Shown: positions 1 to 64,000 of the stretch, piece after piece
How positions within the stretch are numbered: position 1 is the first letter of the stretch
Layout of the letters: every line of letters begins with the position of its first letter
DNA from: Asterochloris sp. CNOR1
Taxonomy: Eukaryota > Chlorophyta > Trebouxiophyceae > Trebouxiales > Trebouxiaceae
Direction: 5' to 3'
DNA length: 64,000 bases
NCBI GenBank assembly: GCA_963969365.1
Contig: OZ017752.1
Location: forward strand, 2,852,001 to 2,916,000
Translations under genes and position numbers: made by a program
Notes under the pieces: generated by a model
What the model was told of the DNA's origin: nothing
Database searches by the model: none
Seen by the model: the letters and a program-made list of their open reading frames with translations, nothing else

Positions 1-210
1 GGCTTGGGCTTGCGCAGCATCCAGGAGGTTCTGTCCATGACTCTGGCACAATCTGTTCAATCAAGTTTGAATGACGCATGCGCTGTCTGGACCCCCTCCT
101 GATGCTGCCCCTGGCCCAGCATGCTGCGGCAAGGCTGCACCACCTGCATCTGGCTTGCTGCCAGGTGCCTGCTTCATGCCCCCAAGCAGCTGCACAGCTG
201 CCTGCTGCAG

Positions 211-3200
211 GGCCTGCGCACCGTGATCATCACTGACAGTGAGGAGTTGGGCACGCAGCACCTTCACGATGCTGCCAAGCACCGCGAGCTGTGGCTGTTC
301 TACCCTGATGACAACCCTGTCAGGTGGGCAGGGGCAGGGCGACCAAACTGGGTGCGGGGAGCCTGCAGGCTGTGGGGTGGGCAGGGCATGCAGCAGGAGG
401 CAGCCTGGCAGGCGCTCTGGGCAATCGCAGGCTGCCTTTGCGGGCCGCAAGGGAAACAACAGCAGTGGTTGGCCCCCTGCACTGTTTTCAAAGACCTGCG
501 CTGCATGCCGAAGCCCAGGCAGTGTACAGCAGACCTAGGCCAGGGGCCAACAGGCAGACTTGTCAGGCAGGCAGGGCAGCCCACAATGCAGCCTGCAATC
601 GTCAGCGGACAGACGGCCAGGGGGCATTGCTTTAACTGCATATGAAGGCTTTACTTCGTGAATGAAATTCATCTCGTGCTGTCGCGCCGGCCTAGCAGGG
701 CCACACTTGAGCCCTGCAAGTAGGGCTGCCTGGGAGGCAGCACTGTAGCCTGGAGGTAGTAGGAGCACTAACATTGTCTGAATGCCTGCAGGTCCCACTC
801 AACGCAGGCAGCAGCACCCCAGCGGGAGCAGGCAATGCCTCTTTCAGCATCTAAGACCTGCAGGTCTTGCTTTACAGAGAAGGGCCACCCCTGGACACAG
901 AGCATACAACTGCTTCCTGTATGCTCAAATACAACATTGATGGACCAGCCAGAGCTGAAAATTGCTTGTGCAGAGACATGTCCGGTGTACTTGCTGCTTG
1001 CAGGTCCTACCGCAATGGCAGGACAGTCACTCGCCCCCTGAGCCATGGCTGGGGCATCTGACAGCATAGCTTCTGCCTGCAGTTCAGGCCTGACTGGTCA
1101 CAACACGATGTCCACTGTTGCCTGAGGCCATCGGGTTGACTAAATGCACAGCCGCTGGCTGCAGATCTCACCCAGCAGGTGATGAAACACTCCTTGGTCC
1201 CCATCTGGAAGAGCCTCTGCTGTGACAAGTCATGTGAGGCCAGCACTGCTACCGCCTGCAGGTCCTACCTAGCCGGTGATAGCAGAGCAGCCGTGGCCCC
1301 CTTCCTGGCTCATGCCAGACTGCACCATGACAGCTACAAGTGGATGCTGTTTGGCGACGACGACACCGTTTTCTTCATTGACAACATAGCCGACTTCCTC
1401 AGCGACTTCGACCCGCAGATCCCCTACTTTATCTCTGGTGCGCAGCCTGAGCCTCAGCTCTGCAGGCTGCTGCACTCCTGAGCAGGACTGCGGGCGCCTA
1501 TGCCAATGCACGAACTCCTGAGCAGCTTTAGTGCCTGATACAAGCACTCTAGTGCCCTGTCGTGCAATGTGCTGTCGCAAGCTGCCCTTCAAGCAGTGCC
1601 CGTCATCACACATGGTGCATTGCCAGAGCATGACTTCGATCGGGTGGGCGAGGTGTCTGTCACCATGTGGCCAAACTGGTGTTCGCGCAGTGCCGTGTGG
1701 GTTCATGCCCTGCCTGCCATTGCAACTGGTGACCTGCCAGAACTCAGGCAGGTATGATTCTCCTCATCAACTGAGCAAGCTGGTGTGTGATGTGAGGTGC
1801 TGGACGTCTTGGAGGCTAGCTTTTGCAGTTGCTGCTGGATGTCAAGGGATTTTACAATGCAATATCTGGGCTCCATGACTCTGGCGCCCACCCTGGAGTA
1901 GCCTGTTGTGTTGACTGATGCAGAAATGATGTTAACTGCAGGCACCAGGAGGGCAGGGACTCCTGCTGCATCTGCTGGTGGCAGCGCTCTGAGAGTTGGG
2001 TGTCCTGCTCTGCCTGCAGACAACAACTGGTGGTCGGATCATGGGCACCAGGTAGACAAGGGGTTCCACCCCCACCCATTCTCCCCACGCTGCCGTCCTT
2101 GCCATTCCAACCTCACAGACGACGACATCCTGAGGGACTACAAGCCCCCTGTGGGCTGCCCCTGCACGCCCTACCTGCTCTGCCTGAACGACCTGCAGCT
2201 GGGGTTCAACGCCTGGTGAGCCTGAGCTGTGTTGTGGAGCTGGCTTTCATCTGGTAAATCGGAGGCACCTGGGTGCACATGGGCTGCCCACACCCACCCC
2301 AACTGCTATGCCTGATGCGACCTGCAGCTGTGGTTCAGTGACAGTGAGCCCTCAGATGTTTGTTGGCATTCCTTGTTCCTTTTGTATCATACAGCAGTCG
2401 GGCGCCTATAGGGGCCGCTCCTGCATGACTTGCCTGCTTTACCTGAGTAACTGCAGCTGGGGTTTAGTGCCTGGTATTTCTTGCTGTTAGGTTGGCAGTG
2501 GCTCTCCATGTGTGATGTTGAGAGGGAGCTGGGTGCCTGTAGAGTTCCCTGCATGCCCTACCTGATTCGCCTGGACAATCTGCTGCTGGACATCCATGTC
2601 TGATGAGTGCTATCTGGGGGTGGTGGCGCACCTATGTGGCCTTCTCATCGGGACCTGTTTGTGCACCCAGCAGTGCAGACTGAGGATTCGAAGTGACTTG
2701 ACTGCAGGTGCGACATGCCGCGAGTGCCCTTTAGGTCCTACAGCTTCCATGGAGGCGCCGGGGCCATCCTCAGCGTAGGGCTGCTCAACGCAGTTAACTA
2801 CACTGAGCTGGAGATGTGCGTCCACGCCACGAAGGCACCAGGTCAGCCACTGCCTGCTGCTGTGCATTACCTGGCAGCTCGTGTGGGCATCTGCAGGAGG
2901 TGGCAGCTGGCCAGGCAGGGATTCTCCTGCTCAGCACCCCCCTTGCTGTCCCTGTGGCAGCGCCGCGCCCTGCACTGACACAGCATCCTCTGCTTGCTTT
3001 ATGCTGCCTTGTACTGTTGGAGGGGCCCTCAGGCAGAGCTCAAGCTGCTCAGCTTATTGCTGCACGCTGCCCGCTGCCCGCTGACCTAAAGAAAGGTCAA
3101 ATCTTATTTGCCTCATGCCAGCCTCCCACCATAGATGCTGCAGCACCCATGCGTGCAGTACCTGCGCATCAGAGGCTGAAAGGCCCATCTGCTGCTGGTG

Positions 3201-6075
3201 CTGGCAAGGCACATGGGTAGGAGGCAGCCATGCTTCTCACAGGCCACAGGGAGCGGTGGCATAGTATCTGCAGTCAGGTGTGCAGCTCCCCAGCCCTCAA
3301 GAAAATGTGACTTGTGCCCTGCAGGTGGTGACTCCATGCTTCAGGTTTGCCTCTGGCAGCAGGGCTTTGCAACGACAGACCCAGGGATGGGCCTGACAGA
3401 TACAAACATCCAGATGTTTGACCCTGGCACAGAGGACCGCCAGGGGCTCATGCGGGGATGGGCTGCTGCCATGGAGGGCCGCTGCGACGCAGCCTGCCAG
3501 GTGAGCACAGCTTCTGGCCCATCGCTCAGAGCCGATGCACATAAGTGCATGAAGCAGCCTCCGTGACACTGACGCAGGTTGTCTCTGTGACTTTGCATGT
3601 GCTGAACCTCTGGCGCCATGCTGAAGACAGGGGCACTCCACATGACAGGCTTACTCAGTGTGTGCATTGCTTGCCCTGCAGGGGAAGCTCAAGCACACCC
3701 TGACGCTGCATCTCAAGTCGAGCGCCTTTGAGGTGCTGGGGTGGGCAGCAGAGTACATGAGGGCCCTCAGCCGCATGTACACGGCCTACAGGGCTTGGGT
3801 GAAGGACAATGTGAGTCTGCTGCATGCTGCTCACTTTGACGCCCTTAGAGGCATTTGAGAGCCATTGCACCACCTTGGGTGATCGCCTGTGAGTCTGCTG
3901 CATAAAATTGTTGACAGTTAAGCAGCATTGCACCCACCTCTGACCCTGCTGTGCCCTGTGTGCTAACAGTGACATGCTGAACGGGAACAGAGCCCCTAGT
4001 GCCGAGGCATTATGCGGCAGGTCTGTCGCAGCAAAGCAATCCTCCTGGGCGTCCCAGCTTTCACTGAGAACTGCCCCACTCTCTCTGACGTGAACAGCAT
4101 TGGAAGACAGCTCCAGTGCATCTGGCCTGCCAACAGCACGTCCCTGTGCTTTTGCTGAAAGGCCTGGTGCTGCAGGCGGTGATGAGTCCCAAGGACGTGG
4201 AGGCCCGCAAGGTTGCCAGGGACGCCAGCAAGGCTGAATTCACAGCCAAGGGAGTGCAGGTCAGCACCTTGCAAGTGATCGGGACTGTCCAGCTGGTTGC
4301 ACTGCTACTGCCACACCCGACATGGTTCAAATCCGCCGAGGTGCAGGTCAGCGCGTGGCAGTTATGCAGAATTGCCGTGCTGGATGCACCGCTTCTGTCA
4401 CGCCCGAGACCATTCATAGCCGCGTCAGGTGAGTGCCTGGCAAGTGAACAGCACTGCCGTACTGGATGCGTACCGCTTGTGCCATGCCTGTTACCATTCA
4501 TAGCGCCGGGGGGTCAGGTGAGTGCCTCGCAAGTGAACAGGATTGCCCAGCTAGATGCGTACCCCTTCTGCCATGCCTGTTACAATTCAGAGCCCAGGGG
4601 GTGCAGGTCAGTGCATGGCAACTAAATAGAGTTGCTCAGCTGGACATGTCATTCTTGCTCTGCCCCCAAATGTAAGACCGCTAAGGGGGTGCAGGCTTGG
4701 CTAGAGTTGCTTTGCAACCAACACTGAGCATCAGCCCTGCTCTCCCCTGGCCTCTGCTGATGGTCGGTATCATCAACGCTGCTGGCCGTGGCCATGACTG
4801 GAACTTCCTCGCCAAGCTTCAGACCAGCGCTGCCTGGCTTGGAAAGGCGCACAGCGTGTGATGCGAGTTATATTAGCAAAGGTTGACTGTCAGGTCTCTG
4901 TCGCAGACTGGGTCAGCCTGTAAAGCAGAGGAGCCTGCTCAGGCGTGGTCCTGCAGTGCACAAGGCATGCAAGGTCGACGTAAAGTCCCCGTCCACAACC
5001 AAATCCCCATCTAAGCTCTCTGTTGCTGCAGGGACCTCCTGTAGACGCTCAGCTCTGTGCCAACCTGACAATCAGTTCAGGTGTTCAGTGGTGCAGGCAT
5101 GGGCAACACAAGTAGTGATTCTCCTCGAGTGCTGTTCAGGCATGGCTGGATGCTGCGGGCGATGCACTGGCATGGGAGCAGCAGCGGCGCGACCAGTGGG
5201 CAGCCATGTCCCTCGAGCAGCGGGAGGAGCTGCGAGCCAGCCAGTGGAGCCAGATGCGGGCAGAGCAGCAGGCACGGCCACTTGCGGGGGGCAGCGCTGC
5301 CCTGGCACAGCCCCAGCATGCGGGGTGAGGGCGGTGTTGCCACTGCTGGGGTTGCAAAGGGCAAAGGGGTTGCACCACATCAGGCATGGGCGCTGGCAGG
5401 GAACAGTGCCTCTGTCGCGCAGGCTCAGCATCCAGACTGGGGGTGGAGCGGGGCACGGCGGTTGTTTGCACAGGGAAGGGGCGGGCCAGCAATCTGGGCT
5501 GCTGCCCCATTTGACTCAGTGCCAGCATGCAGTGTGAGGGCAGTCCTGTTGTGACTGGTCTGCATGACATGAAGGGGGCTGCAGCAGCAGGCAGGGGGCA
5601 GCACTGCCATGGAAGTGGCACATCATGCAGGCTGGGGGAGGTTGTGCTGCTGCTCATTCTGCAGCTAGGTGAAGTGGGGGTGCTTCAAGAGACCTGCGTT
5701 CAGCCCGCGAGGTGCAGCCGCTGGCAGGGGCAGCAATGCTGCCATGAGTCAGGCCAAGCATGCAAAATCTGGCCTGCACAGCACGGCACTGGGTAGGGGT
5801 GACATCTAAGTTTCGCCCTGAGCGTGGAATGCTGAATGTGGAGTAAAACCTGCACCATAGAGGTTGCTGGCCCTCTGCCACTGCTTCATGTTGTAGCCTT
5901 CTGCAGTCAAGCCTGTCTCCTTCTTGAGCTATTCTGTCTGCTGCTTGCAGGGGAAGCGCCAACACATGACTTCCCTGCGACCAACCCCTGTGACATGGCG
6001 GTGCTGCCCGCTCAGCGCTGGACCTCACGGCCTTTCATTCCCTGCCAAGTTGCATTGGTGCTCACACAGCCTTAA
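211..6075 (+). CDS. Fringe/DUF604-like glycosyltransferase (GT31-like), 5' partial
   Basis: Phase-matched exons: 211-323, 1262-1437, 2020-2215, 2708-2841, 3325-3500, 3682-3810, 4176-4259, 5140-5324; a likely terminal exon is 5951-6075 (TAA). The protein carries YKWMLFGDDDTVFFIDN, the DDD metal-binding motif of Fringe-type glycosyltransferases, then GGAGAILS and a Met/Leu-rich segment with GFATTDPG, as in plant DUF604 proteins. By family it should be a Golgi type-II enzyme transferring a sugar from a nucleotide-sugar; substrate unknown. The 5140-5324 exon is Gln/Arg-rich (LEQREELRASQW) and looks like a C-terminal extension. The splice phase from 5324 into 5951 does not close, so one small exon is missing or the 3' end is mis-assigned. 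The signal-anchor exon would lie before the window. Introns hold three separate arrays of junction repeats. Confidence 0.72.
785..1270 (+). repeat. Acceptor-junction echoes upstream of glycosyltransferase exon 1262
   Basis: The acceptor of the DDD exon reads cctgcag|gtcctacc at 1255-1269. Near-copies stand at about 785-800 (cctgcaggtcccac), 857-870 (acctgcaggtcttgc) and 994-1015 (cttgcaggtcctaccgcaa). The copy at 994 matches eight exon bases after the AG. Only the last site joins in frame to the previous exon and yields RSYLAGDSRAAVAPFLAHA. Confidence 0.6.
2200..2605 (+). repeat. Donor-junction echoes, about 124-bp period
   Basis: The end of exon 2020-2215 (gcctgaacgacctgcagctg ... gcctg|gtgag) recurs in degraded form at about 2312-2360, 2436-2480 and 2560-2605, a spacing near 124 bp. 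The first copies keep 'cctgcagctgtggttcagtg' and 'ctgcagctggggtttagtgc'. The later copies lose the GT donor. Confidence 0.6.
4250..4700 (+). repeat. 87-bp tandem array seeded by a splice donor
   Basis: Exon 4176-4259 ends gtgcag|gtcagc. The motif gtgcaggtcag/gtcaggtgagtg repeats at 4254, 4341, 4424, 4513, 4601 and 4689, a period of 83-89 bp. Shared interior blocks include 'gcaagtgaacag', 'ggatgcgtacc' and 'ccatgcctgttac'. Most copies retain a usable GTCAGC/GTGAGT donor. The authentic exon is the first copy, because its reading frame joins the exon at 5140. Confidence 0.8.
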
Positions 6076-6298
6076 AATCGCATTCCCTTTCCCTTTCTGC
6101 TTTGAATGAGGGCCGTTGTCTCCTTGCCCCTCATATGGGCGACTTCTGGCAGCACCAGCTGGGCGTGACCCTCTGTGGTTGTGCACACCAATTCATCCTT
6201 TTGACCACTGCCTGTGGTGTTGAAGGATTTCATTGCAGTATGCTTCAAAGTGAATAGCTCCCATGCTTCAGTGAAGCCTCTGATATTGAAGAGGAAAG
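6076..6298. other. Convergent 3' flanks
   Basis: 223 bp between the stop of the plus-strand glycosyltransferase and the stop of the minus-strand amidohydrolase. It should hold both 3' UTRs. No TGTAA signal was seen on either strand. The short open frames here show no family similarity. Confidence 0.6.
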
Positions 6299-9200
6299 TC
6301 ACAGCTCGTCCCTCGTATTATGCTGCAAAGACTCCAGCAAGTAGGAGTAGAGGGAGGCTGTTGCCAGGGCAACGTCTGGGCCATCCACATGCTCCAGCGG
6401 AGAGTGGCTGACACCGTCCCGGCACCGCACAAACAGCATGCCCACCTGCACAGACATCATGCATGTTGTTCAGGCATGTGCGCCAGGAAGATCACCATGC
6501 ATGCAAACATGCAGGATTGGGAGGGATGACTGCCTTGTGCAAGTACAGGCAGGGGTAGTCATAAGTCAGCTGCAGGCTATGGCATGTCTGCCTCCTTGAG
6601 GCACCATTCTGGCAACATATAATTTGCAGGTGCAGCTGTGGACCTATAAGTCCAGGCCATCATGCCCTGTATTGGCTTGCAACAGCATACATTGCCAAGA
6701 CTCGTACAAAGGCCCTGAGGTATAGAAGCAAAGCACATCTGAGATATGAGTCTGACCTTGGTAAGCTTGGAAAGAGGCATGGCATCGTGCCCTGCCCCAC
6801 TGGCAAGTGTTGGAACTTCCTCTGCAGGGTTGCTGTCAAGCTGCAGCGCCTGCACTTGACATTTTGCTTCCGGTGTGCAGCCACTAGATTAGGTTGCTAA
6901 GGAAGTAGCTTGGACTTAAGCAGGAGACTGTTACCAAGCTGCAGCACCTGCTGCTCAGCATCACTCTTCCCTACAAATTCATGGTGCAGCGGCCGCACAG
7001 CAGAGGTTGGCTGCAAGCTGGTCTCGAGCTTCCTACAGCATGAGTACTGGCCCCTTCGTGGTGCAGACCTGCTGTCAGGCTCTGAAACTGCTTGACAACG
7101 CAGAACTAGGGGACTGCTGGAAGCAGCAATTGGACTGCATCACAGTGCAGTCCACACACCTTGTAAGCCTGCTGTGAGGCCTTCTGAAACTGCTTGACAA
7201 TGGCTGGGTCTGCCAGCACTGTTGCGGTCTGCTGGATGACGTCAGCAGTGCACTGCACGCCGCGCCTTGCGCACAGGGCTGGCACGGCCTCAAGGAAGCT
7301 CCGCACCACTGCAGCTCGCACATCCTCCTCTTGTGACCTGCAGACCAGAAGGCAGCAGGATGTTGGACCTCAGTATGACTTGTGGGAGGTTAAGCAGTAT
7401 TCACTCTTCCACTTCAGCCCGTCGCGATGTCCCTCATGGGACCTGCACAGCTGAGATATGTTTTTGCCACAGCAAGATGTGTCCTTTGCAGGACATTTTG
7501 CTGAAGATGGTCAGCGCAGCAGCGACCTACCTGTCTTCACAACAATGCTTGCCTTTTGCCTGCCAGTTTCAGCCATTTGTATTCACATGACAATAACTGC
7601 AGCTGTCCATGGACAGGGACAGCTGCTGCCTTGGCATCAACAGTGAGGCTGGCCCAGGGATGGAGTTGACGGCCTCCAGAGTCAGAGTGAGTCTGTGGTC
7701 AACAAACTTGAAACAACAAACATGCCTGCTCCTGGACAGCAGCACGTGCTGACCTGATGTCCACAGTGAAGTTGGCAGCGCCAGGGATGACGTTGCTGGC
7801 CCCTGGCCACAACGTGAGCTGCCCCACCGTGCAGACCAGGCTGCCATCGCTCTTGGCATCTGCCGGGACCCCGTCAGCAGCCTGGCCGCTCAGGTAGCCC
7901 CCGTTGCAACGCTTCTCGAGGGTGCCCATGGCCTCGGCGGCAGCGGCCAGGGGGTCGTGCCGCAGGCGCATCGGGATGGTGCCAGCGTGGCCCTGTACCA
8001 GCAGGACAGCTTCAGGAACGCTGCAAATCCTGCACAGACCTGCGAAGGGATCATGAGCGGCGGCGATTGAGGCGCAGGACCTCAGAGCTTGTGCTGCAGG
8101 CGCATTGGGATGGGCTGTTGTGCCAGGGCCTTGCCAGCATAGCCCTGCAACAGTGGCAAGGCCCCAGCATCACGGCGCTCTGCAGAATTCAGTGTCACCC
8201 ATTACGCGGGTGCCAGTCAGGATGTCTGCCATCACGCCCAGCAGCAGTGACATCGGGAATGAAAACAGCCCTGCATGGCCACCTGGTTTACAATGCTGTG
8301 CTGCCCTTGCACAGCCCCTGTCAAGCACGTCCGCTGCCCACCTGAGTGCCCCGCATTGTCACATGGATCCGCATCTGCCCAGCAATGGCCGACACAGCTC
8401 CCAGCGGCTGCCCAGCAGCCTCAAGCACTGGTCCCTGTTCCAGATGCACCTCCAGATACTGCTTCACCTGCAAGACAATGCACAACCATTCCTTTGCTTT
8501 CCAAGGGCTTGACTGCTGTTGCAAGCGCAGCTTTCCCCTCCAGATACTCCTCCAGACAATGTTTTCAAAGGAAGTGCCTAGCTTCTTGGTGCACTCCAGG
8601 ACTCAAGTGGCTGGCATGGCTTGTGTCAGCCTTGTTCACCACCACCTATCGTCTTCCCCTCTGCAGGCTGACAGGAATGCACGACACCTTGCAATTGAGT
8701 CTCCAGGGCTTGAGCATGGCTATGTAAGACCCGCAACCCTTCAGCTGCAGATTTTTGTACCTATCGACTCGCACCACGAGAGCCAGTTCTTGAGGGCAAG
8801 ACGGTGGTGCAGAGGTGCAGCGCACGTCATGCCCGCTGCATACCTGCCGACAGAATGCAGGTGCAGGCGCACCTCCATTGCCTGCTAACATGCATGATGG
8901 CCTTAGCAAAAGCAGCGACTCAGGGTGATCAAGCTCTGCATATGGGCCAGCGATCAGTGGGCCTGCAACTGCCCAGCAGTGCAGCAAGCAATGCTGCTCT
9001 GCATGCACAAATAAACATCATTTGCAGACCCAGCTGCACAAGCGCAGGCAGCAGCCCCTGCAGCTACATGTAGACCGCCACCTTGTGCTGAGCGTGCAAG
9101 CAATCCTCGTGTATGCTGCCCAAACCTGGCTCATACGTCATTGCTGCAGATGAACACAACGCTGTTTGTCCACAAGCACCACTGCAGAGTACCAAACAAA

Positions 9201-11886
9201 CATCTGCCGGCTTGGAAAGCCTGAGGAAGCATACCTGACTGGAAGCGAATGCTAGTTTCTTCAGGCTTGCATCAGATGCGTCCAGGCCGTGCTGCTTGAG
9301 CACGTCGCCCACTGCCAGGCCGTCGACATCACGGCTGACCAGCCTGTCTGACCCCACCAGGGTTCCTGCCACTGCAGAGCTGCCCAGGAAGGTTGTCCCA
9401 AACCTGCACAGGCATGCAGGGGACAGGTGCTTGGGTCTGCATGGCTTCTCACATCAACAAATACATGGCTTCCCTCTGGCAGACATGAGCCAGCCTGCGC
9501 AGCTTGCCCAGGCAGCTGGACGGTCAATTCAGCTTCAGGGCTCATGACACTCTCAGGCCCATACTGCCACAGGCTTTGACCACCAGTCTTCCAAGCTTGT
9601 CACTCAGTAGCAGCTGTAATGACAATACGAGCTGCCCTTCCTGGCTCTGACGGATGCGCACTATTGCTCCCTGTAGCCTGAACCCTCCAGCTCGTATGAG
9701 GACAACCTGCTGCTCTGCAAGAGTTGACTGCCCTGGCCCACTGCTCCACCACAAGCCGCTTTACATCAGGCGGTCTGGTTGGTTCAGGCAGTCCAGTGGC
9801 AGCTCAACTGGTGAAAGCAGCTCAGCTGGCAGAGTCAGCTGGCCTGCCAGCGCACGACACTGCCCATCACTGATAAAACCCACGATCCATTCCATGACAG
9901 CAAGTATACCACAGTGATGGCATGGTCAGCGGGCCTGCCAGCGCCTCAAGCTCACATCACAGCTCCCGGATAGCTGCAATGATACTGTTAACTCCGGGCA
10001 GCTCAGCAATGCACCGTTGTACTGCAGCTCACCTAACACCCTCCTCCTCTGAGAAGGCTATGAGCTCAACAGGGCTGGGCAGGAGCTTGCCAGCCTCAGG
10101 CACCAGATCCCCCAGGCTCTTGCTCCCATCCAGCAGCTGTTGCAAGCCCTGCTGGGTCAGCTTTCCAGCATCTGCTGCAGCCTGCTGGGCAGTAAAGGTC
10201 AAAGGTTGCGACTGTCAGGGATGGCCCTGGATGGTGGCAGTACAGCGGCTGTCCTCCAGACAGACGTGGGCCTCCCAGCCAGGCTCAGGCCATCTGTAAT
10301 GCTGCAGCAAAGCATTAGCAGCTCTGCCTGGCTGCTGCCGGCCCAATGCTGGTGGCCCCAGCAGGAGCATGACAGAGGCCTGGCACAGCACACACTGTCA
10401 GCAGATGCGCCTTTCCAAGGGCCGCCTGCTAGAAGCACAAACACTGCCAGCCAGGCAGCATGCCAGCCAGCAAACAGTGCAGGCAGGCAGGCCCTGCCTG
10501 ACTGGGCCACCAGCCCTGCAAGCACTCTCAGACGAGATTGCAGCAAACCATGGCGCTTAAACCTCGACAAGCAGCCCTCTAAAGCAGCTAGCCCCAAGAG
10601 CAGAGGTACTGTATTGCATCTCGCCGCAAGAGGACTAGTCACTTGTGGGCCGGCCCTTGGAGCATCTGGCAATGCAGTATTGGGGTGCACCTTGGTTGCC
10701 ATGCAGCCCAGCATCTCCTCACGGCCTGAGGTGACATGTCGCACACAGCATGGTGACTGGCATCCACCATCCTTTTGAAAGCATGCCAGCATTTGAGCAT
10801 CCCTGCCTACACAAGCACCCCCTCCAGTGCGGCCGACCCCACAACAGTACCAGAGCAGCGTTCATGACAAAACAAAGCACTGCTGCAGAGCCCCTGCCAG
10901 CAGGACTGAGCACTGTCCTGTCTGACGCAGCCTCACACCGCACAGGGTACCTTGCCTGCCACACACAAGATGAGCAGCGCCCCTCTTGCTGGGCATGCCA
11001 GAAGTGCGACGTTCATCCCAAGGGGTGCGGCAGCTGACCTGCACCAGCAGCCCCTCCAGCGCTGCCAGCCCCACGATGATCCCCAGGGCGCCGTCAAACT
11101 TGCCCGCGTCCCTCACGGTGTCGTAGTGGGACCCCAGCAGCACAGCGGGCTCTCCTGGGTGCGCCCCGTCTGCGCGGCCGTGCACATTGCCCACACCGTC
11201 CTTCCAAGTGCGCAGGCCTGCCGCGCTGAACCATGTTTCCAGCTGCACGGGTATGAGAGGCAGCATCAGTTGCAGACTGTGACTGGAACCCGTAAGGTGG
11301 GGCCTTCCAGATGCATAGGCTGGCTGCCATGGTGTGGCATGCAGGCTGCAACGACAGCAGCGGCAACGTCTGATGTAGGCTGTGACCCGCACCCACATGG
11401 AGGGACGCACACCTTCCTTCTTAGGTGTGCAAGCATGGTGCAGCAACTGGTCTTTAAGCTGTACATGTAGGAATGCAAATATGGGGAGTGCCCGCTAGGC
11501 AGCCCAGGAGGGGAGGCCGGCAGTGCACTGTTTGGAAGCATGAGAAGCGTGAAGTGCTGCAGCTGATGCTTCGTGCAAGACGAAAGGTGCCTCCAATTGG
11601 CTTGTGTTGATGCACATGCAGTCCTGCTGAATACAAACAGGTCAGGCCTTGGTCCAGAACGTATGCTTGAGGGTGTGGTTTGCAGGACTTGCATTGTCTG
11701 AACCAAGTGCCAGGTTGCAGGTACAGTCAGGCTGAGCAACACATCAGGCTGCATTCAACAGCATTCTGCCGAGGTGACCTGTGTTGCTGCCTTTTGGTGA
11801 GCAGGGCTGTAGAAGGTTCGCTCCAGGGAGTCAGACTTGTCACTGATCTGTAGAGGCAGCATTGCATACGTCTCAGGCCGGTGCAT
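6299..11886 (-). CDS. AAH: Allantoate amidohydrolase / ureidoglycolate amidohydrolase family (M20)
   Basis: Nine exons join with closed phase into 467 residues: 11886-11779, 11242-11039, 10181-10033, 9403-9235, 8467-8342, 7992-7754, 7337-7160, 6840-6757, 6445-6299. Dinuclear-metal motifs of the family are intact: GSHYDTVRDAGKFDGALG, the Glu pair in SEEEGVRF, LEVHLEQGPVLE, GHAGTIPMRLRHDP, SGAGHDAM and GVSHSPLEHV. RTWKDGVGNVHGR resembles plant allantoate amidohydrolase, but ureidoglycolate amidohydrolase is a close paralogue and cannot be excluded. Role: release of ammonium from purine-derived ureides. The chain ends HNTRDEL, an ER-retrieval-type tail, yet the first Met (after an in-frame stop) is not followed by an obvious signal peptide, so a targeting exon may be missing. 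It shares a 339-bp divergent promoter with the next gene. Confidence 0.92.
7955..8150 (-). repeat. Acceptor-junction echo beside amidohydrolase exon 7992
   Basis: Plus-strand text at 7964-8000 (caggcgcatcgggatggtgc, then ggccctgtaccag) recurs diverged at 8098-8150 (caggcgcattgggatgggct, then agccctgcaacag). On the minus strand this is the acceptor plus about 35 bases of the GHAGTIPMRL exon. The copy lies in the intron upstream. Confidence 0.55.
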
Positions 11887-12225
11887 TCATTGCAAGTCGC
11901 GGCAGCTGCTGAGAAACAAGCTGCAAACAGGCTCCTGTGCATGCCTGGCCAAGCTCCTGCAGCAGCTGGTTGGGCCGTGTTTCCAGCAGCTGCTTTTGGA
12001 CCTGCTGCAGTAAAGTCGCTGCACAGCATCGAGTACATGATGAACTTATTTGACCTGACATGTGAAGAGACAGAGACTCAGTGAGGGCTCACCTTGTGAA
12101 GTTGCAGACATTGCGACACTGAGGGTGGCCAAGCAGCAGGCAATCAGTGCCCAGATCACCATTGTGCCCCAGCTCCTGGTCAAAACTCAAATCAGAGTCA
12201 AACGTGACCTGTCTCTGCAACCACC
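11887..12225. promoter_or_regulatory. Divergent promoter between amidohydrolase and glyoxalase-like gene
   Basis: 339 bp separate the two predicted start codons, which point away from each other, so it should serve both genes. No core motif could be assigned. The open frames across it show no family resemblance. An upstream targeting exon of the amidohydrolase could also fall here. Confidence 0.45.
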
Positions 12226-13411
12226 ATGGCTAACGACCTGCCCAGGATAGACCATATCATTATTGCGTGCAAGGACGTCCACCTTGCAGCCAAAGACATC
12301 TATGAACGCTTCGGCCTAGCATCCTACGAGGGTGGCAAGCACCAAGGCACGGTCTGCTTCGTCCTCGGGACGTCTGAACATGGCAATTCGTTTAAACGGC
12401 TCAGTGCCATGCAGGTTGGGGCACCCAGAACTACATTACCCCTCTGGGCACGGGCTACCTTGAGCTGGCTGCGGGTCAGAGCAGCTTGAGCTGCTGAGGC
12501 ATGCATGGCACTTCCTGACCATGGCATGTGGCTGACCCCGCCCTCTGGCAATGCAGTGTTTGATGAGGAGGTCGCCCTCCAGTGTGACTGGGGCAGGTAG
12601 GAACAGTCCCTGATGCTGCCTCATGCACTGGATATGATGCCTGCCAGCAGTAGCTCAGCCCAGCCCAACAATGTCCCTTTGCCGTTGCTGTGGAGGCAGT
12701 GTGCCCCCCGGCCATGGCTGCAGAGCCACCCTGTGTCCTGCTGCATGACCCCTGTGGGCCCGTGACCATCCTCACAGGTGTCCACAAACCGCGCAGGCTA
12801 ATTCTCAACTGGCCCATGCCAAAGGACCAGCCCTGGGCTCTTGTGACATTCTGTGTGGAGACAGCAGAGGGCGTGCCAGCCATTGTCCAGCGGCTGAAGC
12901 ATGACAAGGCCAACATGGTTCGGGCACGGCCAGACGGAACTAAACTCACTTGGCAGGTCTGTTGTTTCGAATCCTCCCAGGCGGGCGTACGCATGGAAAG
13001 GTCAAGATTTGCTGCAACCTGCAGTAGCTGGTGGCCTGCAGCAAGATGTCTCATACCTTTGCTGCAGGTGGGCGCCATGCACAATTTTGAGGAGCCCAGC
13101 AGGAAGTGCAAGCCCTTCTTCATCAATTGGGACGACCCATCCATCCGGCCAGACAAGGTAAAGTCATCTATCAGAGCGAACTAAGCTTGTCAGTGCCATG
13201 CGTAACCTGCACGCTGCTGCAGATCCCTGCCAGTCACAAGGTGGAGCCCAAGGGCATCGAGTACATCAAGTTCACAGGCTCTGCACAAGACGAGAAGGCA
13301 CTGCATGAGTGGATTGGTACCCAGAGCCTGCCCCTGAAATTCAGTGATGGCCCCTTTGACATGAAGGCCGTTGGCATCAGAACAGCGACAGGGACTGTGG
13401 AACTCACATGA
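12226..13411 (+). CDS. Glyoxalase-like (Glyoxalase_3 / VOC superfamily) protein
   Basis: Six exons close to exactly 219 codons plus stop: 12226-12346, 12415-12474, 12557-12596, 12797-12956, 13068-13157, 13223-13411. The start MANDLPRIDHIIIACKD is typical of VOC-fold domains. GWGTQNYITPLGTGYLELAA, RARPDGTKLTW and CKPFFINWDDPS are the expected glyoxalase-like blocks. The fold often binds a metal, but substrate and reaction are unknown here. Intron 1 (12347-12414, 68 bp) must use a GC donor: only CAAG|gcacgg restores the conserved Q-G-W-G-T. Exon 3 is just 40 nt. An AATAAA at 13517-13522 may be the poly(A) signal. Confidence 0.86.
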
Positions 13412-13851
13412 TCTGCTGATTAACTCAGTTGAGCAGCACACTTCTGAGCAAGACACACTTCTGAAATCTTCCCTGAACTTGATTAGTACTCCATCGTGAG
13501 CCACTTAAGCTTGCTTAATAAATCTTATCAAAACTAGGCCCTAGCAAAAGTTTGGCTGCTACCGTTCGACAGAACATCCCCAGGCCTTTTGCCAGCGTAC
13601 CAGCAGTCGGATCATCATGGGTTGCAGCGTAAAGACAGGTTTGCCATCAAAAGTGGACCTTGTGTGGCCATCGCTGTCAACTGCATGCATTCCATGAGGG
13701 GTGCAGAGGGCACCTCTGTGCATGCATCAGCATATCACAGCATGAGCATGCGTTTCCGAGGTGCACAGCAAATGCTGCTTGCTGGAAAACCTTGTTTATT
13801 ATGCCCATCTTGCCCTGTATTCAGCCATCTCTTTGGCCTGCAGGTACTGAA
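13412..13851. other. Intergenic: 3' flank of glyoxalase-like gene and peroxiredoxin promoter
   Basis: 440 bp between two genes in the same orientation. AATAAA at 13517-13522 is a plausible polyadenylation signal. The rest should be the peroxiredoxin promoter and 5' UTR. No gene was recognised. Confidence 0.5.
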
Positions 13852-16800
13852 ATGTACAGCAAGCTGGTGAGAGCTTATGCAATGCTTTCTGCTGTGTTTC
13901 TCAGCATGTGCTCATCCCTTTTCCTTTTTCATACCTGGAGCAGTGTCCAGATACCTGCCTGCCTCACACCTTTCCCGTGCCCTGTTCAAGTACCCAGAGA
14001 CCAGCTCGGATGGAGTTCTGAGGCTGGGCAACCTGGTGCCAGATTTCACCTGCAACAGCACCCAGGTGAGGTGCAACCTTGCCTCAACACCTGGCGCCTG
14101 GCTCTCCCCCGTATTGAAGGGTTGGAATGTAAAGTTACAACAGTCTAAACATGGATGACACACGAATTCTTGCCCCTGCCTGCGTCCGCTGCCCCCTCGC
14201 TTTCAGCATGCTGCAGCCTCTGAGTCAGAAGGTGAATGCACTGACCAGGACTCACTGGCACACGCAGGGCAAAATCCACTGGTATGAGTGGATCGAGGGG
14301 TCATGGGCCATCCTGTTCTCCCACCCAGCCGACTTCACGCCTGTGTGCACCACCGAGATTGGGAAGCTGGCGCTCAAGTATGACGGTGAGCCACCTGTCT
14401 CAAACTGCCACAGCATGCGTTCTGCCCTCTGCAGCGCTTGCCATGCCTGCCAAGCTTGGCGACTGTCTGCTGTTTTGGATGTTTTGTGACCTTATGCGAT
14501 CAGGGCAGGTGGACAGGCTCCCCTGTCCTGTTCTGCCATGCAACCTGCCAGCAGTAGTCCGCTCACTGTGGCTGCAGAGCTGGAGAAGCTGAACTGCAAG
14601 GTGGCCACGCTATCAGCAGATGCGGTGAGTGATTGAGATGGCGTGCTGCACCATAAAGAGGAACTGTACGGGGGGGGCCTTTGGCCCTGCCTGTGCACCA
14701 AAGCAGACGCATCCGCCGATGCTCTGCTGTTCACTGCTTGGCTGTTTGCGCCAAATCATGCAGCACCCCAAGAGGCCAGATTGCTCGGGAGGGGGCTGCC
14801 TCTGTGCATCTGCAAGCAACCTCAATGAGTTCTGCCCACTGGGATCTGCAGGTGGAGTCTCACACCAAGTGGCTGGACGACGTGGTGGCCCACTGTGAGA
14901 ACAAGGTCAGCTTCGGTCTCTGCATGGACAACATTGGGTGCTGCCGCCCAGGCCAGCCTCATCTCTGGCACTGCCTGCACTCAGCATCATACGCCTAAGC
15001 AGGCATCTCTGCAACTACCCCGCTCAGCGTCCCTGCACACAGTGCCCCACAGTTGGCACGCCTGGCATCTGGCCAGATTATGTTGGCCTCAACCCGCCTG
15101 ACAAGGCACCACTGCAACCAACTCCTGTACTACACACGCAAGACCTGGGCACCTGCCTTGGGGCATGCTTGGCTCTGGCGCAATACCGCCTGGTCTCAGG
15201 CCTCCCCCTGCCTGCTCTATGTCATACCTTGAGGAAGTGCGCGACCGCAAGCTGCTCGGTCTGAGGCTGCGCTTCCTGCCCTGCTGCCGTGCTGGCTGTC
15301 TGCCCTCCACCTCAGTGCCTTGCCCTGCTCATGCTGCCTGTAGGTGAAGATGAAGCCTGGCTATCTGCGCAAGGCATCCCACCTGCCCTTACTGTCTGCC
15401 CCGCTTGTGCCTTGACTGTGCTGCTCTGAGGTCTGCCCCACCCATGCTGCGGCTGTGCTGCCTGCAGGTGGAGGGCAAGCAGTGTCTGCCACCTGCCTCA
15501 CTGCGTGCCCTCCGCCTCAGGCTGTGTCTGTACTGCCCGCAGAACTGTGGCTCAAAGCTTGCATCCTGCCCTTGCGGGCATCTGGTCCACTGCCATGCTG
15601 GCAAGTGACAGCTTTGCTGCCTGCCCTCTTGCTCACGATTGTACCATGCTGCCTGCAGCTGGAGGTTAAGTTCCCCATTCTTGGTGATGAGGACAGGGAG
15701 ATCTCCACCAAGTATGGGATGCTGGACCCCAACAACAAGGACAGCAAGGACCTGCCCCTGACCATCAGGCAAGGCCTGCATCAGCATTGTTGCAGCTTGC
15801 ATCGTGCTGCGTGCTGACTACAGCAGCAGGGCAGCAGCTTGCATTGTGCTGCGTGCTGACTACAGCAGCAGGGCTGCCCTGCTGGTTTGAAAATCTGATG
15901 TGGAGCAGCCGCACTTGCTGTGCACCCTGGGCTTGGTATGCAGCCTGGGCCTGCTGTGCAGCCTGAGCCTGCTGTGCAGCCTGGGCCTTTGCTGACGGAG
16001 GCCAGCTGAGCCTCCCAAGCCAGGTCAACATGTCGACGAGCTGCTCTGTGTTGGTGTGCCTGCAGGGCTGTCTTCATCATCGGCCCTGACAAGAAGCTGA
16101 AGCTGTCCCTGTAAGCCATGCTCTGCTCTCGCATTGCCCTTTTCTACCTCTGCAGGACCCCTTTGCACTGAATGTGCATTTACTGTTAACATCACTGCTG
16201 CCCTCCACCTGAACGTGAAGCACTTGCTGCCCATCGTGTCTAGCCTGTGTGTGCACCTGCTTCAACATGGAAAGGCCCTTGCTTTCCCCTTGCACCTCCG
16301 CTGCATGATATGCAACATGGCAGCAATATAGTACTCCCTGACTGTGCAGCAACTACCCTGCCTCTGTCGGGCGCAACATGGACGAGATCGTGCGCTGCGT
16401 GAAGGCGCTGCAGCTGTCAGCCAAGATGTCGGTGGTGAGCCCTGCTGCTGAGCATGGCTGCTGCGCCGCATGTGCTTTGCTGCATGGTGAGCAGTGCTGC
16501 CCTCAATGCCTGCTGATCTGGCTGGCGAGGCATGCAGTGCTAGCCTGGCCGCCGTGCTGCATGTGGCAAGCAGGCATTGGCAGACTCCATGGTGCCCGCT
16601 TCTCGAGGGTTAGGTGCCTGTGCAGCACGCTGGGTAGGATGCCAAGAAGTGCCAGCATAGGTGCTTGGAATGCCAGGGGCGGCATCAAGCATGGCAGAAA
16701 GACTAAAGCGCCAACATGTGTCTTTGTCTGGATTCCAGGCCACCCCCGCCAACTGGCCCAACAACCATGAGAGCATTGACAAGAAGGGGTGGGCTTTCCT

Positions 16801-17196
16801 GCTGCCCACTGTGTCTGAGGAGGATGCCAAGAAGCACTTCCCTGACCACCACAGCTGCAAGGTGGGCCCTGCCTTAGGCACCAGTCATCTGTGAGGCCCA
16901 CCCGTCTGCACCAGTCAGCTGCAGGCATGTGGGGGGCGCAGCTCAAGCTCGCATTGGCGCAGCACTCACTCTGAGGCACAGCAGAGGTTCACACCAGCTG
17001 GCACTGCACATGCTGGCGGTGCCTCTGCACTGCCCCAGTACATTGTCCTTTGCACATGATGTGGCTCTGAGGCAGGTGCTGTTGTGCATGGGTGAAGAGC
17101 CCCATGGCCCGCCAACAAAAGCTTGGGTTGAAAGCGATGTGGCTGCAGGTGCCCTCCGGCGTGGACTACCTGCGCCTGACCAAGGTTGACCACTGA
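13852..17196 (+). CDS. PRX: 1-Cys peroxiredoxin (Prx6 type)
   Basis: Ten exons close to 239 codons plus stop: 13852-13866, 13991-14065, 14268-14385, 14578-14624, 14852-14905, 15659-15768, 16066-16110, 16350-16434, 16739-16861, 17149-17196. The peroxidatic Cys is in [50 protein letters not shown] and the C-terminal domain [18 protein letters not shown] identify the 1-Cys Prx6 class, which reduces H2O2 and lipid hydroperoxides. The first exon encodes only MYSKL. An alternative start at 13877, in frame with exon 2 without the first intron, would add a hydrophobic N-terminus. The intron after 15768 has a GC donor (ATCAG|gcaagg). TGTAA at 17429 is the likely poly(A) signal. Confidence 0.95.
15333..15690 (+). 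repeat. Acceptor-junction echoes before peroxiredoxin exon 15659
   Basis: The real acceptor reads gctgcctgcag|ctggaggttaag. Two upstream look-alikes are gctgcctgtag|gtgaagatgaag (15333-15356) and gctgcctgcag|gtggagggcaag (about 15456-15480), about 125 bp and 190 bp apart. Only the last opens the conserved [10 protein letters not shown] frame. Confidence 0.6.
15796..15990 (+). repeat. Two short tandem repeats in a peroxiredoxin intron
   Basis: A 42-bp unit (cttgcatcgtgctgcgtgct, then gactacagcagcaggg) occurs twice at about 15796-15880. A 21-bp unit (tgcagcctgggcctgctg) occurs about three times at 15937-15988. Both lie inside the intron 15769-16065 that starts with a GC donor. Confidence 0.7.
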
Positions 17197-17541
17197 AGGG
17201 ATTCACCGACAAACGCTACTCAGCCCCAGCAAAATCAAGCGCTGATGTGCACTCCGCAGCATACCTGAGAACTCTTGTGCATCTGTATCATGAACCGTCT
17301 GTCACTCAGCTCCTTCTGCAGTTCAGTCTCCAGCACCACTGCACTGTTCTCTCAGGTGAATTCTCTGCGTGACGGCAACTTCTGCTTTACCCCCTGCTGA
17401 TTTTTGTGCATTGCTCTGGTCTCAAATGTGTAACACAACCAAATTGGGCAGATTTATAAACACTGCCCTGAAGTTCTGAACATCAATGCATCAAGCTTGC
17501 AGCAGACTGGTCAAAATCCAGCAGACAGGTCTCAGACAAGC
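17197..17541. other. Convergent 3' flanks, with chlorophyte poly(A) signal
   Basis: 345 bp between the peroxiredoxin stop and the minus-strand sulfotransferase stop. TGTAA at 17429-17433 is the usual chlorophyte polyadenylation signal and fits the peroxiredoxin transcript. No gene seen. Confidence 0.55.
17429..17433 (+). terminator. TGTAA poly(A) signal of peroxiredoxin
   Basis: TGTAA, 233 bp after the stop codon. This pentamer is the usual near-upstream poly(A) element in chlorophyte algae. The assignment is by motif and position only. Confidence 0.4.
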
Positions 17542-20500
17542 TCAACTGTAGTTGTACAAGTCAAAATACTGTGGAAATCTGTCTTTCAATTGGCACTGCA
17601 GCTTTTGGGAGTCAAGTTGGCTTCCGGGGACAGCGCCTTCTGATATCTCCACAAGGCCCTGCTGGTGCCTTGCCTGCACTGCTGCACTGTAGTGCCCTGG
17701 CCACAACTTGGTCACTGGATCAGGGGCTCCCCCGGAGGCAGGCTTCAATGTCTGGAGCTCTGTCTGTACTGCAGCACAATCTGCCTGCAGGCACAGCATC
17801 AGGGCTGCGTGCCGCCCCTGCATGCGAAGTCGAAAGCACATGTGCAGGCTTTACGCCTAGCCGCAAAAGCTGTGCCGCCACAGCTGGAAGCAAATGCCAC
17901 TGCCAGCGTATACAGGCGCCAGCACTGGCAGCCCTCCTGAAGGGGCAAGGCTGAACATCATGCCTGTCCTCCACAGCATTGCACAGTCAGCATGTCTAGT
18001 GGCGGATGCTGCCTGTGCAGCTGCTCACTGCAGCCCAGCAAGGGGCGCTGACAGCAATGCCTTGCTCTGCTGTCTGAGCCTACCTCGTCCAAATTAAGAT
18101 CAAGGTGCTTCGCCAGAGAATGCAGCTGCTGCACCGACTGCCCCATGATGTCCTCAAAGCAAACGTCCTGGTGACAGACAGCCTGCAGCAGCGGCAGACG
18201 CAAAATCAGGCCGCCAAAAGCTAACTTGTATTCCCCTCTTGCTGTCGCTGTTGCAGCGCGCAGCACGCTGTCTCATACTGGGGAGCTGCCAGCTGCAACA
18301 TGAAGCTGCTGGTTGGCAGAGTACAGGCAGTACCACTGTGCACACACAGGAGTGGCAATACTCTGGAGCAGCACTCAGCAATTGCGCAGGAAGGCCCACG
18401 CTGGGGCCAAAGCATGGCAGACTCTTTGTGACTTGGCAGGGATGTTGCCCTTCTGTGTGTCCAAGACCTGCACAGCCTTGCTGATTTGAATTACAAGCAA
18501 AGCTGACTATCAAGTACTCATACTCCTCTTGTAAGCAAGCAGGCCCGATCTGCCCTGTTAGACTGGCTTGAACAGAGTCCATGCGGCAGCTGCACACCCG
18601 CAGGCTCACATGGACAGCAGTCCCACCAGTTGCAGCACTTCTAGCAACACCTCATGCATCAGCACCCGCTCCACACTTGCAGGCGGCCAGCTCACTGTCA
18701 CAGCCCATTGATGCCGCCACAGCCATGCCAAGAGCAGACATTGCTCTCCATGCAGCTGGCAGGGAGCTGTCTGCCAGCTGCCGTGTGCCCAAGCAGCAGC
18801 ATATGCCTTCAACAGTTGTGCAGGCCCACAAAGTGTACCTAAAACTCATGCAATTCATTTGGCCCACAGGGAAGATCGCCCAATGCAAACGCCTGGACAC
18901 GCAACCGCAACGGCGCATGCTGGTGAGGCATGCAGCTCTCTGAGGATCATACTGTGTACTCACCCTCGAGCGCATTTGGCCGTATGGTCGCAGAACAGCA
19001 ACATAACATGTGTACTCACCTTCCAGCGCATGTGGTCCTGCACGTAGCTGTCAGGGATGTTGAAGGCCCAGCCCACCCGCTGGTAAGAGGCCACCACCCC
19101 CCGCAGGTCACGATGGGTCAGGAAGATCAGGTCGGCAGCTGCTGGGTCCCATTTGTTGCTCCAGGCATGCGTCTTGATGACCAGGTGGTGCTGGGAGCGC
19201 CCTGCAGGCCACCTGACACCCTTGACATGCTGCAGACAGGCATTTGTGCCCTTGGAAGATGCTGCCCCTCTGACAGGGCGGCTTCAAGAAGGGCTGGCAG
19301 CTCCAGCAGCACTGGGGCTGACACAGCCTGCAGGCAAGGGAGGATCAAATCACAGGCGGCGAAGGGGGTGGGACACCACTAAACCAGAGTGGTTACACCC
19401 AACTGCCACATCAGCTTGAGCCCTGAATCCCATGAGGAGCGAGGCCACTCCGGGTCACTGGATGAAAGAGGGCCCCCCTCTCTGGGTGCCACCGGCCTCA
19501 CTTATAGCTGGAGCACCCCGCATGACAGGGGTGGGGCGGTGACAGTGAGGGACAGCAGGGGCGCGGTCAACAAGAGGGCCTGGAAATGCTCCGTGCAGGG
19601 CTGCTTGGGTCTGACGCTTGAGAAGCAGGTCAACAGCTCTAGGCAGACCTCAGAGGTCATGCACACGATGGGAGGCAGCAGAGCATGGCTTCAGGTAGGC
19701 AGGCCAGCCCTTGCTGGCCCATGGCGGAGTCCCAGGCAACAGAGAGGTAGGGCAGGGTGGCGGACATGACACTGGCGCCCTGACAGAGACACAGGCCCAA
19801 GCAGGCCAGCAGCTGGGGGCCAGAGCTTGGGCCTTGCAGGAGCATGGCATGCCTGACACAGGACACTGTACAGCTTCTGAGCAGCAGGCAAGGCTAACTG
19901 CAGGAGTCTCTTTGTGCAGAGTGGGACTGCCTGGCATGCAGGTCAGTGCAGTGCACAGTCTTTACAAGAGGCCAGGCGGCACTAAAAGCAGGTGTGCACA
20001 TCAGAAGGCCTGCAGGTGGTAGGTGACAGAGGCATGGTGGCAGGTGACAGAGGCATGCATAAAGCACACCTTTGAAGCACATGGTGAGCACAGGCAGCCC
20101 CAGACCCAAGCTCACGTTGTTTGAGCTTTGCCTCGGTCACCTCAGAGAGCCAGAAGGGATCGTATGGCTGCTGGACGCGCCTCAGCAGAAGGCGCACAGC
20201 ATTGAAGAGCCAGGTGCTGCCGGAACGCTCTGGACCTGCAGGTGACAGCTGTGGGAGGTGTGAGCCAGGAGAGCGTGCTTGAGGTGACGTGTGATGCATG
20301 GCAGGGCTCTAAGTCTGCAGGGGAGGTGCTGCAGGGGACAGGGGCCCTGTGACTCAAAGGCGAAGGAGACAGAAGGCAGCAGTCTGGTGCAGCCCCAGGC
20401 AGGCCAGCAGTCACTCGCAGGAGCATGCTTGCCAGCTGGACGTGCAGCGGAGGCAGCAAGGAAAATGAGGCGCCAGGTCCATGCGCCTCATGCCTGGCCA

Positions 20501-20760
20501 GCAGGCCATGCAACACCATCAGCGTGCACTTAAAGAGCAGAGGCAGGGAGACGTGATGGTAGGCTGGTGCATCCTTGGCTATGCCAGCAGTCACCTGCAA
20601 GGCCATGCCAGGCTGCAGGCATGCATGCTGCAGCAGAGGTATTCAAACCTGCCTGCTGTCACGATGAGCTTGGGCTTGCTGGGTTTGGGCCAGCTGAGAT
20701 GCTGTGCACGCTCTTCGCTGCTCAGATGCAGACCTTCACACTCGCCATTGTAGCATGTGC
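17542..20760 (-). CDS. Sulfotransferase-domain protein (P-loop, PAPS type); N-terminus unresolved
   Basis: Phase-closed exons: 20760-20653, 20235-20116, 19201-19020, 18182-18084, 17784-17542. The first junction restores KLIVTAG|PERSGSTW, the 5'-phosphosulfate-binding P-loop. LTHRDLRGVVASYQRVGW supplies the 3'-phosphate-binding Arg and Ser. VCFEDIMGQSVQQLHSLAKHL is the usual late helix, and the protein ends DRFPQYFDLYNYS. By family it transfers sulfate from PAPS to a sugar or small molecule; the acceptor is unknown. The intron 20236-20652 has to use a GC donor (ACAGCAG|gcaggt). Upstream of 20760 the frame stays open to about 21013, possibly from a Met near 20901, so the start is not fixed. Confidence 0.8.
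18950..19065 (-). repeat. Donor-junction echo in sulfotransferase
   Basis: The donor of exon 19201-19020 (plus text tgtgtactcaccttccagcg, then catgtggtcctgc) has a near-copy about 57 bp into the intron at 18956-18990 (tgtgtactcaccctcgagcg, then catttggccgtatgg). Both carry the complement of a GTGAGTAC donor. Confidence 0.65.
20008..20062. repeat. Short tandem duplication in sulfotransferase intron
   Basis: The unit ggtgacagaggcatg with flanks occurs twice about 21 bp apart, inside the intron 19202-20115. Confidence 0.6.
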
Positions 20761-22193
20761 CTGCAAGGTAGACAACTGGTTGTTGGCTAAAACAGCAGTC
20801 AAGACGCCAAGGGTAGTGTTCCAATACCTGACCTGATTGCCAGGAGCATCCTGATGTGAGTCTGCCTTCGCATGGGATGCAGAAATCCTCAATTTCCCCT
20901 GCCATTGCTCTACAAATGTTCGGAGTGGTGGTTGTTCGATGTCTTAGAACATCCACAGATCTCCTTCCGTTACAGCTGGAATGCTGTGAGGTGAGCTGGA
21001 CAGCAATACTCATTCGAGCACCCAGAATTTACCACAGAAATCACTGATTTACAAGAGGGAGTCATGCAGCAGCCCAGTGGCTGCTCTGAACAGTTGCAAA
21101 GTGCCTCACAACAGGCTGAACATGCAGCAGCTTAACATGACCATGAAGGCAACCCCATCTCCTTTAGGTGGGCAATACACAATCCTGGCCAGGGCCCTGA
21201 TGGACAGCCTTGCATGGCAGATGTGCACATGTGTGGGCAGCTGCCAGACTAATTAAATACATATTGATGAGCTCCAGGCAGCTGCTCAGTCACCCACCAG
21301 AGCTGCCGCCAAGCCATGATGTGCCGTCAGGTTCAGTCTGTAAGCCGTGCAGATGGTAGAGCTACCAGGCAGTATTGCGGCCGCATGCACAAGCAGAGTG
21401 GCTGACTGCCATGATGGTACTGCAAGCCCCAGAGCAGGGTCTCGCAGCATGCTTCCCTGTGCAGACAGTTAGCAAGCAAGCACAGCAGTGCAGCCATGAG
21501 GCAGCCCGCCCGGCCAGCTGCAAGGTGTCCCCCCCAGCAGGTCAGGACAGACTAGATCGCCAGAGTGCTAGAGCATCTTGTGGCCAGGGAAGGTGCTGAG
21601 ATGGTCCTCTACTACGACCGTGGTCAGGTGCTGAGAGGGTGCTGAGACGCTGAACACATTGCAAGCTGCGGTAAGAGATGTTGCAAAGCTGCAGGGTGAG
21701 TGAACAGTAATTAGTTGGGCCAGCACAGCCTGAGCAACTTCCCATTGCCTGGCCCCTTGTCCAACATTTTCCCTGTTTCTTACACTGATGATTAGGTGCT
21801 CACTCTCAACGTCAGTGTGAGCTTGAGAGGGAGCTTTGGGAGTAGTTTCCTGTGCAGCCTCCTTCAGGACACCGCCCTCCTTCCTCAGGTTCTGGAGCTG
21901 CTATGAAGTGGACGACTGCTAGCACATGTCATCCCAGATATCCACTGCAGTCTCATCTGACCATCTCAAAAGCCACCCACAACATTGCTGCAGCCTCGAC
22001 CTTTCTTGAAGTCCCTGCTTGCTCGCTGCCTCTGGGACCTTTGGCACCCGGATCACCCCGTGCTGAGATAGTCATCTGCAAATATGGAGCAGTCACCTCC
22101 ATCTAGCTCCAGCCAGAGAGATCTGCATTGCTGTGCAAGCTCTACTGCTGATTGTATGTATATTTCACCTGTTTGTGGGTGTCTGGTTTGCAG
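20761..22193. other. Sulfotransferase 5' region and intergenic DNA
   Basis: The first part may hold the N-terminal coding part, 5' UTR and promoter of the minus-strand sulfotransferase. Between about 21050 and 22190 I see no exon with convincing splice sites and family similarity. Confidence 0.4.
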
Positions 22194-22447
22194 GTACACA
22201 GGACTGCCCTGCTGTGCCTCAGACCCCTGCAACTGTGCAGTTGATTGCTACAGCACAGGCATGTACAGAGGTGCTGATGGGTGGCCCGCCTTCTACTACA
22301 ACCGCACAGCGGTCAGCCTGCAGAACACGCCCAGAAGGCAGACGCCAGGAGGACAAGCGGCAACTGCCAACACACAGGCTCTGCCCTCCCTCAGACACCT
22401 GCGACTGCCAGTGCGCCTCCCACAACCTCAAGTCCACCAGAGCGTAG
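22194..22447 (+). CDS. Possible 3' exons of a Cys-rich secreted protein
   Basis: An exon-like block at 22194-22311, with tttgcag acceptor and GCG|gtcagc donor, encodes a Cys-rich stretch (LPCCASDPCNCAVDCYS) followed by DGWPAFYYNRTA, with a potential N-glycosylation site. A second block ending in TAG at 22447 encodes CPPSDTCDCQCASHNLK. The repeated Cys spacing and good splice sites argue for real coding. The phases of the two blocks do not close directly, so an exon or boundary is wrong. I do not recognise the family. Confidence 0.32.
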
Positions 22448-23602
22448 GTGGGCAGCCCGCTTATGTTTTTGCACAAAGGCCGGCCTGCAACACCGCCAGC
22501 CAGGCGCTGCCAAGAGCAGCAGCTACACCTGCCAGCTGTGAACGCAGTGTGCAGGGTTTGCTGTTGCTGCTGTTTACCCCAGGGTGCAATTTGCATATTG
22601 CTGCTCCGCAACAGCCAGCACTCACCGCTGCCAAGGTGTTGTGGGTCTCGCATCTGTGCTGAGACTGCCCAAAGATAACTGCCTTCTACCCACACAAGTG
22701 GTTCTCACTGCCTTGCAGAAAACCAGCAGATGAGCTGCACCTTGAAGCTGTGAAGGGGCCAAGGAACCTGTGCAGCTGCTCCAGCCCTCATCAACCACTG
22801 TCTTGGTGCAGGTACTTGGTAAAGGCGTCTGGCTTAAGAACCAGTTGGGTACTGGAAGCCGGATTGGCAACCACAGCTGGCTGTGCAACATCAAGGGCAT
22901 GCTGTAGGCATCAAGCAAACAGCAATATCTGGCCCCATGTTGGAACATCTTGCACATGATGGCTTTACCTTACACATCGGGTGAAATGATGTGGTACTGA
23001 GCTGTAAAGCAATGGCACATGAAACTGTCACGGGATTGCAACAAATTGCAGCCACACTGACAGACTTGTAAGACAAAATTCAAGGTTGCATTGACAATGT
23101 TCATGGCTGGTGGTGATGTGGCTTGGGGTGACAAGCAATGAAGTCTGGACACATAGTTTATCAAGGAGCGCTACAAACATGACTGTCTGTCAGGAGACTG
23201 TATCAAAGAGCGCTTCCACAAGGAAGGCTGTCTGCATTTTTTGGTCTTCGGTGACTACAATGCAATCTGTCAGTGTTGAGGACATGCTGCGAGAAGTGCT
23301 TTCGAACCTTGTGGCGCAAGTGCTGGCACAGGGACCACTCTTCAAGGTGCTTCCCAAGCATGGAGAGGCTGCTTCTTTTTGAACAGCCAAAACGTTGCAC
23401 ATCTGTTGCAATGCCTCTTACACCCGTGTCACGTTGGTGCCACCCTTGTTGTGTGCACTGTCATCAGCAACAGCCAGCTTGGGATCATCAGAGCCGCTGG
23501 AGCCTGCAGTTTTGCGCGTGACACATTGTCAGCACGAATATCCTTGTCGGAAGCCAACTGCCTGCTGGCCGCTGACATGGAAGCTGTGGTAAAGTGCCAG
23601 TA
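22448..23602. other. Intergenic region, no gene recognised
   Basis: About 1.15 kb between the putative Cys-rich tail and the NRT2 stop. 22900-23500 looks less C/G-skewed than the flanks. Open frames such as 23110-23382 lack splice context or family motifs. Confidence 0.4.
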
Positions 23603-26600
23603 TCAGCAAGTTGGCGCTTTCAGGATGCAGCAGAGAACAGGGGTGCAGCACAGGCGGTGTGCAGCACAGGCAAAGGGAGTGCTGGTCACTCCTGCAGGAA
23701 GCAAATGCCAGAACATGAGCTAAAAAGTATCCAGGCAGCATGTGCACCATTCGCCATGCAGTAGTGCAAGGCACACCTGCGGGTGATGTCTTGGCAGGGC
23801 CAGCCTTGGCGTCGGCAGCCAGGCGCTTCATGCCGCGCATGCTGCGAGAGTTGGCAGCCTGCAGTGAGGGGCTCAGAATGTGACCGCAACAAGCAACTCA
23901 TGGATGCCCAGCTGGTGCAGAGCAATGTAGCCCAGTGGTGTTAGGGCCAGCACAATACACGACACAAAGGAAGCAGCACAGTTTTGCAAGAAAAGTCATG
24001 CAGCACTCACAAAGGCAGACACTTGGTAGTGCAGGCCCTGCTCCCGCTCTGCTGCGGTGTACTCAGCGTCTGCAGGTCCACACGATGGTGTCAGAACAGG
24101 TATGCCTGATGACACACATGTTGTGTATTTGGGCATTTGGCTAGACACACACAGCAAACATCGCGATCAGGGCCGCCATGTGCCTTGCTCAGTGCACAAA
24201 GTTATTTATCACACATGCTGGCCAGACATCTTTGTCAAATCTCTCTGTGAGCGCCATTCAGGCCAGTGATCAGGCAGAAGGATGTGTTCACTACTCGTAA
24301 CAAGCTTGGTGTGGGCAGCAGAGTCTGACGCCGCACAGAGCAAAACCGACAGCAGCAGTCTCGAGGGTCAGCAAGACAGGCAGACGCTTCCTGTGAGGCT
24401 CACACACACCCAGCAAGCCACTCAGGAAAGAGCATGCAACACTCAACAGGTGAAGACACCAACAGGCAGACTCACAGTAGTATTCCTCCTCTGTGGCGCC
24501 CTTCTTAGGGCCCAAGATGAGGCCACCCCACATGGGGAAGTAGACGGGGGCCACACCAATCATGGCCACGATGCACATGACACCACCCATCCACTTCATG
24601 GCTGCGGGGGGCGTGACGTCTGCAGGCAGGGTGCACTGGGTTTCAGCAGAGGTGGACTCAGGGCAGAGGTGGGATACTCAGAGCCCTGCACAGCTGCACA
24701 GGGAGTAGGCCTCTACAGGCAGGGGAATCGGCACCTCTAGCCTAACCACTGGCACTTAAGACTAGAGGCAGCAAGTGAAGCAGATTGCGACTGCCCACAG
24801 AGGCGTGAATCATCCCACAACCACAGTGCCTCACACAACACCTCTCAAGTGCTGACAGCAACTTTTGAGCAGGCATGCAAAGACTAGCCTGCTGTGATGC
24901 GATACAAACCAAGGGGTCCACATGAGCTGTGTATGCACTCCGGCGATGGAAGCATTGGGTTGCCTGCCAGATGCCAAGAGTGGAACCTCCCTGGCCATAT
25001 AAGCAGCAGTCAAACCACAAACACCATTCACAGCAAGGGTGCTTGGAAGTAGCAGCATGTGATGGCTGCTGAGTGGGCCCACACAGCGGTAAGTGCCAAT
25101 GAATGGTGTGGTGAGGACACCAGCAAAGATGATAGGTGCTGCCTGCCACGAGTGCAACACGGAGCAGGTGGGCACTCACAGTAGCTGCCGACAGTGGCTG
25201 TGTTGAGGAAGAAGATTGCCTGGTTGATGACACCACCACTGGCGCCACCAGCGCTGACAAGCCCACAGCACAGGCCAGTGGAGCGGCGGGACACGAAGGG
25301 CACGACACCATAGATGCAACCGCATGTTCCCTGCAGGGCACAGCGTGAAGGTGTTCAGCAAGCTCGGGATAGCAGGCAGCGGCAGCGGACATATGTCACA
25401 TCAGATTTGAGAAGGTAGGGATGCGAGTAAGACTGGTGTGGCCGTGAACTCAGCGTCTCCTCAGCTGACTTCTGGCAGGCTGCATGGAAGCCAGTGGACG
25501 TCTCTGGCAAACCCAGAAAGGCATTGAAGGCAGCCCTGTCGCAGCATTTGGGAAGGGAGCAAACAGGCTCACCTCAATAGCAAAGGCAGCAAGGACGATG
25601 AATGCAATGGTGGCGGGGTAGGAGCCAGAGGAGTGGCCCAGCAATGCCACCCACAGCCCGGCAGAGGCCTGGTAGAGGAACAGACACCAGATGCGGCCAC
25701 GCATGCCCCACCTGCAGACAAGCACAGGGAGCAGCCTGTGTTTGTGCCAACCCACACAAGGCAGGTGGGAACAGGCTGGTCAGCAGGCACGGTGCTGGGG
25801 CACATCAGAGTGCATGCGAGCGGACCTCTGCTGCAGGGCACAGTGCAGCACATGCTCAAAGCAGCACAGCTGCTGCACGCTGAATGCGCAATGCAGCCTG
25901 CAGGCCTCCAAGCTCACTTCCTGCCCATGAGGTCAGAGAAGACGCCGCCCATTGGCCGGGCAATGAAGTTGAGAGTTCCAAAGATGGCTGCCAGATTGCC
26001 GGCTTTGGTGACACTGAAGTTGAAGTTGTTGCCCAGGTAGGTGGGCAGCACATTGTCCAGGGCCAGCTCCACACCAAAACTGCAGCAGTGTCACTGAGAA
26101 GTGGGTATGTCTGGAGGCGAAAAATGTGCACCATTGAGTCAAAGGCAGCAGCAGGAGCTACTGGCTGCATGACGGCTGCTATTGCTGGTTGAGCTTTCAC
26201 GAGGCGCAGCACATGCTTGGGGCTGGATTGTTGATTGAGCATACGAAGGTCCTTCCTTGGCCACTCAGTTGCAGCGGGCCTACCTGCTGCTGCACAGCTC
26301 GGCCTGTACTCTGCAAAGCAGGCCTGAGGTTTTGCAGTGCCAGACATCACAGCATTGGCAGGGTGCCCACCTGTAGGCGTAGCAGAGGGCCAGGCCCCAC
26401 ACACGGTAGTTGGTGAGGCCATTGAACATCTCCCTCCAGAACTTCTGCTTCTGCTTCTTGCCAGTGCGCTCCAGCTCAGCCCAGTTGCCGTCAGGGGTGT
26501 CCTGCAGCCGAGAAAGGCAATGCTCATTTTGACACTCATTCCAAAACTGGCTTGATGGTGAGTGCTGGCAAGCAACCCTCTTGCTGACGCCAGGCAGACC

Positions 26601-29118
26601 CCTTCCACGTGGCTCAAATCATGCTCAGCACGGGTCCAGCCCAACACAAGCGCAGGCACAGCTTATCAGGCTGTATCTCTCGTGAAGCACCTTGCTGAGG
26701 CACAACAATTTGCAGCTGCCTCTGCAGTGCTCACTTGTCCAAAGGCCAAGATGGCGAGGGCAGAACCGATGTGCATGCAGCCAGGGAGGAAGAAGGCCCA
26801 GCGCCAGGACATGAACTGGCTGGTGCCGTTTTTCTGGATGCGCTCAGCCAGGTTGGGCATGACAATCTGGGTGATTCCACCACCTGCAGGGAGGTGAGGT
26901 TGAAGTGAAGTGAGCGCTTGAGCAAGGCAGTGCAGTGTGACTCAGGCCCACAGCTTGCAGTGCACTCGTCCTTGGCCCAAGCAGCGCGCATGACAGGGGC
27001 TTCCAGATAGCCTGGACCAGAGCCAGAGCAGCACACTGCTGGCCATGGTATGTGACGCAAAGGACCCAAGCAGGCTGCGGTCTGTACACAAGCTTGTGCC
27101 ATGCCATGCTGTGCATCCCTCCCTGCTCCTGTGATCCGCAGCAAGCTGCACGAGCCTGTAGAAAGTAAGGTGGTTGCACAATCCCCTATCATTGTGTCAA
27201 CGGACAAGCGCAGCCTGGGTTGCTGACCTGCATTTCCCCAGCCGCCAGAAATGGCGTTGGCCATGCCCACCACGGTGGGAGCAAACATGATGGAGGTCCA
27301 GAATTGACAGCACACAAAGGTGGCCAGGCCAAACCCGATGAGCAGGCGCACAATGATGTAACTGATGTGGTTCTGCAGCATCGCATGGGTGGGTGTTGAG
27401 TTGAGGAACGCAAAGCGTGCAAGCAGCTCTGTGGCGTGCCCAGCATCTGCTGGCAAGAAGTGGTGCATACGGTGATCAGGATAGCTCAAGTTGCATTCAA
27501 ACACATGCCCAATGCAACAATGCAGCGTGGCACACCACTTGGCAGCGAAGACTACATCAATGCGAAATGGACTGCTCTGCAACTGGGGAGTATTGGTCTG
27601 ACCCCACCTCGACCAGGCAGATGCCAAACACGAAGCTGGCTACGCACAGAAGCAGGGCGGCAAAGGTGTAGCGCGGCCCAACTTTGTCGCAAATGGAGCC
27701 AATGGCGATACGCATCACAACGGTTCCAGAGGTGGTCACCACACCTGCAGCGGCAGGAAGGCGACTGCAGCTATGGAGTCGATCTGCAGCCTGCTACACT
27801 TACAAGAGCAGCACTCACCAGCAATGTTGGCCTGGTACTGTGTCAGGTTGATGTCCTGCCTGATGTAGCTGATCAGTGGTGCCGCAGCATATGCACTGAA
27901 GAAAGTCAGGAAGAACTGGAGAGCAGGCAGAGGGAGTTACAGTCAGTTGGCTGAGAGGTGGGACGGCAACAGCTTTGAGCGGAGCATCCAGACAAGTGCT
28001 GGCTTACCCCAACCCAGTTCAGGTGGAAGCTGAGCATGTGGGGAGGCATGAAGCTCCACAGCTTGATTGCCTTGCCTTTGTGCTCGGAGTCCACCTGCAC
28101 AAAGTATCTTCTTGAGAAGACCGACTCTGTGTAACCTATGTATAATGACTGAGGGCCCATCAAGCAAGCTCTGCAGAGCAGCAGACAGGCCACAGCACAG
28201 GATGGCCACCGTCAGGAGAGGGTCAGGACACTGCTGGGCAGTGCTGCAACCAACGTCTGCTCACAGAGCGCCATGGGACTTGAGCACACCACAGCATCTC
28301 AGTGCCTTTGGGTCAAGTTGCACAGCAGGCTACATGCAACAGCCCGCAAGCAGGTGGCACGGCGCTGGATGTGACTGCTGCCATGCAGCTGTCCGACCGA
28401 TGCTTAAGCCTCCCACTTCATTTGTCAACGGTCCCATGTGTCAAGCCCTCCACCCAAGTCAAAAGTGCGGCAGCCGTCCTGCAAACGTGCCCCACCACAG
28501 CTGCACCAACATCCATGTCCACGGCCATGTCACTGCAGGCCCTCACCGGCATGCCATGGAAGTTGGGCACTGGGGAGTTGTCAGCCTTGTGTCCAGGCCT
28601 CATGTAGGGGAACGGCTTGCCCATCCGCTTCTTCTCCTGCTCATGCTCCATCATTGGTGTACCAGTGTGGATCAAGTCTGGGTTGGTGTGCTGCAAACAA
28701 TTGAGGCCAGCTTGTGAGAGCCAGCTTGAGGGCTAAAGTCCCGAAGTGCTAACCTTGCAGGGTAACTGTTGGGTGCTGCTTGGCTTATGTGCTGACTTGC
28801 TCACGTGCTATGTCCAATGAAACGTTCACGAGCAGCCAGGGGAGCATATTGCTACTTGCATTGGTCCTGGTGGGGGCTGATAACCCAACAGAGGTGCGTC
28901 CACCACGCATGCACACATAGCCCCACTGGGGAACAGACTCCTAGAGGTGGGGAGCTGCAAGTTCCTAAGCGACATGGATGAGTACAGGAGCAACAACAAG
29001 TGGGGCCACATGGATCCATGTGCAGAGTTCTGAGATAGATCTTGCCCCACAGACAGCCCCAGAGACAGCCGCCATTCTAACAGACAAATGTTACAGTCCC
29101 TACCTGTCCCTCAGACAT
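23603..29118 (-). CDS. NRT2: High-affinity nitrate transporter (NRT2/NNP family, MFS)
   Basis: Fifteen exons close to 576 codons plus stop: 29118-29104, 28690-28547, 28094-28008, 27915-27819, 27744-27608, 27372-27228, 26883-26735, 26501-26371, 26079-25918, 25711-25573, 25330-25180, 24619-24476, 24069-24011, 23858-23777, 23691-23603. The last exon is the least certain. Plant NRT2 landmarks follow in order: AAAPLISYIRQDINLT, AIGSICDKVGPRYTF, GFGLATFVCCQFW, GGWGNAGGGITQIVMPN (nitrate signature), FGVELALDNVLP, RPMGGVFSDLMGRKWGMRGR, AIEGTCGCIYGVVPFVSRRS and YFPMWGGL. It is a 12-TM plasma-membrane proton/nitrate symporter. NRT2 proteins usually need the NAR2 partner, not seen in this window. Exon 1 is only 15 nt (MSEGQ), supported by phase and by the second exon lacking a better start. 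Confidence 0.95.
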
Positions 29119-30610
29119 ATTCGCTTCTCCGCGCAAGGCTAGAGTCTAGCACTGCTGCGTGTAGCGGTGACCGTACTTGTCGCAGACACGCGAGCGCACC
29201 AACTGTTTTTGAACTGCAGAATGAATGGGCCCTGTTGTGAAAACCTTTCCCTGCTATGAGTAAGTCATCATTTGTGCCCTTAGGAAAAAATGAAAGAAAG
29301 TGGCAGGGCGCTTTGGATGAAGACTGTTACACGTCTACTTGATAGCTAGACTCCAGGCACGAGCAGTGGGGCTTGCTTAGTTCCCAAGGAAGTTTCCTCA
29401 AGGCTTGACATTGCCCGACTTTACAAAATCATGTTTACGGCTTCAACAATCTGCACTCTAGCTGGTGGGGCTTCATCAAAATCTTTGCGATGCCCCAGAA
29501 GTCTTTGAGTTGTACCAGCCCTTCATCTCTGCCTTTGACAGCAGCCAGCTTAGCAAGCACAAATGAAGAGCTTGCGCAGTGGCTGCACCATCAAATCAGC
29601 CAGTGCTTGCATGCATGCTGTGCAAAGTGGACATGAACTGCAGCAAACCAACAAGCACAGGCAGTCGAGTACTCAGTTTACTGACAGGAAGGCAGGGTCG
29701 ATGTGCCTCATCAGGCGGTCTCGCCAGCACCCACATAAATGAGTGGCCATGCCAGCACCTGCATCAGTTGCAGATGACGCCCAGCTCATGCTGCTCCCTA
29801 AAGGCAGCACTGCAGCATGGGTGAAGGTGCTGTGTCCGACAAACATTGGCTCGACAGGCCTGACCTTGTTACTCAGAGTGTGAGATCCAGAGGGCGTGCA
29901 TTTATGCAGCCCAGTAACGGGCAGAGATTCAGCAGGACTAGACAGCTGAATGCCACCGAAAAAAAGCGCCAAAACGAAAACGCAACCGGATTAGCGCACC
30001 CCCGCTGAACGAAATCGTCTGAACTCTAAATTTAAAGTCCGGTGGATTTTTGTGCAGGCCCCAGTGAAGCCGTTGCACTGATGGCAAGGCTGACCTGCCA
30101 GCTGGCAGCACTCATCACGGGTAGAAGGACCTCCAGATATCCCTGCTCCTGCTTGGCATGGCCATCAGATATGCGCTCCCACTGCCCATCACTACAACCT
30201 GATTGACATCGTCAAGACCATATATGTATACGCCCCTGTAACTCACTGCACCCTTTGAGGGGGCACCATGTGGCAGATGCAGGGCACCCATGCAGAAAGC
30301 TGACAACCCTGAAGCTTCATTGATCCAGCCAGTCACATCATTGGCTAGATCGGTGGAGCTTCAGTGTCAAACGTGGGACACTTGAGCCTCAAGTGATGCC
30401 CTCCTACACCGAATCCACCGTTCAAAGCATACAGGTGCGATGCAACTCCTCTCTGATAGGTGGCTACTCGCTGCAAAAGAGCAACCTGCACCAATTCGTC
30501 ACTATGCAGCCTGAGATTTCATGTGCTCAAATTATCTGCTGAACTTACACAAAGGTTGTTGAGGTCATGATGACATGTGCCACAAGCAGATGTCTGGCAG
30601 GCTTGCCCTC
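29119..30610. promoter_or_regulatory. NRT2 upstream region / intergenic
   Basis: 1.49 kb between the NRT2 start and the stop of the next minus-strand gene, so it contains the NRT2 promoter. An A-rich patch at about 29958-30050 (aaaaaaagcgccaaaacgaa, later ctaaatttaaag) stands out in composition. No coding exon was recognised. NRT2 promoters in green algae respond to nitrate and ammonium, but I can point to no specific binding site. Confidence 0.4.
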
Positions 30611-33600
30611 TCATCCGTTGCGTCTCCATGTGGCAGCCACCCACTCGCTAAAGCTGACATGTTGGGCCTTCCCGCGAGCCGGGGGCGTGGCATCCTTTGG
30701 CGCAGAGCCCTTTGGGGCTGCCTCTGGCTGCCCAGCTAAGCTGCACAGGCTGTCTGTGTTGGCAGGGGGCTCCCAGGCAAAGCTGCCGCTCCAGCCAGGC
30801 AGCAACGGTGAGATCAGGGGTTCAAAGACCTCCCCTGTGGTGGTGTCCTTGCTGGCAGGCTTGTGCGCAGAGATCATGTCGGCCCCCAGGCATGGGAACT
30901 CAGACTCTGCGAGAGAGCCTTCCTGCAGGAGGCAGGGTTCATGCAGCTAAAGCGACACGCCAGTTCTTGAGCTTGTGAATGGCTGCCAACCGCGCACTGG
31001 GTGCACAATAGCGATTGTAGTCTTGCTGGCAGGCCTCGCACCTTGCTGTGCAAGGACAAGCTGAAGGCTGACGTGCACCTAACTAGAGGTTGTCATCAAG
31101 ACAACATCTGCATGGGCACGGGCCTACAGGCTGGCTGCCAGCTTGTCAGTCTATCAGGCAGCACTAGTTCAACTGCAGTCCTTGCCTTGCAGAAGAGGGG
31201 GGGCGCCAGGCCACACACGGTGAGGGCAGCAGCCTGTCAAGCTGTGATTCGCCAGGTGCGTATGACACTTGCCTTACGCTGCAGGCCGTTCACCAGATGT
31301 TCCCCTTTGTCTGCCACATTCTCCCGCTGTGCCTGCTGCTCCCTCAGCTCCAGGAAGACCATCGCCAGTGAGGTGATGATGTAGGCGCTGGGGCAGTGGA
31401 TACCTGCGCTCTTGAAGGTGCGCAGGGAGTCCAGGGTCTGCAGCAGCACAGCAGGGGGTCTCAAGGAGCTGCAACAGCACAGTGAGTGCCTGTCAAGTGA
31501 TTGCTTCAGAAAGGCCTCTCCGAAGGTGCACAGGGAATGTGGAGCCTGCAGCAGCGCAGCAGGTGGTCACAAAAGCTGCTGCAACAGTGGGGTAAGGTTA
31601 CAGTTGCCAGTCCACTAAAGACATCTTTGAAGGTGCACAGGAATGCAGGGCCTGCAGCAGCACAGCAGAGCGGATGAGACTATGCTGAAGGAACAGGTGC
31701 CTGCACTGCCGAAGGTGGCTGGGAGTCAAGGCCTGCAGCAGTGCGTTGTTGGGAGCATGGGCATGGCAGGAAGCTGAAAGCGTTCTGACCTTTAGTAAGT
31801 GTACATGCAAGCAGCACCCTTGCCCCAAGCAGTCTATGCAGGCTGGCAGAAGGATGAGAGAACAGTCAGTCAGAATCTGCACCACATCACTGGATCACTA
31901 GAACCCACGGGCAGACCTCAGCTCACACATGCAGGAGATAGTCAACCTCTGGTGGGTGCTGGGAGTCAGAGACATGGTGGACTTTTGGCCTGTGGCAGCC
32001 CATGTTGTGCCAGCAGCAGGGCTGGTACAACGGCGGAGCCCGTTTGCTGCCAGAATGAGACTAAGGCGCAAGTTGTCGCACAATTCAACAGGTGTGACAT
32101 GGGTGCACACCACTTGTCATGCACACACACATGGCACCAGTGCGTATTCATGGGGCTGCACAGCCTCTGCACTCCCTACCTGCACAGGCAAGGCACGAGG
32201 CCTGATGCTGCAGCACCAACTGTCGGTGAGCCCATCCTGTGAGGGGTGCCAGGGCACAGAGAGAGGCTTGCACCAGCATCAGGCCCTCACCTCCATTTGG
32301 ACGTCTGCAGGCGAGTTGCGGATGTACTTCATGCAGGGCTCGTTCAGGTCTCCTGAACCCAGTCCGTGGTCCAGGTACAGCTCTTGCAGCACAGCCTCAG
32401 CCTGTAGACAGGGTTGACTGTAGTTTGCTGGATACTCCAGCACTGCAGGAGGCACGCTGTGAAAAGCCCTGCACACAGGAATGAGTGAGATACACCTGCC
32501 AACATCCAGCATTGCAGATCCTAAATAGTGATGCCACAAACGCACTGCTGCATGCTGTGTGTGCACGGTGCAGCTCCTCCAGTACAGCACCAGCCTGCAG
32601 GCAACGTGCCACTCGATTCAGGATGACCTCTGCAGGGTCCCTGCACAACTCACTGTCAGTGCACAGCAACCAGCTTGTGACAGCCTGTGGGTGCCAGCAC
32701 ATCAGGTTTGAGCACGTCCAACAGCATGACAGAGGTGCAGCTCTTTCAGCACAGCCCTAGCCAGAAGGCAACCACTATATACTTCGTCGGAAAACGGGAA
32801 AAGGAAAAAGGCAGCCGTAGAGTTGCACACTTGCTTCTGAAGCAATTCAGGAGGTGCTGGTAAAGGTGCCAGTCGTGCAAGGCTGTTGCCTGCTGGCATT
32901 GTCAGCAGGTGGCTATCTGGAGCTCACGTGTAGGCGTGCAGCTAGACTGTCACGGCTGACACCTGCTTGGACAAGTGCAGCATGGCAGCACATCTGGGAC
33001 AAGGCATGCACAGCCTGAGCTTCACAACTCATACAGGCCCCACATGGTGGCGCCACCAGTCACGCGTGACCCATGCACATACTACGTGTTGCTTAAAGCT
33101 TTAACACTTGTGACCCATAACAAGAAGCAACACTTGCTAGTGCTGGGCTTGCTTGTGTTGCTTCTTGTTACGGGTCACAGGTAGTTTGACAAAGGTGCAA
33201 TAGCAATTGTGTGTAATTCTCTGCAGCCCTCACGTCTGGGCACAGTTCCCCGTCCTCTGTCAGCGGCTGCCCCAGCTGGCGCAGCCTGCGGGCTCCGCTC
33301 AGCCGCACTCGCTCCGCCACTTGCTGGTAGGTCAGACCAGGTCCTGCAGGCATTGGAGGACCTTAAATGTCACGGCCGCTGACCAAACCTCTGGTGCAGC
33401 CCACAGCAGACAGTCTGTGCACGTTGAGACCCCACCAGCCGCATGCTCATGTGAGCCAGCAGCTAAGGCTGGCTGCGGACAGCCCCTGGCCTGGCTGTGC
33501 GTCCAGCAGCTTGAGATAGGCACACACGCTGGTTGCTGACCAAGACCCTGTGAGCCGCTGCTGAGCAGTGCAGCAGTGGAGATTGCTGGCAGGAACCTCT

Positions 33601-36600
33601 CAGCCATTGTCACTCACTGACCACTGCTAAGAAGCGCGGTCACCCGCTCGCAAGGTGCAGGCAGCTTGCCTTGCAATCCCCTCATCAGCTGCCGAGGTGC
33701 AGGCACACACTGACCTGGACTGGAAGGCGACGCTGGCGCCTGCTGACTGCCAGGTGCAGGTGCCGCCTGCTTGGTGCCCTCCTCAGCAGGCTGCATCTCT
33801 GCCCAGTCCCTAGCCGCCACAGGCGCATGCACAGACGCCGTGCCAGAGGCATTGCTGCTGTCACTGAGCTGAGGCACGGTGGACGCATCTCGAGGCTGCC
33901 CGCCGGCGATCTGTGCTGCCGTTCTCATCACAGAGTCGCCTGCCTCAGCTGCAGTGCCAGCAACCTGCGCTGCTGTCTCAGCAGCAGTGCTGCCTGCCTC
34001 AGTTGCCAACAAAGCAGGCTGAGCCTCCGCGTCGGGGTCTTGGTGTCCCACATCGGCCTCACAAGAGTCACCTGGCCGCTCGCCAGGCTGCCCCTCCCTT
34101 TCATTTACGCTCCCCAGAGGGGGGAAGTCTGCAAGACGCAGCAGCAGAGAGCTGTGTAGCGGACCCAGTCGGAAACAGGTTTACAAAGTTGACTGCCTTT
34201 CGGCAGAGGCAGGGATACAGCCGCCAGCAGGAGGGAGTCATACCGGGGGCAGCCCCACTGGCTTCTAGCTGCCTTGACCCTGCCTCAGAATAGCAGGGTC
34301 CCACGTCACATCTGCCCCTTCACAGAGCCGTACCCCTCAAACTGCCTGGAACTTGCCTGCGCTGGTGGGTTCGTACTCCTCCTGAATAGCGGGTAGCTCC
34401 TCCTTGCCCTCCTCCCATGGCATCTCGTACTCTGGGTGCATCAGCTCCTTCAGACGACTGCGGCTGCTGTCTGCATCCAGCTCTGACAGGATGAAGTCAC
34501 AGTCCTCGTGGGTCTGCAGACATGTGTTGGCAGAGTGTGTCTGCAGGGGTGTCCAGGCAGCCAGGGTATGCAGGGCCTGCACGGTCTGGCCCAGGGTGTC
34601 ACATGTTTACACGCTTCATACCTCTGCAGGCAGACAGAGGCATGGACATTTTGTGCTCCCCAGAACTCTGCAGGCACACAGAGACAGTGCCTGCAGGCAC
34701 AAACTGTTGAGGTCAGAGCATCTGCAGGGGCTTACTGGTGGCTGCTGTCCTCACCCTGCTCTGACATGATGACGTCACGCTCTCCAGGGGTCTGCAGGCA
34801 TTCACTGTAAAATTGGAATGTCTTATCCTGCTATGACAGATGAAGTGGGGCTCCCAGTAAGTGTGCAGGGGCATGCGGCATGTGCCTTAAATGAAGTGCC
34901 CAGTGAAGGAGCATCCCTAGCTGCTTGGTTGAAGCAGCATTCTGCATTTTGTTCGTCAGCACCTCTGCAGGGCATTGTTGAGCACCCTTACACCCTGAGA
35001 AGCCGCCGAGGGCAGTTGCCTGGCTGTGAGTTGAGGTGGAGATAGAGGCGCAGCCGAAGCTGCATCTGCCCAGCAGGGCAGCTGTGGGCTGGAGTGCCAA
35101 GCCGCAGGGTTCTGCAGCCCCTCACCATTCTCTTCCAGGACTCTGCCCAGTCAGGGTTGTAGGCAGGGTTACTGCGCCTGTGAGGGGGGTGGAGGCACTC
35201 TGCCAGCTGGAGGCGCCCCACTGACAGGGACTTCATGTAGGCGGGCCCCACGCCATGCCTGCAGTCAAGACAGGGGACCCATGCTGGACAAGGCATGCGG
35301 TACCCGCCATGGAGACACAGCAAGAGGGGCTTCATTCAGGTTGGCCCCATGTAGGGCCCGGGGGGCAGTGGCGCCCATGCTGGACCAGACATGCAGCAGA
35401 TGCTGTGGAGGCACGAGAACAGGTGGTTCATGCAAGCAGGCCCCATACCACCCGTGCCTGCAGGTCCACTACGGCTGCACAGCTCACTGCCTAGCTGGTG
35501 CACAGGCTCAGGCTGTCAGGCAGGGCTGCTGCCATGTGCCCAGACCTGATGCAAAAGCACAGTCAAATGAGCTGCAATGCCTGCCTTCGCACAGGGTGGC
35601 TCCCTGCTGGAGCAGGCAGTGGCAGAGCTGAGAGCTGGCGTCGGAGCAGGCAGTGGCACAGGTAGAAGCTGCGGCTGCTGCTGGAGCAGGCATCTATGCA
35701 GTTCAGACCTGCTGCTGGAGCAGGCAGTACCACAGATGGGAGCTGCTTCTGGCTGATAAGCAGATGACACTCACTCAACGAATGTGGACAGGGCGTGACC
35801 TTCAGCAGTGGCTGCTCTCTGCTGAGCGTTACAGCACCTGACCTTGCCATCAGGATACCATGCAGTCTACCATCTGCCAGACAGGTAGCTGACAGGCAGG
35901 AAACAGCCACATCGTGTGTCACCAGGCAGTCTCGGAGCCCTTCTCCCGCACCTCTGCTTTCTGATCTCGGGTGAGCACCCTGCAGCGCAGTCAGCCATGG
36001 CATCGGCGTTTTGAGCACAGGCACCGCAAGGTGTTGGGGAATGTCAAATGTCATCATCCAGTCCAGGAGTGGACTGCTTTGGTCCGACACTGCCATGGTG
36101 AGCATAGCACAGCGCAGGTTGCAGCAGTCCAGTCTGGGACCATAGGAGCAGCCGAGAGCACCCCTCACAGGTTCCAGCACAAGGCAGCAAACCTTGGGGT
36201 TCCGTCACCCTGTCATGCAGCTTGCAGCACAGAGCACAGCAGTCACCTAGGTGTTGCAGGGCACTGGGTCTTCAGGCTGCAGGGCACAACAGTCAGCAGA
36301 GGGCCGCAACATCCCCAAGAACAGCCCATAGCAGGTGCCGGTTGACACTGCCCTGGGTCGTAGGATTACATGCACAGATGCAGAGCTTGACAGCAGCTGC
36401 AGCACTGCAGCATTGCTGCCTTGCTTGACAATCATGCAGCAGACAGTTGCAGCACTGCAGCATGGGCCGCCTTGCCTGGGCCAGCTGTGCTGAGCCCAAT
36501 GGGTATCAGCACTGTGCACAGGAACATGCGCCCAGGCCACTGCACATTGAGCAACAGCACAACAGCTAATGCACGGCATGTGGGCAGCTGCTCTGGTGCC

Positions 36601-39600
36601 TCGATATGCTGATGCAATGGCCATCAATTCCCATCCCCCAACGAGCGATGCCCTTGATGGCACACATATGCTGCCCCACCTGTAGCACCTGGCCATCGTC
36701 TCGTCGTACAGCTTGGAGTCGCAGTTGATTACCACCGACAGATCCTTTGCCCCCAGGGGAGCCCCCTCGGCAGCGCAGCCTCTATATCTGACGGGCACCT
36801 GCTGCATCTTGGGCACCTCAATCACACTGGGTCTGCCATCGGTGGGCTTGGCTGCCCTGACTGCCCCTTCAGCCACTGCAGCCTTCAGTAGGCTGCAGAT
36901 CATGGCCTCCTTCTTCTGCAGCCATGCAGTGCACACGGCTGCAGCGGCCCTGGCAGGACAGCACGAAGCCTTGGTGCAGCCAGGCGGTGCCACGGGCGGG
37001 GCATGTGCTCACCTTGAGCACGCCAATCGCTCACAGATGCACCACTGCAGAAGAGCTGGCAAGAGCAGGGAGCTGGTGGTTCCCGCCGGCACTGTCAGCT
37101 GCTCTGGCCATGGCCAATTCTGGAGGAGGGCTTCCATGGCAGCAGACCCCTGCCACTGTCGTGAGGCATGGCAATTGCTGCGGGACGCCATGCAAAGGAT
37201 GGCAGGACACTCACTGCGCCAGGCGGCCACTCTATGTCGCCAATCTACAGTGTAGATTGATTGGGCATGGCAATTGCTGCAGGACACCATGCAAAGGATG
37301 GCAGGACACTCACCGTGCCAGGCGGGCAGTCCAACGCGCCAATCTCCCTGACCATTGCAATCTGCATTGCAGGGGATGGGCTGTCAGCGGCTACACATGC
37401 TACTATGTGTGAAGCAAATGGCCACGGCACAGAGTACGACAACAGCACCCCCTGCAATGAGTAACATCTGGAGTGGTCTTTGTTCCATCATTTGCACATG
37501 GCATGAGCTCAGGGGCCGTGGCGGGCAGAGCTTGTGTGTCAGCACTGCAGAGGTGTCCCTTTCGATGACCTGCTGGGCCAGCCTGTGCCCCAAGAATGGC
37601 ATGAGGTGCAAGATGCCAAGATGGGCAGTCCTAAAAGAAGAGCAGGTTGCTACCTGCTGTGAGGGGCTTGAGCAAGTCCCTGTGACAACTTGTGGTCTGT
37701 CTCGTTTGTGGACTGTGATCAAACCTTCTGCCTTGCGAGTGACCTGTGCCGCGCATGGTACCTGCTATGCGGGGCTGAGAGAGCAGCCTGCCTGTGGAAC
37801 CTGCTGCAGGGGGCTTATGGTTGAGAGGGCCCTGTGCACCACCACTCCTGTTGCAGCTGTCTGCTACACCATTGCACATACCGTGATGATTTTTGGTCGC
37901 CCCAGTGTCAGACCTGTCACAACCCAGCCACGCAAGTCTCAGCCCCGGTGAGCTGCCTTGCAGCAAGTAGTGTACCTGCTGTGACGGGCTGAGGCGCGCC
38001 AGCAGGCTCATGTTGGTCTCGGGCATGTCCCTCTTGACAATCTTGACGCTTTGGTACAGGCGGTCCAGCTCTGCCCTGGCCTGCCTGCAGATCTCCCCTG
38101 TTTTGGGCGCGTCCTCCGCTGCAGCAAGAGAGGACATGTGGTTCAAAGAGGTGCACAATCTAGCCAGCTGGAAGATCTCCTGCCTGCTGGGCGCGTCTTC
38201 AGCTGCAGCAGGGAGGTCAAGAGGTTAGTGAGGGATGTTGAGGGATGTGCAAGCAATTTTCAATCCTCACCTGCAGCAGGGCAGGCAGCCCAACATTGAC
38301 AAACACTATGAGTACCAGCACATTGGCATGCCGCTGCCATCGTGCATGCCGCTGCAGACGTCCGTTCATGAGCACGCCCTTGGCGGCAACATGGCAGGCA
38401 GGAGACTTGTCAAGGCAGGGACACACTCCAGCTTGCAGGTAGATCTCTCCATCAATGGGGGCACCTCCAGCTGCAGTGGGACAGGCAGTCCATCAATGTT
38501 GAGTCCGGGCAGTGCCAGCATGTCGGCAGGTGTGCATGGTATTGCAGCCTGGCAGCAGATGTTTCCTTTGCTTGGTGCAACCTCGACCGCAGCATGGTCA
38601 TGCTTTGGCATGCCAAGACACAGGAACAAAGTCCTGCTTGCAGCTGGCGCATGTCATAGAAGTATGTTGGTGACCAAGTAAGTGAACAGGCTACCTATGG
38701 GCTAGCAGGGCTATCAAGCAAGCAGGCGCAGATTCATAAGCTTAGCTGTCGCCAATGCAGTTGCCTTGCGCTGCATGGTGACAGGATTGAGTACACTGCC
38801 CACCAGCTAGCAGGCATGATCAAGCAGAAACCAGCAGACGTGGGAGCCTGGCTTGCTTGCCCAGATGCAGTCGCCCCACAGCATGGTGACAGAAAAGAGT
38901 GCAGACACTGCCCATTGGCCAGCAGTCAAGTTCCAGTTGTGCAATTGCCGATGGCGCAGTGGCATGTGCAGGTCGGATGTCTGTCAAACGTGCAGTGGGT
39001 AGAACCCCAGCTTGCCTGCTGCCGGTGCGGTCGCCTCGCGCAGCATTGCCATGAAGAAGCTGTTAGGATTGTTTAGGGTGGTGGCGCGCAGCGTGGCCAG
39101 GTACTTGGTCACAACCTGCGGGTGCAGGACAGCTTTCTTGCAGATTCCTGAGGAAGATGGGGGGTGCAGGCAGATGTGCAGGTAGCAGCCTGCTGTCTAG
39201 GTGGTGGCCAGGTTTTTCTGAAGCTCCTTCACAACCTGCAGGTGATTCCAGAGGCTTTGAGGACGTTTGGTGTGCAAAGTTTCAGAAGCATGCGCGGGCA
39301 GTCTGCCGGCACACAACTATATGTGGGTGACAGTCAGTGTGCACAATTGGCTGAACAAGCCAGACAGTCAGACACAGCCCATCTGCACAATCCGGAGGTG
39401 GTAAGTGCAGGTGGCACTTGACTGCACAAGCCTGCAGCTGTGATGACAAATGTTGGCGGCCGTCACATTGACCTGCACCCTGCCGGAGAGGACAGCGAGA
39501 TGCCTTCAGCATGCACTGCTGCTTCACAAGGCGGTCTGCCGCGGCAGACAGTCCAAGACCATCTGCTGAGGTCTTGGGTGCTCCCGGACTGTACCTGGCA

Positions 39601-41555
39601 CGCCCTCGGAGATGTGATCAGGTGCTGCTGTGGCTCGCAGCCGACCAGTGCTGTGCTTGAGCAGCAGCTCACACATACCTTGTCGACTGCAAACAGCATG
39701 ATGACCATCAGGTCGTACTGTTGCAGCGAAGCACCACATGATGAATCTCAGCTTCACAGTGTCAGGTAATGTGTGCATAGCTGCAGCCACCCACTTGCAC
39801 TCCATCGGCGGTCACACATGCACATGGGCCAGAGGTGCTTGCGCGCTCCAGTGTGGGCTGCACATTGCTGTGGAGGCCCTCACCTTCACTTGGCTGTCCG
39901 CTGACAGCTTGGCCAGGTGGGAGATGCAGGCATCATCCAGGCCATGAGTCTCGGCCTTGAGCAGTTTTGCAGCTTTCTTCGCAATCAGGTCCAGCGGAGA
40001 AGTGCTTTCCTCAGCGTTCTGCAGCACAGCGCATGGACAAGTTCACCTAAGCAGATTCGCAGCTTTCTTTGCAATCAGGTCCAGCGGAGAGGTGCTTCCC
40101 TCAGGGTCCTGAAGCACAGCGCATGACAGCTTCAGTTTGAGCGGGGTTCTCAGGTGGCTTTGCAGACAGCCCAAATGGTGAGATGCTCCCTGTTCAGCAT
40201 GTTGCACATCAGGGGACTGTCCTGAAGATGCTGGCCAGAGCAGATTGCTGGCTTCACTAGCAGGTCAACGTCGTCCTGCAGCACATTGCAGGAAAAACAC
40301 ATGCCAACTCTGCATGGTCAGGTCGGCACCCAAATATTCTGGGCAGGTTCAGAAAGAAAGCCCTTCCTTGCTCAATGGTCTGCAGCACAGCTGCTGCCAA
40401 GGTGTCAGTGGGCCTGGGGCGCTGACTGAGCTGCTCCTTGTTGTATTCAGAACAGAGGCGCATCTCTGCTGGGCACATTTGCACTTGGTGCAGCAAAAGC
40501 CAGCCAGGGCAAAGTGCTCAGGCTCAGCAGTTGCGCAGTACACTGCGCGCTTTGAGAAGTGTGTTGGTGCAGATGGCATTGCCTTGTCCCAGGCAGGCTC
40601 AGCGGGTGGCGATCCCCTGCTCATACTCTTGCGTGATAATGCAAGGCAGGGATCCATTCTTGCCAAAGTCAAACTTGGCTGTCTGCAAACACATGACAGC
40701 CAAATGACATTGAGTTGCTCTCAGGAGGTCCAGCATGGCAGTTGGTGAGGTTACAACAAATAGTCACTGCCCCGTCAGGCTGCCGAAGGTAATGGCAGTC
40801 GCGACTGATTCCTACTGGCACCATGCCCAGAATTGTAATAGGTGGCACATCTCTTAATGACAGGCAGATACCATGATCAAGCATCTGCAGTGCGGCAGCA
40901 GCTCACCCTGAGGAGGTACATCATGTAGGCCGATGGGTTGTTCAGGACATGCTTGTCCTCCCGCCTGGCAAAGTCTCGCAGCGCGTGCAGCTGGGCCTCA
41001 TCGCTGAAGTGGGGCAGTGCCTCACGGCACCTGCAGAAACATGGCAGCGCTGGGTGAGGTGCCAGGCCGCACTTGCCACTCAAGCGCCCTTTTGAGGCCC
41101 ACCTCCAAGCTGTAAGCGCAGCTTGGGCCTCATTCGTGAGCTAGGGCATTGCCCTGTACCACCTGCAGGCATCCAGATTCCTTTTTCCTGGGCTGCTGCT
41201 GAGCTGGCAGCACAACACCTCAAACCACATGGCTGGTATGGGTCATGGCCTCTCGGCACCTGCAGTGACCTCGCAAGGGTAAGGAGGCTGCAGCAGCCCA
41301 CAAGAAAGCGTTGGCGTGGGGGCAGCTGTGCCAACCAGGCCAGGGCGCCTCATGCTGCTGAACAAGTGTTGTGCTGTGAAGCACACAGCGCCTGCCATGC
41401 CAGAGGACTTGATCAGATATGACAAGTATTGGTTTATGCCTGCGCACTGGACCCGACAGCCAGGCACTGACAATCATTGAGCTGCAGCATGCTGCCAAGG
41501 CCCACCTGTGATCAAAGTCGTCCTTGCTGATGTAACCCTCCCGAATCAACCTGGC
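30611..41555 (-). CDS. Multi-module helical protein (NPSAYM-type, hnRNP Q acidic-domain-like), start not found
   Basis: Fourteen exons close in phase to 739 codons including stop: 41555-41506, 41030-40907, 40018-39884, 39115-39016, 38118-37976, 37361-37314, 36915-36680, 35258-35126, 34513-34357, 34128-33715, 33343-33234, 32401-32291, 31437-31278, 30906-30611. At least four helical units follow the pattern 'L..L....Q...L..F.......NPSAYM..L', with NNPSAYMMYLLR, NNPNSFFMAMLREA, KKEAMICSLLKAA and HCPSAYIITSLAMV. This resembles the acidic domain of hnRNP Q/R-type RNA-binding proteins. A 34128-33715 exon opens DFPPLG and runs into an Ala/Thr/Glu-rich disordered linker. Two introns (38119-39015 and 34129-34356) use GC donors. 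No RRM or catalytic motif was found. The start Met must lie above 41555. Function is inferred, not shown. Confidence 0.62.
31410..31750 (-). repeat. Acceptor-junction echoes, about 105-bp period
   Basis: The acceptor of exon 31437-31278 (plus text ttgaaggtgcgcagggagtc, then cagggtctgcagcagcacag) recurs at about 31519-31560, 31627-31672 and 31717-31745. Copies keep 'gaaggtgcacagg' and 'cctgcagcagcacagcag'. Similarity falls with distance. Confidence 0.8.
32375..32775 (-). repeat. Acceptor-junction echoes, about 170-bp period
   Basis: The acceptor of exon 32401-32291 (plus ggtacagctcttgcagcaca, then gcctcagcctgtag) recurs at about 32567-32605 (ggtgcagctcctccagtaca, then gcaccagcctgcag) and 32735-32770 (ggtgcagctctttcagcaca, then gccctagccagaagg). 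Confidence 0.75.
33109..33179. repeat. 25-bp inverted repeat (long hairpin) in an intron
   Basis: Arms 33109-33133 and 33155-33179 pair over 25 bp with one mismatch around a 21-base loop. The outer ends are tgtgaccc/gggtcaca. A decayed relative (gtgacccat ... gtgttgctt) lies at 33066-33094. It sits in the intron 32402-33233 of the multi-module gene, so a nascent minus-strand transcript would fold it. Confidence 0.85.
35225..35465 (-). repeat. Acceptor-junction echoes before exon 35258
   Basis: Plus text cttcatgtaggcgggcccca, then cgccatgcctgcag (exon edge and acceptor of the GVGPAYMKSLSV exon), recurs at about 35330-35360 (cttcattcaggttggcccca) and 35427-35462 (gttcatgcaagcaggcccca, then taccacccgtgcctgcag). 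Period about 95 bp. Confidence 0.75.
37165..37362 (-). repeat. Tandem pair carrying a donor junction, with central palindrome
   Basis: A unit of about 97 bp occurs twice, at about 37167-37240 and 37264-37345, sharing 'ggcatggcaattgctgc', 'ccatgcaaaggatggcagga' and 'cactcac'. The second copy includes the authentic donor of exon 37361-37314. A perfect 19-base palindrome, caatctacagtgtagattg, lies between them at 37241-37259. Confidence 0.85.
37640..38000 (-). repeat. Donor-junction echoes after exon 38118-37976
   Basis: Plus text gtgtacctgctgtgacgggc, then tgaggcgcg, at the real donor (about 37970) recurs at about 37649 (gctacctgctgtgaggggct), 37758 (ggtacctgctatgcggggct) and 37797 (gaacctgctgcagggggct). 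These are echoes of the LARLSPSQQ exon end plus its GTACAC donor. Confidence 0.7.
38080..39250 (-). repeat. Intron 38119-39015 built from echoes of both its ends
   Basis: Acceptor side: gatctcccctgttttgggcg, then cgtcctccgctgcag, at the exon edge is echoed at about 38174 (gatctcctgcctgctgggcg), 38447 (gatctctccatcaatggggg) and 38562 (gatgtttcctttgcttggtg), each followed by a c(t/g)gcag. Donor side: ggtgcggtcgcctcgcgcag, then cattgcc, is echoed at about 38756 (atgcagttgccttgcgctgc) and 38864 (atgcagtcgccccacagc). The acceptor of the upstream exon 39115 (acttggtcacaacctgcggg) also has an echo near 39228 (tccttcacaacctgcagg). Confidence 0.72.
39955..40140 (-). repeat. Partial exon duplication upstream of exon 40018
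   Basis: About 65 bp of exon 40018-39884 and its acceptor (plus gcagctttcttcgcaatcag, then gtccagcggagaagtgctt) is duplicated at about 40050-40120 (gcagctttctttgcaatcag, then gtccagcggagaggtgctt) with few differences. The copy could still encode STSPLDLIAKKAA. It looks recent compared with other echoes. Confidence 0.88.
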
Positions 41556-43242
41556 CTGCAGCATGAGCATGGGTGCAGGGACTCATTGCAAGCGTGGTGC
41601 AGGCATTCTGCCTGACACAACTGGCCTGCATACCTTGATGCAGCGTATCTCAGCCTGTCTCAAGGCGTAAGGGACTCAGAGCAGGAGGTCATGCTGCAGG
41701 GGGGTGCTTTGAGGCATTTCAGATGCCAACAATGTGAACCATCTCAGGAGTCGGCAGCAATCACACAGGTCTCAGTGCAGGCAGAAATGTGGAAGGAGCC
41801 CAAATGGTAACTTATGTGCGGGACCTGGGGACCCAGAGCGGACAATGCATGCATGCAGGTGCAGCAGGGCCGGGTGACGCCAGGGCAGAAGTAAGGTGCT
41901 GGCAGACAGCTGGCGCCTAGATAGCCGCACACTGTGCATGCAGCTCTGTAGCAGGGCGCTGCCAGCTGAGACATGGCAAGGCAAGCCGGGTGACACAGCT
42001 GACTGATGGCTCCGTGTGCTCCTTGCAGCATGCAAGCCCTCGGATGCTCAGGCTGCGCTTGGTTGCACCCAGTCTGCAGCTTCACGCCCTGCTCCACGAT
42101 GCAATGCAGCTCACCATGTATGCCCGTGGCCCCTCAAATGCCCGGGGGTCCATAGGGTCCTCAGCTGCCCAAGAGTACATGCTGGCTGGCGGTGCAGCTG
42201 CTTGCACACCGGGAGGCTGCTTTGGCTTCTTTCCTTGAACTTGAGCCCAGCCCATCTGCAGGCAGCATGGCTGCTGTCAGCCTGTCAGGATGCAGGCGCT
42301 GGCGGGAATCATGCGGAGACGCATGGCAGGGGATGGAAGCGCAGGTGCAATGGGGAGGGGAGTGCAGTTGGTGATGGGCACTTGAGCTAGTCCACATAGC
42401 ACATACTGCAGCTATTTGGGCCATCAACTTGCGGGATGGGTGTGATGTTGCACCTATCTCTGCGTCTTCAGAACCTTTGAATGTGTCGCTGCCCACCCTC
42501 GAGGGGAGCTGCAGGCCTTGTTGTGCATCAGGAACTGTGCGGCACAGCTTGAGGCTCCGCCAATGGTGCTTACCTTCAAGCTGGGATCCTTGCCTGATGC
42601 TGAAGCCGAGCAGAGGATCTGCAAGGGCGGCCTCGCCAGCCTGGTTGTGGTCAACACATTGACCAGCAGGCAGACAGAGGCAGCTTTGCCTTGCTTGTGG
42701 GATGCCTGGGTCGCCTTGATGTTGTTTGCAGGCACCGTTTCGCTGCTGACTTTATAACGCACCTACTAAAGGTTATCCGGCAGGGGACACACGATCAGTA
42801 TGCAAAGGTGTGCTTCGTGTGGCTCAAGGCAATCTAGCTGTCATGTGAAGCCCATGCCCAATGCCTGCAGGCGCCAGGAACACAGTGCAAGCGGCAGCTC
42901 TGTACTGCTGTTACCCAGGACAGTAGCCAGCAGCAGACAGAGACTTGGTTGCCGGCATTGATGTCCACACAGGATGGTGGCAAGTCTCTGATCAACAGCC
43001 TTGTCACAAAGCTCTGGACAGCTGCACTCTTCCAGGTGGCGGTTGCAGTCGGCCAACCCAGACATTGGGATTATGTCTTATGTAGCCTCACCAGGAGTAT
43101 GCTACCCCTGCATGCCCTTTGAAGCAGTCACATCTAGCAAGAGCATACAAGCGTCAAGTCAAAACTGGATGTCTGACACTGCCAAGTAATCACTATAATC
43201 GCTACAAGCTGGAGAAATTAATGATTACCTTGCGATGTGCAA
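41556..43242. other. 5' region of multi-module gene; one candidate exon
   Basis: 1.69 kb before the pullulanase stop, which should contain missing 5' exons of the multi-module gene. One minus-strand candidate, 42618-42574, has a cccttgcag acceptor, an AAG|gtaagc donor and encodes ILCSASASGKDPSLK. No ATG exon could be chosen. A plus-strand open frame at 42518-42757 overlaps it. Confidence 0.35.
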
Positions 43243-46200
43243 TCAGCGGGGTTCGACAAGCACAGAGGCAGTGAGAGCTGGGCACATACATGTTTTGCTT
43301 CGTGTCAAGCTGGCTTTGCTCTTTGATTTCTCCAGCAGAGGATGTAGTTGCAGCTTCTTGACGCCTGCAGGCATTCAAAAAAACTCAGTGGATACCTAGA
43401 CCTTGGCACAAGGAAACCTCTCAGTCCCTGCAAAGGTGCTCCAAGCAGCCAAATGCAGGAGGCTCCAGGAAATGCTCACGGCATTTGAGCAGGTATAAGC
43501 TATCGCTAGGCTCCAGACAGCAGAAGAGCAGTGCACATAAGCTCAGCAGACCAACCTGCAGGCCAGGGGCGCTCTACTGCCTCTGGAGTTGCATTTAAAA
43601 CCACCAAGACCCGTTTCCAGCGGCTATCCTTCACTCCTGCCTCAAGGCCGACCACATCACAGCTGCTGATCACCATTACAATGACGCCAGGCTCCTGCAC
43701 AAGGGCAGTGCATCAGGGCCTGGATCAATTGCTTGACTTCATTGCCTGCACGCTGTGTCACACCAATATTGAGGGTGGTGCATCAGGAATTTGATGATCT
43801 GAGCCTGTACGCTCAGATGGCAAGGACAGGAGGATCAGGCACTGCAGGGTCGGCCAGGGCGTTCAGAAAAGGGCAGGCCAGGGGCGAGTTGATGTCGCTG
43901 CACGGGCGCAGCACTGCCAGTGTGTCTGCCGCTCCTGAACCCCCAAGCCGCACGGCATTGCTGATGTCTAGGAACACGCAGCTGGTGGCCCTTAGGGGAC
44001 TGCATACCTGATCGGTGCCAGAGTTGCCGAAAGAGACCTGGTGCAGAATGGCCTCGGCTGAGGTCAGGCGGAAGAGAGGAGAAGAGTAGCGAATGCGCAG
44101 CATTGTCTGGAAGGCTAACCTGCAACACAACTGGTGGTCTTGATGGTGGTTGAGGAGCCTGCGTCATGAGGACAGCTGACTGTGCTGCATATCTGCCAAT
44201 CAGTCAACGGTCTGGAGTGGCCTGCGTCGCCCTGCATGGTTTGAAGCACACTTTGTTCTGAGCGCGACTGCCAAGGCAGCGGCACTGCGCTGTGGTTTTC
44301 TGCTCACAGCTCCACCTGCCCATGCAGACAGCCTGGCAGCATGCTGCTGTGCTTTTGGAATGTTCTCGATTTGTCTGCTCTTCATGAATGGCACCATACT
44401 TGCTGACAGTGGCTGCCTCAGGAAGGGCCTCACAGCAAAGCACGAGGCACCCCACTTACTTGGACTCCTTGATGAGGTCTGGGCTAGGTTTCAGCTCTGG
44501 CACAAGCCGTGGCTTCTTCAAGGGCCAGGCAGCCTTGTTCTTGGAGGCTGGCGGCAGACCCACCCCAAAGTTGTTGGTCTGGAGGGTCCAGTCCACCCTG
44601 TTAAACCAGTCCCCTGCACATGCATGCAGGTCAGTTTTGATACCTTGCGCACAGCAAATGGCATGCTGCATGTGCACAATAACATCAGTGCAAGGCGCAG
44701 CAGGTGCTGACAGCCAGAACTGAGTGTGTGACTTCTGCAAGAGTGCCCTCAAGGTTGTTCAGCTTGAGTGGGTTCTTGCACGGCACAGCAAGAACGCTTA
44801 GCATTCGTCGACAGCCGCCAACGCCACAGCCTACACATCCCAGAGTTCCATGCCACTTTGAGCGAAGCAAAATCACCATGAATCCACAGACTGGGTGCTC
44901 AAATGCATCATTCAGTTACAGCCACAGTGTACATCAACACACTTGACAACGGCACAGCACAGTCGCCGCCAACACTCGTCTGAGCTGGCAACAGTGCACC
45001 ATAAGATGTGATGCTGCAGCTGATACCTGTGACTGATATTGCTTGCGTACACTTCAGCTAATGGCAGCAGTGCAGCCCTCTGTGTGACAGCACAGGCACT
45101 GCCCTTGCTTGCCTGAGTTGTAGGAGTCACGATCCAGAGACTTGCTCCGCAGGATGTCGCTGCCAGCATGAAAGAAGGCAATCCCCTGCAGACAGAGATG
45201 ATGGCTAAGATCATTTCACACAAAAACTGCGGGCAAGCCATCATGCTAGCTGCCACATGTCGTCTGCATGGCAGGCTGCTGAGGTGAGCATTAAAGCTTG
45301 TGCTTGCTGTATAGTCTCAGGTATTTGGCTTTGCAGCAAGGCAGGCTTGCACTGGTGTGCTGCATTGGACATGGCAATACTGCGGTCTAGTTGTTGGCTG
45401 TGCAGGCAAGCTGACTGTCAGCCTTGATACAAAAAGCTGGGTGCCTGTTGGCCACAGCGTCAGGCAGCTTGCTTTCAGGTCTCCATGCCTTGCAGTCAAG
45501 CCACACACTCAGTAGCTGAGTCCCAAGGTTGTATATTTGCACCTCTGAGGCACAACAGACTAGAGGCATGCCATGTTATCAACCAGGGGTGACTTGTCAT
45601 TGCTGCCTGCCCGCCATGGCTTGCCTGTGAGAGGGCCACCATACTGGTAGCCAGCTGGTTGATCAGCACACGCTCCTCGATTGGCACCCCCTCGGCTGCC
45701 TTCATTATGGTCTGCATGCAAGTCAGCTGCCGCTCAGCTGCAAGATGTGACAGCGCCACATGTGTACACGTCGGGCACACAGGTATGACTGCTGTTTGGG
45801 AATCGACACGGCAAAAGGCCGTTTCAGCTGGCACTCAGTGCAGCCAGCGTCTCAGGCAGGCATAGCAGGCTGCTGTCGCCTGCCAGCATGTACACGCTAG
45901 GCAGGTATCAAAATATGAAACCTTACCTGGTCAAACAGAGTCTCGCCGTCATGACAATCTGCATAGTTGACCGTCTCCCAGGGGTTCAGGGCATAGCCTG
46001 CTGGCTGCTGCCCATACATCACCTGCTTGCCCTGCTTCTCCTGGCCCTGCACAGCAACAAAGCAGCGTCGATGAATACCACTGTGCAAGCGCTGTGCTGG
46101 GTCAAGCCGATTGCTGAGCTGTGCTCAGCGTGTGAGGCCCCCACATCGCAAGTCCACTGGATTGTGAAAGTACGCTACATGCGAACCAAGCGCAAGCCCA

Positions 46201-49200
46201 CTGGCCTGCAGGCTCATGCCAGATAAACAGAAGAAACTGGGCTTGCGCCAGATGCAAGCCTACTGGCCTGTCAGGCCAAACCAAATGCACGCGGAGCGCC
46301 TCAAATATCAGGTCCAGCTCAGGGACTGCTGCAGCTGAGGTCATGGCAGCCACGGCAGCCACTGAGGGCAGCAACCATCAGGTGGACAGGCCCACCGTTC
46401 TATCTGTGATGGTGTAGTGCTTGAGGTTGCCGGCCAGGCCCAGCTTGAGCAGATCTGAGTACTCCATCAGCTGCTCCTTTTGCTCCTGGGGCGCCATCTC
46501 TCCCTGCAGGCAGCTCTATGTCAGAACCTGTGCAACAGACAGGCAAAGGCTACACAGAGGCAGGAGGAAAGAGGTTAACCGCCCTGAAATCAGCAGCTGA
46601 TCTGCATCTGCTGCAGTTCAGCAACCTTGTGTGCCGCAGCATCTGCTCACCACTTCTGCAGCAGGTGCAGCAGTGGCTGCACAACTGGCTCCTGACATGT
46701 TGCAGCGCACCTTCATGAAGTTGTTTGGGCGTGTGGCCAAGCCGTTCACCCACCCCTGGAAGCAGAGGGATGCAAATGGGCTGCCCCCAACCAGTGAGTC
46801 CCGGAACCTGCACTGAGCAGGAAATGGCTCAGCTCAGCGCCGTATAGTCTTGCTGAGAACAGCCAAGAGAAGGGAGCTCAGTTCTTGTCATGGCCAGCTG
46901 CTCAGGCAACAGGTGCAAAGTGGACTTGTGAGTGCTCTTTATAAGGCTGCACTGGACAGCTTTGTTGAGCAGGCGCATCGCTTAGGCTGTCCACAGTCAG
47001 CTCAAGCAGGCTGTGTGTGAAAGCTTTGGGGACCTGCCTGTCATTGAAAGATCCAATGCCCAGGCCGCCAATGTTGAGCTGGCTGGCATTGCGCCCACGC
47101 TGGTTGCAGGACACCTGCAATTGGCAGGTGCAGTGCAAGTAAGCCTGAGGCCATTCCAATCACAACCTGTCAAGCTTCTGCCCTGCTTCCGTAGATCAGG
47201 TGCCATTTTACTGAACGCAATGCAGTGACAGAAAACACCAAGCAGCTCTAGATGAGCTGCTTGCTTGCAAAGGAATCGTCACGGCGTTGCTGCCATTCAG
47301 TGTCAGTTCATGGACAGTGGAAAAGTCACTTTTAAGCCTCACCTCGCCAAAGTCCCATGCTTCACCATACATATAGACGCCACCTGCATCTGGCTGCAGC
47401 CTAGCGGGCCCCAATGCCTGCTGAATACTCTTCATGTTGCTTACCCTGCATCAGCACGAATCCTTGTGGGCTCTCTGCACCTCCTAAAGGTCAGACAGCA
47501 GTGCCGTGCAATGCAGCAAGGTGATTCAGCGCGGTCAGGCAGGCAGCCAGGAAGCTGCGCTCATTTTGCACAGCAGCAGGTCTTCCTGAGCTGCAGGCAG
47601 CATGTTGCACGCATCCATAGCTCCAGTTTGCTGCTGGTTATGAACAGTGAGTGGCGGAAAGGACAAGGGCGGGGTAAATCCTTACAAATGATGGCCCATG
47701 ATGTCGAAGCGGAAACCGTCCACCTGCAGGATAGACTTATTGAAATCAGCTCTTGGCTTGGCTGCCAGGTGGGAGGCAGCAGAAGACACATGCTCCCAGT
47801 GCACTCTGTGCAGCTGCTAACAAACTGTAATGCTGTCAAGCTGGTACGTGCCTGTTGGCATGCACATCTTTAACCAAATGCCTGGGGCAGGGCCTGCTCC
47901 TTATGACTCTCTGATAACAGTGCCTTGAATATGCAATTGCAGATCAGATCCTGCTGCTCTACAGCAGCTGCACCCTGGGCGCCGTGCTCCAAAGAAAAGC
48001 TGCAACAGTGTAACTTTTGTGATGGCCCCACCCACCTTGTAATTTCTGGCCCAGTGGGTGATATCGTCAACAATGAGCCTCTCACACATGGCATGCTCGG
48101 AGGCTGTGTTGTTGCAGCAGGTGGACATGCAGATGTCACCATTCTCCATGCGGCGGTGATAGTAGCCAGGGACCACTTTGTCCAGCACGCTCAGGTGGCT
48201 CTGCTGGCCTGCAAGGGCATGTCAGCTGCACCAGATTAGCGTGACACAAGTAGAGCTCGGCACATCACAGTTGAATGCACTCAAGTGGCTGCCCTGCACT
48301 ACATGTCAGTGATTACCCCAATGAGGAAGGGCTTGCAGGTGCTTATGGTACTCCATCAATTATCTGGCAGCGCCTGGGGCTTGCTGAGCTCTGTCGATGT
48401 GCAGACTATTGTAGCAGTTGTGCATCCACAGGGCTGAAGCAGGCTGCAGATCATATGCAGTGCAGCAGCACTGTCCAGGTTCCAGCATACTGGAGCGCCA
48501 TCCTGTACCTCCAGATGAGGCACTCATGGCAAGGCTTTCAAGCACTGGAAGAGGGCTGCCTGATGCAGCACATTGAGGTCAGCATGCTGCCCCACCCTTG
48601 GTGATGGATTTCAGTGGGCACCCTGCCAGCCACCACAAAAGCAGGCCTTTGGTCTCACCACAATTTGGGCCTCTGCTGTGACTGACATTACGACCCTGGG
48701 TGGGCCATGTCCCTCTTGGAAGACTTAGGAATCAGACTGGTGGGTCATCCAAAGCACCTTCCCCCAGAACAAATTGATGTTGTGCACGTGCTGGAGCAGG
48801 GGTTGCAGGTGTGCTCCTCGTCCCAGCCTGCCACTGGAGGGCAGACACAAGTCGTGCTGTCCTGAATTCTGGATCAGTACCCCAAGGTTCACCTGCTGCA
48901 AAGGTGTGGTTATAGACAACGTCCAGCACAACCCGCAGGCCCATCTTGTGCAGCGCCTGCACCATGGCCCTGTGCTCTCGTATCCTGGCAGGGCCATCTG
49001 GGGTGGAGGCATAGCTCCCCTCAGGGACGCCGTAGTGCACTGGGTCATACCTGCACTGGCCAGCCCTCTGAGCATGCAGCAGCTAGGCATTGGGTAAGCT
49101 GCCACTTGGTGAGAAGAAGGATGGGCAGCTTCCTGCTGGCAATTTGTGGGCTTGGCAGCAGAAGTCAGCATGGTGCTACCATCTGAGATTGACCGACCAG

Positions 49201-52200
49201 GGCAGCTGTCTGCTCGCACAGGGCTCTCAGGGAAGTGCTCTCGGAAGTGGTGCTGGTGTCTACCCCAGCCACCGTACTGCCTGACAGTGCCCCAAGCTGG
49301 CCTCAGCCAGAGCACCATGCAGAGCATACTGCACATGTGTTGCTGGCCTTCCCACACGATAGGGACCCCAAGCAGCATGTGCAGCAGGCCGCTTCCCCGC
49401 AAAGCCGCAAGACACAGCCTCACCCCCAGTTGAAGCCGTCATGGTCAGCGATCTCCAGCACTGCTCTCTGCTGCTCCTCCCCATCCATTGCATACTGCAA
49501 CAGGTCTTCCTGCAGGCAGTGGCTTTGTCACACCAAGACGGCTGTCTGGCACGGCATGGAGCCACCATGGTCAGCCCAAGGCAGCTGCACCCAGAGCATG
49601 CAAAGCCCACAACTCTACGTGAGACACTTCCCTCACACTTTCAACTGGACCCCATAATCACAGTCTGCAAGCAGCGTAGAGCCTGGCAGTGAGCCAAGTC
49701 TCCACCACCAGGTCCTACCTACAGGCTGCCATGCAGCAGGCGACCAAACCTGGCACTGCCTTGAGGTCGCACTGTCTGCTATGGACCACATCAGCTGGTT
49801 GCTGACTGATGGCAGCTTACCTTGACCAACTGCTGGTCTGCAGCTCGCTCTGGCACAGACCCAATGTCATAGGTGGGCAGCAGGTGGATGTGGGACAGGC
49901 CGGCCTGCTGCAGGTCCTGCAGGTGCTTGCAGCCTGCGCTGCCAGGCTGGGTGAATGCCAGGTACTTGCCGCGGTGCTCGTCAGGGCAGCTGGCGTCAGA
50001 GACGCTGCAGCAGTCAGCAGGAGAGGCTTCTCATGCCAGAGCCGTTCGTGTACTGGCGGTGACCAGTGCCTCTGCTGGCAATCAGGTTGCGGCGCGGCAT
50101 GTGACGTTCTTCTGTTGTGGGGGCCAGCACTTTCTGAACGGAGCGCGGAGTGAGCGTGCAAGTGGGCAGCGCAGCTGGAGCCAGCAGCTGAGGGACCTCA
50201 CGACTCCTGACAGTCAAAATGCTGCGCGTGGTCGTCATGCAGCCAGGGTCCACGGAACATGACAAAGGCCTACGCTGCCACATTCTGCGAGGGACCAGAA
50301 AGGCAGCGGGCTCACCTGAAGTCTCTCACATGTAGCTCATAGATGGAAGTGTCCATCACATGGTCTTGTTGAGGGGAGGTGTGGTCCAGGAAGCCCTCTG
50401 GCAGCGTCTCAGCTGCATCCAGCAGAACAATCTGCAGGGCATGAAGTGGCGCCAGTTGTGAGAGGGCCACTCCTGCTGCATGGCTGCACCCCGCAGTGCA
50501 CGTAAGCTGCAGGGGTGCACTCTGAGGCAGGGCTGGGGGCTTCTGCCAGACGGGGATGAGGGCTGTGCCGACCCTGAGCAGCACGCTTTCAGCTCAGCCA
50601 GAGAGCGGCCAGTGTATGCTTTGACCAGGCCTTACCTGTGTGCGGCGACCATCTGCAGCCAGGCCCCGTGAGTAGGGGTCTGTGGCGATCACATCGGGTA
50701 CCACCTGCTGCACGTCTGGGCAGAACAGCTGCATCCTGTACTGGTAGTACTTCCACAACCAATCCCTAGAGCCCTGCGCAGGGCCTCAGCACCTCAGGGA
50801 GTCTGTCTGAGGGGAGGTAGCTGCAGCACTCTGAATGTGTGGGTACTGCCGTCAGTTGTGCTGAAACAGAGGCCTGTACAGCTCAAGTGCCTGCTGTGCA
50901 TGCTTACAACAAACAAGTGCTGATCAGCTCAAGCACATTCCTGTACTGCTGCTGCTCAAGCATGACCTGCTTGGTCTAAGAAGCTGGTTCCCGAGGGGTG
51001 TCCGGCAATTTCATCTGCTGCTTAGCACAATACACAGGTAGCAGCTCGCCTGTGCCAGCCAGACGCCATGCTCATCCCGTTGCATGGGCAGGACATGGGG
51101 TTTACCGCCTGTGGCCTCATCAAAAAGCAGCAGCTCCACCTGCAGCAGCAGGCACAGCGCCTCAGTGAATAGCCCTGCAGTGCACAGGACTGCAAGGAAA
51201 GTCTGCTGCAGCAGCTACAGACTCTGTAGGGGCCCCAGAGGGAATGCCATGCAAGGCGACAAGGGGTCAGGTTGGTTCAAACAGATGCCGCAACAGGCAA
51301 CAAAGGCAAAGACGGCAGCTGCAGAAGGCAGCCTGAGGGAGAGGTGGAGAACAGCAGCAAGACCAGCAGGCATAGCACTTTGACAGCCAGGTAGCGTCCC
51401 TCAGAGATGCTTGATGCAGGTTGCATGCTTCCCATTGAAGCAGACCTGCCTCTGACAAGCACGTGCTCTGTTAACTGTTATGACGTGCACAGCAGCCTGA
51501 GCCTTCCGCTGAGACCAGTTGACACTGCATGGCTGAGCCAAATATGCACCCAGCTGGCCACCCACACCAGCTTGCAACTCTCTTTCCACACTCATCGCTG
51601 AGAGCTAGATCCGCCATGCGTGCCCTGCGTTTCAAAGCATGAGGCTGACCTTCTGTGCGGTGGGAGCCCAAAGCCTGATGCTGGTACTTTTAGTGGTGAC
51701 CTCAGCGCCCAGGGGACCGCTGTAGAAGCAGAGGTCATCCAGCAAGCCCGGCAGCTGGATGCCTGCGCAGGAATGGTCTCTGTCCATTGTCATCTGTTGC
51801 CCAGTGCACCCAATGCATGGCCCCAGGGGAGAAAAGCCCCTACAGCTTTTGGCAAAGCAGTAGGCAGGCCAATGGAAACTGCTGTCAGCTGCATTGGGGC
51901 CCATTGGTGCAGTGCTGCCGTCTTGGATTTGGCACCAGAGCTGCCTGACATGTGCGGCCGCGCACCTGTGGCCGTGATCAGCTTCCCATCTGCTGCCTGG
52001 GCAGATATGGCAAGCTGTGCCGTCATGATCTTGGCGGCCTGCATGGACCCGAGCACATCAAGATGAGGGCACATAATTTGTCAGTCGTGCCACAAGTGAC
52101 GTGCAGTGGTACAAGGCTGTTACAGCTCATCAGTTGTGGCCCTGGCTGTGGCCAAGTTGGCTCGCAAGCGGCAAGCTTTCTGGTCAGAGCCTGTCAGCAG

Positions 52201-54426
52201 TGCCCCTTACAATGTTGAGGAAGGTTGGCAGTCATGCCGCCACTGTATGCAGGCAGCATGGACGGTGTGCCTGCAAAGCCCTCTGGGGAAGGCTACATTC
52301 GCATAGCTCGCCTGCTGAATGATAGCAGGTGGTACATGGATGGCAGTGCATCCTGCCAAGTGGGGAAACTTGTGCAGAACTTCATTTGGTAGGTCCTCCG
52401 CCAGGAGCTCTAGGTCTGCATGCCCTTCGCCGTCCCCGCTGCCTGCCTGTACCCCCTTTGCTGCATGCAGGGCAGGCAACAGGATCAGTTGTGAGACACG
52501 ATGATGGGGGGACCAGGTATCACTTTGCATGTTTGCACCATCCTTGCTGCAGGCAGGGTGAGGGCGGCTGTGCGACACGGCTGGGCGTGGCCTGCACGTT
52601 CCCTGAAACACGGCTGGGCGTGGCCTGCACTTCCCTGGGAACGTGCAGTGCAGGTGACAGGTCAGTGAGGAGCCTTCGAGAGGAAGCAGGGGAGAGACGT
52701 GGGACAGTGGTGCTGTGTTTTCCTAAGTAGGGTCCCAGGTGAGGTGTGTTTGATGGATGAAGCGACCTGCTGTGGGGCCATGCCATCACTCAAATAGCTC
52801 AAAGCCGCATGAAAGCTGTTGCAGCTGTTTGACCTTCATGGAACCAAATGAAAGGGGCACATGACATTGCTGGGCAGCTTGACAATCTTGGAGTCAGCAG
52901 ATTGACAGGAAGAAAGCAAGGCCGTGGGGCCGATCTGCACCTGCAGTCTCCAAGACGCCGCTGCGGCTCCAGTGCAGCGCAAATCTGACAGGCCCATCAT
53001 GCCAGGTGGTGCTGGTTCGCCAAGCTATGACGTCCTTCCTCACCCTGCACAGCACGGCTCTGAGACCAGTCAGGGTTTTTTGAGCCTTTCTCAGCACCCA
53101 GCAGGGACAGACGAGAGATCATGCTGCGTCAGGCTTCATGTACCTGCATGCTGGCACATCTGCTGCAGCGGAAGCTGCACCAACCTCATCCACGCCAAAT
53201 GGGATCAACCCTACAGCATGTGCCCCTGGAGGTGCAAGACTGCCGGCCTGCCACCCACCAACGATGTAGAATAGGCTCAAGTGCCCAGCAGACGTTGCAG
53301 CTGCACCCAGAACAGCTTCAGTGCAGGCTGCAAGCGTACACTGCTCTCCATGTGCCATACATATTGCTCAGTCCCCTGGGAAGCTCAGCAGCTGCAGCGC
53401 ACAGCTCACCAGTGAGCATAGGATCTGCTCAGGTCCCCAGCAAAGGCAGTCTCAGGGTCAGGTTCGCTGTACAACACCTCCTTGCTGCCTGACAGCAGCC
53501 ACACCTCCCGCACGTCTGTTGAGATCTCCACTATCTCCCCGCCAGCATCCTTCTCATCCCCTGACAACACAGGAACGCCTTGATGTGGCTTGAAAGCTCA
53601 GCAGAGGGCAGATAATGCATCAACTACAGCCCGCGAGGCCCCTACACTGGCAGAGACACCTTGATGCGGCTTGACAGGTTATCAGAGGGCAGAGTAAGCT
53701 TTAAGTACAGCCCGTAGGGCCAACACAGTAGCGCAGGGGATGTAAGTGCAGGCCGCCCCAAGGAAACTAGCATGTGATGGGCTGCATACAGAATAAGTCT
53801 GGTGCAGGGCTGCACACGCCGGTGAATTTGGACCTGCAGAGATGCCGACAGTATGCCAGGAGAGCAGCAACAGAGAGGGAGCCTGTGTGTCAGCTCCAAC
53901 ATGCTGTGCTGTGCTGAGGCTCAGCTGAAGTGATAGATTGGGCAACACAGAGCTCCCCTGGAAATTGCACTGCAGCAACGTTGCTTGCACTGGCGCACCT
54001 TTATGTACAATGAGCCCAACCCAGTGAGAGTAGCCATTTTTCTGGTGGTCTGGGCACAGCTGCACATCAAATGTAGCCTCCTGACGGTGCACCCTGCATC
54101 ACAGCTCCAGCCCTGTCTGCAGAGTGCAGGAGGCAAAGCCTGCATGACAGAGCACGGCAGGGACTGTTCACAAGCACACAGCTCACGTCGTGGGATGTAA
54201 AGGGGCTCCCCATGGGGTTGGCTGCTGCACTTCATGCCAGGCATGTAGCCCCCAATCCTGCAAAAGACAGGGCCCCTGTTGTAATTGACATGTATGCATG
54301 CAAACTGTGCAGCAGTCTCACCTTTGCTGACCCCTCCTTGCGTAGGTAATGCACACGGATGTACCTCCCCTCCACTTGTGCTGGCGGTGCTCCTGATGCC
54401 GCACATGCATTGATCTCCATCCTCAT
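43243..54426 (-). CDS. PUL: Pullulanase / limit dextrinase (GH13_13 starch debranching enzyme)
   Basis: About two dozen exons, starting 54426-54322, 54257-54187, 54093-53999, 53560-53410, 53044-52941 and ending 44120-44009, 43694-43556, 43364-43243. N-terminal CBM41-like strands: [37 protein letters not shown]. Then [12 protein letters not shown]-type text ([12 protein letters not shown]), [39 protein letters not shown] (region I), [12 protein letters not shown] (nucleophile Asp), [11 protein letters not shown] (acid/base Glu), [13 protein letters not shown] (stabilising Asp) and [26 protein letters not shown]. It hydrolyses alpha-1,6 branches in plastid starch. All catalytic residues are present. 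VDGFRFD lies on a 38-nt exon (47723-47686). The intron 46808-47037 uses a GC donor. No transit peptide is visible after Met 54426, so an upstream exon may exist. Confidence 0.95.
46130..46275. repeat. Imperfect tandem duplication in pullulanase intron
   Basis: 'cgcaagcccactggcctgca' with flanks (about 46191) recurs as 'tgcaagcctactggcctgtc' (about 46252), a spacing of about 61 bp, between exons ending near 46397 and starting near 46048. Confidence 0.6.
52575..52642. repeat. 33-bp tandem duplication in pullulanase intron
   Basis: cacggctgggcgtggcctgc plus acgttccctga is followed directly by cacggctgggcgtggcctgc plus acttccctgg. Nearly identical copies, so probably recent. Confidence 0.85.
53575..53735. 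repeat. 85-bp tandem duplication in pullulanase intron
   Basis: ccttgatgtggcttgaaagc ... cagagggcag ... tacagcccgcgaggccc at 53579-53642 recurs at 53660-53722 as ccttgatgcggcttgacagg ... cagagggcag ... tacagcccgtagggcc. It lies in the intron between exons 54093-53999 and 53560-53410. Confidence 0.8.
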
Positions 54427-55197
54427 ATTGCTTATGTGCTTCCTCTGTTCAACATGAACTTGATGGGGATCAAGCTGCCATCGCGAGGGCTTGCCAACCC
54501 GGGAATGGGAGGTGCACCAGAGTGACTGATGCAGAGTGCAGCATCTCTGCTGGGTCCATGCTGATCTGTCAACCCTGAATGCATTCATGTGCATTGCATG
54601 TGCGTTTTGTGGGCTGGTCAGATGGGAGGCTTCTGACGTAGCACTGTAACAGAGTAGGTGCCCGATTGCTTGGCTTTACGATCGCATTGAGAGGACTGAG
54701 CATGCCAGAACAAGGAATTCTCTTCTCAAGCTTCAGATTCCTGACCTGAACTTTGAATTCGCGGAGACCTTGATCGGCCAACTGCATCTGATAGCCCAGT
54801 ACAGCCCAGGCCAGTGAGATATAGCAGTTACAGGATCACACAGAGTTCACATCATCAAGAGCGTCCCAGAATTGCTCACACTACTGGCAAGCATCTGGTG
54901 AGGTGAGCCATCAGCAATATGATTTGCTTCTGACTGAAATTGCAAATTCTGCTGTGGGTTGCATGATTGGGTTGTGACAAGAACATCCCGGTGCCAATAT
55001 GATTCTTGTGCCGCAGCATCCCCAGATGATGTGTGAGTGAACCAGAGGTTCTGGTGCATGCGTGGCTTTACAGCGGAGGCAGGCAGCCATTTTGAGTTGT
55101 GTGCTGGGTTACTGACACATGTTAGAGCAGCCATGTCAGGCACCTCTGATGGGCGCACTAGTCCTCAAGCACGTTCAGCTGCTGCACTGCAGGCAGC
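54427..55197. promoter_or_regulatory. Divergent intergenic region between pullulanase and TPR gene
   Basis: 771 bp between two outward-facing start codons. It must contain both promoters unless a pullulanase transit-peptide exon lies here; the minus-strand open frame at 54787-54569 is a weak candidate. No promoter element was recognised. Confidence 0.4.
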
Positions 55198-58100
55198 ATG
55201 CCAGCCCTGTCAGCACCTCTGAACATTGCAGACATGAAGTGGCAGCAGATCCTGGCGCTGCATGAGACGCACACCAAGAAGCAGGTGACCTCTCCTGCTG
55301 CTGTTGGCACAGCACATGAGCATTGTAAATGCGCCACACACTGTAGTCCCTTTCTAAGATTGCCTCTCATTGCATTGCCCTATGTGCTGTAGCCCTGTTC
55401 CAGTCTGCCTCTAGGCATTTGCTCACTATTCAGGTGCACAGCCTTTGCTGAGGGCCTGCTGCAGGCAATTCAAGCCTGCTGGCAGTTTGTGTTGCTCGCA
55501 ACAGCAGGACCTATACACCTGCCTCTGGATATCTCCATCAGGCTGTCGCAGTCAGCTCTCCTGCTGCACGCCAACCCCCAATACTGGATTGTTAGCCCAT
55601 GCAAAGGAGGCACAGGTCGTTGCAGTATTTCCACTACAGGTGGTAGCTGTAAGCCGCCTCAAGTCTCCACTCTGTCGTGTGGGCTGTGGCCCAGTCTCAA
55701 GACCTATGAGTCCTACCTTGGGGGTGCTAAATTTTTCAGGCGTGTGTCTTCATGCTGCCAGGGTTCTGTGTAACTTGTCCTGCTAACACTGCGACCTCTG
55801 CTGCTGCAGGCAGATGACCTGAACGGGGCAGACCTGGCCACGCCCATGTGCGTACTCTTTCTGACATCATGTGTGTTTTGCCCTGCTGATGCCATAATCT
55901 CTGCTGATGCAGGCCGCCACCCCGGCAGGGTCACTGCTCACCCGTCCAGGCGCAGACCTTGCCGAGTCTGAGTATGTCAGGGCGGTCAAGCTGGGCAATC
56001 AAGCGAGCCGGCTGGCGCGAGACGAGCAGCAGGATCTCGTCAATCACCCCCTGTGGCGCCTGACCTGTGGGGCTCTGACTGCTGGCCTGTACCTTGCCCA
56101 CTGTGTAGCTGGCACTCTGCAGCCCAGGTAAGCACACAGACCGTCAACATGACAATTGCACCCTGTAGTGCTTGGGCTCCCAGGAAGAAAGAAGATAGCA
56201 GTGCAGTCTGGCCATGTATGCTGCCAGTGTTGGTTTGACATGCTGCACTAAAAGCAAGTCAAAGAAGGTCAGACCAGCTCATGCTGCATCAAGACGCTGG
56301 ATGGCCAGGAACTAGGAGAGCTTGCACAGGACTGGCACAGCAGCCCCTGAAGGCGGCTGCAGCCTTCACTGCCCTGCCACCTCCCACTGCTGGATGCCCA
56401 ACTGAAAGCTCATTGGCCCTGCTGCAGTGTCAAGGAGAGCTTTGCCTCAAGTGGAACCGCTGCAGCCCCTGCAGGCGCCAGCAGCCCTCAGCGCCCTGCC
56501 TCTCCCCTGGACGGCGTAGCCATTGCTGATGGTGACCGGCCCACACGGGAAGCTACGGCTCACAGTGCCCTGGCAGCCCAGACAGGGGAGCAGCCCCGCC
56601 TGACTGAGCAGGAGGTGGGTCCACTGAGATGGATTGTTCACCAGGCTGGGTTATGCAGCTGGCATGCTGCATGCAACCTGCTGAATGGAAAGCACTTGAC
56701 AACTCACAGAGGACATTGACAAGTGGGGTGGACATCTCTCATTGTCTTAGTCGGCATGTAATGCAGCCTGTGGCGTAGCAACTGCCAGCAAAGCAGCTAC
56801 GCTCAGAACCAACTCAAGCAAGGCTCTTACAGGCCAAGAAGAGTCATGAGAAGCCAGCAGCATACTCCTCAATCTGGCAGAATAGCCTGGTGTTGCAGGC
56901 AGAGATGATTTTACAGGCCCCAAGAGAGCAAAGCATTGGGTTGCATATGTTCGGCAAGACGTGACTCTGCATCCTGCAGGCGGCGGTGGGTCTGGTGTAA
57001 GGGCTCAATAGAGAAAGAGACATGAGAATGCTGTGAGGTGCGTATCTGCTTCCTGCAGGCCAAGGTTACGGCTGCGGCCAATTCTCTCAAGGAACAGGGG
57101 AATGCGGCCTACAAGGCCAAGAAGTACTCAGAGGCCTTTGCCTTCTACCATGCCTCGGCGGAGCTCTGGGACCGGGATGTCGCAGTTGTCACCAACATGT
57201 GAGCTGCTCCTGTGCTTGGCCGCTGGATGCACCCGAGCCTGATGTCATCAACATGTGAGCTGCCACTGCTCTTGCCTCTGGTTTGATTGGAGCCTGAGGG
57301 GTCAAGCACTTGCCTGCCACGATGCCGCGAGCGACAGTGGCAACCAGGACATCTGTGTTTCAAAAAGGTGCAGAGGCTGCAGCCGCAGTCACACTCAGCA
57401 TTTCATGCATGCACAGAGTGCTTGAGATAGCCCCTTGTGGCTGCAAGGCGCTTACTTGCTAAAATTCCGCCCATCTTGTTGCTTACAGATGTGTGACATT
57501 ACTGCAAGGATGCTCAATGCACCTGCAGGGCGGCAGTCATGTTCCAGCTCAGGAACTTCAGCGACTGTGTTGACTTCTGTGACATCGCACTCACGAGGGG
57601 GCCTGGCCTCGCAGCGGCGCCGCAGCTGCTGGCAAGGGCTGCCACCCGCAAGGAGAAGGCACTTGTGGAGCTGAGGAGGCCCCAGGAGGCGCTAGGCGCC
57701 TTGCAGAGGAGCCTAGACTTGCAGTGGTGAGTTACGGGTGCAGCCCTCGAGGGTTTGAGGGCACACCCCAGCAGCAGATGCTTTGTTGTGGGGGGCTGCA
57801 GGCAGGCAGGCTTGCAAGGTTTCACTGCTGTGCTGGCTGCTGGCCAGGCTCAGAGTGCAACCTTCAATATGCGTGCTCTCTCCGCATTGGTGAGGCAGCT
57901 GAAAGTGGCAGCCTGTGGGCAGCAGTGCTGCTGTGAGTGGCTGCTGGGCGCTCTGTGCAGGGCTGTCATGCGTTGATGGCCCCAGCGGAGGCTCCGATGC
58001 GTTGCTGACTGCCTTGCTGGCTGCGCAGCCCTCAGTCGCTGAGGGGTCCTTGGCTGCAATCTCACGCACTCTGGAGATGCCTGAAAGGCAAGCAGCACAA

Positions 58101-59559
58101 TGAATTATGTCTGACAGTTTGCATTGTGCAATGAGGCTGAGGTGGACCACTGCTGGGAGGACTCCTCCTGTCTAAAAACGATTACAACCATTGTGCTGCT
58201 GGCCGAAGGGACTTCCTGCCCTGCAGGACCGAGACGGCGGCTTCCGGCTTGCTGGAGAGTCTGTGCATTGCAGGACCAACTCATCCGCACACATCAAGTG
58301 ACATCGCTGGAAAGTGTGCCCTGCAGGAATGACGATGCAGAGAAGCTCGTGCTGGCGCTGCACAGGCGGCTTTCAGACTGTCCTGCAAAGGTGAGGTGCT
58401 GCCTCAGTCTCCCAGGTTCAGTGGACCCCCAAAAGTGCTGCCTCAATCAGCTGGCCTACTGATGTGCATAGCCTGCAGCAAGACTGTGGCTCTGAGTGCT
58501 TTCCACCGCTACACACAGTACATAGTGGTCGGCTGATGCGGCGTGCTCCTTCCCTTCTGCACGACGCCAAGGTCAGCAACCTTTGCTGCTAATCGCTGCC
58601 ACAATGCCTCTACTGCTGCTGCTGCAGGTGACAGTGCAGGCAGGTGGCCAGTGGACAGCTCAGGTGACAGCTGCAATTCAGGCACTGAGGGGGAGTACTG
58701 GCAGGTGGCAGCCCTGGTGCAGCCAGAAGATGGAGTGCAGCCGCTGGGTGAGTGGCAGGCACTGTTGACTGCAAACCAGCCTGGCAACTCCTTGAAGTGC
58801 TGCAGATCGACCAGTGGACCACAATGTGCATGGCCTCCGGCCACCACTGCATGCAGAGATGGTGGTTCAAAAATTGCAATGTGGACATTCCTGGGAGTGC
58901 TTCTGTGGCTCACTCGTCAATAACTGGTCTTCTCAAGTCAACTACCATCTGGATCCCACTACATCTCTTGCTGTCTGCCACTTCCTGTTATGTGAATGCC
59001 TGACCTGGTACAGGTGGATGTGCTGGCAGAGGACGCAGCAGCGGGCAGCCATACTGCCTGTGGCCTTTGGCGGCCAGCTTCTCTGCAGTCACGTGCAGCA
59101 GAGTCTCAGATGAGACTTTCTGCAATCAAGCACGGCACAGTCTCAGGTGGGGCTGGCAGTAAGAAGGCCTGCCTGCCAGCAAACCCTGCAGCCAGCTCAT
59201 GTCTGTGCAGCAAGGGCGTTGATGCACACGGGCTTCAAGGAGCAGTCACACCCTGCATGCATATTAATATACAATATTCAAGGCTGCCCTTGCTGCATGG
59301 GAGCCTGCTGTTGCCATGATCAGCCCCACAGCATGCGCAGGCCAGCATGTGCCTTTCCGTACATAAAGTATTGCTTTCACACATCTTTGTGCATGCAGAC
59401 GGCAACCCCAGATACAGTGGCCCAGAGCAAAGGCGCTGCCTCATAGCATCAGTGCTGGGTGAGGCTGTTGTGTCACAGCCTTTCAGCCAGCTGCAGCTTT
59501 ATGATGGCAGCAGCTCTCACAAAGCAGCTGACTGCAGCCTTGGTGGCAGCATGTCATGA
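55198..59559 (+). CDS. Tetratricopeptide-repeat (TPR) protein
   Basis: Exons with closed phase: 55198-55284, 55810-55851, 55913-56127, 56428-56614, 57059-57198, 57529-57726, 58327-58390, then probable 58628-58663 (or to about 58748) and 59014-59146; the 3' end (59446 or 59559) is uncertain. The central part is a classical TPR pair, SLKEQGNAAYKAKKYSEAFAFY and AAVMFQLRNFSDCVDFCDIAL, continuing KEKALVELRRPQEALGAL, like the co-chaperone TPRs that bind Hsp90/Hsp70 tails. Before it come an acidic, low-complexity stretch rich in Ala/Ser and an N-terminal segment containing MKWQQILALHETH. No other domain seen. Function beyond protein-protein binding is not indicated. Confidence 0.72.
57180..57265 (+). 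repeat. Donor-junction echo in the TPR gene
   Basis: The end of exon 57059-57198 and its donor (gttgtcaccaacat|gtgagctgctcc) recurs about 56 bp downstream (gatgtcatcaacat|gtgagctgccac). The 14 bases before and 10 after the GT are nearly the same, giving two competing donors in the same phase context. Confidence 0.88.
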
Positions 59560-60037
59560 ATACTTCTGTCTGTCAGCCATTGAAGCAGCCAAGCAGCCCT
59601 GCCCCTGCAGTAGATAGCAGATGTCATTCTGGCCTCAGCAACACCATGCTGAATGGTCAGCAAACATAGTTGCGATGCCACGCAGGCAGCTTTCGTTTAT
59701 CCGTGGTACTTCACTGTGACTACAACTGCAACTCTCCTCAGTATCTAGTGTGGATGCAACAATGTTTTGTACCAGGGGCATCTGGCACTGTGTACAGGGT
59801 CCTCACTGTGGCCTTGATGTACTCAAACCGTGTGCCAGCATGACCTGATGATGAGGCCATGCTGGGCACAAGCCTATCTGGAAATTGCCGCTATGTGATA
59901 GCAGACATTGAGACTCTCCTGGCCCCCCAGTTCAAATATCAGTTAGCAATGAATATAGTCACATCCCAGTGTGCAGGTGGCGTGCTGTAGCTGCAGCTGC
60001 TCAGGATGAAAGGATTCATTCACGGCTCAAGTTTGAA
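59560..60037. other. Convergent 3' flanks, no gene
   Basis: 478 bp between the TPR gene end and the stop of the minus-strand ABC-F gene. No exon, RNA or repeat recognised. Confidence 0.45.
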
Positions 60038-63000
60038 TCAGACAGTGGCCAGCTTCCTGAATTTGATGCGGGAGGGATCTTTGTTACCAGACCTCTGCCG
60101 CCAGTCTGCTTCATACTCACTGTAGCTGCCATCAAACCAATGCACTTTGCTGTCGCCCTCAAAAGCTAAGATGTGGGTGGCCAGTCGGTCAAGGAACCAC
60201 CTACAGGCAACAGCAGCAAGACTGTATGCGACTCACTGCAGGCAACAGGCCTCAAGCAACTAGGTAAAGTGCACAATCTTGGCAGATCTGGCTGCAGCTC
60301 AATATCAGGGGTGCAGGCCAAGCACCAGCACACCTGTCATGAGAGATCACAAGCACGGTCCCTGCCCAGTTTGAGATGGCCTCCTCCAGAGCTCTGAGCG
60401 TCTGCAGGGACAAGAATCTGCCTCAGCATTGCAGTATGGCTTCTTATTATGGCAGCAGACAATGCTGTCCAATTCATGCTATGATGTTGACAAGCTTGAC
60501 GGCTCACCTGAACATCAAGATCATTCCTGCAGCGCAGAGACGCAAACTAAGGGGTAGCTCAGCAGACTGGGTGATGGTTGTGTGTGAGCTGGGCCTGACA
60601 AGCAGTGGTGCAACGTCAGCTTGCATCTTATGGCATCAAGCGTGACTCACGTGGGCTCGTCTAGAAGCAGGAGGTTGCCGGACTGCTTCAGCACCTGCAG
60701 CACCACTTGCGACTCAAGACAAGCCTCAACCGTCAAGCAGCTGGCAGTGGTGGTTGCCAGACCCCAGACGGCAGCAGGTTGTCCCTGCAGTGTTGTCAAT
60801 GACAGGAACCTGCCGCCACATCACAGGCAGAAACCAGGCAAGAGCATGGCAGTGAGCCCACGGCTGCAGCGCTTGGCCCACCATTACAAGGTGCCACAAG
60901 TTGAGCGGCCTGTCAGACCGGAGATGATGCGCCACGATGCCCAGGCCTCAGCATTGCTGTACGCTCAGCCCACCTTGGCAAGGTGAAGCCTGTTGCGCTC
61001 GCCGCCAGAGAGCACCTCAACCTTCTTCTGCTGATCTGCTCCTGTGAAGTTATACCTGCATCATCAAAAAAACAGGGACACCTTGCACTGGGGGTGGTGC
61101 AGGCTCCAAAAGAAGTAATGTGTGCAGCACGAGTCCTATGTGTCAGCTGCCCATCAGTTTGATTTAGCTGCCAAGCAGCCAGTAGCACAGATGAAGGTGT
61201 AGGGCCCTGAGTAGCAACCTTCTGCCAGGCTGTCGCCTGCTCAAGACTGACCCCACAATCTGCCAAAAGCCTGGGTCTCCACATAATGGTGGAGCCGCTG
61301 CTGGTCAGCTCGCTGCTTGTTGTTTGCCAGCACTGAAAGAGCAACTCTTGCAAGATCTGACAGACTCACCAGGAGCAGTACTGCCTGATGTTGACAATCC
61401 GTTTGCCAATCTGAATTTCTTCCGCGCCATCTGCAATCTCGTCAACCACCAACCTGCAGCAGTAGCAGTGCACCACCTCAGGTTAAGCACTCTTTCCTGG
61501 TCACTGCTTGCAGTTGGCAAGAAGCACAGTGGCACTCTTCAGTGCGCTGGAGCACATATTCTGTATCTGTGCCACCACCTTCTGTGTTTGTCTTTGATTT
61601 GCAGGCTTGATGCAGCAGGCAGCAGACTGCCATTCACATGGACGGGACAGTGGACGCACCGCCAGACCTGCTGTTGGCTTGCAGGAAGCCAGAAAGCAAC
61701 TTGGTTTCAGTAGGAGGCTGACCATCCTTCTTGCAAAGCAGACAAAGCTTCACCTGCTGCCGTCTCCAAGGCTGCCGCGACTCTGATCAACATACATGGG
61801 TACGACTGTCTCGCCCAGCGTGACTGTGCCGGAGTCGGGTTGTTCCTGGCCCATCAGCATCCTGAAGAGGGTAGACTTGCCAGCACCATTGCTACCGATG
61901 ATGCCTGCACCCAGGGAAATATCAAGGTGGACTGGCTGCCAGCAGGGTATGATAGTGCTCTCCATGGCATTCCAGAAGCTGATCAGGCTGCATCTGCAGC
62001 GTCAACAGCCAGAGACCAGCGGGAAATGCAGGTCTCTGGTGATGCAAATGCAGCACTGCCATCTGAGGCTGCCATCCTGCAGCTGCTTGCCCCACATGAC
62101 TGTCCTGACACAAGCTCAGCAAGCATGCTGCCAGCAGAAACCAGCCAAGAACTCCATGCGCTCTGCATGGCAGTCTCACACCTCATCCAGGATCTCCTGC
62201 TCCAGCTCATCCATGAGGAGGCTGTGCTAGGGCTGTGTGCTGACAGACTGGGGTGCCCAGATGATGAGCGTGTCCATGAGCAGGTACACAGGCAGTGCAG
62301 CACCTCACCCTGCCTGATACCATCCACAGCATCACCATCAGCACAACTCACCCACGACGCTGCCAGCCGGGATATCCAGGTTGACCTGGTCCATGAGCAG
62401 GCGGTCGCCGTAGGACTTGCACACGCTGTCGAGGTGGATTACCTCATTTCCCAGGCGCGGCCCCTGGGGGATGGTGATCGAATCCAGGGATGAGTTCTCC
62501 TCAAACTGGGCAGCCTGCACACGCGGAGCAGGCGGCATGACAGACTGTGTGGCACTGTGCAAGGCCCAAAAGATCAGAGCAGGCAGGCTGTCTCTGCAGG
62601 CAGTTCGTGGGATGTTGTGGGATGACGATTCTGAGGATGTGGTTCCACAGATTGACGATGGCGGTTAGGGGTGCAAGGTCTTGACTGGGAGGCCTGCAGG
62701 TAGGCAGCCATTGATGGCAGGAGAGAAGGGTGATAATCCGACAAGGGGGGGAGCAACCGCCAGATGCTGCCCCACACCATTTGCTACTGACCTGCTCAGT
62801 GAGGTGTTAAAGCGCACCATGCGCCGAAGACTCTCTAAGGCATTCACATTGAGGACTTTTACCACTCCCCAGACGCAGCAATGACCCTACTCAGCCACCC
62901 AGAGGATCTCACAGTGCCGCATGTGCTCCAGACTCTATCAGGCATTCAGCTTAAGGATCTTCACCACTCCTCAGTAGCAGTGACCCAACACTGCCACTCA

Positions 63001-63776
63001 CCTGCTCAGTGAGGTCTTCGTAGCGCCGCATGCGAGCCTTGCCCTTCTTTTGCTGCCCCTTGGCATTGGAGCGCACCCACTCCAGCTCGTTGGCAAGGCT
63101 CCTCTGCAGGGAGGCCTGCTGGCGGGACTCTGACTGCAAGCAGAGCAGCTAGGTGTCGGATCGCTGACAGTCTGAGCTGCAACTGGTACATGATGGCTGG
63201 CATGCTTCTGTAGCCGATGTCAGCCGGGAGAGCTTTGCGATAGGATGTGCTGCATGCAGCAGCACTGCTGCCTAGGGGTGTAGTGGGAGCTTGTAGGCGT
63301 GTGCTCCTGCTTTTCAATTTCCGGCATACAGAGCCGTGGGTGGGCTGGGGCTGGAAGTGCAGGGGTGTTTCTCCAGATGATGGTGCTGCTTGATGTGGCC
63401 TGTGCAGTATGCAGCAGCACAGCTTCTCACAGGACTGACTGGCAAGCATGACCAGCTGCTTGTGCTGCTGCTTCTGCCAAGCCAGCAGTTGCAAAGGCTG
63501 CCTGCTGTTGTGCTCTGCCTCATGCAGAAGGCATCGGCGCTCTCTGTTTGCTACAATGACTAGCACCAAAGCCCCTGATGCAGAGCAAGACCTAGCACTG
63601 CTGGCCAGGCAGGTACGAAAGCTCCCCCCTCTTGGTGCGCAATGTCAGCGGGGTACCCTTTCTCTCCCTTCTCTTTGTACCAACAAAAGGAAGCAGAAGC
63701 TGAATGCCCACCTCCATGCGCTTTGCCTTGGCCTCCAGCCAGGAGCTGTAGTTGCCCTCATGTGGCAGGCCCTGAC
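60038..63776 (-). CDS. ettA: EttA-like ABC-F ATPase (translation factor), N-terminus outside window
   Basis: Ten phase-closed exons: 63776-63712, 63133-63002, 62514-62352, 61904-61754, 61453-61370, 61055-60974, 60694-60651, 60526-60508, 60401-60334, 60200-60038. They cover the end of ABC domain 1 and all of domain 2: [16 protein letters not shown] linker, [31 protein letters not shown] (Walker A), [13 protein letters not shown] (signature), [13 protein letters not shown] (Walker B) and [15 protein letters not shown] (H-switch), ending KFRKLATV. This order and wording match bacterial EttA, which gates the ribosomal E site according to ATP/ADP. In an alga it is probably plastid-targeted, which cannot be judged without the N-terminus. 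The Walker B and NDLDV residues are split over 44- and 19-nt exons. Confidence 0.95.
62205..62425 (-). repeat. Echoes of an ABC-F exon segment in its downstream intron
   Basis: Plus text ggtccatgagcaggcggtcg (inside exon 62514-62352) has look-alikes at about 62271 (gtgtccatgagcaggtacac) and 62208 (ctcatccatgaggaggctgt), about 62-118 bp away in the next intron. Confidence 0.5.
62785..63030 (-). repeat. Donor-junction echoes, about 105-bp period, in the ABC-F gene
   Basis: The donor of exon 63133-63002 (plus cactcacctgctcagtgagg, then tcttcgtagcgccgcatgcg) is echoed at about 62788-62830 (gacctgctcagtgaggtgtt, then aaagcgcaccatgcgcc) and 62885-62925 (cctactcagccacccagagg, then atctcacagtgccgcatg). 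Shared spacers 'aggcattcacattgaggact' and 'aggcattcagcttaaggatc' link the units. Confidence 0.8.
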
Positions 63777-64000
63777 CTGCACACACCAGGGCAGCGTTTG
63801 TGGTGCTGATGTATCAGCTGGGCAGCCGTGCTGCTTCATAGGGCCCCGTGCCTGCAGTCTAGATCTGTTCAATCCGTGCGTGCTAGGGAGCTGAAGCTGC
63901 AGATGAGCTGCATTCAGCCCTCAATGCTTTTGCAGCCCAGCGCAGCAGCATGGCTGCCAGATATGCACAGATGCTTCCTTCTGAATTCAAAATTCAGGGT

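What the first reader, a model, noticed from the sequence alone, without database searches (positions are those of the whole stretch)
785..63030. Splice-junction 'echo' arrays: exon edges plus splice sites tandemly repeated into adjoining introns
In at least seven of the ten main genes, a block spanning an exon-intron boundary is repeated one to five times in the adjacent intron at about 55-170 bp spacing. Donor echoes lie downstream, acceptor echoes upstream, and divergence rises with distance from the real exon. Tandem duplication seeded at splice junctions would lengthen introns while leaving rows of decoy sites. I know of no standard element type that fits: these are neither introner elements (which insert whole introns) nor ordinary random minisatellites.
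Basis: partly seen in the sequence, partly recalled or inferred. Interest (0 to 1): 0.82.

Follow-up and report, generated by a model that had tools for sequence, protein, structure and literature searches.

The report
Exon edges copied into neighbouring introns
In this stretch of what looks like green-alga DNA, the ends of exons together with their splice sites have been copied in tandem into the adjoining introns, sometimes several times, which lengthened the introns and left rows of splice-site look-alikes; the basic process is known from single cases, but here it is widespread.

Summary
A test that compares each exon edge with its own intron, using the window's other exon edges as control (so shared splice consensus cannot explain it), finds echoes at 19 of 139 junctions (21 of 141 with two hand-added ones), where about 1% is expected; exon-only blocks still show 12 of 142. 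A gene-blind local scan (offsets 30-700 bp) finds 28 repeat pairs (shuffles: 0, 0, 1) in 18 families, all under 400 bp apart. Best explanation: recurrent tandem duplication of segments straddling exon edges, tolerated because the outer splice site can still yield the same mRNA, with the inner copies decaying. Junction blocks are echoed 2.2-2.3 times as often as intron-interior blocks; uniform-duplication simulations reach 2.05 in 1 of 180 runs, simulations with a 3-8-fold junction preference in 38 of 120. The placement excess is P 0.011 without hand-added exons and weakens further if detection favours exon edges, so the preference is tentative. Introners and AGGT intron birth are not supported. 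Single junction-crossing duplications, and tandem repeats crowded near intron ends, are already published; widespread serial exon-edge copying is a variant of that. No RNA, no genome, home-made gene models.

The parts
783..1308 (+). Acceptor echoes upstream of the real acceptor at 1261|1262 (fringe-like gene), copies near 783-823, 995-1084 and 1145-1208
   Evidence: (z 3.5), alignments
2152..2657 (+). Donor array: real donor 2215|2216, three echoes at offsets 128, 258, 387
   Evidence: E 8e-17; z 9.5
3762..3903 (+). Donor echo, real donor 3810|3811, echo at offset 78
   Evidence: (z 5.7)
4237..4695 (+). Donor array, real donor 4259|4260, five echoes about 87 nt apart; copies 2 and 3 most alike (0.82)
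   Evidence: (TRF), (z 9.7)
5269..5654 (+). Donor echoes after exon end 5324 at offsets 112, about 205-209 and 307; this donor was not in the junction test
   Evidence: (three pairs)
7068..7200 (-). 33-nt exon segment starting 8 nt from exon end 7160, copied 100 nt away in the intron, 91% identical; does not itself cross the edge
7603..7818 (-). Donor echo of the M20 gene, exon edge at 7754
   Evidence: (z 6.6)
10299..11094 (-). Donor echoes of the M20 gene, exon edge at 11039
   Evidence: (z 5.2)
15261..15670 (+). Prx6 acceptor echoes: copies of acceptor plus exon start near 15344 and 15468 before the real acceptor 15658|15659
   Evidence: (E 9e-5); junction z only 2.0
22206..22534 (-). Decayed copy of a whole small exon (22399-22484, hand-added, weak support) with both splice sites, offset 172
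31412..31741 (-). Acceptor array, exon edge 31437, echoes at 108, 214, 295 upstream
   Evidence: (z 11.8)
32365..32772 (-). Acceptor array, exon edge 32401, echoes at 193, 273, 360 upstream
   Evidence: (z 6.2)
34462..34801 (-). Acceptor 34513 and its 79% identical echo 278 nt upstream, which the gene finder took for an exon (34755-34791)
   Evidence: z 6.4
35193..35463 (-). Acceptor echoes, exon edge 35258, offsets 99 and 199
   Evidence: (z 3.9)
37165..37371 (-). 99-nt tandem duplication across the donor of exon 37314-37361 (hand-added junction)
   Evidence: z 20.7
37640..38003 (-). Donor echoes, exon edge 37976, offsets 214 and 322
   Evidence: (z 6.4)
38075..38643 (-). Acceptor array, exon edge 38118, echoes at about 84, 265, 352, 468 upstream
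   Evidence: (z 9.7)
39960..40190 (-). 90-nt tandem duplication across the acceptor at 40018 (hand-added junction)
   Evidence: z 15.7
40952..41395 (-). Acceptor array, exon edge 41030, echoes at 132, 229, 361 upstream
   Evidence: (z 7.8)
53038..53512 (-). Donor echoes, exon edge 53410, of the pullulanase-type gene
   Evidence: (z 3.9)
53575..53732 (-). 81-nt tandem duplication ending near the acceptor of exon end 53560; the aligned part stops 15 nt short of the exon
56314..56596 (+). Acceptor echo of the TPR gene, acceptor 56427|56428, offset 119
   Evidence: junction z -0.2
57137..57380 (+). Donor echoes, real donor 57198|57199, offsets 56 and 171
   Evidence: (z 8.2)
62769..63034 (-). Donor echoes of the ABC-ATPase gene, exon edge 63002, offsets 107 and 210
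   Evidence: E 6e-10; z 7.3

Best explanation
Introns of this genome lengthened by repeated tandem duplication of segments, mostly of about 55-140 bp, that straddle an exon edge. A duplication across a donor leaves the first donor next to the intact exon, and one across an acceptor leaves the last acceptor next to the intact exon; if splicing keeps using that outer site the mRNA is unchanged, so the insertion is tolerated. The inner copy, with exon scrap and a splice site, becomes intron and drifts. Repeats of the process give arrays. Shown: local tandem homology centred on junctions, its position on the intron side, its decay, survival of many strong decoy sites. Inferred: that the outer sites are the ones used, the order of events, and that the inner copies have no function. 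A further preference, several-fold, for junctions over intron interiors is favoured by the simulations but not proven.
For: Consensus-controlled permutation: 20 of 142 junction blocks at z>3 vs about 1.5 expected (two of these rest on model errors, corrected count 19 of 139). Local repeats: 28 real pairs vs 0, 0, 1 in shuffles; offsets 81-387 bp in a scan of 30-700 bp. Clear cases: 90-nt unit across acceptor 40018 and 99-nt unit across donor 37313. Pairs crossing an exon edge: 21 of 28 vs 11.7 expected with hand-added exons, 17 of 27 vs 11.1 without them, P 0.011. Homology is near background beyond 60 nt from the junction and is weaker in the intron half than in the exon half (0.648 vs 0.717 at 6-30 nt, P 0.005), as expected if the intron half drifts in both copies. 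Echo-bearing junctions have longer modelled introns. Junction/interior ratio 2.24 vs means of 1.10-1.35 in nine uniform settings, 2.05 or more in 1 of 180 runs.
Against: With one pair per family the edge excess is 12 of 18 vs 7.4 (P 0.017, hand-added exons included) and fades with an assumed detection bias of 1.4 (P 0.07), 2 (P 0.22) or 3 (P 0.51). Echoes for arrays were chosen by likeness to the exon, which inflates exon-echo identity. Junction dinucleotides are kept somewhat more often than other dinucleotides (31 of 44 vs 0.546, P 0.024), and echo-bearing donors are stronger than others (PWM 6.34, n 10, vs 4.76, n 60, P 0.002); pure drift predicts neither. Simulations with a 3-8-fold preference reach 2.05 in only 38 of 120 runs, so the size of any preference is poorly fixed. 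No RNA data; gene models are mine; species unknown; one 64-kb window.
Confidence: 0.72

Rival explanations
1. No special link to junctions: this genome has a high rate of roughly 100-bp tandem duplication everywhere in introns, original introns were about as short as one unit so most tolerated duplications had to cross an edge, and the conserved exon half keeps old edge copies detectable for longer.
For: Random placement already gives about 11 of 27 pairs at edges, P 0.011 for the observed 17; with an assumed bias of 2 the family excess is not significant. Interior blocks are also echoed above chance (mean 8.5-9.25 of about 133-135 blocks vs about 1.4 expected). In 2 of 14 arrays the most similar pair is two inner copies.
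Against: Forward simulations with these ingredients (start length 60-200, exon rate 0.05-0.35 of intron, intron indels) give mean junction/interior ratios of 1.10-1.35; 2.05 or more in 1 of 180 runs, observed 2.24-2.27.
Confidence: 0.37
2. The echoes are kept by selection as spare or regulatory splice sites (alternative 5' or 3' splicing, recursive or dual-specific AG|GT sites).
For: 31 of 44 echoes keep the GT or AG vs 0.546 expected (P 0.024); 20 of 44 echo sites are as strong as typical real sites and 9 of 44 at least as strong as their own real site; in the 4259 array several echoes read AG|GT, like the dual-specific sites of PMC10809524.
Against: The retention signal is weak and alignments anchor on the common CTGCAG; exon halves of echoes are decayed; 13 of 44 had lost the aligned dinucleotide.
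Confidence: 0.12
3. Introns were born here by AGGT-type tandem genomic duplication of exon sequence, and the echoes are the birth scar.
For: The donor array at 4259 has CAG|GT in several copies.
Against: The expected scar is absent on average: intron start vs downstream exon start z -0.08, intron end vs upstream exon end z 0.83, 55 introns; one of 55 introns has a high score (14 or more) in the second comparison.
Confidence: 0.05
4. Artefact of generic splice consensus, low complexity or false gene models.
For: CTGCAG occurs 243 times vs 19.5 expected from base composition; two wrong gene-model features were found among the hits.
Against: The permutation uses other junctions' blocks as control; exon-only blocks still score (12 of 142 vs 1.5 expected); the gene-blind self-scan needs no gene models.
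Confidence: 0.02

Closest known systems
Tandem duplication crossing an intron-exon boundary in a potato RdRp gene (Ma, Lan and Niu 2016, PMC4974935; part 1 of 5 of the text seen: abstract, introduction, start of methods)
   Same: A duplicated segment crosses an intron-exon boundary, with most splice signals inherited from the parent junction.
   Different: A single case that made a new intron with a cryptic exonic donor; here 19 of 139 junctions are involved, often serially, and existing introns appear to lengthen without gaining a new one.
Internal tandem repeats at human exon-intron boundaries (De Grassi and Ciccarelli 2009, PMC2812944; passages seen, abstract among them)
   Same: Tandem repeats at exon-intron boundaries, coding-region units of 9-30 and 62-126 bp; copies can be spliced out.
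   Different: Recent variable repeats in segmental duplications, with transcript support; here old, decayed copies, as far as seen in ordinary genes.
Tandem repeats crowded towards intron ends in plants and two green algae (PMC3887541; passages and one section seen)
   Same: Enrichment of tandem repeats towards intron ends; [quoted passage not shown]
   Different: That survey counts repeat motifs by position within introns; the parts that I saw do not report copies of exon sequence.
Tandem genomic duplication model of intron gain (AGGT; review PMC3443670, passages seen; Hellsten 2011, Gao and Lynch 2009 and Zhuo 2007 known from citations in what I read and from recall only)
   Same: Short tandem duplication next to a splice site, mRNA kept unchanged.
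   Different: Its scar (intron ends matching the opposite exon) is absent here on average.
Introner elements (PMC9860276; passages seen)
   Same: Change intron content of many genes of one genome.
   Different: Introners share sequence among unrelated introns; here copies match their own exon edge.
Dual-specific splice sites in tandem arrays, polyubiquitin (PMC10809524; abstract and outline seen)
   Same: Tandem AG|GT sites that could act as donor or acceptor.
   Different: There the repeats are coding and the sites are used; here use is untested.

Membership tests
Junction-crossing tandem duplication | Repeat unit contains both exon and intron sequence of one splice junction, copies head to tail nearby | tested here: met
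   21 of 28 local pairs straddle an exon edge with hand-added exons, 17 of 27 that meet the placement condition without them. Strict head-to-tail adjacency was seen only in some arrays.
Junction-crossing tandem duplication | mRNA unchanged because the outer splice site is used | not testable with these tools
   No RNA reads; use of the outer sites is inferred from the gene models.
Introner elements | At least four introns of different genes share sequence up to near both splice boundaries (method of PMC9860276) | tested here: not met
   In this window 1 of 19 plus-strand self-hits at E<=0.01 is non-local; of 13 plus-strand non-local hits at E<=1 one is below 0.01; among 13 listed minus-strand hits one non-palindromic hit is below 0.01. 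The rest of the genome could not be searched.
AGGT tandem-duplication intron gain | Intron start resembles downstream exon start, intron end resembles upstream exon end | tested here: not met
   55 introns, z -0.08 and 0.83.
Ordinary intronic minisatellite | Array placed without regard to exon edges | tested here: inconclusive
   Edge excess P 1e-4 by pairs with hand-added exons, 0.011 without, 0.017 by families, 0.07-0.51 with assumed detection bias of 1.4-3; 1 of 180 uniform simulations reaches a ratio of 2.05.
Dual-specific splice-site array | AG|GT sites in tandem | tested here: met
   Only for the array at 4237-4695; not examined as such elsewhere.
Dual-specific splice-site array | Sites are used both as donor and as acceptor | not testable with these tools
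   No RNA data.

The most novel reading that the evidence does not exclude
Exon edges are mutational hot spots for tandem duplication in this lineage: the DNA at splice junctions is copied several-fold more often than intron interiors, so that introns grow mainly from their ends and much of an intron is the decayed remains of its own exon edges. This would be a distinct, splice-junction-linked route of intron lengthening, and each array would keep a record of successive events.
Probability: 0.27. Interest if true: 0.78.

Novelty: new variant of a known kind. Interest (0 to 1): 0.52.

Why it matters
Long introns are usually explained by transposon insertions (general knowledge, not from a call). 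Here at least a part of intron length comes from tandem copies of the exon's own edge, and the copies can in principle be dated and ordered. It also gives a natural set of strong decoy splice sites beside real ones, a direct test of how the spliceosome chooses the outer site, and it warns that gene finders can call echoes as exons (mine did: 34755-34791, 2328-2343 and 2457-2509).

Tried and rejected
Plain self-training of a gene finder over-split the genes and was replaced by a seeded, stop-aware version with a higher intron cost. A first array-identity computation used untrimmed copies and is superseded. Introner rival: rejected in this window. AGGT intron birth: rejected on average. Echoes as compensation for weak splice sites: echo-bearing donors are stronger than others, acceptors no different. 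CTGCAG as a seed: 243 copies, but this is close to the expectation from its 5-mers (232); 7 of 9 acceptors with an echo carry it near the site against half of 62 others, too few to judge. Relatives: a peroxiredoxin query in viral contigs found 13 loci at 48-51% identity; a query from the hnRNP-Q-like gene found none in viral contigs and none confirmed in the prokaryote genome contigs. tRNA and Rfam (gathering threshold) scans of the window: 0 matches each. Literature: 9 library searches listed no paper whose title or abstract start describes repeated exon-edge copies across a genome; the library lacks most subscription papers. In the Coccomyxa genome paper (PMC3446292) the passages on introns and repeats did not mention it. 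I have an uncertain recollection that the Chlorella variabilis NC64A genome paper (2010) mentions exon-like repeats in introns; it is not held, so novelty must be read with that in mind.
Full report
WHAT THE WINDOW IS. The 64 kb are 54-60% G+C in 2-kb steps and carry intron-rich genes. No whole genome is held for it. I built gene models with a small self-trained gene finder (the models were used). Pfam supports most genes: an M20 amidohydrolase (dimerisation domain above its cut-off, peptidase domain just below), a glyoxalase-like protein and a 1-Cys peroxiredoxin, a pullulanase-type enzyme, an MFS transporter and an ABC ATPase are above a cut-off; a fringe-like glycosyltransferase and a TPR protein are just below; hnRNP-Q acidic-domain segments are one at and one below the cut-off; one of 9 proteins (the ~17-22 kb gene) had no match. 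Calling it a green alga rests on my reading of the gene set and splice style (recalled knowledge), not on a tool result. The minus-strand genes from 17.8 to 54.4 kb were merged into one model, but individual exons are usable.

ANATOMY. For donors the copy lies downstream, for acceptors upstream (the junction test searched only the adjoining intron). At the 24 echo-bearing junctions examined the nearest copy lies at 56-137 nt in 19 and at 191-278 nt in 5. Good examples: 2215 with three copies; 4259 with five; 31437 with three; 38118 with four. Two cases show the event plainly: a 90-nt unit across the acceptor at 40018 and a 99-nt unit across the donor at 37313. One family looks like a decayed copy of a whole small exon (22399-22484, weakly supported), and one supposed exon (34755-34791) is an echo of the next acceptor. 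Family 20355-20636 touches no exon that I could identify. Homology is strongest within 30 nt of the junction (exon side 0.717, intron side 0.648, random anchors 0.594 and 0.583; 44 echoes), weak at 30-60 nt (P 0.03 and 0.08) and not distinguishable from background at 60-90 nt. The lower identity on the intron side fits drift of both copies there. The 44 echoes were selected by their likeness.

DECOYS. At 44 examined echoes the splice dinucleotide is kept in 31; other dinucleotides of the same alignments are kept at 0.546 (P 0.024). Twenty of 44 echoes retain, within 3 nt, a site at or above the 25th percentile of real sites, against 0.034 (donor) and 0.023 (acceptor) strong sites per seven-position window in introns, and 9 of 44 equal or exceed their own real site. 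So rows of credible decoys exist; whether they are used is unknown.

IS THE JUNCTION SPECIAL. Three tests. (a) Random placement of the same pairs, requiring that at least one copy be essentially non-exonic. With three hand-added exons and one corrected exon end: 21 of 28 pairs cross an edge against 11.7 expected, P 1e-4 (one of the 21 does not itself meet the condition, without it 20 of 27 vs 11.3). Without hand-added exons: 17 of 27 vs 11.1, P 0.011 (uncorrected models: 16 of 26 vs 11.0, P 0.025). With only the best pair of each family: 12 of 18 vs 7.4, P 0.017, and 0.07, 0.22 or 0.51 if detection favours edge pairs by 1.4, 2 or 3. (b) Junction blocks are echoed at 19 of 139 junctions, interior blocks at a mean of 8.5; ratio 2.24, bootstrap 1.33-4.00 (with hand-added junctions 2.27, 1.40-3.74). 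(c) Forward simulations in which 55-140 nt duplications fall uniformly, are kept only if the mRNA is unchanged, and exons evolve more slowly: mean ratios 1.10-1.35 and 2.05 or more in 1 of 180 runs over nine uniform settings (a coarse earlier run is not counted). With a preference for junctions the means are 1.5-2.04; 2.05 or more is reached in 5 of 36 runs at 3-fold, 17 of 48 at 4-fold and 16 of 36 at 8-fold. Simulated echo counts ran from about half to twice the observed number, and the simulated z used 20-24 control blocks where the real one used all others. I conclude that uniform neutral duplication explains much but probably not all.

ORDER OF EVENTS. In 14 arrays the nearest copy is more like the exon than the farthest in 9 (P 0.087). 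The most similar pair is exon with nearest copy in 9, exon with another copy in 3, and two inner copies in 2 (4259: 0.82; 15658: 0.68). Exon-echo identity exceeds echo-echo identity in 13 of 14 (0.686 vs 0.613), but echoes were picked by likeness to the exon. Adjacent echoes are no more alike than non-adjacent ones (0.613, n 30; 0.602, n 23). So a strict outward gradient is not shown, and at least one internal duplication probably occurred.

RIVALS. Introners would give introns of different genes that resemble each other; only one of 19 self-hits is non-local. AGGT intron birth would make intron ends match the opposite exon; over 55 introns they do not on average. A regulatory role is weakly hinted at by the kept dinucleotides and by stronger donors at echo-bearing junctions (P 0.002), not shown.

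PRIOR ART. A duplication crossing an intron-exon boundary is described in a potato gene (PMC4974935, part 1 of 5 read), human tandem repeats at exon-intron boundaries in PMC2812944 (passages), crowding of tandem repeats towards intron ends, with the highest intron densities in two green algae, in PMC3887541 (passages and one section), short direct repeats near splice sites in PMC11782384 (part 1 of 7: abstract and introduction), introners in PMC9860276 (passages), intron-gain models in PMC3443670 (passages), dual-specific sites in PMC10809524 (abstract and outline). The nine searches named in Tried and rejected listed no account of serial exon-edge copying as a general feature; one possibly relevant paper (C. 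variabilis genome) is not held.

VERDICT. A real, statistically solid pattern, best read as intron lengthening by junction-crossing tandem duplication. New, as far as I could search, in its frequency and serial form, not in kind. The claim that junctions are hot spots is plausible and testable, not established.

Noticed in passing
window 33095-33195: Long, nearly perfect hairpin inside a short predicted intron of the hnRNP-Q-like gene (DNA fold -31.4 kcal/mol, z -8.6); could be a foldback element or a small-RNA precursor.
   Followed up: partly
window 30300-30375: Second strong hairpin (DNA fold z -5.4) in a long stretch without strong predicted exons. A third self-complementary stretch, 3632-3726 around the acceptor at 3681, does not fold better than shuffles (z -0.2).
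   Followed up: partly
whole window: CTGCAG occurs 243 times against 19.5 from base composition and 134 from dinucleotides, denser outside strong exons (4.2 vs 1.7 per kb); 41 copies sit at predicted acceptors of strong exons. It is the commonest 6-nt palindrome of the window.
   Followed up: partly
window 15768: The Prx6 exon appears to end at a GC donor (CAG|GCAAGG); the gene finder missed it. The argument rests on recalled Prx6 protein sequences.
   Followed up: partly
window 15792-15988: Short-unit minisatellites (42-nt unit 97% matched, 18-nt unit 85%) in an intron, unlike the long-unit echoes.
   Followed up: no
window 49657-49731 and 60820-60896: The only plus-strand non-local repeat pair below E 0.01 (72% over 78 nt, 11 kb apart).
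   Followed up: no
window about 31-43 kb: Gene with at least two hnRNP-Q acidic-domain-like segments (one at and one below the Pfam cut-off) and the largest number of echo-bearing junctions in the window.
   Followed up: no

What the first reader, a model, noticed from the sequence alone, without database searches (positions are those of the whole stretch)
785..63030. Splice-junction 'echo' arrays: exon edges plus splice sites tandemly repeated into adjoining introns
In at least seven of the ten main genes, a block spanning an exon-intron boundary is repeated one to five times in the adjacent intron at about 55-170 bp spacing. Donor echoes lie downstream, acceptor echoes upstream, and divergence rises with distance from the real exon. 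Tandem duplication seeded at splice junctions would lengthen introns while leaving rows of decoy sites. I know of no standard element type that fits: these are neither introner elements (which insert whole introns) nor ordinary random minisatellites.
Basis: partly seen in the sequence, partly recalled or inferred. Interest (0 to 1): 0.82.

Follow-up and report, generated by a model that had tools for sequence, protein, structure and literature searches.

The report
Tandem-duplicated exon edges inside algal introns
In this probably green-algal genome roughly one intron in eight of those examined holds an old, decaying tandem copy of the edge of its own neighbouring exon with its splice site; the copies are real, but they look mostly like ordinary short tandem duplications that survive because they do not change the protein, rather than a new kind of splice-site element.

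Summary
With a self-trained gene finder on 341 kb (window, 30 kinase loci, 18 sampled 10-kb loci), exon edges match their own intron far above controls: 35 donor and 41 acceptor hits at score >=36 against 0.4 and 0 with foreign introns. 76 of 589 introns carry an echo. Sampled loci replicate it at a lower rate than the window. Generic CTGCAG does not explain it.

Local repeats (lag 75-200) overlap a junction in 23 of 44 cases against 18.7 with shifted annotation; all 84 repeats, 42 against 32. The intron-interior share is below or near that of randomly placed duplications, depending on assumed ages. Divergence does not consistently rise with distance; most decoys are weaker than the real sites.

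Two features are non-random: unit size peaks at 80-135 bp, and the copied block rarely enters the exon beyond 60 bp (12 of 71; simulation 52%).

Best explanation: background ~100-bp tandem duplication filtered by selection on coding and splicing, lengthening introns. Precedents: internal gene duplication and a potato duplication crossing an intron-exon boundary. Junction-anchored duplication is neither shown nor excluded.

The parts
2152..2607 (+). donor-echo array: exon edge block 2152-2208 (exon 2020-2215) repeated at 2280-2337, 2412-2475 and 2547-2607 (lags 128, 259, 387)
   Evidence: identity 0.81, 0.77, 0.75
3794..3905 (+). donor echo of exon 3682-3810, lag 80
   Evidence: (score 36)
4238..4644 (+). 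donor-echo array, unit about 87-89 bp, beginning in the last ~20 bp of exon 4176-4259; the strongest array of the window
   Evidence: score 209 at lag 87; score 60 at lag 258; no other genomic place returned for 4424-4621
5266..5475 (+). donor echo of exon 5140-5324, lag about 112
   Evidence: z 6.2, identity 0.65
   Evidence: score 27, 0 of 300 foreign mosaics as high
7068..7200 (-). donor echo of exon 7160-7337, lag 100-102
   Evidence: identity 0.91
7917..8139 (-). acceptor echo of exon 7754-7992, lag about 135
31412..31668 (-). acceptor-echo array of exon 31294-31437, lags 108 and 215
37165..37345 (-). donor echo of exon 37314-37361, 99-bp tandem unit, 88% identical
   Evidence: no other genomic place returned
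39960..40134 (-). acceptor echo of exon 39884-40018, 90-bp tandem unit, 87% identical
   Evidence: no other genomic place returned for 39960-40125
40987..41168 (-). acceptor echo of exon 40907-41030, lag about 132
   Evidence: z 5.9
56340..56500 (+). acceptor echo of exon 56428-56614, lag 122
   Evidence: identity 0.85
57187..57298 (+). donor echo of exon 57059-57198, lag 56
   Evidence: score 43
62781..63034 (-). donor echo of exon 63002-63133, lag 211
   Evidence: score 42

Best explanation
The echoes are decaying remains of ordinary short tandem duplications (unit mostly 80-135 bp) that arise locally in the genome. A duplication that overlaps a splice junction is tolerated when the copy nearest the exon keeps being spliced, because the extra copy then becomes intron; one lying wholly in an exon damages the protein and is lost. 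Exons (~110 bp) and introns (~250 bp) are hardly longer than the unit, so a large share of tolerated duplications must span a junction, and the exon copy, held by selection on the protein, keeps the match visible. The effect is intron growth from the edges, leaving mostly weaker decoy sites. Duplications that copy more than ~60 bp of exon are depleted, most simply because such copies are more likely to be recognised as exon. Shown: the repeats, their frequency in the 341 kb examined, their junction overlap near the random level, the exon-depth limit and the size peak. Inferred: the duplication chemistry (for example fill-in repair of staggered breaks), the selective cause of the exon-depth limit, and which copy is spliced.
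For: Exon-edge/intron similarity far above foreign-intron, reverse-complement, exon-interior and far-exon-end controls. Repeats overlap junctions about as often as, or mildly more often than, under shifted annotation. Intron-interior duplications are present (20 of 91 at lag 75-185) and near the share expected for random placement when ages 0.15-0.5 are assumed (17.1); 22% observed vs 26% simulated (window plus sampled loci 28.6% vs 27.9%). Donor and acceptor sides are equal (37 and 34). Repeats with both copies in exon are at the null level (5 vs about 4; 2 of 44). Three arrays returned no other genomic place. Real splice sites usually outscore the echo (echo as strong in 5 of 37 donors and 4 of 34 acceptors). 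Gene models hold where tested: the limit-dextrinase model aligns over 1-709 with solved limit dextrinases (E about 4e-187), and echoes abut Pfam-matched kinase exons.
Against: When ages from zero upward are assumed, the simulations expect more interior duplications than seen: 35% against 8 of 40, 30.0 against 20 of 91 (P 0.015), 30.8 against 20 of 91 (P 0.009). The exon-depth limit (12 of 71 reach >=60 bp, 52% expected, P 1e-9) and the lag peak do not follow from purely random placement and need an added cause, which I have not shown. After allowing for that limit, shallow junction-spanning duplications are about twice as common relative to interior ones as the simulation gives (my arithmetic: 59 to 20 against about 1.35 to 1); this rests on the age model, and ages 0.2-0.4 reverse the sign (9.6 interior expected, 20 seen). 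No purging of decoy sites was seen: GT intact in 22 of 32 echoes and AG in 30 of 41, against 59% and 57% for flanking dinucleotides. Copies reaching >=45 bp into the exon do not differ from shallower ones in splice-site loss (P 0.62), which does not favour the selective reading.
Confidence: 0.7

Rival explanations
1. Junction-anchored duplication: something about splice junctions (co-transcriptional nicks, R-loops, nucleosome phasing, microhomology in CAG|G) makes ~100-bp tandem duplications centred near the junction.
For: The copied block rarely enters the exon beyond 60 bp on either side; lags of junction-spanning repeats peak at 80-135 while interior ones show no obvious peak; a deficit of interior duplications under ages from zero; all 84 repeats overlap junctions mildly more than shifted. 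Of the three window arrays with a unit of 89-99 bp, two include an exon edge and the third continues an array that begins at one.
Against: Junction overlap at lag 75-200 is not clearly above shifted expectation; interior duplications occur near the random rate under the middle age model and in the window plus sampled loci; the intron-side profile fits random placement.
Confidence: 0.15
2. Intron gain by tandem duplication of an AGGT-containing exon segment (Rogers model): introns themselves are duplicated exon, so exon edges resemble them.
For: Three introns show a repeat lag equal to the intron length within 1 bp (window 5325-5630, L047 5280-5357, L048 9618-9950).
Against: The class joining both exons is near its null (11 vs 6.0), one flanking exon is weak in each of the three, and the far end of the exon does not match the intron. 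Most echoes lie mid-intron; in the introns with both a donor and an acceptor echo that I looked at (L018, L027, L029) these are separate pieces.
Confidence: 0.05
3. Functional decoys: echoes are kept for alternative splicing or splicing regulation.
For: GT and AG of echoes are intact somewhat more often than flanking dinucleotides (22 of 32; 30 of 41), though alignment ends bias this.
Against: Echo splice sites are usually much weaker than the real ones; most identities of 0.7-0.85 look like decay.
Confidence: 0.05
4. Artefact: generic CTGCAG/CAGGTGAG consensus and low-complexity sequence.
For: The acceptor consensus is strong (T, G and C at 92, 93 and 97% before AG).
Against: Foreign introns, with own splice-site ends kept, give 0.4 and 0 hits where own introns give 35 and 41; homology runs 30-80 bp into the exon in most of the best cases.
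Confidence: 0.02

Closest known systems
Internal gene duplication (Gao & Lynch 2009, PNAS; recalled, not held; cited in passages of PMC4974935 and the reference list of PMC3443670)
   Same: Partial tandem duplication inside genes, including pieces that cross exon-intron boundaries.
   Different: Here the units are short (~100 bp), old, and seem to leave the mRNA unchanged, lengthening the intron rather than creating one; visible in 76 of 589 introns.
Potato RdRp tandem duplication crossing an intron-exon boundary (PMC4974935, passages seen)
   Different: There a new intron was gained; here the copy simply becomes intron.
Intron gain by duplication of AGGT (Rogers, Hellsten; PMC3443670 passages; Drosophila cases in PMC2891723 passages)
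   Same: Tandem duplication carrying splice-site-like sequence.
   Different: Unit here spans an existing junction and is mostly shorter than the intron; the intron-length-lag class is near null.
Small tandem duplications from break repair (PMC8355091, passages seen)
   Same: Short local direct duplications with no mobile element; described there as the most common short (<100 bp) insertions in the human genome.
   Different: That work is on mammalian cells; no mechanism was tested here.
Introner elements (PMC9860276, search listing and start of abstract only)
   Same: Repetitive sequence linked with introns.
   Different: Introners are dispersed families; the three echo arrays searched returned no second genomic place.

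Membership tests
Internal tandem gene duplication | two copies of one gene segment near each other in direct orientation | tested here: met
   alignments; 35 donor + 41 acceptor hits vs 0.4 + 0 null; reverse orientation at background
Internal tandem gene duplication | local origin, not dispersed | tested here: met
   3 of 3 arrays searched returned only their own place in the 56-Mb genome; other arrays not searched; the search skips very common words
Internal tandem gene duplication | strict head-to-tail adjacency (homology length equals lag) | tested here: inconclusive
   near lag length in two young arrays (82 of 99 and 86 of about 90 bp); older ones shorter, by decay or by spacers
Introner / introner-like element | many similar introns at different loci | tested here: not met
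   only three arrays searched
Intron gain by AGGT duplication | repeat lag equals intron length, exon edges flank the new intron | tested here: not met
   class joining both exons 11 vs null 6.0; three of the 11 have lag equal to intron length and stay open
   23 of 44 vs 18.7 +/- 3.3 (113 of 1000 shifts as high); all repeats 42 of 84 vs 32.0 +/- 5.0 (23 of 1000)
Functional decoy splice sites | used or conserved in transcripts | not testable with these tools
   no RNA-seq; no relatives of this genome held

The most novel reading that the evidence does not exclude
A junction-centred duplication process with a characteristic ~100-bp unit reaching mostly no more than ~60 bp into the exon is a major source of intron growth in this lineage: introns extend from both ends by copying their own exon edges, so much of present intron length consists of successive decayed junction copies.
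Probability: 0.15. Interest if true: 0.7.

Novelty: new variant of a known kind. Interest (0 to 1): 0.42.

Why it matters
It gives a concrete, countable source of intron length in a compact genome that need not involve transposons: tandem duplications that cost little at the protein level because splicing hides them. The exon copy acts as a preserved reference, so the decay of each duplication can be read against it. The limit on how much exon may be copied, if selective, would measure in nature how much exon sequence a pseudo-exon needs before the spliceosome mistakes it for real; if mutational, it would point to a splice-junction hotspot for duplication.

Tried and rejected
A first gene-finder parameter set gave thousands of tiny exons and a second failed on a matrix-length error; one search is the first working version and the final one. 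BLAST self-hits miss lags under 50, I think because of its diagonal rule (recalled), so a purpose-written self-alignment was used. The null (mosaics of 40-bp intron pieces) gave hits of its own, probably through redrawn pieces, and was replaced by whole foreign introns.

Rejected: CTGCAG consensus artefact; whole-exon duplication, since the far end of the exon does not match; inverted repeats; introners for the three arrays searched; strong decoys as a rule. Mixed: seeding at junctions. The junction/interior ratio depends on assumed ages: 20 of 91 interior observed against 30.8 (P 0.009), 17.1 or 9.6 expected under three age ranges; no range was formally fitted. The middle one matches the intron-side extent (KS P 0.90); the identity spectrum lies between the first and the second. 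I therefore do not lean on this ratio. Rows left out: 30 of 737 introns for length outside 60-1200 bp, a further 118 of 707 for exons under 30 bp; one search used introns >=100 bp with exons >=40 bp and skipped the longest introns for want of 100 longer foreign ones; the classes joining both exons or lying in exons were left out of the depth and ratio tests.

Paper searches listed no report, by title and abstract start, of exon-edge echoes as a general source of intron length; this covers only the open-licence library, those words and the rows listed.

Full report
SETTING. The window is G000:C7:2852001-2916000 of a 56.4-Mb, 21-contig genome; window G+C is 54-60% in 2-kb steps. No annotation or relative is held. 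I wrote a small generalised HMM gene finder and trained it on Pfam-matched kinase exons and window exons; after iteration it gives 806 exons and 737 introns in 341 kb, median exon 108 bp, median intron 246 bp (first working run, donor CAG|GTGAGC, acceptor CTGCAG|G). The DNA is the window, 30 kinase loci (L002-L031) and 18 ten-kb stretches taken at round coordinates on different contigs (L032-L049). Of ten predicted window proteins, 5 matched Pfam clearly (peptidase M20, 1-Cys peroxiredoxin, pullulanase-type debranching enzyme, MFS, ABC), one matched TPR below cut-off and four matched nothing. The debranching protein aligns over residues 1-709 with solved limit dextrinases (E 4e-187), so the exon joins there are right to first order. 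The finder fuses neighbouring genes, so gene counts are approximate.

THE REPEATS ARE REAL. Ungapped local repeats of the window number 33 at score >=16, against 0 and 1 in two shuffles. Gapped local repeats at score >=44 number 53 in 261 kb against 0 in one Markov simulation. TRF finds three window arrays with unit 89-99 bp, at 4424-4621, 37165-37345 and 39960-40125; the last two include an exon edge and the first continues an array that begins at the exon edge 4238-4259. Taking 40 bp of exon plus 12 bp of intron as query and ranking the own intron against 100 foreign introns, the own intron beats all of them in 8 of 66 donor and 7 of 65 acceptor cases in the window, 14 of 124 and 22 of 122 in the kinase loci, and 16 of 248 and 18 of 243 in the sampled loci (6.5% and 7.4%, lower than the window's 12.1% and 10.8%); reverse-complement controls give 0 of 66, 0 of 65, 0 of 124, 1 of 122, 3 of 248 and 2 of 243. 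In the earlier run exon interiors and the far end of the exon stay near background (rank <=0.02 in 1.4, 3.2 and 1.6%) against 12.3% for donor edges and 11.4% for acceptor edges; intron middles and inner flanks are slightly self-similar too (3.6-4.5%). Self-alignment of exon + intron + exon, up to three hits per intron, gives 35 donor and 41 acceptor hits at score >=36 where foreign introns give 0.4 and 0. The alignments often run through the junction and 30-80 bp into the exon, also beside Pfam-matched kinase exons. Counting introns, 76 of 589 (13%) carry an echo at score >=30, null about 1.

DETAILS THAT DO NOT HOLD. By the exon-edge query 72 of 84 arrays are single echoes (an undercount of copies: the five-copy array at 4238-4644 is not among the 12 multi-echo arrays), and identity falls with distance in 6, rises in 5 and is mixed in 1 of those 12. 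Echo sites are mostly weaker than the real ones: the best echo donor within 5 bp is as strong in 5 of 37, the acceptor in 4 of 34. Neither purging nor special retention of decoys is clear.

ARE JUNCTIONS THE SEED? Of 44 repeat pairs with lag 75-200, 23 overlap a junction; with circularly shifted annotation 18.7 +/- 3.3 (113 of 1000 shifts as high). For lag <75 it is 5 of 17 against 5.3; for all 84 pairs 42 against 32.0 +/- 5.0 (23 of 1000). I also simulated tandem duplications placed at random along exon-intron-exon units, with events wholly in an exon forbidden, intron decay, and the same detection. A first run expected 35% interior events where 8 of 40 were seen. At lag 75-200 on the larger set the interior share was 16 of 65 against about 21 expected (P about 0.1); at lag 75-185, 20 of 91 against 30.0 (P 0.015) and against 30.8 (P 0.009), 17.1 (P 0.82) or 9.6 (P 0.9996, so an interior excess) under three age ranges. 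The middle range reproduces the intron-side extent of the matches (KS P 0.90; the others 4e-6 and 0.005); the identity spectrum lies between the first two. Random placement is thus adequate under some age models and short of interior events under others; a junction bias of up to about twofold is not excluded.

WHAT RANDOM PLACEMENT DOES NOT EXPLAIN. First, the unit size: junction-spanning lags pile up at 80-135 bp although detection in the simulation is about as good at 125-250. Second, exon depth: the homologous block reaches >=60 bp into the exon in 12 of 71 events, simulation 52% (P 1.3e-9); 6 of 44 with both exons well scored; 4 of 36 in the kinase loci; 8 of 35 in window plus sampled loci (P 2.6e-4); the same on donor and acceptor side (medians 39 and 38 bp). 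The identity profile at the lag falls to background by about 75 bp into the exon, while the intron side follows the simulation. Faster exon evolution in the simulation does not remove it. Echo-bearing exons are longer, not shorter, than average (174 vs 112), so exon length is not the limit; gene-finder confidence may contribute to that length difference.

MECHANISM. I take the arrays as survivors of short tandem duplication. Spanning a donor, the first copy is still used and the second becomes intron; spanning an acceptor, the last is used and the first becomes intron; wholly in an exon, the protein changes and the event is lost (both-in-exon repeats 5 vs about 4 in the null; 2 of 44). The exon copy stays put while the intron copy decays, so the pair stays visible longer than an intron-intron pair. 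Which copy is spliced was not observed. The depth limit fits the idea that a copy with more than about 50-60 bp of exon is more easily taken for an exon (recalled: very short exons are poorly recognised); but copies reaching >=45 bp and shallower ones do not differ in splice-site loss (P 0.62), so this is inference. Break-repair fill-in is a known source of small tandem duplications (PMC8355091, passages), not tested here.

COMPARISON. Potato RdRp shows a tandem duplication crossing an intron-exon boundary, with a gained intron (PMC4974935, passages). Tandem duplication of exonic AGGT is an accepted route of intron gain (PMC3443670, passages; PMC2891723, passages). Gao & Lynch 2009 (not held; recalled and cited in those papers) report common internal duplications. 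The present case differs in outcome (the intron lengthens and the mRNA is presumably unchanged) and in the depth limit; whether its frequency is unusual could not be tested. I saw no report of that among the rows listed by nine searches of the open-licence library.

LIMITS. No RNA-seq, no relatives, own gene models, 341 kb of 56 Mb, of which 97 kb was chosen for kinases; thresholds, lag ranges and the 60-bp cut were chosen during the work, and the depth effect was first seen and then tested on subsets of the same data.

Noticed in passing
window 15792-15988: Minisatellites (42-bp unit, 97% matches; then 18/36-bp units) just inside the intron after a peroxiredoxin exon; intronic in my gene model, not a junction echo.
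   Followed up: partly
window 43290-52038 (minus): Limit-dextrinase gene; no junction echo at score >=36 was found in its introns.
   Followed up: partly
G000:C19:10167-10916 (L002): A protein kinase with nearly its whole domain in one long open frame (713 aa), at about 10 kb of its contig, unlike the exon-split kinases elsewhere; retrogene, intron loss or foreign DNA.
   Followed up: no
737 predicted introns: Predicted intron lengths look two-humped (70-100 bp and about 220-250 bp). This may be biology or false short introns of the gene finder.
   Followed up: no
L047 5280-5357, L048 9618-9950, window 5325-5630: Repeat lag equals the intron length, the signature expected of intron gain by duplication; one flanking exon weak in each, and the class is near the null level.
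   Followed up: partly
L034 6.6-8.3 kb; L035 3.0-3.6 kb: Several local repeats at different lags close together, where gene models are doubtful; possibly larger internally duplicated genes.
   Followed up: no
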